Positions 1-64,000 of a stretch of 64,000 bases of DNA are shown in pieces. The position numbers and the translations under genes were made by a program. Location of the stretch: contig CM068826.1 in NCBI GenBank assembly GCA_028554795.2, forward strand, positions 103,046,346-103,110,345. Reading direction: 5' to 3'. Each line of letters opens with the position of its first letter. Positions within the stretch are counted from its first letter, which is position 1. Source of the stretch: Sinohyriopsis cumingii. Taxonomy: Eukaryota; Mollusca; Bivalvia; Unionida; Unionidae. The notes below the pieces were generated by a model. The model was given only the letters and a program-made list of their open reading frames with translations. It had not been told where the DNA came from and searched no databases.

Positions 1-2519
1 AGGATGTCTTTAGTGTTTCGTAGGCTACAACGTTTGTCGATAGGTAAAAGAGAAAAGCCACGCCTACTTACAATGAGCACAAATCAGATTGTATTCTACT
101 CCAAATTCGAAATTATTCAGCGCGTAACTATTGGAATTTCCAAGCTAAGGCAATCGCCAGTGTATATATTATAAAACCTCGACCAACATGGCCTGTCGGT
201 TTGACCATTTTTTGGGAATACTTACCGTGTTAGGCCTTGGTCCGTCAGATAATTAGGTATGGAGGTGTGCATACGCTGTAGCTTGCATTAGTGCGAGAGA
301 TACTTTAGCCTTACAATACAAGACTGATCAATACACTGCAATAGATTTCTATGGTGTGAGCAAAGCCTATTTTGCATTGGAAAGCCAGATCAATAGGTCC
401 TTTTAGTCAAGGTCTAAATTCGTGTTTCTGTAGCATACGATTAAATGGCGAATGCCACTCAATAAGAAAGGGTTCAAATGTAAAATAATAAGGTATTGAT
501 TGTAGCATCATTTGTGTAAAACTGAAAAGAAAGGCTTTTTAAGCTTTTCACTAGTATGCTATTATATTTTATCAATTTATTCATTTATATCAAACACAAC
601 AATCGGACCTAAGGCTAAAATACAGCAAACTAAAATGCTTAAAATTAATCAGGACGTGTTAAAATCGAGAGAGGAATTACGAAACACTATACTGACATGT
701 TTGAAATCTACATCAAAAGTCAAATTTCCAGATATCGTAAGATTTTAGATTTTCAATTTTGCTAAATAACTAAACTTTAAACATTTTGAATTTTTGACAC
801 AACATTCAGAAATTTCGATATGTGCACAACATTACAGAAAAATTTGAAAGTTGAATTATTAAGTGGTACACTGAACGGGTGGCTAAACAGTGGCAGTGTA
901 TGTAGTACGGAGTCAACATATTTGTAGCTTCAAGACAATATCAGCGTTATAAGATTTCAATGCATTACAAATAGTTTGGTGTTGCCTTTCTGAGTACTTG
1001 GTGGGCACGTATGGAATCAACAGTGATTAACATGTTAATTTCGTTAGGGAAAGAATTAGTGTTGCTGAATTGTAAGTGATTGGTACACAAATGTGTAGCT
1101 ACTAGGAGGTATGCTGTTTTGGTTTCAATTACATTACATTATACGTCCATATAGGTAAAACAATGTAAGTAAACAAACCTGATACTATTATTTTGGAACG
1201 TAACTTGGTTGCATTTAATAAAACTAGTGTTTTGTGGCGTTACGATTACGCTAGGCTAACAATCATAATGTACAGGCTGCCGGCGAACGATGTTATGGGC
1301 CAAAAGCTAACAGTCTAAATGGATTACTAGCTGTGACTAACGCATTTCCGTTGTACCTAAACCATATATCCATTTTGGAGGGTGAAACAAATAAGTAGGC
1401 TCAGGATGAGATCTATTGGGCAATAACAATAGCTAAAGGAGACGTCAACAAACGATGTTAATTTGTTGTTGTTCGTGTAGCATATGGATCAGGCTGAAAT
1501 CGATTTGGTGATAACTATTGCTAAAGAAGACGACAGCAAATCATGTTGATTCGTTTTTGTTGATGCGCGAAGTGCCTTGAAAAGTACTGATGCAGATAGC
1601 ACAATATACTCCTTTGTCTTTATATACGTTATACTGCAAAAGCACTTGCAGATCTTGTAACCTTTCTTGTAGGAAAACTACCACTATCGCACAACGCGCA
1701 TGTATCTAAGGAACTAGGTAAATTATTTATTATGTACAAAGAGACATGAATCATACGTGACCTCTTTGATGATTAAGTTTATTGTTTCTCCAAAGACAAA
1801 AGAAGGCAAACAGCAAATAGAAGACTAATTTTAAAAAATGAAGGACAAACCAAAGTAAAAAGCATCCGAGGGTTACAATGTATATAGAGAGTTTTGAAAG
1901 GTTTGTAACACAAGAAAAGTGGAGGCTGATCTACTTCCTGCACGATTGGAAATTACAACACAGGTTAACTACTGGAGGCAACAAAGCGTGTTGCAAAAGA
2001 AGCCAGACGGAACATCCTGCACAAAAATTTTAGTACTTGGAGTGCATAATAGGCTCGCCAAGTGGATCGTCTCAATGCAAAAGTATATAAGGCACGTTAC
2101 AAAATAATTGCGGCTGTAAGTAACAGAGTGAAGATAAGAGGAGCAAAAGGAGACAAGAGATTGTTTCGGTGCAACCTTTTCATTTTCGTGAAAGGATCGT
2201 AAATACTTTAAAAGTGACCATTCAAAGGCATAATACTCAACTATGTATATCTTTAGTGTCGCTAAAGAGTGATGATTATTTTTTAAAAGATTTCGAGGAC
2301 TGTAACGTATGTAACAGTGCAGGCTGATGATACTAGTACTCACACCTCCGTTGCAGTTGGAACTCTTAACATATTAAATATTAGGTGCCCCTGTTTTTGC
2401 ATCGACAAGTGGGGATAGCAGCTAGAGGAGACATTTATATCGTGGTTTGGGATTGTAGCAAATGTTGCTTACCCAACCACGTATGCCCATTTTGAAGCAT
2501 ACTCACACACAACCCCCCC

Positions 2520-2521
<2 letters not shown>

Positions 2522-2602
<81 letters not shown>
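2522..2602. repeat. (TA)n microsatellite
   Basis: Uninterrupted TA dinucleotides, about 40 copies. Open frames through it that encode alternating Tyr and Ile are artefacts. Confidence 0.98.
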
Positions 2603-2605
<3 letters not shown>

Positions 2606-4462
2606 AAAAAAGATGTAGTCGATGCAAGACCTATGTCGTAACAACGAAACCACACAAACTGGTTGTACTTGTCGAAAGTGCTAATGATATAGTGGTAAGG
2701 GCTTCCGCACTGCAAGATAACGGAATAACTGCTTGATATCTGTTTGGACTACAAGAACTTCATAACCTAGGACGTGCAGGCAGCCAGATAGGATAAACGC
2801 ACCCCTGCCCAATTAAAACGAAGTCAGTTAGCACATTGCAGGATGTACATACCCCACCCCCAACTTTGCCTTCCTCGTTGCAGACGGACAAAAGTTTAAT
2901 CGTGTCATACTATCAGCGATGGTACTTGTTCGGTACTTCTTCAGCTAACAATCCCGAAGGAGAAGGCGGCTAGGGAAGATCTGGGCGAGAATCTAATCAC
3001 AGTAATGGCCAACGTTAACATCTGTTTGAAATTATTGTATGCATGTTCTTGTGGTTCTGAACACAACCAGCTAGCCCCTCGAGTTGGTGTATGGTATATA
3101 AGTCGACATCGACAATGAGAATGGCGTCCTATCCTTTAACATCATAGGAAGTAAAGGTAGCTTCATCTTCGGCACGTCAGCAAGTCGTTTGGACGTAGGA
3201 AGCTCAGCTACCATTTTATGTGCACATCAGCTGCAATGTCGCACAACACACCAAGAAAAACTGATCAGGATGTGCATGACCAAGACCAGCTGGTAGCCTT
3301 CTGAAAGCTTTCCTTAAAACTGGTTAATATTTTTTGGTCGAGCTCTGTACGCAGGTGGATATTACTGTAGACCACGTCCTTCCTCTTGTCTTGCAGGGAT
3401 GTCCCCAGGCGGCCTTGTTATATCGTCTGTCGGCAAATATATATGCAAGATTAGTTTACATACCTTTTTTCGTCCTCGTTGACCTTAGAATTAGTAGGTT
3501 TGTTCCACTGACACAAAACCTTAATTGTGTCGTGAAACAGGTTTTGTGCGGTACGAGTTCTCAGAGGATCGTAAAACCAATCACCCGCTCCTTGTCAAAC
3601 ACGAGGACCGTTCCAGAAATAAAGTCTTCATTCGTGGGGTAGAAGAAATGTATGACTCTAGTAAATCTATCCTCTCGTTGGGGTTTTGGACCCCTTTAAT
3701 TGCTATAATACAAGTATAAACTGTCGTCTGGCTTTTAGTCTTTTTCCACTTGATTTTGCTGCACCATCAAACTCCTACACTGACAACTGAGTTGGGACTG
3801 AGATTTTTTCGCTTTCAACTTGATCGAGATGGTGCAGATGGAACACTAATTTTTAGCTGCATTTGGCTATGTATTCTACAAAATAACAACAGGATTCATA
3901 AGCTTATAGAGTTATAGCAATCATCAACCAATGGCGGTGACACTGAGGTTTCGTTTCACCATTGCTAACCTGAAACATAAATTAAATATAGAAACGAAAT
4001 ACACTTGCACATTCATTAGGTGTAGGTCACCAGGAAGCTGCAGACAGCTCTATGCCCTATAACCTATTCCACCTCTCTAAATTGGATATGTAGTCCTGGA
4101 ACGACTTTGTTTCACTCCTAGAAAGCTTCCTAACGAATATATGTAAAATGTATAGACCAATTGTATTCCATGAACACATTTCCAGCTATATTGGTAACCA
4201 ATAATCACAAAACTATATCCATCACGAAAACTTTTATTCATGCATCGGATGTTAAGGCAAACTGATTACTCCATGATATTATATTCGCACGTAATCTTTT
4301 CTTTCCTCACAAACCTTTTTTTTTCCGTCGAGTATTTATGATTGTACAGTAGGTAATATGTGCAATACTGTATAATCGTATGAATCTAATTGACTCTTAG
4401 TACAAAGACAACATACGGAACAGATTTTACTAGTATGTTATCAATTCAGATTGTGCTGTGTA

Positions 4463-4764
<302 letters not shown>

Positions 4765-4809
4765 TGCATTTTCACTTAATTGATTTTTATAATCATGAAA
4801 CACAATCAG

Positions 4810-12550
<7,741 letters not shown>

Positions 12551-12575
12551 CGACACATTTAGGAACTGTTAATGC

Positions 12576-12581
12576 AATAAA
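12576..12581 (+). terminator. Poly(A) signal of the left prolyl 4-hydroxylase gene
   Basis: AATAAA, 26 nt after the TAA stop of the last exon. Confidence 0.65.
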
Positions 12582-12705
12582 AGTTTGAAGTGGATGTACC
12601 TGCAAGTTATCAGTCATAGGGATACTTTTTTGACTGAATATAAATCAGCATATTGCAAGAATAGCCAGTATGATCCTGTCTGTTGTAAATATGGATACGA
12701 ATAAG

Positions 12706-12813
<108 letters not shown>

Positions 12814-15800
12814 TAAGCATATCATGTACATTTAAAACAAGCTACATTTAACTGCACCTTGTAACGTACTCGTGTACTTTTGCACCGTAGGTAAAATCTA
12901 TTGTCCAGTTATGTGGAAATATTGAAAATAACTGTTGTTTCTAAATCGTGTTTTTCCTATTCATTCACTCTTTCTAATAATGCAATACAACTGGTAATGC
13001 AATCATAACCTTGATTAAGCTCTGGAATGTGTGATAAATATCTGTCTTCCCCAGAATAAAATAACGTTTACCTAATGTTCATGATAATGGTGTGACGGAT
13101 CGAAAAACAATGATATATTTATATAATCAAGCTAACCCGCGCTTGCAGCAGAAACTATCAATACACTGTGTTATCTTACACGCATTTTGCAATAAATTAG
13201 TTTTCTCAAAAAAGGTTCGTTTGTTATAATTGCTCATTGGAGTCTAGCATAGGAATAACGCAGAAAATGTATGATGGATATGAAGCGTAAGACAATGAGA
13301 AAAGGCTAATTGGAAGCAGTTAGACAATAACCAAGTTTGCGCGCAACGTACACAATGCTCGTGCCACATGCTGAATCCGCGTTCCCAGAACTTATACAAA
13401 CAGCTAATGCTTATTCGGAAGTTCCGTAACATGATTTCACAGGTTGTTCTTTTTGACAGAGATTTGTTATTTGTGGCCATTAATTCTTTTATATAGATAA
13501 AACTTTCGGATTCATTCACGAAGTCAGCAGTATCATGTTTATGGAACGAACACAGCGAAACAACTTTTTTAGTAACAATTGAAGTGATCATGCAGTTAGA
13601 ATGAAAGGTTTATGCAACAGGATTTATTTTGACATTAGTAAGTATCTGTGTTTTATTTTATTTCCTTAATAGTACGATTCATGTAATAAAATAAAAAATA
13701 CTGACATCCACCAGTTTTATTTTCCTGGAAGTGTCAATCCTGCAAATAATTCTCTGTTACAGAGTTTTGCTCTTGCCTGTTTCTGGGATACGTCTGACGA
13801 GTATGTTTCGCTTTATAAACTCGTGTCATAAAATTTTCATGGGTTATTATTGTATAAACACCTTTGACAACCCTGCATCGCCTGAGAAGATAGAAATGGC
13901 AATTGAAATTTGCAGCAGAAAAAGCGTCTTCTATGCGCTGAATAGCATCCGCTGATCCTGTTGGTCGATATTTTCTATTTTGATGTACATTGGTAAATAG
14001 TCATTGGAGCGGTACCCCATGCAGCTGAAGATTTGTGCTTTCTTTCGTCGGCTCTCAGGCTGTGCCTCATTCTCGCCCAGCGAATTTATAATGGAGGCCG
14101 ATGAAAGTCTCAGCGCATGGCATGAAGTGTATAAATGAAATTCATGATTGGGTTTACCTGAGGAAAATGACGTTGAAATATGCCGATGCAGATTTTAAGG
14201 TTGAATTAAGTATAAAAATTGAACTATTATGTGTAAGTATTTACACCACAAAGGTACAATGTAAACTTCAACTTGTATTAGATACTTTACATCAATAGTC
14301 TCATTTCAATTTACGGAGAGATCGACCAAAAATTGGTTTCTGGAGAAACACTCACGCTGATATTTTTTTGGTATTGTTTAATGTTCTTCAAGCTGTTTTA
14401 GAGTACAATTAAAGGGCAGTTGATGTATGTTTTAGTTCAGTTCATTTCTAAATGTCGAAGCATAACATTTGTCCTAATGCTCACAAAATACACTGGTTAA
14501 TAAATAAGAAACATGGGATTACATCTCATGTCCAAATCAGAAACTTCCTCCTCAAGAAAACTTAGATTGGAAGAGTAATAGAAAGCAATAAATAACCTGA
14601 CGTACCCAGTCACAGGAAAACGGAAGTTTGAACTTTCTTGCAGGCTGACCGTGGATGTACGTCATTGACACATTCTAATCATGCAGCGAACAAATGCTCC
14701 AGTCTGTGTTAAAAAAAAGCGATTCAAGGTGAAATCGGGAACAGAAAACAATTAAGAGCCTGTTAACAACGAAACTTAATAATCACAATTAATTTCATAA
14801 GTAATCTTGTGAATGAATCTGAAATTGCTTGTGTCCTTTATATAAAATATCTTTGAGGTAAACTACGAGATTGACACCTCTTCCTTTTTCAATGAATTGT
14901 CGTAGACTGGTTCATGTTAATTTAAAACGTAACGTGAGCTGACATGCACTTGTTCTATCAATATAAAAGGAACCCTATTATTAACGCCCACTCTCCTGCC
15001 ATTTTTGTCTGAAAGAAGCAAGTACACTGTAATGCAAAGAGAACACAGGACAGTTCAATGTTTTATAAAATTATATTAACTGAATGTTTCACAGGGTTAG
15101 GGTTATCATCATAGTCATCACTGAAAGTCAAGATTGCTCTAATCGTCAATAGAAATAACCTCTGTTACATCCACAAAGTCTTAAAGAAAAGTGAAGAATA
15201 TTTTAAGCAATCCATAACATAATTAAGATTTGGCAATTTAAATAAAGAATTGTCCAGCGTGGTGCAATGATAAATGACCTTGCTCATTATTATCAATATG
15301 AACATTAACAATAATGACCATTATCATCGTAACCACAGGCATCCCATTTTCAAAGAATTAAACATATTTGAGAAAATTAAACCTATTTTATTTAAATATA
15401 TTTAGATAAAGCATTGGCGTTGTTTTTTGGATATTTTTTTCTTTTTTTTCTTTTTAATTACTATTGGTGTTGTTGTGCTCTAATTTTCTGTTTGTTGTTT
15501 CCAATTTAACAATGATGACCGTGCAGAGAAGAATGCGAAATTTTTGTAGTGCTAGGTCGGACACCAACGTAGTTCTTATATAAAACATCATTACATTACG
15601 CGTTTGTGTCATAAACATTCCTTGCACATATAAGCAGTATGTATGATGTTTACAGTTGGTTGGTGAAAAATAAAACGCTAGTGTTTGAATTGCAATAAAC
15701 ACCTAGACAGGCGCTTCAAACACAGAGATAGCAATTTGGATTATATTTGGATTATCCCACAGTATGAAGCAGACGATGCGCATATAGAATAATGAAGTTG

Positions 15801-16393
15801 ACACAAGTTATAAATGCGCATGACCTGAAACATTCGCCTCCCAACCAACATGTATGATGAACAGTTAAAAGTTTTTCAGGTTCACCCACTTGTCCAAATA
15901 TCATGAAACCCGCGCTGAATGCAGACATAAAACATCTCCTGCTTGAAACCATCTCCGATGCACAGTTTCTGGATTTTTCAAGAACTTCTCAGAGACATAT
16001 CAAATTCTTAGCACTACTGTATCGTTTAAAAGGAAATCTATAGTATTCGCATATCCTCCATTTGTTTGCATCCTCCCATGCCAATATGAAGAAGAAAAAA
16101 AAAACACAACAAGGATCAGGTATATACAAAAGCTCATAAAACATAATCATTTCATATATCAATTTATAACACTTAACACGACTGTCGCCAGGGGATTCCT
16201 ATCACTATCAACATATTTGCGTTTCACACCAAACGGGAGCTGCTCTTGATGTAAATAGGCAGACGTATTGATGCTCACTGTCTTTTTCTGGTTGCTAGAA
16301 CAGTCCATTTAAGTAAAAGTTGATTGCCAGCATCCAGTATTTGCAATATCTAGTTTTAATATTTCTAAAACAAATTAAACCAATAAAGAAGAG

Positions 16394-16498
<105 letters not shown>

Positions 16499-16898
16499 AA
16501 GAGATGTACCTAAAATTGTACTGAGTATCTCAAAGACCTCATTTATGCTGCTTGAAGATATACGCGACAGCATTACTAAAGAAACTCCGTTTTGATTCGA
16601 AAGGTCAACAGGTTGATACTGTTTAGGAGGGTGTGCGAAGACTATACATATTGGTATTTGCGTAGATCATAAATTTTGTCCGCCATCCATGAAATGATCC
16701 AAGTAGATGTAAGGAAAATCCCGTAAACAGGGATGACCTCTCAGCACATACATAGTAAGGTATTGGCATTTTGCCAACGCAATCCCCTCGGGTTATGTTG
16801 TTATCGCCAGAAATTGAATGTTCCATTTAGAGGCAATGCTCGGTCGTGATTGTGACCCCAAGATGTTTATTTGATCGAGGTTGTCTGAAGAAGTAACT

Positions 16899-16902
<4 letters not shown>

Positions 16903-16988
<86 letters not shown>
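16903..16988. repeat. (TA)n microsatellite
   Basis: About 43 TA copies. Confidence 0.97.
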
Positions 16989-16991
<3 letters not shown>

Positions 16992-17387
16992 TTATGGTAT
17001 TTCTTTCTTGTTATGTGCATTATCATGAAGTTGCATTTTTTTTAGATTAGATTCACATGCACTAGATTTATTGCTCACAAGAGCTGACGCGTATGTGAAA
17101 ATGTTTGCTGTATTCTACCTCAGTAAATGGACGACTAAATGAAATAAACCAAAATTACACTCCTCAAAAATCACATTAATAATATTTTTAATAGGAAATC
17201 TAAATTGAACGCACGAGTGTCTTCTTCATATTTCCATAGCAGGGCAGTATCATTATGTATCCAACATCACATGCGTTGATGAATTATCAATTTCGGCCAC
17301 GCGTGAACAATAATGCGTGTCCACATGTGAGTTTTAAGTCCCAATGTCTTGCTGCGCGTTCAACATTTGGTCTTCACTTGGCAGGAG

Positions 17388-17424
<37 letters not shown>

Positions 17425-18209
17425 GGACCACCCACGAACATACTACTACTACTACTAATAATAATAGCTTTATTTAAAAACGGTTAATAATATACCCAAT
17501 TTACTGTGAGGCAGGTTGGTCACCTACATTGTGAAAATAATCCGTACTTGTTGCCTTCCTTTGCAGAAAACATTTCGGATTTTTGTAGATCCATAAGAGA
17601 ATCGGAAGATATGCATAACGTTTTAGGTATATATAATTAACACGATGCTGTTTTGTAATTCGTACCTCTCCTTGCAGTATTTGTAATGTACCATATCAAC
17701 ATGAAATCAATGTTAATTCTTTGAAGCATTATTTTACAAAGAAAACAAAACTAGCTTTCCCACGTAATTTTCATCATTAACTCAAAACCCCTGACAGTAT
17801 CTGTACATCCATATATCTGACGAAAAACAAAATCGCACAATGCAGGAAAACCCAAACATGTAACAAGGCTGATGACACCCACAAAACCTTTTAGCTGTAT
17901 ACAGAGTGCAATCAGTAAACTACCAGCAAAAACACATTTATGCACACAGTACTTCTAGTGCTTAAGTTTAAATTGCACGGATTCGTATCTAACTCGAAAT
18001 GATCGGAACTCATGCAGATGTACACATATTGGTCATTTGTCATGTCCACATGTTCGATTCACTCCCAATAATAGCACGTAATGATTTATATATCAGTCAG
18101 TGACTACAATGAAGTCAATGTCGTATGGTCGACATCGCCTTGAGGTCAAACATATGGCACTCTCACTTTTGCATCTTTGCCTTTACCATGGCTTTAACCA
18201 ATCAATATC

Positions 18210-18290
18210 CGTTTGGATCCGCCCCTGTACACGATGGAAGACTTTACGATTTGGATCCGCCCCTGTACACGATGGAAGATTTTTACGATT
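18210..18290. repeat. Two-copy 37-bp direct repeat
   Basis: TTGGATCCGCCCCTGTACAC with its following ATGGAAGA segment occurs twice, head to tail. Confidence 0.85.
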
Positions 18291-21200
18291 ACGCGTCTAC
18301 AACTTGCCATTCCTTTAATTTTCTGCATCTCTTTCTCTTCAAATCCACGTATACACAGCACATCATTTGTAAAGCGTGCAGTGTAAACAGCGTTATAACG
18401 ACTAGTTTTGCATAGATCCTTATAACGTTACAGTTATTTCATTATGCACGTCGTGATGTTTATACAGCTGTGTGCAAAAGTGGAGATTTTAGCGAAATCA
18501 GAGGGGAAAATAGTAGAGATTTTGGCAAAAGATGTCCAAAGTGTTAAAGACGAAGGACAGGAAGTGCCATCTAATGTGCAAAGGTAATAAGGCAAAAAAA
18601 AAATTAAAAAAAAAATAATTTTTTAAAAATTAAAAACAAAAACAAAAAGAAACAACAACAAAACAACAAACAAATAAACTTTAAATCAGTTTCAGTTAAT
18701 CTCAATGTTCCACATTCAGACATTTTGCTGGAATAACTGTGCAAATACGTTTCGTTTGATATTGTCAAATCCAGTTCGACTTTTATTTTCAAATTTTATT
18801 TTGTTTTCTTCTTCCTAAATTGTGTAAAGAAAGATTGTTAAAGGACTCAGTTGAGAGGACAGGGCATTGAATCAAGCGTACAATTAACCATATCAGTATA
18901 AAAAATTGCACTCTCACGTGACTTTGGTTGGTCGATACATTAACGAACGTGCAAACACACTTGAAATATTGTCGAAAATAGTTGTTAAAGGTGTCGCTCT
19001 TTTTCTTTCAAACAAGCATGTTAGGTTCGCATGCTACGTTTCCCTATGATTAATATTCTCTCTTTCTCATTGTTAGTTATGCAAATTAATTAAAAATTTT
19101 AATTACATTTTAAAACGAAATGAATACATAACATAAATTTGTAGTTTTATTTTGGTTAATAAAAGACACTGAATATGATTTTCCATCTTGAAATATATCA
19201 TTATTATAATTCTGTTACAAGAATGATAAAAGAATATGAATAGAATGTCAGGAATTATGCGTTCATTACCCTAACTAACTTATTTAAGGCACTTAATTTA
19301 TTCGAGGTGCAGATGTATTTTCTTCATTAATTTCAATTACTATAAAATCGGTACTAATTTCTAAAGAATTAAGGCCGATACTTCTGTAAATAGTTTTAAT
19401 TATTTTACGCACACTCTCCATTCAGGTCCTATAAGTACATTCTCCGCCCACAAATTCCTGTTCATAAACACGGATGAATTGTTATTATTTTTATTTCCAA
19501 TAAAAATGTACATAGTAAGAACTGTAAAATGTAAATTAACTATCATAGCATCAGTGGCATCGTCGGCGTCTTCAACATAGTTCACGATTCTAAAATATCT
19601 CACCTTTATACAGTGACGAGAAATGGTTTGCCGCCTAAATAAATAACACTGAACACGTGCTCAATTGTAAATAATAATAATAATAATAGATGACAAATGC
19701 TTCAGCGCCCTAATAAATAGCAGTAGACTTGCACACACGATGATTGAAACAGTTCATAAATTGAAATTTAATCAAAAACATTTGAACTACTTCCACTACT
19801 ACCGTTATGTATACCATGACTGAAGGTTCTGGCGTAATGCCTCATATTACATTTATATGTTGAGAGCAAAGCAAAGCTGAAATGTTAGGAATAACGCGTA
19901 ATGTTTGTCCACGTGTCTCGAAAATAATATCTTATGGTATTTAGTATACTTAGTACGTGTATTAATCATTCAAAATTGTATATATGTATTTGCGAAATAT
20001 TTTATGTGATCGTTGGAGCATTTTATATGTTTTGCGAACTTCTAATAAGTTGCTTCTAATCCCATATTGTTTAACCAAACGTTCGTTAAAAATGTTCAAA
20101 ACGAACAAATTACATTATGCAATGCTATAAAGAATGTGAGACAATAGCATGTGTTAAGTTGATTATGGAGGTATAAATCTTTTTGCTAATAACCTACAGA
20201 TGCAAAGGCATATACTTCGAAGCGCATACTTTAAATACTGTTTGCAAGTAGCAGATATAAAACAGATAAAACTGACGAGTAATAAAACAATTCGTAGAAG
20301 TTTACAAATGACAACTAATCTGTGTAGTTCCCAATATATGCTATTCCGAATAAGTTTATCAGTAAAGATTACAAATTACGATATAAGATCAGAAAAAGTA
20401 CCGACCATTATTTCATGGCTAATGGTCTAAAATATTTATGACAAAGTCTTATGTCGCAAAGACCATATAATTAAAACTAAATCATAAAATCTTATCTTAA
20501 ACTGTTTTCAAACGCCTAATAATTACAAGTGATTAACAAAATTTGTGCTTATACTTTGAATGCACCCTGCAAAGGTGGGCTGACCCATATGATTGCGGAA
20601 AAATATATATATGGATGTTTTAACGAATCTAAAAGACAAGTATATTACTGAACAACATTTATTGTTAAAATGTGGTAAAGGAACAGTATGATTTGTGTAT
20701 AGTTTAGCTCATAATCTTTGTTAATAGAGACAGTCCTGCAAGAAATAGGAACAAGTATAACATAGAGGTTTGTCTCTGATTCATTGCAGCAACAATAAAT
20801 GCAGTGCAGTGATAAAACTGTCTTCGTAGTACATACTGAATCTTATCCTGAACTGAAAAAATGAATTAAGATTAAATCTTAAGTAACTACATGAATACGT
20901 GTTAGTATATGTCGTTAAAGGTCAAGACTCCTAATTTAAAGTATTAGCTTTTATCGAGCGACAGTACGAAATTAGACTCACCATAAAGAAACTTGCTAGT
21001 CATTGGGATCTAATTGACTAATCGGGCATGGAAACAAAGGAAGCAGTGACTGACATGTACAGCGTGACACTTGTTTCGTCATATTTTATTATAAATTAGG
21101 ATTGGTACTGCGTAGTTGAACAGCATATAACTGATTGCATCACTAGATCAAAAAACGGCTTTGTGCATATTTTTCTACGTGTCGATAACTAAGTTCAACT

Positions 21201-21554
21201 AGCTTGAACAATCATATACATTTATGCTACTTTTAATTTTCCTAGCAAATCTGGCCGGGTAAGAAACTTGGACTACGCGACTTTATTTTTGTTGTTTTAC
21301 TTTGATTCCATCGATCAACTTGCTTCTTGCGGACTTTGTTAGCTGATGTCATCCTTGACAGCGAGGGTCTAAATCCATATCAGAATCTGATCTGATATAA
21401 GCGCTCATACCAGCTGCAGGAAAAGTAGCCTTTATCATGAGTTGTATATTGAGAGGTATATAAACTGTTTGTTCCGTGCAACTCAAAGCTTTTAAAAAGC
21501 ATATGCTCATTAAACGCTGGAATGTTGACGGTTATGTTTTCATACCAAATGACA

Positions 21555-21752
21555 TTACGTTATACTTATAAGTCTATTAGGAGTTGCAATTACTGAGATT
21601 TCTTTAGCCCTTTCCTTCAGTTGAATTTGACAGAATCCATCTAAGAAGTAAAATTTTGCATTTACAATTTTATCGATGCAGTCATTTATTCCGGATATTT
21701 CAAAACAAACTGTTTTGGTGACACTGCAGACTTTTCCACGGTCAGTACGCAT
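21555..21752 (-). pseudogene. Possible LTR-retrotransposon reverse transcriptase relic
   Basis: A 65-codon frame contains FYFLDGFCQIQLKERAKEIS followed by VIATP. This resembles the F-LD---GF-QI-L----- K--F-TP block of Gypsy-type reverse transcriptases. No neighbouring pol motifs were found, so it would be an isolated fragment. Chance similarity is possible. Confidence 0.3.
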
Positions 21753-23628
21753 AGGGAATGGGGAATGCTTTAGGGAGAGGCAATATTTTCATGGGTAATA
21801 TGGAATCATCTTGTGTATCATAACTCCGTCTACACTGATAAGAGATAATCGTATTTTGTAAGGTGTTCGACTTCAGCAATTAAATGGCAAAACAAGGTTT
21901 GGGTCAAGCAAGCCTTTCTGTAGGGAACTTTATCAATACCAATGTTCAGGAATTTTTTTATGGATTCCATAGTCAGTAAAACAAAATTTCACAGATTTTG
22001 TTTGAAAGCAGTTAGATACATGTTTTTTTTTTCTTTCCTTTTTTGTGTTGCCAACAATGAACCTGCGTGAAATGTAATAGGTTTTGTAGAATGAGTTTGA
22101 TGACTGTACAATTACTGCTTCGACATTAGGCCTTCACATATTTTCCTCATGAAACAGTTTGGTATACCATTTCCTCAGAAAATCTATTAACATTGGAATG
22201 TCTCATAATGTACTCACAATCGTCACTGATTTACATGAATTTAGATAAAGCATTTTAATGCTATACAAAAATTTCTGCTCTTCCTCCTTATTTGTTCATA
22301 ATTTTTGTGACAAAAACGCTGTCCCTACTTCCTGTTAATTTTTACTCACCTGTCCATAAAGCCACGTGAGCTCATGATATGGTTCTGAATCCATCGTGCG
22401 TCGTCCGTCATATGTATATACAGTGTATACCATTTTTTCCCCTACACATTTTTACAAATAAGACTCTTATCCTTTCTTTGTACATACTTTTCACATTATG
22501 ATGGTGGACAGATTTGAGTTGATATTCGTAATCAAGAAAAGTACTGCTAGGAGTTAAATACCTCGTCAAACACATCATTGTTTCACATATAAACTGAGCA
22601 GCATTCAACCCGATCAAACTGTATAGACAATAATATTAAAACTAACCACTGACGTATTGTACCTGGTAGTTTATTCGTGTCTTTTGATTTAAAAGTGAAC
22701 CAAGTTGCTACCAATTAAGTCGTACACGATGTGGATGAAATCCCTTTCAGCAGATTACTATATTATATCAGAGCGGTTGCGACATTTTCATGATAGTCAC
22801 GTTTGTGATTATTTATTTCAATTACAACAATTATAATTATACAAAGTTTAATGAAGGGGTTACGGCTCTACGGCCTCAAACTATGTAACAGAAAAGAGCG
22901 AAAACCATTTTTGTGAAATTAAACAAATAGTTTTTTCCTAAGGATAAAGATCGAAAATTTAAAAACAACTTAAGTAATGTAAATTAAATCATAAATAGTC
23001 ATAAATATTCTATCCCAAGTTCAAATGTATAGAGTTCCAAATGAGTTATAGTAATGTTGCAAATAAATTCCAACATTGAATGTGCTAATGTGCCATTGGA
23101 CTGAAATGTAATCATGTCTCAACAAATTGCTACAACACATTAATATAATCCAAAAGGTCGTTGAATGACTTCGCAATAATTATAAAACAATGATTTAGTC
23201 CAAGAAGAATTAATGATCATTTTGTTAGTCCAGTGAATAATGTACATACATTAAAAAAATCTACCCAAATTAGAATCTGAACACAACAATAAGTTTGATT
23301 CCACGTCGGATGTTAAGGTAGGAATGCGTACTTTTGAAGTATACAACAGCAATATAAAAAGCTAAGACACAATAATAGAGCCAGGATGTAGGTCGGTCTC
23401 ATGTTAAAAACATTCAAAGTTGTCAACAAGATTGGGAATTTGCCAATGAAAAATCAAATGCACTTGGCTCAGATTCAAAATAAGCATTTTTACCTTCAAT
23501 AATAAAATCTGAATGTTTATAATCAGAGAGAAATATTAGTTATGTATTATGTTGTTTACAACATAAAAGTCACTAGTCAGATAGACCATTGACTTGATTT
23601 TGGACAAAAGTCTTACAAAATACAGAGA

Positions 23629-23634
23629 CACGTA
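23629..23634. repeat. Left target-site duplication of the Polinton (CACGTA)
   Basis: The same six bases follow the right end at 53,299-53,304. Six-base duplications are typical of Polintons. Confidence 0.92.
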
Positions 23635-24007
23635 AGTAGTGAATGGGGGCACTTTAGCGACAATGGGAATTAGCATTAAAAACCACCCTGGGTCACTTTA
23701 GCGACAATGAGAAATTTAACATTACGAAAACCCCTGGGTCAGTTTAGCGACAATGGGAAATTAACATGGGAATATATTTTGGGTTTGTTGAGCGACAAGG
23801 GAAAGTTAACATGGGGAATAAATCGTGGGTCTGTTGAGCGACAAAGGAAATTTAACATGGGAGAAAAAAAGCAATTCTAGGGACAAGAGAAATTTAACAT
23901 GGGATTTTCTTTTTTTTTTAAAAATAAAAAATAAAAAAGGGGTAGGCAATTGAAAGTCGATCTCTTTTCGAGAAATGTGGGTGGCCCTGAAAAGGGCCTT
24001 TGGGTTT
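23635..24007. repeat. Left terminal inverted repeat of the Polinton
   Basis: It matches 52,921-53,298 in inverse orientation. The outer 250 bp hold six diverged units of about 45 bp with a core like GCGACAATGGGAAATT (starts 23657, 23701, 23747, 23792, 23838, and a decayed one at 23881). An A/T-rich spacer follows. The inner edge is the block GGCAATTGAAAGTCGATCTC plus a histone-type 3'-end signal on the minus strand. Confidence 0.93.
23983..23998 (-). terminator. Histone-type 3'-end stem-loop A (inside left inverted repeat)
   Basis: The minus strand reads GGCCCTTTTCAGGGCC: a 6-bp stem with a UUUC loop, preceded by AAA and followed directly by ACCCACA. After 14 nt comes AAAAGAG (23,962-23,968), which is complementary to the CUCUUUU of U7 snRNA. 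This is the arrangement at the 3' end of replication-dependent histone genes. It starts 18 nt after the stop of the coiled-coil gene ending at 24,017. Confidence 0.8.
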
Positions 24008-24016
24008 CTTCTTCTT

Positions 24017-24406
24017 TTAATTTCTTCTATTTCTCCACCAGCTTCTTATTTTCTGTCCTACACTCTTTCTCTTCTTTTCTTTCTTTTCTTCCTTCTTTTT
24101 CTCTTCTTTCTTCTTCTCCTCCTCTTCTTTCTTCCTCTTCTCATTTTCTTCTTCCTTTTCAATTTTTTCGTTCCATACTCTCATCCTTACCCTTTCCTCT
24201 TCATCCTTCTTCTCCTCCTTTATTTCTTTCATCAGATCACTTATCATTTCCTTTACTTTTCTTAAATTGTTGATCTCCATCTTCACTCGATGGGGACTAT
24301 AAGAATAGTGATCCTCGTTTAGCCTCACTAACATTTGCTCCATCATACCCAAATTGTCCAGGACGTCTTGCAATGTTTTCATTTTATCAAGTTGGTTTGA
24401 AGCCAT
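24017..24406 (-). CDS. Accessory coiled-coil protein 1 (129 aa, unknown function)
   Basis: It begins MASNQLDKMKTLQDVLDNLG. An N-terminal helical part of about 60 residues is followed by a long Glu/Lys-rich coiled coil (about 60-115) and a basic tail (GQKIRSWWRNRRN). A TATA-like CTATAAG lies at 24,457-24,463 and an initiator-like segment follows it. The reading frame is intact. It shares layout with the two genes to its right: a short N-terminal helical region with L-D/E-K-L and L-x-R/H motifs, then a charged coiled coil, the same promoter type and a histone-type 3' end. They look like diverged duplicates. I recognise no known family. Confidence 0.6.
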   Translation of the reverse strand: MASNQLDKMKTLQDVLDNLGMMEQMLVRLNEDHYSYSPHRVKMEINNLRKVKEMISDLMKEIKEEKKDEEERVRMRVWNEKIEKEEENEKRKKEEEEKKKEEKKKEEKKEKKRKSVGQKIRSWWRNRRN

Positions 24407-24456
24407 CTTCTTTTTTATTCTTTGTAGAATGGTTTGAACGACGAATACTGTGGGTT

Positions 24457-24545
24457 CTTATAGTGAAAGCGCGGACGTCCCCCTAAAACATAAAATTGAT
24501 ATTACCTCGATTATCACTTAAAACGCGCGGACGTGAAGGAAAACA
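24457..24545 (-). promoter_or_regulatory. Promoter of accessory gene 1
   Basis: The minus strand shows CTATAAG (24,457-24,463) preceded by the element ACGTCCGCGCTTTC (24,465-24,478). A second copy of the GCGCGGACGT core lies at about 24,522-24,532. The same elements in the same order, with the same intervening CCCCCTAAAAC and TTGATATTACC-like text, occur upstream of accessory gene 2. A 12-bp segment between them is missing here. Confidence 0.6.
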
Positions 24546-24650
24546 TTCCCAACTTTTCTCATTTCATATGATCTACTATTCACATACGTGTAGCAGCAAT
24601 AAACAAACTCCAAAATATACTATCCATACAAACGTACGTGAGCATTTACA

Positions 24651-24652
<2 letters not shown>

Positions 24653-24714
<62 letters not shown>
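24653..24714. repeat. (CA)n microsatellite
   Basis: About 31 CA copies, expanded inside one copy of a duplicated accessory-gene spacer. The other copy, near 25,525-25,560, has only scattered ACACA. Confidence 0.95.
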
Positions 24715-24715
<1 letters not shown>

Positions 24716-24802
24716 GGAAAAAAGAGTCAGTGTTTATATTCACATTACTCTACCTACACACATTGGCAAATCGATTACTATTTCTTTTCTAAAGGTTTGG
24801 GT

Positions 24803-24818
24803 AGCCCTGAAAAGGGCT
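24803..24818 (-). terminator. Histone-type 3'-end stem-loop B
   Basis: The minus strand reads AGCCCTTTTCAGGGCT, followed by ACCCA and then AGAAAAGAA (24,782-24,790). Compared with copy A, only the outermost stem pair has changed (A-U for G-C), and it still pairs. It lies about 90 nt after the probable end of accessory gene 2. Confidence 0.75.
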
Positions 24819-24906
24819 GTTTTTTTTTTTAACTCCATGGCACCTGGTTAATGATGGCACCTTCCAGGCCTGGCACCACACACACATCTTCTTCCCCAGT
24901 CTCTTT

Positions 24907-25192
24907 TCACTCTTTTTTGGGGGAGAGCAGAGGCGGCATAAGTGGCTTCAGAATCCCAATTTTCTGTCTCTGGGATTCTGAAATTTTCTTCTTGTGCTTG
25001 TCATACAGCCATTCCTCTCTCCTTTTCCTACTCTTCTTTTTTTCTTCTCTCCTCCTCTTCTTTGTTTCTTCTCTCCTCCTCTTTCATCCTTCCCTCTTCT
25101 ACAATGGCTTCCGCGGCCAGTTCATTTAGTATGTGCCTGGCATATTCCAGGTGCACATGAAGTTCCAACAGTTTTTCTAGCCTTCTGCTCAT
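24907..25192 (-). pseudogene. Accessory coiled-coil protein 2, frameshifted
   Basis: From ATG at 25,192 the frame reads MSRRLEKLLELHVHLEYARH followed by a Glu/Lys/Arg coiled coil, and stops at 25,028. The next frame stays open from there to a TGA at 24,907-24,909 and contains REEWLYDKHKKKISESQRQK. That segment resembles the R-EEW-V-YRLQKQQR part of accessory protein 3, so one indel near 25,030 probably broke the gene. The promoter and histone-type 3' end are intact. Function unknown. Confidence 0.5.
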
Positions 25193-25243
25193 TCTCAAGT
25201 GTTGATCAATCAACAAGGGTAGCTAGACTGCCGAACGATTTTT

Positions 25244-25330
25244 AATTTATACTGAAAGCGCGGACGTGATGGAAAACATCCCCCTAAAACAAAATTGATC
25301 TTACCTGGATCATAACCAAACAAACGCGCG
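25244..25330 (-). promoter_or_regulatory. Promoter of accessory gene 2
   Basis: The minus strand has AGTATAAATT (25,244-25,253) preceded by ACGTCCGCGCTTTC (25,254-25,267). A second GTCCGCGCG core lies near 25,325. An initiator-like CAGTCTAGCTACCC follows the TATA box. The block aligns with the promoter of accessory gene 1. Confidence 0.6.
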
Positions 25331-25649
25331 GACCTAAAAGAAACACTCACTCACTTTTTATACTACCCATCACTATTCTAAAAAAAATTATTAAACAAAT
25401 AATATACTATCCGCATACGCAAAGCAATCCAATCAAACCCCAAATCTACTCTCCCCACACGTCAAACAGCAAAAAAACATCATCATAATCTACTATCCAC
25501 ACAAACGTACGTGAGCACTTACAAACACACAATCATATACACAAACACATATACTCACACTATGAAAAAAGAGTCAGTGTTTATATTCACACTACTCTAC
25601 CTACACATATTGGCAAATGGATTACTATATCTTTTCTAGAGTATTGGGT

Positions 25650-25665
25650 AGCCCTGAAAAGGGCT
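25650..25665 (-). terminator. Histone-type 3'-end stem-loop C
   Basis: The minus strand reads AGCCCTTTTCAGGGCT, then ACCCA, then AGAAAAG (25,631-25,637). It starts 27 nt after the stop of accessory gene 3. The surrounding sequence back to about 25,480 is a direct duplicate of 24,610-24,820. Confidence 0.77.
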
Positions 25666-25691
25666 GTTTTTTTGTTTGCTATGGCAATCTT

Positions 25692-26060
25692 TTAGTTTCT
25701 AAGAATGCGATGTCCTCTGACGATAGACTTTCTGACGATAGGTCTGCTTCTTCGGAAAGAGAAGAAGAACTCTTTGGTGTCGATACGACAATCGACAAAG
25801 CCTCTGTCAGGTTCAGGTTGCTGCTGCTGCTGCTGCTGTTGCTGCTGTTGCTGCTCTCTCTGCTGTTTCTGAAGTCTGTACTTCACTGTCCATTCTTCTT
25901 TCTCCCTGTTCACTTCTTCTCTGAAGAGCTCTTCTATCAGGTCTTCAGTGACTTTTAGCATTCTCACATTCTCTATCTCTTCTGGCTTCGGTATCAGACT
26001 GTGTCTGACCCTGTGAAAATTCACGTAGGCTTCGTTTAGCTTATCTAGTTTGGAGAACAT
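25692..26060 (-). CDS. Accessory coiled-coil protein 3 (122 aa, unknown function)
   Basis: ATG at 26,060 gives MFSKLDKLNEAYVNFHRVRH, then an acidic helical segment (about 35-70), a Gln run of about 12 residues (about 78-90), and a basic Arg-rich tail. A TATA-like CTATAATT lies at 26,111-26,118, followed by GTCTAACCATCC, which also occurs at the orphan promoter near 38,040. The frame is intact. Its layout and 3' signal match accessory proteins 1 and 2. The GC-rich element normally upstream is absent, probably because the LINE inserted there. Confidence 0.6.
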   Translation of the reverse strand: MFSKLDKLNEAYVNFHRVRHSLIPKPEEIENVRMLKVTEDLIEELFREEVNREKEEWTVKYRLQKQQREQQQQQQQQQQQQPEPDRGFVDCRIDTKEFFFSFRRSRPIVRKSIVRGHRILRN

Positions 26061-27121
26061 CTTCGTAGGAGGATGAGTCGACAATGGATGGTTAGACGAA
26101 TGAATATTGAATTATAGACGCTTACATACTAGTACTTTTGCGTCTTGTTAATGCCTGATGACCAGGCTATTTATTTGATCGGGTTTGTAGGAATGGTGCC
26201 ACTACATCCCCGTGTTTATATGCGATGACCGCATTACTTAATTACAATGTCTGTCCGTGGCAAAGGAGGGAAGGCATGAGTCCAGGAGGAGCCCGACGTC
26301 ACAGGTCCATGTTGTTAGAAACGCCAAAGCCTATTGTTCAAATCGAGTCCAGTTGTACTAATGGACGTTAAATATATCAATGTCGTGTTAGCCACTGTAA
26401 TTATCCTGATCTTGATAGTTGTTAGATTTGTTTATGTTAACCTATAGCAGTTTTCTTTTCTTTTGTTTATGTACAGAGTGTACTTTTGTGTATGCATATA
26501 AAAAAACATAAATTATGCCAATCAATTAGGTGTTTGTCACCCGTTACTTTCAGTTCTTGTATTGTAATTTTTAAGTTTTGAATTTTGATGGCGGTGTCCA
26601 AAAATGATCATATTGAATTAGGGCCAAAAAAATTTGGTATGTCTGAAGAGCCCTCTAATAGCCAATGTGAGAGCTTCTTTTGAGGCAATTGACCGATGTC
26701 TGTGTCTTCTTTCTGTCATCGTTGTTGTGAGTTGCTGGTCTTTTCTTGTTGGAGTCCCCTTCTTCTCAACTGCCACACACCATTATCTTAATTATCATTG
26801 TGCCTCAAACTCTAATATAATAATAATATTTTATTTTTTATTTTTTTTTAATAGTTAAAATTGTCAGCACGTGGTCTGAAAAAGTCCTGTGTAGTGTGTT
26901 ATTAATGATAAGTTTTGTTGTGACTTTAGTTTAGTTCCGCCTTGTGCGGAGGGTCCTGATGACTGGGCTTATGTCACCTTATATATCTAAATTTAGGGAG
27001 TTAATGTATTCTGTTCTTGTTGTCAGACCTTAGATGTTATAGTCAGAATATAGACATGCAAAGTTGGAAGGTAGAGAAGGGAAGATTGGTACATGCATGT
27101 ATTTTAATAATTTTATGGGTG

Positions 27122-27173
27122 CAGGCACCTTTGCTGAATACTCAGGTCCGGGTGGACTTATCAAAGGTGCCTG
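27122..27173. repeat. Hairpin 1 in the LINE 3' untranslated region
   Basis: CAGGCACCTTTG (27,122-27,133) and its perfect complement CAAAGGTGCCTG (27,162-27,173) enclose a 28-nt loop that contains CTCAGGTCC. Confidence 0.7.
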
Positions 27174-27372
27174 TCTCCCCATTTTCTTAAAGATAGTTTT
27201 TTTTGTTGTTTTTTTTTCCCTTTCCCTTTTCGTTAGTTTATTTTATTATATTTTTAGTTTTTATTTTTAAAATTGCTGTTTTATTTTATTTAATAATTTT
27301 TTATTTTTTTTTTGTAAAGATTTGTATTGTTTGTAAAGTTAGTTATTCTTCTTTTTTATATATCGAGTATGG

Positions 27373-27421
27373 AGGCACCTTTGCTGAGTAATCAGGTCCT
27401 GGGGACTTCTCAAAGGTACCT
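27373..27421. repeat. Hairpin 2 in the LINE 3' untranslated region
   Basis: A second copy of the same hairpin, 250 bp away: AGGCACCTTTG with CAAAGGTACCT, one stem mismatch. The loop again contains ATCAGGTCC. Confidence 0.65.
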
Positions 27422-27531
27422 GTTCTCGTTATTGATGTGTGTTTGGTAGCCTGTATTTTGTGTTATCCTGTTTGTATTTTTTACCTTGAGTGTGCTTTTC
27501 AGCTAGCAATTAATGCTCTCAACTCATTGGG

Positions 27532-30500
27532 TTATATCTTGTCATACTTGTTTATTTGTTTTAAGTATGTTATTATGTTTTTGTATGTTAGGTCTTTGTT
27601 GCTGTTTGTTTTGGGATTTATGAAGTCTGGATATTTGTAGGGCGATCCGATTTTCTTTTGTTGTTTTTGAAATTCCATTCTGTGCGAGTGGTAATAGGTG
27701 CACTGATTAAAAACGTGTTCCAGGGTCTCTGTGCTGGTGCAATGGGGACAATGGGTGTGGTTGTCCATTCCTTTGTTGAGATGTCTTCCAAAGCTTCCCT
27801 TGAGTAAGGTTTTAGCGGTCCTTATTCGATTTATGATTCTGATATCTGGGCTTTGCAGTGTTCTAGGTATTGTAATATGTCTCTCCACCTTTTTTTGCCA
27901 TTGGTATAGGTGTCTGCCCTTGATGCTGTTGTCCCATGTTTGTTGCCATTTATGGTTGATTTTCTGAGTTATTTGACTATATATTTCTGTAACGCTATAT
28001 TGCATGGTCAGATAGGTATTTTTTGTGAGGCTGGATTTTGCACTTAGGTCTGCTTTATCATTTCCTGGTAGGTTAATGTGTGAGGGTACCCACAGGAATG
28101 TTAGTTTCTGTTGTTTGGTATCTATTTCCCTTATTGTTTGTAGCGCTTTTTCCATGAGATTTGCTCTACTTTTGGAAATACCAGATTCTAGTGATTTAAG
28201 TACACTGAGGGAGTCGGTGATGATTACGTGTTGTTTTGTGGTTGAAAGTGTAATCCAGTTTAGTGCCTCATTTATGGCCCAAAATTCAGCTGTGTAGATT
28301 GAGCAGTCGTCTGGGAGTCTTTCAGTTATTTCGATGTTATATTCTGGGATAACCACAGCTGCTCCCGTTCTTTTTAACTCTTGCGATTTGGAGCCATCTG
28401 TGTAGATTTTAACATGAGTCGGGTACTCTTCCGTTATGATCTTTTGTATTTCTGCTAAGAGTCCTATTGGGTTTTCGTTTTTGGATCCAATTTTTTGTGC
28501 TGTCAGGTTGATGTCTAGAGTCCTATTTTTCCATGGTGTTATGTCTATTAATTGGTGTTGTTCAGCTTGTAGTCCCCATTGTCCTATTTCGGTACAGAGC
28601 GTATGTACCTTATTGGCTGCCGGTGGATTTGGGACAAGTTTTGGCCTAAATGTTATTCGGCATTTGGTGATTGTACTTTTGGTGGGGTTATTATCCGAGT
28701 GTATGGAGTTCCTGGTGGCATACCTAAGGGTTTGTTCCTCCCTTCTTAGGTATAGGGGTAAATCCCCTGTAAGGATTTGTAGTTCTTCTAGGGCAACGTT
28801 TGGAAGTGTTCCTGTGCAGAGCCTTAGTGCTTTATACTGTATGTTGTTTAGTTTGTGAAGTAGTTTTGTGCTTGCCGATGCATATACCTGGCAGCCATAG
28901 TCTAATTTGGATCTAATTAGTGACCTATATATCATTAACATACTTTGTTGATCTGCTCCCCATGTTGTTCCCTTTATGTTTTTAAGTAGATTTAGATCTT
29001 TATTGCATCTCTGTATGATGTTGGTAATATGAGATTGCCAGTTTAATTGTTCATCCAGCAACATTCCTAGAAAGTATGTATTTTTGACAAAGTTTATTGG
29101 TGTTTTTTGTAGATATAATTTAGGGTATGTTATTTTACACTTATTCGTTGGGGAAAAAAGCATTCCTACAGTTTTGGTTTTGGATATTTTGAAGCCCCAA
29201 TTGTCAGCCCAGGTTCCTATCTTATCTAGGTTGAGTTGAATTTGTTTGATAATTTCTTGGCTGTTTGGGTTGCCTGCTTTCCAGATACCACTATCATCAG
29301 CAAATTGTGAAAGTTCCACTTGGTTGGTGTTGACGTATTTGTTGAGTTCATTTATCATGATGTTGAATAGAGTGGGGCTAATCACACTCCCTTGTGGTGT
29401 TCCATTTTCCAATGTGTGTTTTTCTGAGTGTGCATCCCCTACTCTTGTTTTAATCTGTCTTCCAGTTAGAAAGTTAGAGATCCAGCAGTGCATGCGTCCT
29501 GTAATACCATACTGGTTGAGTTTGGATACGAGTCCTTTGGTCCACACCATGTCAAAGGCTTTTTCTAGATCTAAGAAGATCGCAATAAGATGTCGGTCTT
29601 TCCTCCTTTTTGCATTGAAAGCAAGTTTGATGTTGGCTTCTAGCCGGATGAGTTGATCTATGGTAGATCGTCTAGGTCTAAATCCGCTTTGATTCTCTGA
29701 TAATAATTTGTTTTGTTCTAGGTGGTGTTTTAATCGGTTATTTATCATAGTCTCCATAAGTTTACACAGGGTGTTGGTCAGGGAGACTGGGCGGTAGGAA
29801 TTAATATTTGTAGGGTCTTTCCCGGGTTTGGGTATGGCAATGACTATTGCTTGTTTCCATGTCGTTGGTATGCTCCCTGTTTGCCATATTTGGTTAATTA
29901 GTTGGAGAATTATATTTTCCATGTTTGGAGGTATTTTTTTGTAAAATTCGTAGCCTAACAGGTCTTCACCTGGAGATGTTGATTTTTTGTTACGTAACGC
30001 CTTTCTCCATTCATTTATATTAAATAAATCATTTAGTGGTGTATTTTCGTTGTTTGTTTGATCGTTAAATAGGTGCGGAAATTCCGTTTCGAGAATGGTG
30101 GTTTGTTTCATGAAGTCCTTAGTGTGATTGCTGTTGCTGCTAGAGTTTGCAAAATGTTGGGCCAGTTGTTTGGCTTTTTCTTCGTTAGTGTCCGCACCAG
30201 GAATTTTTGGTGTTGATTTTGGTGTGTTTCCTTTCATGATTCTAATCTTTCCCCACACTTGTTTTGAGTTGCTATGATGGTTAAGTGTGGAGCAGTATTT
30301 TCGCCATGAGTTGATTTTGGAGTCCTTAATTGTAGTCCGAGTTATGGCTTCTTTACGTTTGTATTCGAGGAAGTCTGCTGTTACTTTAGTATGTTTGAAC
30401 CGATTTAGTGCTTTCTTTTTGGCCTGAATTGCTATTCGGCATTCCTCTGTCCACCATGGTATAGGTGTTTGTTTTATTTTATTCTGTGTTTTCGGTATAC

Positions 30501-31395
30501 TGATTGTAGCTGCTTTGTTGATAGCTTGAGTTATGGCTTCATAAAATTGGCTGTTGTCGTGGTTATGTAGTTCCCCTAGTGTAATTTTTTCTAATGATTT
30601 GTAGAATGTATTCCAATCAGCTTTTTCAGTTTTCCATTTTGGTATGATTTTAGTTTGTTGCTTTGTTTTTTGTGTGTATATTGTTGTGCATATGGGGAAG
30701 TGGTCGCTGCCCAGGGTGCTTTGATGTAGTACTTCCCATTCGCTGATTAGTGCTATGCTGGGTGTGGCAATAGTTATGTCTATAGGGGTTAGCTTTCCTG
30801 TTCCTGGGTCTAATCTGGTGGGTGTTCCTGTGTTTAGTATTACTAATTGATGTTCCATTGTGTACTTTTCGAGGTTTTTCCCCCTGGTATCAGTATGGTC
30901 GCCTCCCCACTCTGGATTGTGTGCATTAAAGTCTCCGCAGATAATTGTGTGTTGACCCCTTTCTTTAAATATATCTATATAGTTTTGTATGGGATTTAGG
31001 CTAGAGCTACCTGGATCATATATGTTATATATGTTTATTGTTTTATTTTTAAGTTTAATATTTATGGCTAGATACTCTATGGGACTCCCATTTAGGTCTA
31101 TGGTAGGAGTAGCTTCATAAGTTTCGGTAACCGAGTTGTGTATATAAATGGCTAATCCTCCCCCTCTTGTGTTATTGGTTCTATTTTTTGTGTATGTTGT
31201 ATGGTACTCACTAATTTTGGGTATTTTATTGTTTGCATTGGTTAGATAGGTTTCTTGCAAGCAAATAATGCTTGGTTTAGGATTGGTATTGGCAATGGCT
31301 GCAGAAAGTTCCCCATGGTTCTTTTTTAGTCCTCTGCAGTTCCATTGCCAAATGAGTATCCTATTTTCACTGTCTGTGCTGTCTTCTGTATCCAT
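27532..31395 (-). CDS. LINE ORF2: endonuclease, reverse transcriptase and RNase H (1,287 aa)
   Basis: The order is an APE-type endonuclease at about 12-238 (QETYL, GDFNAHN, SDHFPI), reverse transcriptase at about 515-760 (RPVSLT, LDLEKAFD, GTPQGSVISP, catalytic FADDS), RNase H at about 995-1125 (YTDGS, a conserved Glu near 1036, TDSLSV, GNDKAD), and a C-terminal CPHC...H...C motif near 1220. RNase H in a LINE ORF2 points to the I/Ingi/Nimb group. The enzyme nicks target DNA and reverse-transcribes the element RNA on it. The frame is fully open. ORF2 starts 42 nt after ORF1 stops. Confidence 0.95.
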   Translation of the reverse strand: MDTEDSTDSENRILIWQWNCRGLKKNHGELSAAIANTNPKPSIICLQETYLTNANNKIPKISEYHTTYTKNRTNNTRGGGLAIYIHNSVTETYEATPTIDLNGSPIEYLAINIKLKNKTINIYNIYDPGSSSLNPIQNYIDIFKERGQHTIICGDFNAHNPEWGGDHTDTRGKNLEKYTMEHQLVILNTGTPTRLDPGTGKLTPIDITIATPSIALISEWEVLHQSTLGSDHFPICTTIYTQKTKQQTKIIPKWKTEKADWNTFYKSLEKITLGELHNHDNSQFYEAITQAINKAATISIPKTQNKIKQTPIPWWTEECRIAIQAKKKALNRFKHTKVTADFLEYKRKEAITRTTIKDSKINSWRKYCSTLNHHSNSKQVWGKIRIMKGNTPKSTPKIPGADTNEEKAKQLAQHFANSSSNSNHTKDFMKQTTILETEFPHLFNDQTNNENTPLNDLFNINEWRKALRNKKSTSPGEDLLGYEFYKKIPPNMENIILQLINQIWQTGSIPTTWKQAIVIAIPKPGKDPTNINSYRPVSLTNTLCKLMETMINNRLKHHLEQNKLLSENQSGFRPRRSTIDQLIRLEANIKLAFNAKRRKDRHLIAIFLDLEKAFDMVWTKGLVSKLNQYGITGRMHCWISNFLTGRQIKTRVGDAHSEKHTLENGTPQGSVISPTLFNIMINELNKYVNTNQVELSQFADDSGIWKAGNPNSQEIIKQIQLNLDKIGTWADNWGFKISKTKTVGMLFSPTNKCKITYPKLYLQKTPINFVKNTYFLGMLLDEQLNWQSHITNIIQRCNKDLNLLKNIKGTTWGADQQSMLMIYRSLIRSKLDYGCQVYASASTKLLHKLNNIQYKALRLCTGTLPNVALEELQILTGDLPLYLRREEQTLRYATRNSIHSDNNPTKSTITKCRITFRPKLVPNPPAANKVHTLCTEIGQWGLQAEQHQLIDITPWKNRTLDINLTAQKIGSKNENPIGLLAEIQKIITEEYPTHVKIYTDGSKSQELKRTGAAVVIPEYNIEITERLPDDCSIYTAEFWAINEALNWITLSTTKQHVIITDSLSVLKSLESGISKSRANLMEKALQTIREIDTKQQKLTFLWVPSHINLPGNDKADLSAKSSLTKNTYLTMQYSVTEIYSQITQKINHKWQQTWDNSIKGRHLYQWQKKVERHITIPRTLQSPDIRIINRIRTAKTLLKGSFGRHLNKGMDNHTHCPHCTSTETLEHVFNQCTYYHSHRMEFQKQQKKIGSPYKYPDFINPKTNSNKDLTYKNIITYLKQINKYDKI

Positions 31396-31437
31396 TTTAG
31401 ATTTTAGTGCGTTTATGTAGTTCCTTAGTTTTCAGTT

Positions 31438-34248
31438 TCAAATAGTGTTGGGGTAGAATGTTCCAATGAGTTTTATTAAAAGTTGTAAGAAGTCCTGTTT
31501 TTGTACTTCATTGTTTTTTGTTATTTGTTTGACCCCTTTCTGTAATGCCCCAATGTACTTTTGTATTAGATTAGAATCTATCAAACCTTCATTATTACTT
31601 GTGTTTTGTTGTTGTAGTTCCACATTTGTGGTTATTGGTTTATGTGGTTGTTTAGTTGGATATTTCTCTAGTTGTGAGTTATCTTTCCTTTGAGTGTTAT
31701 TTCCTATCGGCTTGTTAGGTATTTGTATTGGCGGATTGATTTCAATATCTGATGTTATGTTTTTTTCCTTTGATCTTGTCGTAGCTGCAGTTTCTGTGAC
31801 TGTTTGTTGTGGTTTCTTGGCTTTTGTCCTTGCTTCTTCCATTATTTCTATTGTTCGGTGTTCTATTTTTGTATATGGACATTCGTAAGAGTTGGGGTGG
31901 TGGTTTCCTAGACAGTTGGCACATTTTTGTATTTTTGACGTGCACTGTTGTTTGTGTGGACCTCCACATTTATAGCACCTGGTTTGGTAGTGGCATTTGG
32001 TGGTGAAATGCCCCCATCTTTTACAATTCGTGCAGAACCGAGGTTTATTTATATATTTGTTGAGCTGTTTCAATTTAGCTTGGGGTCCTATTTTGATGTT
32101 TTTTGGTGGTGGGTTGTAAAACTCCAGTAGTACTGTGGTAGTTTCTTGTCCCTTCTTGTTTTTAAGTTTTATAGCTCTCTTGTATGGTATGCTATAATAG
32201 TGTAGATCATATTCGATGTCTGCTGTTGTGTAGTGCTTGTAGATTCCCGTTAGTTTCAATATGGCTTTGAAGCTTGCTTTTGGGGTGTCTGTGTGTCTGG
32301 TTCCGCTGTTTGTGGTTTGCCAGCTGTTATCTGTGGGATTCTTGAATGTTCCTTGGATTGATTTTCTGCTGTTGTTCAGCTCGTCCTGTGTGATATTTGA
32401 GGTAGTGTTTTTGTTGGTACTGATGTTTGTTGTGGCTGTTTTTTTTCTGTTCACGGCATGGTGTCTTTGGATCTTGATTTTCATTCCTGCCATTTGGTCT
32501 AGCTCCAAATATTCAGCCACCTGCCTGTTGGTGGTACACCATATCACTATATATTCAGTGTTAGGCCTTATAATTCTGTATGTCCCTCGGTGTTTGTTGT
32601 TTAGAGATGCGGCTATTGTTGTACTACTTAGCCTGATGAATTTGGGGTTTGGGCTTGTGATATATAGTGTAAGTTCAGTTGGATGGTACGGGTATTTCTG
32701 TTGTTGCTGATTGTTGTTGTTCTGATTTCTTTGCCCTGTTTTAGTTCTTTGTGATCCGCTGTCTTGGTTTATTTGATTGTCTGAAAGAGAATTTATTTTC
32801 TTACCTGATATTTCCTGTTGCTTCTGGTGGTTTGGGGTCTGAGTTGTTTGTTTCCTTTTAGTTTCCGTTTGGATATTGCTTAGTATGTTTGGGTTGTCCT
32901 TTTGTGGCTGAAGTGGTTCAGATTTTTTGATTATTTGTTTTTTGTTCATTGGTCTTTTTCCTTTGTTGGAGCATGTTTCTTCGTGATTCTCATTGTGGAG
33001 ATTGTTGTGATAGGCTGGCATCTGTTCGAGTTGATCTGCTTCTCTGATGGCTTTTTCGATTTCTTCCAGTTCTTGTGGTGTTATGTGCATCGAGGGGCCA
33101 GCTTGTTGACTGTTGTGAATAGTGTAATTAGGTGTTCTTGTTCCTCTGTCTTGTTTAAGTTTGTCCCCTTCCGTGGATGCCTCTTCAATTACTGTCATCT
33201 CATTGGTTGTTATATTTGTGGAAGGGCCTGCCTGTTGACTGTTGTGTATTGTGTTGTTTTTTGGTTTGTTTACTTTGGTAGTATTAGTATTAGGTTTAAT
33301 AGTAGTGGTGGATATGTTTATCTCTTGGGGAGTCTTTGTTGTAGATGGTGTTCTTGGTGTTGTTCTCTTTGTTGTTGCTTGTTTGGGTGTTGTTGCTGGG
33401 TTGAGTTGTTTAGTCTTTGATGTGACTGCTGTCCCTGGTGTTGTTGTTGCCATGATTCTTTGTTGTTCAATCATTGGGATGGCTGTTGTCGTTATTGTTG
33501 TCATTCCTGTAGTTGTTCTCTTTTTAGTATTTATTGGTGTAGGTATTTTAGATTTCTTTTGTGTTGATATCGGATGTGCTGTTGTGGGTGATGTTGTTAG
33601 ATATGGTGTTGGTGTGTTCTGGCCTTCTGTTGTTTGTTTTTGAGGTGTTGCTGCTGTTGTTTGTTTATTTGTTGGTGTTGTTGCTGATGTTGTTTTAGGG
33701 CTATTTTGTTTCCTAATTGGTGGTGTTACTTCCTTGCTTTGTGTAAGTGTTGTTTTGGGAGTTGTTGATTCTGAGATTGCAGTCCGTTTTGTGTTTAGTT
33801 CAGATTGTTTATTTTTTTTCCTGGTTGGTTGTGTTTCCGTCGTTGTAGGTGTGGGACTAACGCTTGTTGTTTGTCCCTGTTCGTTATGATGTATGTTTAA
33901 TTCTGTTTGTATTTTAATTGGTTTTTTGTTCTTTGTGACTTTGCTTTTTATAGCATCCTCTATTGTCTGGATTTGTGTTTCATTTTTTTTAATAGTTGAT
34001 CTAGTGATTCTGCTTGTTTGGTTTTTTTCCCTCTGTGTGTCTGTATGTACTTGTAGTTCCTGGATGTTTATTTCTCTGGATTCTAAGCTGTTGTGGTAAA
34101 TTCCCATTTGTACCTCCGTTTGACTGATGTCTGCGCTTTTATTTATTTGATCTATAGCTTTATCCATTTTTCGTTTTCTCCTAATTTGTTTTGTTCTTTC
34201 CTGTCTTTTTTGGTCATCAAGTCTTATTTTATTTATTTTAGTGGCCAT
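31438..34248 (-). CDS. LINE ORF1: gag-like RNA-binding protein (936 aa)
   Basis: A long Thr/Asn/Gln/Lys-rich low-complexity N-terminal region is followed by a globular domain at about 640-730 and three zinc knuckles at about 736-795. The first is CTNCKRWGHFTTKC, then CYKCGGPHKQQC and CANCLGNHHPNSYEC. This is the usual ORF1 of I-group LINEs, which coats the element RNA. The frame is intact. The plus strand shows many antisense open frames because the gene is strongly A-biased; they are not genes. Confidence 0.9.
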   Translation of the reverse strand: MATKINKIRLDDQKRQERTKQIRRKRKMDKAIDQINKSADISQTEVQMGIYHNSLESREINIQELQVHTDTQREKNQTSRITRSTIKKNETQIQTIEDAIKSKVTKNKKPIKIQTELNIHHNEQGQTTSVSPTPTTTETQPTRKKNKQSELNTKRTAISESTTPKTTLTQSKEVTPPIRKQNSPKTTSATTPTNKQTTAATPQKQTTEGQNTPTPYLTTSPTTAHPISTQKKSKIPTPINTKKRTTTGMTTITTTAIPMIEQQRIMATTTPGTAVTSKTKQLNPATTPKQATTKRTTPRTPSTTKTPQEINISTTTIKPNTNTTKVNKPKNNTIHNSQQAGPSTNITTNEMTVIEEASTEGDKLKQDRGTRTPNYTIHNSQQAGPSMHITPQELEEIEKAIREADQLEQMPAYHNNLHNENHEETCSNKGKRPMNKKQIIKKSEPLQPQKDNPNILSNIQTETKRKQTTQTPNHQKQQEISGKKINSLSDNQINQDSGSQRTKTGQRNQNNNNQQQQKYPYHPTELTLYITSPNPKFIRLSSTTIAASLNNKHRGTYRIIRPNTEYIVIWCTTNRQVAEYLELDQMAGMKIKIQRHHAVNRKKTATTNISTNKNTTSNITQDELNNSRKSIQGTFKNPTDNSWQTTNSGTRHTDTPKASFKAILKLTGIYKHYTTADIEYDLHYYSIPYKRAIKLKNKKGQETTTVLLEFYNPPPKNIKIGPQAKLKQLNKYINKPRFCTNCKRWGHFTTKCHYQTRCYKCGGPHKQQCTSKIQKCANCLGNHHPNSYECPYTKIEHRTIEIMEEARTKAKKPQQTVTETAATTRSKEKNITSDIEINPPIQIPNKPIGNNTQRKDNSQLEKYPTKQPHKPITTNVELQQQNTSNNEGLIDSNLIQKYIGALQKGVKQITKNNEVQKQDFLQLLIKLIGTFYPNTI

Positions 34249-34366
34249 TTTATGTTGTTTTGTGTTTCCCCCTTTTTTCCGTTTATTTTTATTTTATGTG
34301 AGAATTTATTTTTATTTATTGCTTGTTTGTTGTTCTCTTGTTATTATATCATTCTGTTTATAATTA

Positions 34367-36766
34367 CACTGGACAACAAATTTTTACAAAAGTCATGTTA
34401 CTAAAATAAAATTAGTCAATTCTTATCAATTTTTATGTGCTGAACACGAATATGACAGTCAAATTGCAAAATTGGCTCTAGTTTTTTTGTAATCTGCAAG
34501 AAATTAATGTTTACATAACGAAATGCATTCCAATAGTAAAAGGTCAACTGTAATAGCCTACCTATAAAAAATCAAGTCATTGACTACATCTTAGATTTCT
34601 TCGCCTGTCTCTTGTACAGCTGTTCGGGAGCATCTCTGAGGAGTGTCCAGCAGTAGTCAGCCAGCATTGTAGTGGACCATTTTCCCTGGTATCTTTGTTC
34701 CATTGTTGCGATATCTTGATGAAAACGTTCGCCGTGTTCATCACTAACAATACCACAGTTGCTAGGAAAGAAATCCAAATGGGAATGAAGGAAGTGAATC
34801 TTTAGAGACATATTGCAGCCAAGTTTCTTATACTTCATCAACATGTCTTCTACTAGTTCCTTATAGTTTTCTGCCCTAACATTTCCGAGGAAGTTTGTAG
34901 AAACTAGGCGAAAAGCATTCCATGCTTGTTTCGCGTCACCTTCCAGCAAGTTGTTGAACCGGTCATCTTTGAAAAGCTCTCGAATCTGAGGACCCACAAA
35001 AACTCCCTCTTTAATCTTTGCTTCGCTGAGTCGAGGGAATTTTTCATGCAGGTATCGGAATGCTGGCAAAGTCCGGTCAATGGCTTTCACGAAGTTCTTC
35101 ATCAAACCTAGTTTGATGTGAAGGGGTGGTAGCAAGATTTTCTGAGCCTCAACCAGAGCTGGGTGTTGGATATTCTTCTCTCCAATGGCTACATTCTGCC
35201 TGTGAGTCCATTCCTTCCTCATGTAGTGCATTTCCCTTGCTCGGCTATCCCACTCGCATAAGAAACACATGTATTTTGTATATCCTTGCTGCAGTCCCAT
35301 TAAAAGGGCAACTACCTTCAAATCACCACAGAGGTGCCAGCTGTACTTGTTATACTCAATGGAATTCAGTAGCTGCCTTAAGTTATCGTATGTCTCTTTC
35401 ATGTGGACAGCATACGCTACTGGAATAGATGGAATAATGTTTCCATTGTGCAAAAGCACAGCCTTGAGACTCAGTTTCGAAGAGTCCACAAATAGTCTCC
35501 ATTCTTGTGGGTCATGAGTGATTTTTAAAGCATTCATGAGGCCCTCAATATCGGAACAGAATATCAGATTACTTTCCTTTCTGAAGAAAGGCTCCAATTG
35601 CTGGTGGCGCTTTCGATATGCAGTAATTGTGACATCTTCTTCTAGAAGATTCCATTGTTGGAGTCTTGATCCTAGCAATTCTGCCTTGTTCTTTGATAAG
35701 TCCAAATCACGAATCAGGTCATTTAGTTCTTCCTGTGTTATTCTGTGTGGGGTTGATGATGCACCACAGTGAAAATCTGGATCACTGCATGCTGATGGAC
35801 CAGGAGAAGAACAGGTCGACTCACCTTTGTCTTCGTCAGATGAATCAAGAGAATATTCTGCTGGAGGTTCTGGAATAGGAAGTCCCTCACCATGTGGAAC
35901 TGGTCTCAATGCAGACGGAATGTTTGGGTAGACTATTCTCGACTTCTTTCGCTTCGTTATTCCGCCGGAAAGAGGAGGAACCAAGCAGAAGTAACAGTCA
36001 TTTAGGTGGTTGCTTGGCTCTCTCCACACCATTGGGACTGCAAACGGCATTGATGACCTTTTGCAATTCAACCACTGTGAAAGCTGTGTTGTACATGTAG
36101 CACAGCATATATGCGGAGCCCAAGGCTTGTCTTGGTCACCAACCTTGCATCCGAAGTAAAGATGATATGCCTTCTTCACTTGAGAATTGATACTTTTCTT
36201 CTGGTTGGCAAATGTCACTTCCCCACAAATATAGCAAAAATTGTCCGCGGTATTAACACACTTTCGAGGCATTACTGTTCTTTATTGTACGTAAATGGAT
36301 AAAATAATAAGTTTTATGTAACAGTAGCTTGAACTGTCTCGCACAACGTCTAAAATATTTTAAATGCTGAACCTATCTGATTGGGCTTTATATAGTACAC
36401 TGCTTACGTCAGCTTCAGCAGCCGCCTGGCATTAGTATAATAGGCCTACACATGTATAGTACACTGCTGACGTCAACTTACTTCAGCAGCCGCATGGCAT
36501 TAGTATTGCATTGCATCAGAAAATGATGCAATCAACTGTGGATGATGTGAGCATGATGGTATTATGCAATGTTACATCATTATTCCGGATGTTGCTGCAG
36601 TCCTACTGGAGAAATTTACACAGTGAAACATAGAAAATGAGGTATATGAATATCTTCAAAACGAGAGCCAATACAAATTTTTCACGGTTATATTCGTGTT
36701 CGGCACACCAAAATACTACAGATTAGGGCCTTTTCAAGTCAGTAATGATTTCACTGTTGACCAGTG
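34367..36766 (-). mobile_element. Cut-and-paste DNA transposon with imperfect ~120-bp inverted repeats
   Basis: The ends read CACTGGACAACA and, in complement on the right, CACTGGTCAACA. Inside, matching blocks such as GAACACGAATAT and TTGGCTCT recur at both ends to about 120 bp. TTA flanks both sides (34,364-34,366 and 36,767-36,769) as a 3-bp target duplication. The CACT ends and 3-bp duplication fit the CMC (CACTA/Chapaev-like) group, which is inference. It sits within the 5' leader of the LINE and is the youngest insertion here. Confidence 0.75.
34584..36272 (-). CDS. Probable transposase of the nested DNA transposon (562 aa)
   Basis: It begins MPRKCVNTADNFCYICGEVT. Cys pairs in the first 60 residues suggest a zinc-binding DNA-recognition region. 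An acidic Ser-rich linker follows (about 140-165). The C-terminal two thirds have spaced acidic motifs (LFVDSSKL, CGDLKVV, DEHGERFHQD) that could form a DDE-type catalytic core. I recall similar single-ORF repeats in arthropods and other invertebrates but cannot name the family. The frame is intact and nearly fills the element, which supports the transposase role. Confidence 0.65.
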   Translation of the reverse strand: MPRKCVNTADNFCYICGEVTFANQKKSINSQVKKAYHLYFGCKVGDQDKPWAPHICCATCTTQLSQWLNCKRSSMPFAVPMVWREPSNHLNDCYFCLVPPLSGGITKRKKSRIVYPNIPSALRPVPHGEGLPIPEPPAEYSLDSSDEDKGESTCSSPGPSACSDPDFHCGASSTPHRITQEELNDLIRDLDLSKNKAELLGSRLQQWNLLEEDVTITAYRKRHQQLEPFFRKESNLIFCSDIEGLMNALKITHDPQEWRLFVDSSKLSLKAVLLHNGNIIPSIPVAYAVHMKETYDNLRQLLNSIEYNKYSWHLCGDLKVVALLMGLQQGYTKYMCFLCEWDSRAREMHYMRKEWTHRQNVAIGEKNIQHPALVEAQKILLPPLHIKLGLMKNFVKAIDRTLPAFRYLHEKFPRLSEAKIKEGVFVGPQIRELFKDDRFNNLLEGDAKQAWNAFRLVSTNFLGNVRAENYKELVEDMLMKYKKLGCNMSLKIHFLHSHLDFFPSNCGIVSDEHGERFHQDIATMEQRYQGKWSTTMLADYCWTLLRDAPEQLYKRQAKKSKM

Positions 36767-37985
36767 TTATTTATTGTATTTTAATGTTTCTGGTTTTTAG
36801 TTATATATTTATTTATTATTATTATTAATTTATTTATTTTATTTATTTATTTATTTATTTTTCTATGTGCGTGGGGTTATTTCTTGTTTTGTGGTTAATG
36901 TAGTGATTCCGATATATCTTACTGGCGGAATTAACTAATCACCCGAAGTGGGCGATGCTAGGTTGTGTTTGATTGGAGACTAGGTCGCGGATTTGTTTGA
37001 GCGGGGTAAGCTGCACTTGCTTTTGATTAATGTAGTGCTTGCGCTTTTTAATTTAGCGGAGAAGTGGTCTTCTATATCGGTTTGAGACGATGATTTCTAT
37101 TGGTCGTCGAGTGTTTAGTTTAGTTAGATTCTGGCGGTCTGCGAGTGGAGTGGAATGCGTTGTTTCAGTAATTTGATACTCGCGTTGTACCGCCCGTGGT
37201 TGTTTATATGTGTAAAACCATGAAATTAATATTCAAACTTGAATTTGGTGTATGAATTAGATAGTTTAGTTTAATTAGGTAATTGCTGATTAGTTTGATG
37301 TATTATTAAATAGTAAATCAGTTGTAGTTTGGTTATTATTAAAGAGGAAACTGTCTAGTATTATTAAAAGGTATAAAGGAAACAAGAAAGAAAGAAGAAA
37401 GAAAAAAAAGGGAATTACTTTGTCGTTTGCTGCCCTTGATGAGAAATCTTTTGACAACAAGTTGTCTCAAGGATCTCAACCAGGAATTGCTAGTGTGGTT
37501 CCTAGCTCCTGTTTTGGGCCTGCATTAGTCCGTTTGTGGTCGGGAGTTATTAAAATTAGTCAGGGAAAAAGTTGGGTTAGGTAAAATTAGGGGTGGGGGT
37601 TATGATTATTTATTCGAGTATTAGTCGGTTATTAGTTACTATGTTCAGAAAAATGTATTCAGAATTCGATTATTTAATGGTTTTATAAGGCACAATGTTA
37701 CCCGTAGGTTTAGTTTGGCTTAAATAAACCCCCTACCTTATTGTTGGTGGTGTGGCAGTTTAGCGTGCTTACCGCGCACGCCGCTATGGAATCCCTTTGT
37801 TCCTATGCTGCTGCTCTGTTTTCCTGCTATGGTTTCTGTTTTATGGGTCAGCTTCGGTTCCGTTTGATGTTTTTGGTCTTCCAGTTGATGTAAATATTGT
37901 TTTTCTTTCTTTTCTTCTGTTTATTCTTGTTATAGATAGTCTTCTTTCCTCTTGATCTTGTATTTTTGTTGTTTCTTTTTTTCGC
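36767..37985 (-). other. LINE 5' leader, continued
   Basis: No ORF is supportable. The left part is a T/A-rich run of ATTT units (36,785-36,860). GC-richer text follows. A second limit of the LINE probably lies near 37,985, before the Polinton promoter block. Confidence 0.5.
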
Positions 37986-38029
37986 TAGTAAAGGAGCGTG
38001 CGCTGCAGCTGCCTCACTCCAATCTATGA

Positions 38030-38105
38030 ATGGGATGGTTAGACTGGAGGCTACCCCGGCTTTAAAGTCAAAGCGCGGACGTGAAGGAAAACATCCCTCC
38101 ACGGT
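38030..38105 (-). promoter_or_regulatory. Orphaned accessory-gene promoter beside the LINE
   Basis: The minus strand carries ACGTCCGCGCTTTG followed by a TATA-like CTTTAAAG and then CAGTCTAACCATCCC. The element, spacing and initiator match accessory promoters 1-3, but no coding start follows before LINE sequence begins. It is either the promoter of a fourth accessory gene destroyed by the LINE or the displaced upstream part of accessory gene 3. Confidence 0.5.
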
Positions 38106-38223
38106 TTTCGAGCCGGAACGTTCAATGAGTGCCATGAGAGGGATAGTAAGAAGTCAAAGAGCATGAATCAAGATTTCTATAGTCAAACAAACCACAAAGG
38201 CATTTTTTTTTCAAAACACATTT

Positions 38224-38229
38224 TTTATT
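38224..38229 (-). terminator. Poly(A) signal of the protease gene
   Basis: AATAAA on the minus strand, about 110 nt after the protease stop. This is a conventional signal, unlike those of the accessory genes. Confidence 0.6.
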
Positions 38230-38338
38230 CAAAATCACTTAACACTAACAAACAACTCTAACATTTTTAACAATAATCCAACAATATAACATCAAACATT
38301 TTTTTTCAAATGACAAACATTTTTTTCCAACTAACACA

Positions 38339-38893
38339 TTATTTTGGACAGGGCTGACAACGTTGTGAATGAAATTGTGATTTCCACTGTTGGAAGTCAT
38401 TAGGCCATTGATGGACACTACGTTTCCTAGCTTGAGACAAAAGATAAGCATAATGGTCACAAAACCATCGATCTACTTTCACATCGTTTCTAGAAGAAGA
38501 ACGAGGATCAAAATGAGTCACTAAATGTTCTAAGGAATAACCCAGACTGCGATGATGCAGAAAATACACACAGTACTGTCCACACACCAAGGAATCTGTG
38601 CCTTGTAATTTCACATTATTGAATCGGGTGGTCTGAGCATTTCTTCTCATAAAGTCAATGATATCGTCTTCCAAAGGGGGCAATCCATACGAATCAAAAT
38701 ATTCCACACATCCTTCTTGAGGAAGGTAGACGGCTACGGTTCCTGGGAGATGACTGTCGTCCGTGTTGATGACACAAGCTAGTTGGTCTTGAGGTTTGCG
38801 ATGAGGGAGTTCATTTTTAGCACATACGACAGGATTCCAAGAAGCAGTGTACGAACTGTGGTTCAAAAGGTAATAAAGTTCCCAGGTATCCAT
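38339..38893 (-). CDS. PRO: Adenain-type cysteine protease (Polinton PRO), probably inactive
   Basis: 184 residues, close to the family size. The Asp of YFDSYG and the catalytic Cys block (VCGQYCVYFL, about residues 103-112) are present. Adenain-type proteases mature virion proteins. The catalytic His normally sits in an HW pair directly before the VAVY strand. Here the text reads SHLPGTVAVYLP, as if those two codons were deleted, although the frame is otherwise intact. The His three residues before PGT is unlikely to substitute. The gene follows the Cys/His gene at 39,422 closely and ends in a poly(A)-type region. Confidence 0.85.
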   Translation of the reverse strand: MDTWELYYLLNHSSYTASWNPVVCAKNELPHRKPQDQLACVINTDDSHLPGTVAVYLPQEGCVEYFDSYGLPPLEDDIIDFMRRNAQTTRFNNVKLQGTDSLVCGQYCVYFLHHRSLGYSLEHLVTHFDPRSSSRNDVKVDRWFCDHYAYLLSQARKRSVHQWPNDFQQWKSQFHSQRCQPCPK

Positions 38894-38918
38894 GTTTTGT
38901 GTGGGTTTTTTTTCTTCT

Positions 38919-39422
38919 TCACAGGTAATAATAAGTCATCAATTGGATCCTGACTTTTTGCATGAAAATGTCTGACAAATAACCGTTTCTTCGTTTCGTC
39001 TCCCCACTCTGATTCAGAAGAGCTTCGATACGATGGATCTCTTGAGTGGTTAATGGTGGACAAGAATGTTCACGCAAGTCTTTATACCACTGATGCAACA
39101 CGACTTCGTCCGAGATGAGACTCCAAGCTTCGTCCAGATACTCGTTCAATTTTTCTTCTTGACTCAGCATTATGCATTTATCGTGTTGAATTTGACTGGG
39201 ATGATCGTTTTGACATCCATAGCAATCTTTCTTGATCAATTCCGTCATTTTTTCGACCAAGTGTTTGGCAAAACAGGAGACTAAATGGGCTTCTTGTTCT
39301 GGCCATCTTGACTTCATCATGATAACTTCTTCGACTTGGTCTTGAGATTCTTCTTCCCCGGTCTCCTCACATTCCATCTTCAAAGTTTCTCCACTAGGTA
39401 AAGAGGGATAACAGTCTTCCAT
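38919..39422 (-). CDS. Conserved Polinton protein with Cys/His motif (167 aa, C-terminus probably frameshifted)
   Basis: It begins MEDCYPSLPSGETLKMECEE. The signature DCYGCQNDHPSQIQHDKC (about residues 68-85) has the spacing of a zinc site, and I recall it from other animal Polintons beside the protease; its function is unknown. Another frame opens at about 39,063 and reads on as RHFHAKSQDPIDDLLLPVKK to near 38,900, which looks like the true C-terminus, so an indel near 39,020 is likely. The start lies 5 nt from the major capsid stop. Confidence 0.65.
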   Translation of the reverse strand: MEDCYPSLPSGETLKMECEETGEEESQDQVEEVIMMKSRWPEQEAHLVSCFAKHLVEKMTELIKKDCYGCQNDHPSQIQHDKCIMLSQEEKLNEYLDEAWSLISDEVVLHQWYKDLREHSCPPLTTQEIHRIEALLNQSGETKRRNGYLSDIFMQKVRIQLMTYYYL

Positions 39423-39427
39423 GGCTT

Positions 39428-40744
39428 CTAATAGTCTAGAATGTCTTCTCTCAAACTGTTGATTTCTATGGTATTGTCAAATTCTGCATACAGGAGGACG
39501 TTCACTGTGTGATCTGGACGTGGATTTGCAAACTGAAGTTCCATACGAATCTTACCCGATTTTATAGGGTGGAAATGTCCCTCGTCGCTGCCTTGGTCTG
39601 GAGTGAAATCAAAACCCCACAAAGCGTAGCCTCCTGCATAATCATCGTACGAAATACCGTGACTGGTGTTGGTTCCTAACTCTCCGGTGGCTTCGTACCG
39701 GGACAAGTACGATCTCAAATAATTCTTTGCGACACCAAAGTTGGGCTCAAAGGGTCGGGTACACAAGGTCTTGCCGTCGCGACTGACTTCGATCTTGGAC
39801 ACATTGTAATGTTGAAACTCAAAAGGATTTTGATCGTTGAAGGCTGAATTCCTGACGATACCAACAATCAAACGTTTGGGTAACTGTCCTTGGAACAGAT
39901 GATCTTCGATCATAGATCGCTGTCCAGCGGGAATGGTGAACGTTTTCACTTCTACGCGTCGTATCGGATACTTGGCGTTCGTTCTGCTCAACGTCTAACT
40001 GACGTCGTTTCCTACTTTAGGTAACACTTCCACACGACGCACGTAAAGTCGGGCTTCTTGAATGATAGTTTTGTATTCATTGGCATGGGCCATCAAATGG
40101 AAAGCGGCACTGCTACGATTCAGTCTCAGACGGATATCCACCCCGTTGAGCAAATACTTTTCTTGTAACCACATGTCCAAATGCAAACGATCCATCAGTT
40201 CTAAACTTCGCCCTTGCATAATTTTCTTACGACGGTCGTTAAACCCCACATTGTGAGGATTGTCATATTCTGTCAGGACTGTGTCGCTAAACGTGCCTAC
40301 ACCTGCCGTGTCAGGTTTCCATACCACGCAAGCATCCAGATGAGTATTCTTGGCTTCTTTTACGTACGTCAAGAGATTTTCCAGGTAGGCACGATATGGG
40401 TAAGTATCCATGCTGCTGCTGACCAGTTTGTTATTCAAGTACAAGTCCACTTCGCTGAACAAGGAATGCATGAAATTGTTGACAGGAGCTACTCTAGCAT
40501 CGCCTCCTGGATTGGTGTTGTCCGTTTTGATCACTTTCACTTTCAAATACAGGTAACTGCTATTCAGATCGATGTAATCTTCGGGTTGTCCTTTGATTTC
40601 AAACTCGATGGGAGCGGAATCCGTCAAAGAGGAGACGGGATGAAATTCCACCCACTGGGATTCTTGCATGGTCATCATGGTGGGGGGCATGGCAAACAGA
40701 TCCAGTTCCGACTTGGAACAAGCGCAAGACTCTCGGTGCATCAT
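39428..40744 (-). pseudogene. MCP: Major capsid protein (double jelly-roll), one in-frame TAG
   Basis: A single frame of 438 codons is interrupted once, by TAG at 39,995-39,997 (codon 250). The N-terminal part has the family signature MMHRESCACSKSELDL, then QWVEFHPVSSLTDSAPIEFE and EDYIDLNSSYLYLKVKV. The part after the stop includes FEFQHYNVSKIEVSRDG and ends DNTIEINSLREDILDY. This is the Polinton capsid family (C. elegans F54H12.2-like), which builds the icosahedral shell. Apart from the nonsense codon no damage is visible, so decay looks recent. The ATGATG start follows the pVI-like gene closely. Confidence 0.88.
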
Positions 40745-40774
40745 TTATTTCTCTTTCTGAATAATCGAAAACGT

Positions 40775-41167
40775 CTAAGTCTCGAACGGTTCTTCTTTTC
40801 TTTGCCTTTCTAGCTTTAGAAGTGTGGTGAAAGGGTATTTTCTTCGTCGTCTCTTTCTGCCTTGTCCTTGCTGAATGCCTGACTCGGTAGCGTGAAGGTC
40901 ATTTACAGGTGTGTCTCGTCGGCCCAAAAGGTCTTTGCCCGTTTGCAGCAAGACATTTTTGCCTGTCCTCATGAAGGCTTCTTTAGGATTTTGTTTGTCG
41001 ATGATGACATTTTGGAGAAATTCTTTGCCTTGCGTCAGTGTCGCATCTTTCAAGGCGTGCAATCCGCGTGTTACCATCGGTTTCAACACCGGGGCCACCG
41101 AACGAAAGGCCGATTTCAGCATATCTCCTAAACCGTGTCCTCGCTGTCGAGCAACCCCTCGGTACAC
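40775..41167 (-). CDS. pVI-like minor virion protein (130 aa), start codon apparently lost
   Basis: The frame opens at GTG 41,167 with YRGVARQRGHGLGDMLKSAF; there is no in-frame ATG before an upstream stop. An N-terminal Gly-rich amphipathic helix (GLGDMLKSAFRSVAPVLKP) and a basic GRKRRRRK segment near 105 recall adenovirus pVI-like proteins, which act in membrane disruption and capsid stability. The usual ATG has probably mutated to GTG. A neighbouring frame continues with a basic tail to a stop overlapping the capsid ATG, so the last 15 residues here may also be shifted. Confidence 0.55.
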   Translation of the reverse strand: MYRGVARQRGHGLGDMLKSAFRSVAPVLKPMVTRGLHALKDATLTQGKEFLQNVIIDKQNPKEAFMRTGKNVLLQTGKDLLGRRDTPVNDLHATESGIQQGQGRKRRRRKYPFTTLLKLERQRKEEPFET

Positions 41168-41179
41168 TGGATATATGAC

Positions 41180-42112
41180 TTACGAGTCGTGAGAGAACCG
41201 GTTTCGAAAATGGAGTTTCACCGTGACTTTTCCTTTGGTGAATGGAATATTTTGTCCCAGATCTCCTTTTATAGCAATGTTGACCGTGTCCAAATAAGAC
41301 TTACTGACAGGCAAATAGTGAGGATGTACAAATTCGCGGTGAACGTGGTAAGTGTTTCCACCTTCCTCGTCAGCGTTCGTGGCAGAATCCATTTTGAAAG
41401 GAATGACACGCAGTAACGGCACAGAGGTGTGTCCCACCACGTTGTACTCCACCACATCGTAGTACACAAACATCAAATTCAGTCTTTGGTTCAGTTCTAT
41501 CGGGGCACGAAATAACTTGCTAAAAGACTCGTTGTCGTAAATGATTGGTAATTCCTTTTTCTTGAGCATGGCCTTTCTCATGTCCATGTCTCCGCCCAAC
41601 ATGTCAAACAATTCAGGACAAAATAAAATGGACACGATTTTACTCCCGTCAAATTTCATCAAGAAGCGACGAGCTGCTTTGTGGTATTCCATGGTGACAC
41701 TTTTTTTGACACTTTCCAAAGCTTTCAGAAACACGACATTAAACCTGGAGGTTATGGTGCTCACCAAATGTTGACCACTAAAATAATAGCCTGGGGGAAC
41801 GAACAAGTGATAGGTGGTGTACTTTTGATTTTTTGTGACAGGGGTTTTCTTGTCATATTTGCCATAGGTATCCAAGTACTGTTGCAATTGTTCGTAATGA
41901 ACTTCCACATCAAAAAATTTTTGATTGGGAAGAACACTGAGGACTTGAGTCGGGTGAATGATTTCTACTAAAGCCACTTCCCAATGGACTTCGTGATCTA
42001 ATGGGATGGTCTGAGGTAATTTGGCCGTGTAACAGCACAACGTGTTCTTGGGAAACACCTCCAAGGAACTGTCACTGGGTAAGGTTAAGTAAAATTGGTT
42101 TTGGTGACTCAT
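41180..42112 (-). CDS. Penton / minor capsid protein (310 aa)
   Basis: The frame is intact. The start MSHQNQFYLTLPSDSSLEVF, followed by FPKNTLCCYTAKLPQTIPLD and WEVALVEI, is the signature of the Polinton PY protein, now viewed as the single-jelly-roll penton at capsid vertices. The middle contains PPGYYFSGQHL, and the C-terminal KGKVTVKLHFRNRF also fits. Its ATG overlaps the stop of the upstream membrane-protein gene (ATGA), as in compact viral gene blocks. It is one of the few core genes with no visible defect. Confidence 0.88.
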   Translation of the reverse strand: MSHQNQFYLTLPSDSSLEVFPKNTLCCYTAKLPQTIPLDHEVHWEVALVEIIHPTQVLSVLPNQKFFDVEVHYEQLQQYLDTYGKYDKKTPVTKNQKYTTYHLFVPPGYYFSGQHLVSTITSRFNVVFLKALESVKKSVTMEYHKAARRFLMKFDGSKIVSILFCPELFDMLGGDMDMRKAMLKKKELPIIYDNESFSKLFRAPIELNQRLNLMFVYYDVVEYNVVGHTSVPLLRVIPFKMDSATNADEEGGNTYHVHREFVHPHYLPVSKSYLDTVNIAIKGDLGQNIPFTKGKVTVKLHFRNRFSHDS

Positions 42113-42519
42113 AATTCCAGAGTTCTGTGGCTGTCCGTGGGGTTACTGGACGTCAGAGGAGTGTCTCCGCCCAAAATAGGGTTGTTGTTGTTATTGGAGT
42201 GGTGACTGACACTGGCACTGGACACAAGGTTCCCCTGGTTCCCGTTCGAGGAGAATTTCAGGGAGGGATTGGGAAGCAGGTAACCGATGCAACTGCTCAA
42301 TAAAATGGTTCACAGTTGTTTGTCTCCTTGTTGCAAACTCAAATTGGCAATGGCTGCCCCGATGACACAATACACCACGAAGATTTGGCAGAAAAAGACT
42401 ATTTGCGTTTTAGGCACACGTTCTCCACACCACACCCACAAGGGTTGTTTTTTTAAATCTTGCAGAGAAGAACTGGATGAAGGAGTGGTCGACGTAGCTG
42501 CGTCTGTGTGAAAGGGCAT
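42109..42519 (-). pseudogene. Small Polinton membrane protein, one in-frame TGA
   Basis: From ATG 42,519 the product has a hydrophobic segment (IVFFCQIFVVYCVIGAAIAN, about residues 38-57). After a TGA at 42,310-42,312 the same frame continues with SSCIGYLLPNPSLK and an Asn/Ser-rich tail. I recall a conserved GYLLPNP protein from other Polintons; its function is not known, but a virion membrane or scaffold role is possible. The replaced residue is probably Trp. The stop overlaps the penton start. Confidence 0.7.
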
Positions 42520-42524
42520 GATGG

Positions 42525-43635
42525 TCACTTCTTTTTATAGTTGATGACTTGCGAAGCGTCGATCCAAGAATCAAAACTGGGTGGATATCCTTTCCAACGT
42601 ACTTTGACTTCTTTGACACGTCGTTTACCTACTTTACGGGTTCTGCGTTCGAGAATGCTTTCGATGTCGTACACGTCGCCTTCATTTTTGGTGACACGTT
42701 GTAACTCGGGCAAACAAAACGTTCCTTTGAGCACTTCTCCGTTCATGTCTTCCAATTTATAGACGGCAGGATCACGGCCATGCACTCGTCCAGTGACGCG
42801 AAACAATTCGGTCGTCCAGTTAGGTAAGTAACCTTTGTCGAAAGTGCGTTTGGTTTTGCCAATGCGCACCCAATCTCCTACGGTCAACACTCCACTTTTC
42901 TTGGGGGCAGCCCTCGTCGGGGACGTACCAAACAGGCGCTCAAACAAAAGCACTTCGTTCTCGGGAGTCACTTCTTGCGGGGCACGTCCGATGCTTCGAT
43001 GGTAAGATTGGTTGTACGCTTGCACCAGGTGCGGTAAGATGTCGACGTACTTCAGAGTGTGGTGATGCGTAAAATATTTCCACATGCGTTCTTTCAAAGT
43101 GCGTTGAAAACGTTCCTCGATGCTGGCTTTGGTTTCGGGATTCTCGGTGGTAAAAAAAATGAATGTCACGTTTCTTTAATTCTTTTTGGAAAGCTTGGTT
43201 CAGAAATTCGGTGCCTTTGTCCGTTTGCCATCGAAGAGGGTGACGACCGCTTTGTTTCAACACCCGTTGCAGGGCTCGCACTAACTCGGTGCTCGATTTG
43301 GAAGTCAATGCTACGACCCAGGAAAATTTGGAAAAGGCGTCGATGACACAAAACAAATATCTGTAGCCACGATTGTAGCTGGCCAAATGAGAGACATCGG
43401 CTAAATCGGCTTGCCATTGATGATCGATGCCTTCCACTCGGGTGCGACTTCTGGAAAACTTGCGTCGAATGGGTTTGTGTAAAGTGTAGGTAGCTTGTTC
43501 TTGTAACCATCGTTGCACTTGAGGTAAACGGAGACTTTTCAGTCGAGTTTTGGCAGCACGATACAATTTTTGAACTCCTGCGTAACCTGCAGGATGGGAG
43601 GGATCGTAGTAAATGCTGGCTAACACTTTTTCCAT
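42525..43635 (-). pseudogene. INT: Retroviral-type integrase with C-terminal chromodomain, frameshifted
   Basis: ATG 43,635 begins MEKVLASIYYDPSHPAGYAG. The DDE core is visible as WQADLADV (first Asp, about 43,410), WQTDKGTEF (second Asp, about 43,220) and NPETKASIEERF (Glu, about 43,120). The frame changes between the second Asp and the Glu, at an A8 run on the plus strand (43,152-43,159). The C-terminus holds YDIESILERR and VRWKGYPPSFDSWI, a chromodomain that may steer insertion by reading histone marks. Integrases of this type insert Polintons and make 6-bp duplications, matching CACGTA. The homopolymer position means a sequencing error cannot be excluded. Confidence 0.9.
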
Positions 43636-43649
43636 TTTGTGTTTGTGTG

Positions 43650-44267
43650 TTAATACGGCACCCACTCTTGGAAGATGCTACTCTTTTTCTCTTGGGGTAC
43701 TTTCTTGGATTGCAATGCTTTGCGTGTGCGACCAGCAATAGGTGTCGCAGAGGAGGATGTCGGAACAGGGGATATCGGTTCTTGTTTCACTTCTGTCTTC
43801 ACTTCTGTCTTCACTTTCTTTTTCTCTTGTGATGAAGAAGGGGTGGTCATCATCTTTTTAATCCATCCAATTCTGGAGGTAGGTGGTGTTGTTAACTTGC
43901 GTACTTTTTCTGGTGGAGTTTGAAACCCTTCCTCTTCTTTTTCTGTCTTGGTCACTGGTAGTGGTGGTACTAGTGATGGTGCTGGACTTTTCATCAAGGT
44001 CTTAAAATCTTTCAGAGTGGGTAGAGCTGTTTCGTCTAAAGCTTTCTGGTGAAAGAGTTGTAATCGTTGCAAGAGTTGACCGTACTTTTGCGATTTTTCT
44101 GTTTCGGACAAATCTTGGCGATCCATCAAGGACTGCAATTCGTATTGTAACTGGGACATTTCGTTCAAATGGGGATTAGGAGGTAAATGCGGGGTGCGTT
44201 GTTCTTGCCAAGGATGGTATTCCATCCATCGTTTGTAAGGCACTAAAGCTAGTTTTCGTCCTTCCAT
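43650..44267 (-). CDS. Conserved Polinton protein of unknown function (205 aa)
   Basis: An intact frame begins MEGRKLALVPYKRWMEYHPW. A predicted helical region (SQLQYELQSLMDRQDLSETE, about 38-75) is followed by a low-complexity Pro/Thr/Lys-rich half with PTSRIGWIKK near 130. M-x-x-RK-x-x-LVP openings with a helical D-L-x-E-x-E-K segment occur in Polinton genes next to the integrase, as far as I recall. A virion core or scaffold role would be a guess. Confidence 0.6.
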   Translation of the reverse strand: MEGRKLALVPYKRWMEYHPWQEQRTPHLPPNPHLNEMSQLQYELQSLMDRQDLSETEKSQKYGQLLQRLQLFHQKALDETALPTLKDFKTLMKSPAPSLVPPLPVTKTEKEEEGFQTPPEKVRKLTTPPTSRIGWIKKMMTTPSSSQEKKKVKTEVKTEVKQEPISPVPTSSSATPIAGRTRKALQSKKVPQEKKSSIFQEWVPY

Positions 44268-44316
44268 GGGGTTGTCAAGGGTCGATTCTGAGATCTTGGG
44301 ACTTCAGAGGGCCTTT

Positions 44317-44721
44317 TTATCTTGCTCCCATCAGTCCTCCCAACATGGTTCCCAAGACTCCTTTCAGTAAGGGACCTAACAAGAGGGGTAAAATGCCTCC
44401 ACGATGGACCAACATCTTCTTCTTTTGACGAAGGGGTTTTTTCTTTTGAACCATTTGGCGAAGAACGTGACGATGTTTGCCTAAGCATTGTTTCTGGTGT
44501 TTGGACAAAAGGATCGTACCTTTCAAGACGTTCAAACAACATTCGCACACGGTATCGGTGACCTCTTTGGAAGCTGATTGGATGAGTTTTTTTCGTAGGG
44601 GTGGAGAAGCTTTGGACAGGACAGATAACATGTCCCCATGTTTGACTAAACGTGGAGGCAGTCCTTTCCTTTGCTTTCCTTGGGGTTGTTTAGAAGAGGG
44701 ATGTTTTCTGGAGGGTGACAT
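44317..44721 (-). CDS. pX/PX2-like basic Polinton protein (about 134 aa)
   Basis: From ATG 44,721 the product is Lys/Arg-rich with LSKASPPLRKKLIQSASKEV, then VCECCLNVLKGTILLS and KKKMLVHRGGILPLLLGPLL near the end, closing with a Gly/Leu hydrophobic stretch. I recall the combination of a CEC--N-L-G block, basic middle and RGGxLPxLLxP terminus as widespread in animal Polintons; it recalls adenovirus pX/mu, a DNA-condensing core peptide. The frame is intact. A TATA-like TATAAAAAA lies at 44,767-44,775. Confidence 0.7.
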   Translation of the reverse strand: MSPSRKHPSSKQPQGKQRKGLPPRLVKHGDMLSVLSKASPPLRKKLIQSASKEVTDTVCECCLNVLKGTILLSKHQKQCLGKHRHVLRQMVQKKKPLRQKKKMLVHRGGILPLLLGPLLKGVLGTMLGGLMGAR

Positions 44722-44769
44722 CTTCAGGAGCACCAAAACACTGATACCCTACTTGGTCACACACCTTTT

Positions 44770-45729
44770 TTATACTGGAACGCGTCGCCACTGATTGTCT
44801 TTACGTCGCATCAACTTCAGGACAGGCATGACACGTCGTGCAGGGGTACGTAACGGACTAAATCGAGCCAGTTCTTGCTTGGACAAATCCAGTAAACTTT
44901 GTAACATGCCCGATCTTTCTTGGACTTTGATTTTGGGAGAAGGTACTTTGTGAGCAGCAGCCACTACCACTAAATTTGAGGGTCCTGCCACTGGGGAAGT
45001 TCTTGGGGTCATCAACGGAGAAGTTCTTGGTGTGATCAACGTCTCCAAGTACTCTTCAGTTCTTGGTGTCATCAACGGAGCAGTGGATGAACTTGAGGCT
45101 GCCGGAGACGCAGTCACCGCTGTGGCAGGTCGTGGTTTGCGAGTGTAAGGTTGCGTCCTGGCCGAAGTGCCTCTGTTGCGACTAGTTTTCTTCTGTGGAC
45201 TTTTCTTTTTCTGGGGGCTTTTTCTCTGTTTCTTTTTCTGGGGGCTTCTTTTCTTTTTCCGGGGTGGTGTCTGGTAAGAGGAGGGTCCCGCCACTGGAGA
45301 AGTTCTTGGAGACACGGGTCTCCTTGGAGACCTGGTCTTTTTCTTCTTCTTGGAGCTTCGTTTGACTTTTTTCTTGGGGAGAACTTTAGGGGCATTAGGA
45401 TCCCATCTTAAGAGAGAGCGAATGATGACCCCTCCTAGAGTACCGCTCCCTCCAGGTTTCAAAATGATTTGTTTTTTGGTTTGAGTGTCGATGCGGGGAT
45501 CGGCCAGTTAGGTCAAAGCGACATTGTTTCGATCAAAAAAGCGTTTGGTTTGATGAGGAATCTGAATGATCCCTTGTAGTAATTGACGTGCCGTCACCGT
45601 GAACCATCGTAAGACTTCTTTGAGACTAGCTTCTAAGACACGAGCTCGTGTTTGTGGATTTTTTTCTCGACTGATGCCATACAAGGCACGAATCAATTTG
45701 ACGGGAAGATGCGACTGAAGGGACGTCAT
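44770..45729 (-). pseudogene. Basic core-like protein with one in-frame TAA
   Basis: From ATG 45,729: MTSLQSHLPVKLIRALYGIS, then RWFTVTARQLLQGIIQIP. TAA at 45,508-45,510 interrupts the frame, which continues without shift into KPGGSGTLGGVIIRSLLRWD and a long Lys/Arg/Ser/Pro region with repeated SPRR, SPQKKK and TPRTSP motifs resembling histone H1 tails. It ends in a helical QSLLDLSKQELARFSPLR segment. The composition suggests a DNA-condensing virion core protein, like adenovirus pVII/pV by analogy only. A TATA box (TATAAAAA) lies near 45,770-45,778. Confidence 0.7.
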
Positions 45730-45816
45730 GTTCAAAATGTGTGTGAGACAGACGAAAAGTGTCTGAGGTTTTTATAGATTTTTTGTGGAATGAAGTTAAG
45801 TCGAGGACGGAGACAT

Positions 45817-46522
45817 TTACAGGACAGGCCCTCCGTCTTGGCACCAGTGGTGAAACAAGTGGGTACGAAATCGCAAATCATCGGGGTCGTAGGTTTCAAA
45901 TCGACAAGTAAATAGGCGTGTGGAGTTTGAGTGGCATCGTCGTACGCCTGGTCAGCCAAGGTGTCCCTAACTGTTTGGCTAAGACTTGCACTTGCGATTT
46001 ATCTCGAGGGCTTTTAAACAAGACCACGTAATGCGCATTGAGACTGATGGTGCGATGGGCTTTACTTTGTTGAAAGAAATTTTGAGTGATGTAAACGACA
46101 CTGGCATTACGATGATGCCCTTTGCCCGTGAACCACAGTTTAATTTCTTCTTCGTCTTCTCCTAACATGTCGTCAAAAATGACCAAATGGGTTTGACGGG
46201 AGTCAGAGACGATTCCGTCGTCTTCTTTAGGAATGCCTTTCACAAACACGATGGAATCGCCTTGACTTTCTCGCAAGAGGCTGTACGCCGATTGCCACTC
46301 TTTGTAACACCACACGATGCGCTGAGGTGGACGATCGATCAAATGATGTTTATGTTCGATCAAGCGTTTGACGAATTCGGTTTTGCCTGAACCGCTAGGT
46401 CCAGCAATGAGCATGTTAAAGGGATGGCGAAGATGCAAAGCCTCCCAACTGGCACGATCTAAGTGTTCGTCGATGACTTTGACAGTGGAGGAAGAGGGAG
46501 TAGAGACAGCAGAGGTAGCCAT
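45817..46522 (-). pseudogene. ATP: FtsK/HerA-type packaging ATPase, two frameshifts
   Basis: MATSAVSTPSSSTVKVIDEH starts a frame with Walker A GPSGSGKT (about residues 42-49), Walker B HLVIFDDML (about 111-119) and the conserved VVYITQNFF strand. This is the Polinton A32-like ATPase that pumps DNA into capsids. The frame changes near 45,960 and again near the G4 run at 45,883-45,886; the expected C-terminal frame ends at TAA 45,817-45,819. A TATA-like element lies at about 46,568-46,577. Confidence 0.9.
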
Positions 46523-46583
46523 AGTGTGAGGAATGTCACTTATGACACGAAAACAAACAAGACGAGAGTTTATATACTTTTTT

Positions 46584-46605
46584 CAGGACACGTTTATTGA
46601 ATGTT
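46584..46605 (-). terminator. Poly(A) signal after the small membrane protein gene
   Basis: The minus strand reads CATTCAATAAACGTG directly after the stop at 46,606, a conventional AATAAA. Exact position within this interval is approximate. Confidence 0.5.
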
Positions 46606-46951
46606 TTAAACATGAATATGAAAGACAAAAATACATAAAAGCCAAAGACTTAAGTATAACGATAAAAGGCACATGATAACCATCAACGTGGAATAAAAAC
46701 AAGTGTCTGTACAACATGTTTTGGGTAATGTTCTGACCAGTTCTATAGGGGGTAAGGTCACACAAGTGTCCTCCCGAAAGGGTCTTTCGGGGATGTCCAC
46801 GACAGTCCCGTCCTGGGTGATGGGTTCTTCTGGTATTGTCACTAACACAGGTTGAAAAGTCGCAAGGCTCACAATCGCATTCCACTTCAGAAGCCCCACA
46901 CTTGAATTGTGCCTTTCTAAACTTGTTTTGTGTTTCTCTGAAAGTATTCAT
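46606..46951 (-). pseudogene. Small Cys-rich protein with C-terminal membrane segment, frameshifted
   Basis: ATG 46,951 opens MNTFRETQNKFRKAQFKCGA with clustered Cys (VECDCEPCDFSTC). After about 38 codons the adjacent frame takes over as IPEEPITQDGTVVDIPERPF and a strongly hydrophobic end (TLMVIMCLLSLYLSLWLLCI), a probable membrane anchor. The two parts complement each other, so one indel near 46,840 is likely. It lies 32 nt after the polymerase stop. Function unknown. Confidence 0.5.
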
Positions 46952-46983
46952 CTTGTTCGCTTGGTCTTGGTAGTCACAATGAA

Positions 46984-49900
46984 CTATCGATCTTGCCTAG
47001 GGTTCCTTTTGATATACAGACCAATACCGGCGTGTCCATACGGCAAGGTGAAATGATTGGGAAGTCGCACTCGCTTCTGGTACACGATTTGATAGACTTT
47101 TTCCAAGGGTCGACTGACGATATGGTGAGTGGGTAAACGTACAATCTTGTTGGGTTGATAGGTGGTCACTTTAAAGTGTTCATCCTCTCCAGATTGCAAG
47201 GCTTCTTTCAATACCCCAAAGTTGACCACACGACTGGTACGATAATTCAGAGTCAATCCTTTCACTTTACACTTCGTGTGCACTTCTCCTTGTGGGTCCC
47301 GGTATTCGTAGCCGTAATTTTTTGGACCGCCACTGACGAAACTTAGAATCTTGTCGTCGGGATGCTCGTCTGTCCAGGCTCCTAAACGGTCTCCTTCGAT
47401 GTCAGGGTGCTGTTGACTCGGGTGATGGATTTAAATGCAACTGTCCGTGTCAAAGTACAGGACGCGTTCCGCTAACAGTTCTAAAGCTTCGTACAATTTT
47501 AAGCGAGCATGAGCTGTCACGTAAGCCGCAATGATGACATTTCCAAAAGGGTCGTCTTGTACAAAGTCCAGATCTTCTTCGTAATTGACCAAGATCCAAT
47601 CCTCGCGAACGACGTCCACGTGTTTCATGAATTTGGTTTTGTCGTGAATCATCTGAAAGTAGCGGTAAGGTTCTGTCAAATACTCCGTCTAGGGTAAACA
47701 CGGACGTTGTGCCATTTTACCCCACAAGCAATTTAACATCACTTTGGCAAACGATCGCCTGCCTTCGTTTTTCTCGATGTGATCTAAAGTAATGCCTTCT
47801 TGTGCCCAGTATTTCTCTTTGAATGTCTTTTGGTCTTCGGGAGTGTGACACCAGGAAGGATAGCCACTGGCTTCTTGTTTCAGTTTAAAAAAGGCATCCA
47901 CGTAGTCGGCGAAGATGCCTTTCTGACTGGGGTCACCCTTGTGGTATTGTTGTGTCTTGGGAAAGTGACAAATTTCGTATACTTCTAACAGTTGATATCC
48001 CATGTCCAGAGCTTTGAACAATTCTACGCTGACCCAGGTTCCCATCAAAGCCCGTTCTTCCTGGGTGTGCTGACAAGGCTGATCTTGGTTGCACGTTTCG
48101 GCACAAGTACGGCACAAAGGAAACATCAGTTTGCCTTGGCAATGCTGAGGTAAGACGGGATGGTACAAGTCCTTGGGAGGCAAAACTTTGCACTTGATCA
48201 AGCCTTCGTATTGTCGAATGTTTTTCAGGTCGATGTGTTCCGTGAACAATTGTGGGTGCCCTGCAGGAAAGCGACAATATTTGCACACGTAGGGATACAG
48301 CGAACACACGTCCAAGTATTTGATTTCTTCTCCTTTCTCTTCGTCGGCTTGGTACAGCAAACAGGTGGCATTGGTCCTTCCTCCGTACAAACTATCCCTC
48401 GGGTTCAGCGGGTCCATGAACTGGTAACTTTCCACGAGGCGTTTAAACTCGGGATCGGTTTTAAAACGGTGATAGTATTCGTGTTCCCACATTTCCACCA
48501 CTTGGTATCCTTGCTGGTGTAACTTTAGGCGTCGCTGACAAGTGGCCTGGTACAAGTCTTCCATGGTTCGTTGTAAAAACTGATTTTTAGTGCCACGGTC
48601 AGGGTAACAGACGGGACATCCGTGAAATAAGCAACCGTTAAACTCGTACACGATCTTGGGATTTTCTAAGTCCCAGCCATCGACTGAATGCGTTCCGATG
48701 GTCTTTTCGCCCCCTCCGTTGCGGGCATGCTGAATCCATTTGTCTTCCTTGTCGCACAAGTAATGTAACCAGCGTAGGGCTTTGACCGAGTATTGACGTT
48801 TGACAGAGTTGGTCGTTTGAGGACTGATGACAGCCACGGTGTTTTCAGGCATGAATCTTTGCCAGTACACTAAGGAACACGCTTTGGCAATGGTGCCAGC
48901 TTCTTTCAAAGGATCGACCCCTCCGTGTTCCATGAACAGTTCTCGAAATTTTCCACAGCAACGTCGTAAAATGTCCACGTCGGAACGACAATACTTTAAC
49001 ATTTCTTCCTGAAAGTCGAAAGGGTCCGAGGCGTGAGCCTGGTACCAAGCGTAGAAAGCTTCTCGTTGTTCGGTACGCATGTTGTCGGGGTCGTAATAGT
49101 GAGCCTCAGGCAAATGGGGTAGAACGGCATGTTGATTGGCTTCCGTATTGAAAAAGTGTGGAAAGTACCCTTTAGCCATTTCTGTCATTCCAAACGTTTT
49201 AGGCATTCGGCTCAAAGGCATGGCCAAGTAATTCATCGAATCTTTAAACTGTACTTGTCCCACTTGCATGAAAATGATTTTGGCTCCGTTCAAAGTCACT
49301 TTAGGACGCTCGGTGCCTTGTTCCGTATAGTATCTCAAAAGAAACTATCCATCGTATCCGGAGAAATTGTGAGCCATCACCGTGGCATGACGATGACAAT
49401 CTCCGTAACGTTCGATGTCCTCTTGGCTCCACGTCTTGTCGATGGGGTCTAAGACCCATTGGGCAAAATCGGCTAGCGTGTTCGGTCCCCGAAAGATTTT
49501 TTCACGTCCTCCAGGAATCTTGCTGCAGTGAGGGCAATGACTGAAGATAGGTTCTTGAATGCACTTCTCGCACGCTCGATGAGCCACGCAGAAATTAGGA
49601 ACGTGAATGCCAGTCTCTTGCATGCATTCGAAATCGAAAAAGATGAAATTGCCTTTCTTCTTGCGACCGTCCTCTTTCTCTGGTGGGGGCTGTTATTTTT
49701 GCATGTAGCATTGGTGTTCCAAGTCCACGATGTGGTGACAAATGTGACATTTTTTCTTTCCTGAACATACATGTGCCTTGGCACTGTTGGTACGTATGCC
49801 TTGTCCACACGTAGGGCACATTCTCAGCAGTTGACAAGCACTTTTCTGCTGTGAACCTTGCGTCTTCAGATGTTGTTGGTAATAGGTAGGGCTGACAAAC

Positions 49901-51046
49901 GTGCGCAGACAAGCTGGACAATGCACTCGTCCTTCGTTCAGACAGGGTGGAGAGGAAAAACATCCTGAGCATTTCGATCCGCAATGTTTGTGTTGTTCTC
50001 GATTTTTATAGCCATGGTCACATTTCTCACAGTAATAAGCATATCCCAGGAATTCGGTGATACTGGTAATGGTATCGAAATGGTCATCGTGATAATAGAC
50101 ATGAATGTATTTTCCATCTTTAAAGTCTTTCCCTCGAAACAACAGCGGCCCACGCATTTCTTGAGGGTGCACTTTCAAGCTGTAGCGTGGAGCTAGGACA
50201 TCTTGCAATGTTTGCATTTCATGAATGCCACAGGGTGTGTCTTTGGACAGGCCGGCTTGTTGCAACAGGAGTTCTGCTTCACTTCGTTGTTTGGCTCGGT
50301 CGGATCGTTGAATAGTTTTCCAGGCTCTTTTCCATTCTACCGTGTCGTTTTTGTTAGCATAGGTTCGTCCCACCACGATAGCCCTGGCTAAACACATCTG
50401 GCCTTGAGGGTTGTGAATTCGGACGAGACTCTTTTTGGTGCTGCGAACGTCGTTCACCAATAAGACTTTTTTTGCGGCCAGTCCCTTGAGGAGGAGAGAC
50501 GTGGGTCATGTCCAGCGTGGCTTTTCCATCGGTGATGTCAAACTGGTCATTGGATTGTTGCACGTGTTGAATCTTGTCCATGACTTTGGAAGGGGTCAAT
50601 TCTGCAGGGCTGCTAAACTCGATCCAAACAGGGGATTTCAAACCGTTGTGTTGTATGGAAAGTCTCAAGCGATCGTCTTCTTTGGGTTGACATTGTTGCT
50701 TGAGTGAGGTGAGCAAAGAATCCCACACGCCGGTGATGAACCCTTCTGCTTTCTGTAACGGTACTTCAACCTTGAAATCTTTAAACTTCACCGTGTATTT
50801 GTAAGCCGTGGTTCTAAATTTTCTAGAGGAGCGCCTTTCCGTCTCTCGAATGGAATAGTACTTTTCAGGGTTGACTGAGGGTGGTGAACTTTGTTTAGAG
50901 GGTTCGGATTCTGGTTCACTCATGTCCTCTTCAAAATCACTGGCATGAATTTGTGCCAAGACTTCAGCCCTAGTACGAGGCGATAGATCACGTTTCTGCC
51001 TCTTACTTTCTTCGTCTTTCTTCTCTAATGAATTGGATCCTTTCAT
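46984..51046 (-). pseudogene. POLB: Protein-primed DNA polymerase B, broken by one frameshift and four nonsense codons
   Basis: The gene spans about 1,350 codons. The N-terminal region (MKGSNSLEKKDEESKRQKRD, then YKYTVKFKDFKVEVPLQK) ends at a frameshift in a T7 run (50,467-50,473, plus strand). Then come a Cys/His-rich zinc-binding array (about 50,040-49,700), Exo I FIFFDFEC (about 49,640), Exo II HNFSGYDG (about 49,360), polymerase motif A YLDVCSLYP (about 48,310), motif B NCLWGK (about 47,735) and motif C YFDTDS (about 47,445). In-frame stops are TAA 49,693-49,695, TAG 49,345-49,347, TAG 47,689-47,691 and TAA 47,431-47,433. The enzyme would replicate the element from a protein primer at the inverted repeats. 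All catalytic motifs remain readable. Confidence 0.93.
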
Positions 51047-51079
51047 CTTGAGTGCAGAACGTCAAATGACTAAAGTTTA

Positions 51080-51130
51080 AACAGCATGGACTAATTTATA
51101 GTCATGGCAGACCAGCGTATATAAAAGGGT
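51080..51130. promoter_or_regulatory. Divergent promoter between polymerase and zinc-knuckle genes
   Basis: Plus-strand GTATATAAAAG (about 51,117-51,127) serves the zinc-knuckle gene. Minus-strand GACTATAAATTAG (about 51,091-51,103) serves the polymerase. The two start codons are 134 bp apart. Confidence 0.6.
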
Positions 51131-51180
51131 GTGTGTCTTGTCCTTTCACTATTCATTTCACTCTCAAGCCGAGCACAACG

Positions 51181-51624
51181 ATGGAAGAGACTAGCCAAAT
51201 CGAACGTTTCATCAGAGCTTTGCGAGGGGTCATTTGAAAAGTTTCTTCAGACCAGCCTCAGCCTTCGGACTACTCTCCTTCCTTTCGAGATAAAAGTGAA
51301 GATACTTGCTATATCTGTCAGAAGAAAGGGCATTGGTCTTCAGAGTGTCCAGACCGTCAAAAAAGAAAAACAGGGGTTAAAAGAGACAAAAGTCAAGATA
51401 CCTGTTATTATTGTCAAGAAAAAGGACATTGGTCTCCAGATTGCCCAAAAAAGAAACAAGAGGAGTCAGAAGAAGAGAGGGATTTTTCAGAGGAAGAAGA
51501 GGAGGAAGATAGCAGACAGGTGAAGAAAAAGAAACAGGAGAAGAAAAGAAGAAGGGAAGAAAGTGAGGAGGAAGAGGAGGAAAAGACTGTGACGGTGAAG
51601 AAATTTAAAAAACAGAGAGACTAA
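51181..51624 (+). pseudogene. Two-knuckle CCHC zinc protein, one in-frame TGA (147 codons)
   Basis: The plus-strand frame starts MEETSQIERFIRALRGVI, meets TGA at 51,235-51,237 (codon 19), and continues unshifted to TAA 51,622-51,624. Two CCHC knuckles are CYICQKKGHWSSEC and CYYCQEKGHWSPDC, separated by a basic linker. They are followed by alternating acidic (SEEERDFSEEEEEED) and basic (VKKKKQEKKRRR) runs. CCHC knuckles bind single-stranded nucleic acid and are typical of retroviral Gag; a knuckle protein is not part of the standard Polinton gene set as I know it. It has its own TATA box and an AATAAA near 51,706. The TGA is probably a nonsense mutation (CGA or similar); readthrough is the alternative. 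Confidence 0.7.
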
Positions 51625-51703
51625 ACAGTGAGACAGAATAAGTGAATGTACTTTTTAAAGTGCTCTGTTGTGAATTGTGAATTGGATTGTAACTATTTAT
51701 AAA

Positions 51704-51712
51704 AGAATAAAT
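51704..51712 (+). terminator. Poly(A) signal of the zinc-knuckle gene
   Basis: AATAAA within GAATAAATT, about 80 nt after the stop. This gene does not use a histone-type end. Confidence 0.55.
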
Positions 51713-51868
51713 TAGGTATAAAAAGGTAAGTGTCTGAGTTTTGATTTTAAATAAGAAGCTACACTCATGCACTCATATACACGTACTATATGGGTAAAAT
51801 GGTTTATTTTGTTTTGTTTTTTTAGTTATTGGCAATTGAAAGTCGATCTCTTTTCGAGAGAAGTGGGT

Positions 51869-51884
51869 GGCCCTGAAAAGGGCC
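51869..51884 (-). terminator. Histone-type 3'-end stem-loop D (internal copy)
   Basis: The minus strand reads GGCCCTTTTCAGGGCC, then ACCCAC, then AAAAGAG at 51,848-51,854 after 14 nt. The block back to about 51,831 (GGCAATTGAAAGTCGATCTC) is nearly identical to the inner edge of both inverted repeats, so it is a third copy outside them. It begins 26 nt after the stop at 51,910. Confidence 0.8.
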
Positions 51885-51909
51885 TTTGGTTTTTGGTGTA
51901 GGGGTGAGT

Positions 51910-52461
51910 TTAAGCAATCAACTTTAACTGCCTTAAGCCTTTGCCACGGCCGAGGCCTACTTCTGATGATGATGATTTGGTTGAAATCACTAAGGGTGGT
52001 ACGGTAGGCTTAGTCACAGGGTTGGCGTGTTTAGCTCGGGAAGGTCGTATTCTCTTCGGTCGTGATAAAGAAGTCTGATACATTTGTTTCAGACTTCTTA
52101 ACTCCGCTAAAATGTCTAACAGTACCGTGACCGTTTGATTTTTCACCCTCTTGTTTCTTTGCTGCTGCTTCTTCTTGTTGTTTTGTTTTTTTCTTACCTC
52201 TTCTTGCTGTTGTTGCTGTAAAAGAAAAGCTTGTTCCGCTTCCTTTTGTCGTTGTATAAATTTCTCCAATTCTTCTTTCTGTCTTTGTCTAAAATTCTCC
52301 ACGTGTGGTAATGAAGGTGACGAAGGTTCCGGAACAAATTCTTGCGAGGTAAGAAAATCCACAAAATCCCAATTCACCTCTTCTGAAAGTAAGTCCGGGT
52401 TCCCTTGTGTAGTCTCCACTGCTGGTGCACCCCAATGGATCGTTTTCTGAGTTTCCGTCAT
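51910..52461 (-). CDS. Accessory coiled-coil protein 4 (183 aa, unknown function)
   Basis: MTETQKTIHWGAPAVETTQG opens an intact frame. An acidic N-terminal third is followed by a Gln/Glu/Lys coiled coil (about 58-105, KEELEKFIQRQKEAEQAF), a helix (LLDILAELRSLKQMYQTSL, about 114-132), and a basic Ser/Thr-rich tail ending GLGRGKGLRQLKLIA. General layout, coiled coil plus basic tail and a histone-type 3' end, matches accessory proteins 1-3, but direct sequence similarity is weak. It could be a regulator or DNA-binding protein; nothing in the sequence decides this. Confidence 0.6.
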   Translation of the reverse strand: MTETQKTIHWGAPAVETTQGNPDLLSEEVNWDFVDFLTSQEFVPEPSSPSLPHVENFRQRQKEELEKFIQRQKEAEQAFLLQQQQQEEVRKKQNNKKKQQQRNKRVKNQTVTVLLDILAELRSLKQMYQTSLSRPKRIRPSRAKHANPVTKPTVPPLVISTKSSSSEVGLGRGKGLRQLKLIA

Positions 52462-52504
52462 GTTGAATCACTGTCTCGCATCGATTGACTGCACACAGGC
52501 GGTA

Positions 52505-52600
52505 GCGAATCTATATAGACCACGTGACGTCACAGACTGTTCTCTTCGGATTGGATGCGAGCTGATTGAATTTTGTAACGCGTGTTTGGATTGGTCAATG
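52505..52600 (-). promoter_or_regulatory. Promoter of accessory gene 4: TATA, CRE/E-box and CCAAT elements
   Basis: TATA-like TCTATATAGA lies at 52,510-52,519. Adjacent are an E-box CACGTG (52,521-52,526) overlapping a full cAMP-response palindrome TGACGTCA (52,525-52,532), and ATTGGTC (an inverted CCAAT box) near 52,590. Such elements respond to host transcription factors. Confidence 0.5.
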
Positions 52601-52630
52601 AACTCAATCCGTTTCAATCCTTCCTCTACC

Positions 52631-52639
52631 TATAAATAA
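52631..52639 (+). promoter_or_regulatory. TATA box of the right-end plus-strand gene
   Basis: TATAAATAA, about 90 nt before the first usable ATG. Together with the accessory gene 4 promoter it makes a divergent promoter region of about 260 bp. Confidence 0.55.
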
Positions 52640-52721
52640 GCGCAGTTCACTGCATTGATTTACCTGTTCTCGTCGCCTCAGCATATGGACTGACGTTGAA
52701 TCTTCCACCCTTGTGTCAACA

Positions 52722-52910
52722 ATGATGTTCAGGACGGACATACCGATGTATGTCCGATCCGAATGGACAGTTGTCCATAGGACCGCCAGCAACCTATGGA
52801 TACGTAGGATTTACGTGGAGAGGCAAGGATACCTCAAAAGAGTCCTGATTTACGGTCCTACAGTGAGACGAAGCCTAAGGACAAGAAGTCACAGATGCCC
52901 TTCATGTTGA
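52722..52910 (+). CDS. Small basic right-end protein (62 aa, unknown function)
   Basis: ATG 52,722 gives MMFRTDIPMYVRSEWTVVHR, then Arg-rich LWIRRIYVERQGYLKRVLIY and a terminal RRSLRTRSHRCPSC. TATA upstream and a histone-type signal starting 19 nt after the stop support it as a real short transcript. No family is recognised. An upstream ATG at about 52,685 opens only a three-codon frame. Confidence 0.5.
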   Translation: MMFRTDIPMYVRSEWTVVHRTASNLWIRRIYVERQGYLKRVLIYGPTVRRSLRTRSHRCPSC

Positions 52911-52920
52911 GGGCATATAT

Positions 52921-53298
52921 AAACCCAAAGGCCCTTTTCAGGGCCACCCACATCTCTCGAAAAGAGATCGACTTTCAATTGCCTACCCCATTTTATATTT
53001 TTTTATTTTTAAAAAAAACAAAAAAAAAATCCTATGTTAAATTCCCCTTGTCCCTAGAATTGCTTTTTTTCTCCCATGTTAAATTTCCCTTGTCGCTCAA
53101 CAGATCCACGATTTATTCCCCATGTTAATTTCCCTTGTCGCTCAACAGACCCAAAATATATTCCCATGTTAATTTCCCATTGTCGCTAAAGTGACCCAGG
53201 GGTTTTCGTAATGTTAAATTTCCCATTGTCGCTAAAGTGACCCAGGGTGGTTTTTAATCCTAATTCCCATTGTCGCTAAAGTGCCCCCATTCACTACT
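52921..53298. repeat. Right terminal inverted repeat of the Polinton
   Basis: The inverse of 23,635-24,007 with small differences. It contains stem-loop E at its inner edge and the same roughly 45-bp subrepeats (TTCCCATTGTCGCTAAAGTG type) outward. Confidence 0.93.
52930..52945 (+). terminator. Histone-type 3'-end stem-loop E (inside right inverted repeat)
   Basis: The plus strand reads AAAGGCCCTTTTCAGGGCC then ACCCACA, and AAAAGAG at 52,960-52,966, 14 nt after the stem. It is the mirror copy of stem-loop A and follows the small plus-strand gene. Confidence 0.8.
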
Positions 53299-53304
53299 CA
53301 CGTA
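53299..53304. repeat. Right target-site duplication of the Polinton (CACGTA)
   Basis: Identical to 23,629-23,634. Confidence 0.92.
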
Positions 53305-54799
53305 ACATATAATTATGGAGAAAGGCCAAGAAAGAATACAAATTAAATGTACATAACAAAGTGAAGAATTCCCGAAGCTGCTAATGCACACTATGCTGTT
53401 ACTGAGGCTATACAGTTTGCGCTATCTGGAAATAAGCTTAGAATGCACGTGCCTTTCAGATGCTAACAGATCGGTGTCCACTGTATCCTTGTGTTCTTCC
53501 TTAGGATTTCAGTTTCAATGTTTACTTTGAAAAGCATATAAGGTAATAGAAGACAGATACCAAGACTACGAGGTGACAAGTATTTGCTTGTAGTACGATA
53601 AAATTACATTTGAATCACTTTTTGCAAGCGGTTAATACTAATACGAGAGATCAAAGTGCTGTCTTCTACGAGAACTTCTCTATGGAGAGAACACTCAACA
53701 TAGCGGCCAATACAGCATTAGCTTACCTCACACTTAAGTATCCAATGATGAGCTTAAAGGGTTGATCTTGAAACTTTGTTGCTTATTTTAAACTGAGCAA
53801 TAGAACAGGTTTCAGTGATTTAAAAAGGTCAGCCAAGCGAGTTCATTTCCAGAGTTTCCAACGCAGGTAACTGTATAAAGTAGACACGAAATACTTACTG
53901 GATGAACAACATTAACGCATAGAAATGTGTAACGTTGGTTATAGCAAGTTTTACACCAACAATACTTTAATCTGGCTTGATTTACGAAGTAGGCACAATA
54001 CCAGATTGCGTCAATTAGCTAAAGTTCAGCAATGTATTACTAAAAACGAATCAATATAAATGAAATATAAATTTATTTGACGTAACTTCATAACATAATA
54101 TTCTATGGAGTGACTAATTTTGGAAATACAGAGTTTGAACTAAACTCTCAGATTCGAAATACATAAATTGGCTCGAATACGTGTCACACTTTTCTGTATT
54201 GAAAGACTTACGATGAAATGTGGTTAATAATAAATTGAACATATGATAGATACAGAGTCTAAATTAGATACGTAGACAGACTTACTACTTGATGTGTATC
54301 GAGGTACAAATAATTTATTCCTTATTGATGATCGTGGGAATTTAGATAATGTATAAAGAATGTAACAAACCTAGTTATAGTCGTATACTGATAGTCATTT
54401 GGAATTATAAATATGGGTTATCTTAGAAAAGTACACATCTGTAATAAAAATTTGAAAGAAAAATATACGTTGTTTTTTCCTCGTCTACAACACAGACAAA
54501 AACAATATAATGTTCAACGAAAACAGTCTGATTGCAGATAACATACAACAACCGATTGTAGATACTTTGAAACCTTTTAAACCGACAAACATTTAAAAAT
54601 ACTCGAATTTACTTTTAATTATACAAAGCACTCATATCACACGTATGCACTATTTTTATCACCATAGACGAGATACATCGTCGGTGCAACAACATTCTGA
54701 TGTGGTCAAAATGACCAAATAAACGTCATTATCAGTCTCATTCTATCACTGAATTAGGATTTCAAGTTGCCTTAAAATTCACAAATGAACCTATGGATC

Positions 54800-55310
<511 letters not shown>

Positions 55311-56285
55311 TGAAACTATTGTCATATTATTTTGTATTTTACACGTAAATCCTTAAACGTTTATAGTGTATTACCTAATATTCCTTGGTTTCCAATGTAC
55401 ACAATAGTTCGCTACAGTTTGTCTTTCAAACTTATAATCATCATCAATTCGTTTCTAAGGGAGAAAGATATTAGTCTGGAGTTAATTTTTCTGGAGCAAA
55501 CCGTAGTCCTTGAAATGGTCATATTGATGTGTTGGATGATCCAACTCACTCCTGATATACAATCGGCATCACCATTTACATGTTTTACGGGCAGATTTTC
55601 TATTATCCTCTAATTTTCTCATCATTTTCCAAAATAAAATCATTTGCTGGTCTTGTATAGGATTAAAGCCATGCCATATGAAGTATTGTGATCAAGGTAC
55701 ATAATAAATGACCTTGAATGACGTTTGCCGATTAAAACTTATTTTAAAGAATAGATTGGATCCTACCTCTATGCAGTATTATGGCATGGGCATATAATGA
55801 ATGATATTAGCTTTCACCTTTAGTTCTTGCTATACTTTTTTTTATCTTTCCTTCTATTATGGAGCAGTATTCTTTAGCTTGAGGTAGATACAGAGCCCGG
55901 ATGGAATATGTTTCGATGTTTATATTGTACGTGTTAGATCTAACTGTGGTATAGCACATTTCCATTCTTTTAAAACAAACTACATGAGGAGCTTTTAACT
56001 GATGCTGATACATTTTTTAACAACCGACGCTTTTTACGACAATCCTTGCAAGAGAATACGAAAAAACCCATCAACTTTTCTGGTTTTCAGACTTGCACAT
56101 ATCTCTACCCTTCCAATGTTTCATACATATTTAAAGACATATAAACGTAATTAACAATTATTTCTAATCATCTCTAATTTTAGTGGTGCGTGTATTTATA
56201 TATAATACAGTAAGAATACAAAGAACGTTATCATGTTGGTCATCAGCTAAAAATAAGAAATGTGAATTGAATGGATAAAGTTATA

Positions 56286-56289
<4 letters not shown>

Positions 56290-56379
<90 letters not shown>
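56290..56379. repeat. (TA)n microsatellite
   Basis: About 45 TA copies. Confidence 0.97.
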
Positions 56380-56380
<1 letters not shown>

Positions 56381-56980
56381 CTTATTTTCAGTTCATATTA
56401 TTAATTAAACTGTCGTCGGATATGATCTTATTTACAGTGTAAACAGGTGTGTGAATGTGTGTTCACTCTACACACGTGTCTGTTCTTGTTGGTATGGCTC
56501 AGGAACATCCTGATTCATGAACACTAAAATTAGTTTGGTTTATTGTGTGGTACGGTATTTTGAAAACATAAGCCTTAACTCTTAGTTGCCAAGCGAGAAA
56601 CGACAACGAGTTTTCGTTTTTGTTCCTGCGCCCGCCATTTTTATACAGTTTTGGTGTGTATTTTATATTTACATGACAACTGCTATGTAAGTATCATAAG
56701 GTGTATTGCTAAAAGTTACGTTTTGTAGAGACGTTCTCACTGGGGAGAAAGTACATGAGTTGTTGCGATGCGATATCCGCGTATCTTTTCACTGGTTGAA
56801 TGCTATTTATAAATTTACTAGTGTTCTAGAGATGTTTTCGTATAGGAGTTGGATGATGTTTAAACCAGATTTTAACAGGTTGATTGTTTTCGGACTATCA
56901 CCGACCCGACTATACTTCAACATATTAAAGATTCGGAGTGAGCATACTTATCAAGTCGTTGGTTGACCATAGGGCTCAAG

Positions 56981-57759
56981 TCAATCCTGCGCTGCTCTTC
57001 GCTGATGGATCCTCACGTGGCTGATGAGTCCGATACGAGATGCGTATGTCCTGGAGCAGTGTGTACATTTGAGGCATGGGCTGTTTCTTGACGCTAAGGC
57101 CTTCCAGGACACACGGTACTAATTATACGGAAGAACTGTGAACCAGTCTAGAAATGGGTGAAGAAATAATAGAGCATTTACAGGTTTGGTGGTCCATAAT
57201 TGGTTAATAATGAAAATTAAAATTTTAGGAAAAATATCTTTTGAGAGCTTATCCTATATGTAATGTAAAAAAAATATTGACAAATTTCTACTGATGCAAC
57301 TTTAGCATTTTTACAGGCTTGACTCAGGAGTACTCAATACTGAAAGTAGCACCTGATTCATTTGGTGCAGAATCAATAACACGTGTTTCATGCACATGTA
57401 TGTAAACAAATTGCCGCGGGTCATATGGTGTTCTCCACACATAAGCTTGCACCAAGGTTAGATGTGCACAAAAAATTATAGGTGTCACTATCAGCACCCA
57501 TAAATTTTAAGTTATTGAATTTTGAATATGATAGTGTTTCCATATGTTTACCATTGGAGTGGAATTAGTACCGTGAGTCCTCCAGCGTTTCCCTGGTGTC
57601 GGCGACATTCATTCTGCGGGCATCCTCGAAGGTTATGCACCCATTACTAACAGCTGCGCGCCAGCCAGGTCTATCCTTGGCGCAGGACTCTAGGTTTGTC
57701 ACAGTTATCGAGCAGCGTCTCAGGCTGTCCTGATCGAGTATATGTTCAATAACATACAT
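56981..57759 (-). pseudogene. C-terminal remnant of a LINE ORF2, split by an insertion
   Basis: The first part (57,759-57,572) encodes CAKDRPGWRAAVSNGCITFE. After the insertion at 57,119-57,567 the same frame resumes and encodes CLKCTHCSRTYASRIGLISH followed by VRIH and a TGA at 56,981. The DRP-WR---G---FE block and the C--C-R---SRIGL-SH-R-H zinc finger are typical of the end of ORF2 in several animal LINE groups. The reverse-transcriptase domain itself is absent, as in 5'-truncated copies. Confidence 0.65.
57119..57567. mobile_element. 449-bp insertion (MITE-like) with GTAC duplication
   Basis: GTAC lies directly on both sides (57,115-57,118 and 57,568-57,571). The insert begins TAATTATACGG and ends GGAATTA, a short inverted end. 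Removing it joins the two LINE remnant parts in frame. No coding content. Confidence 0.55.
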
Positions 57760-63992
<6,233 letters not shown>

Positions 63993-64000
63993 CTAAATCT

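Follow-up and report, generated by a model that had tools for sequence, protein, structure and literature searches.

Histone-type end signals in a virus-like element of Sinohyriopsis cumingii suggest messages made as histone messages are, lacking a poly(A) tail and for the most part during DNA copying

Some of the genes carried by a Polinton in the bivalve Sinohyriopsis cumingii are followed, soon after their stop codons, by what look like the ends of histone genes, and we argue that this element probably keeps working histone-type 3'-end signals after some, though not all, of its accessory genes. We say so because the parts stand in the order and at the spacing of histone ends, lie behind stops, are conserved relative to their neighbours and include a downstream core like that of the host's own histone genes. 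In the established histone pathway, SLBP sits on a stem-loop, the U7 snRNP pairs with an element downstream, an endonucleolytic cut is made and no poly(A) is added. Could part of a mobile element be expressed in the same way?

Five stem-loop modules in one Polinton

The window, that is, the whole stretch of DNA that was analysed (64,000 nucleotides of contig CM068826.1, assembly GCA_028554795.2), contains a 29.7-kb Polinton at 23635-53298 that houses all five stem-loop sites reported in an initial annotation (Table 1). Its ends are those of a Polinton/Maverick, with terminal inverted repeats that both start with AGTAGTGAATGGGGGC (left-right alignment) and a flanking 6-bp target-site duplication, CACGTA, and so is its gene set (Pfam DNA_pol_B_2, 2.2e-35; Pox_A32, 2.9e-8; rve, 4.1e-14). 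The polymerase is predicted to belong to family B, of the protein-primed type. ORFs at 38339-42112, which matched nothing in Pfam and nothing credibly among PDB sequences, sit where, presumably, the double jelly-roll capsid protein and an Ulp1-type protease are to be expected.

Table 1. Features of the Polinton, in window coordinates
Feature	Positions	Strand	Remarks
Left terminal inverted repeat	23635..24007		aligned with right repeat; inner edge = module A
Module A (stem-loop, ACCCA, GAAAAGA)	24003-23958	-	RF00032 41.8 bits
Accessory ORF A	24017..24406	-	129 aa, Lys/Glu-rich; stop 18 nt before stem A
Module B	24823-24778	-	RF00032 31.1 bits, below gathering score
Accessory ORF B, broken	24911..25192	-	start 25192, stopped within about 55 codons
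Module C	25670-25624	-	tandem duplicate of B; RF00032 33.3 bits, just below gathering score
Accessory ORF C	25692..26060	-	122 aa; stop 26 nt before stem C
Polinton core genes	38339..51046	-	Pfam: polymerase fragments, ATPase, integrase with chromodomain, ORFs of capsid/protease region
Zinc-knuckle frame	51238..51624	+	zf-CCHC, E 3.4e-14
Module D	51889-51844	-	RF00032 38.5 bits
Accessory ORF D	51910..52461	-	183 aa; stop 25 nt before stem D
Accessory ORF E	52722..52910	+	62 aa; stop 19 nt before stem E; divergent from D
Module E	52925-52970	+	RF00032 39.5 bits
Right terminal inverted repeat	52921..53298		inner edge = module E

Each site has, as had been annotated, a 6-bp stem, a TTTC loop and ACCCA directly after the stem, and all five match the Rfam model RF00032 at 31-42 bits (cmscan over 22000-54000; gathering score 34). 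Modules A, D and E pass the gathering score and are the only RNA-family matches in the whole window to do so; the E-values of the sub-threshold modules B and C are 4.3e-6 and 2.9e-5. The downstream elements that had been described are present at all five sites, but the form AAAAGAG occurs in A, D and E only, and the core common to all is GAAAAGA, 13 nt past the stem. The five sites are not independent, because A and E come one from each terminal repeat, D duplicates 63 bp of that module inside the Polinton (a 95-97% repeat) and B and C form a tandem duplication (a 162-nt repeat, 87%). The compensated change of the outer stem pair, which had been pointed out in both B and C, is therefore one event.

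The claim that the sites lie behind accessory ORFs holds up: four of the five follow a stop on the sense strand at 18-26 nt, and B lies about 90 nt past the stop of the second frame of a gene that is at present in three. For ORFs of at least 60 aa, the probability that at least four of five sites fall within 30 nt past a sense-strand stop is 9e-6, if the sites are taken as independent. No stem-loop follows any of the 17 core ORFs examined (38339-51046) in the 600 nt past its stop, and an AATAAA lies 110 nt beyond the last of them. The zinc-knuckle frame, an internal contrast, likewise has no stem-loop and has an AATAAA at 51706, 82 nt on, so that the proposal of histone-type processing of the accessory genes is supported for a subset of them and does not extend to this one.

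What the accessory genes encode is not histones by any match we found: ORFs A, C, D and E have no histone family match in Pfam (ORF A has no Pfam family above its cut-off at all), and we set aside the idea of histone-derived proteins, which Pfam does not support and for which PHROGs gave weak matches (E 0.011 or worse). Nor is a BLASTP E-value of 0.044 convincing for ORFs A and C as paralogues. Modelled from its single sequence, ORF D comes out as little more than a long predicted helix (mean pLDDT 73.8, pTM 0.38), and ORF E is shortened in the window, being 75-78 aa long in 22 of 29 E-class genome copies among the matches listed. CCAAT-type boxes can be read by eye between D and E; we do not claim them as S-phase promoters.

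Conservation, copies and the host's histone genes

Could all of this be an accident of composition? Per dinucleotide shuffle of the Polinton (200 shuffles), a mean of 0.04 stem-loops had ACC behind them and 0.005 had a downstream element as well, against the real five, and a pattern that covers all five sites matched once in a 257-Gb bacterial/archaeal collection. On these results and the covariance-model E-values, we reject a chance origin.

The RF00032 matches considered in the 2.9-Gb host genome are the best 75 listed by score, and conservation among them is therefore biased. The initial annotation had held that its reading would be refuted if related elements lacked the stem-loop or if it stood after ORFs no more often than in shuffled sequence; the reverse was found, since all 75 listed stems fall within sequence alignable to the Polinton terminal repeat or the D module, and 65 of the 75 are no more than 60 nt past the stop of an ORF of at least 50 aa (the other 10 are not). 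Among these listed modules, ACCCA directly follows the stem in 74/75, GAAAAGA stands at 13 nt in 57/75 and AAAAGA at 14 nt in 72/75; the 18 without the exact GAAAAGA at 13 nt, and the three without AAAAGA at 14 nt (L003, L004 and L018), count against a processing signal. At the left end of genome copies among the matches listed, a different ORF family replaces ORF A ahead of the same module.

A second view comes from site D in loci chosen by site E, the nearest substitute for copies chosen without the stem-loop. Eighteen of the 20 site-E loci could be aligned at D (the stretch of L092 ends first, and L099 runs into other sequence), and in these 18 copies stem-loop, ACCCA and GAAAAGA together have 2.0% mismatch, compared with 11.3% in the adjoining columns. 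That is, the signal has 7/288 mismatches in the stem-loop, 3/90 in ACCCA and 0/126 in GAAAAGA, and its surroundings have 16/144 in the spacer, 32/230 in the next 13 nt and 267/2421 downstream; the signal columns are less diverged than their neighbours in every one of the 18 loci.

The host's own histone genes provide the other comparison. All five have GAAAAG(A/G) 13-14 nt past their stems (GAAAAGA at 13 nt in H3, H4 and H2B and at 14 in H1; GAAAAGG at 14 in H2A), and the downstream element of the Polinton equals them in core and spacing, which, with the better conservation of the processing columns, supports the histone-type reading first offered. Two further observations count against processing: the host flank after the stem is ACACA, ACAAA, ATACA or ACTTT rather than the ACCCA of the Polinton, and a small second hairpin is possible in the element at A, D and E.

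What the signals would do, and what else they might be

By analogy with the histone pathway, host SLBP would bind the stem-loop, host U7 snRNP would pair with GAAAAGA and its endonuclease would cut after ACCCA, leaving mRNAs without poly(A). We think it somewhat likelier than its opposite that the accessory mRNAs would then accumulate and be translated chiefly during S phase, while the replication machinery of the host is at hand, and that the core genes would use ordinary poly(A) signals. The Polinton polymerase might, as the initial annotation proposed, also find its nucleotides at that time. Since each terminal repeat has the module as its inner border, outward-running end genes would be closed inside the Polinton, and the signal would stay when a neighbouring accessory gene is exchanged. 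Taken whole, the picture we regard as likely is of an animal Polinton lineage with non-histone mRNAs made by SLBP and U7 without poly(A), an accessory set gated to S phase and a signal that stays anchored in the terminal repeats even as the adjoining gene is swapped.

The module might do no more than terminate outward-running genes compactly at the terminal repeats, with no cell-cycle control. Genes A and E do run outward and finish at the inner repeat edges, but the internal B, C and D carry the module too, and S-phase coupling would be expected of any signal that SLBP and U7 read, as in animals studied so far; we hold the terminator reading unlikely, if worth keeping in mind. We are distinctly more doubtful that the stem-loops bind SLBP while 3' ends form at poly(A) signals downstream, as in C. 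elegans histone genes. An AATAAA 61 nt past stem D on the same strand speaks for it and counts against processing; however, neither AATAAA nor ATTAAA occurs within 600 nt after stem A, the nearest after B, C and E is 384-404 nt off, and the U7-type element has been kept at site D without a mismatch. According to PMC1924863, the conserved poly(A) signal after the hairpin in C. elegans is not a feature that the histone genes of other organisms share.

Very improbable, in our judgment, is a functionless remnant of some histone 3' end that was once captured and has been passively copied along with the Polinton: the module has been duplicated in blocks, as a relic might be, but its functional columns have diverged less than their neighbours in all aligned loci, and a different ORF family bears it as well. 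We give slightly less credence still to a hairpin that acts on DNA, in terminal-repeat replication or packaging, and resembles histone ends by chance. Two of the five copies do lie within terminal repeats; against this, B, C and D are internal, the hairpins follow ORF stops on the sense strand, the likeness includes ACCCA and a downstream element at host histone spacing, and shuffles seldom produce the combination.

Significance and comparison with known systems

If the histone-type reading is right, there is a non-histone class of animal mRNAs on the SLBP/U7 pathway, SLBP and U7 have natural non-histone substrates and the many Polinton copies may put a load on the host machinery for histone processing. 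A mobile element with such ends would break the rule that, in animals, histone mRNAs alone are generally known to end in this way. The reading also provides a concrete, testable idea for how part of Polinton expression might be coupled to host DNA replication, and poly(A)-selected RNA-seq would have missed transcripts that end this way. In the literature searched we found no precedent for histone-type 3' signals in Polintons; we found no relatives in viral contigs, by protein or by pattern, and none in a phage collection by tblastn of the Polinton ATPase.

As for animal DNA viruses tied to histone biology, the adomavirus 'Histoid' proteins are described as histone-like (PMC11071296); there it is the proteins that resemble histones, and here it is the mRNA end alone. 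The element shares with Polintons/Mavericks and adintoviruses a polymerase B, an ATPase of the A32 type, an rve integrase bearing a chromodomain, terminal inverted repeats and a 6-bp duplication; what sets it apart, as far as our searches of published reports go, is that histone-type 3' signals follow accessory genes and lie within the terminal repeats. Its signals are like the ends of metazoan replication-dependent histone mRNAs in their stem-loop, cleavage flank and purine-rich downstream element, in that order and at that spacing, although the flank is ACCCA and not the ACACA type of this host's histones. Its accessory ORFs, too, are short and intronless-looking, with a stem soon past the stop, as in histone mRNAs, but they are non-histone genes, without a histone family match, and they belong to a mobile element.

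Five stem-loops in one Polinton

The five histone-type stem-loops that the initial annotation had marked in this Polinton (A, B, C and D on the minus strand, E on the plus) are all present where it put them, and with RF00032, the Rfam model of the histone 3' stem-loop, A, D and E exceed the gathering score, whereas B and C fall slightly short of it. In 200 shuffles of the Polinton, stem-loop and downstream element motifs turned up together 0.005 times per shuffle as against the five observed, and a pattern fitting all five sites found a single match across 257 Gb of DNA from bacteria and archaea. The observation as a whole is confirmed. At site D the terminal-repeat module of A and E recurs as a 63-bp copy, and C duplicates B in tandem, so what the window holds is not five independent cases but two lineages of a module made up of the stem-loop, ACCCA and a downstream element with the core GAAAAGA.

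The Polinton (Table) has Pfam matches to a family B polymerase, an A32-type ATPase, an rve integrase and a chromodomain, and its first 16 nt are identical at both ends; the inward limit of the terminal repeats lies some 8 nt upstream of stems A and E. Farther out, the repeat units could possibly form a protein-binding array, and the third copy of the 37-nt motif may be a promoter whose accessory gene was lost.

Table. Features of the Polinton and their positions in the window
Feature	Position	Description
Polinton	23635-53298	flanked by 6-bp duplication CACGTA
Insertions	27532-36272	LINE encoding endonuclease, reverse transcriptase and RNase H, plus the ORF of the next row
Inserted transposon-like ORF	34584-36272	562 aa, without Pfam match
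Outer terminal repeats	23638-23900, 53025-53295	diverged 45-46-nt units (TTGTCGCT... core)
37-nt motif, two copies	24513-24549, 25246-25282	CGTCCGCGC core; upstream of ORFs A and B
37-nt motif, third copy	38061-38097	beside transposon-interrupted region
ORF matched at locus L041	38339-38893	
TTGCC	51831-51835 (example)	module columns 55-59
Interval between divergent ORFs D and E	52461-52722	260 bp; two GATTGG (CCAAT-type) and TATA-like boxes (by eye)

Genes and loci that carry the signal

Which genes end in this way? ORFs A, C, D and E stop 18, 26, 25 and 19 nt before their stems and site B follows a broken ORF, which bears out the annotated placement downstream of accessory ORFs. All 17 core ORFs examined (polymerase, ATPase, integrase, capsid/protease region) lack a stem-loop within 600 nt after the stop, and an AATAAA lies 110 nt past the last of them. 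The zinc-knuckle frame that converges on D is likewise without a stem-loop and is followed, after 82 nt, by AATAAA. Only part of the accessory gene set bears the signal; the wider claim about accessory genes holds for A, C, D, E and the broken B but fails for the zinc-knuckle frame.

We also ran RF00032 against the genome that the window comes from (1138 contigs, 2.9 Gb in all) and scored the best 75 of 589,472 first-look candidates, all of which exceeded the cut-off and were spread over many contigs; because only the best candidates were scored, this list is incomplete and ranked, and the histone-repeat stem-loops that we inspected (35.0-39.4 bits) are missing from it. The surroundings of all 75 were inspected. 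Every one of these best matches aligns to the Polinton at E 1e-8 or better, with its stem inside a piece aligning to the terminal repeat or the D module; by upstream sequence, 29 sort with E, 23 with D and 15 with A, and 8 are without a class. Stem-loops were expected after stop codons on the sense strand, and in 65 of the best 75 the stem does start at most 60 nt past the stop of an ORF that is 50 aa or longer; in six of the remaining ten the distance is 66-95 nt, in two it is 473 and 1048 nt, and the last two have no such ORF within the stretch inspected. By eye, at least four ORF families precede the stems among the best 75, namely those of A, D and E and a fourth (at L005, L024, L026, L028, L040, L058, L070, L071 and other loci) that occupies the left-end position of ORF A, the terminal-repeat module behind it being unchanged. 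At L041, apparently a deletion copy, a core-gene-like frame matching a window ORF (Table) continues into the end of the fourth family, and a stem-loop lies 23 nt after the stop of that frame.

Upkeep of the signal

When the window's module types are compared, 26 of the 28 columns that make up stem-loop, ACCCA and GAAAAGA do not vary, as against 13 of the 31 other columns behind the stem, and both columns that did change form the compensated outer stem pair already annotated. For a less biased test we took 20 loci out of the 29 picked by E and scored them at site D, about 1 kb off. ORF D is present in all 20 and the site-D module alignable in 18, with mismatches to the window copy at 7/288 positions in the stem-loop, 3/90 in ACCCA and 0/126 in GAAAAGA; the neighbouring columns have 16/144 in the spacer, 32/230 in the next 13 nt and 267/2421 downstream, and the tail of ORF D has 82/2489. 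Pooled, functional columns have 10/504 mismatches against 315/2795 in the others (nominal p 1e-13, from cells that are not independent because the copies share ancestry), and they are the better kept in 18 of 18 aligned loci.

All five sites also share, 13 nt beyond the downstream element, the short string TTGCC, although its flanks vary. In the other copies, site D has 2/90 mismatches in this string, and we know of no role for it in histone processing.

Probable histone-type ends and the host's histone genes

The signals, their order, their placement and their upkeep are evident at the level of sequence, where they support the annotated reading as histone processing signals. If the established pathway applies, SLBP would bind the stem-loop, U7 would pair with the downstream element, cleavage would fall behind ACCCA, and the resulting accessory mRNAs would end without poly(A). 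Against this mechanism count an AATAAA 61 nt past stem D, a small second hairpin surrounding the downstream element in A, D and E, and the 18 of the best 75 modules that are missing the exact GAAAAGA at 13 nt, which lowers our confidence. With these points weighed, the modules are very probably working histone-type 3' ends; we lean, with less assurance, toward S-phase gating as the point of such ends, which would be a step beyond 3'-end processing. Among the open-access papers searched, judged by title and start of abstract, none reports histone-type 3' ends for Polintons, adintoviruses or other mobile elements, and none joins polinton with histone stem-loop or replication-dependent histone.

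Host histone matches (among 150 scored) lie in tandem repeats of about 8.3 kb, and one such repeat, L085, holds five ORFs, each followed by a stem-loop, that we named H3, H4, H2B, H2A and H1 by reading their sequences. GAAAAGA stands 13 nt after the stem in H3, H4 and H2B and 14 nt after it in H1, and H2A has GAAAAGG at 14 nt instead; in the best 75 Polinton modules, GAAAAGA lies at 13 nt in 57 and AAAAGA at 14 nt in 72. Read as sequence, the Polinton bears the downstream code of host histone genes. The flank behind the stem differs, being ACCCA in 74 of those 75 modules whereas the L085 genes have ACACA, ACAAA, ATACA, ACACA and ACTTT. The spacers are also unlike those of L085, so recent copying of one of that repeat's ends is not seen. 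The divergent layout of ORFs D and E, with the boxes between them, is reminiscent of divergent histone gene pairs.
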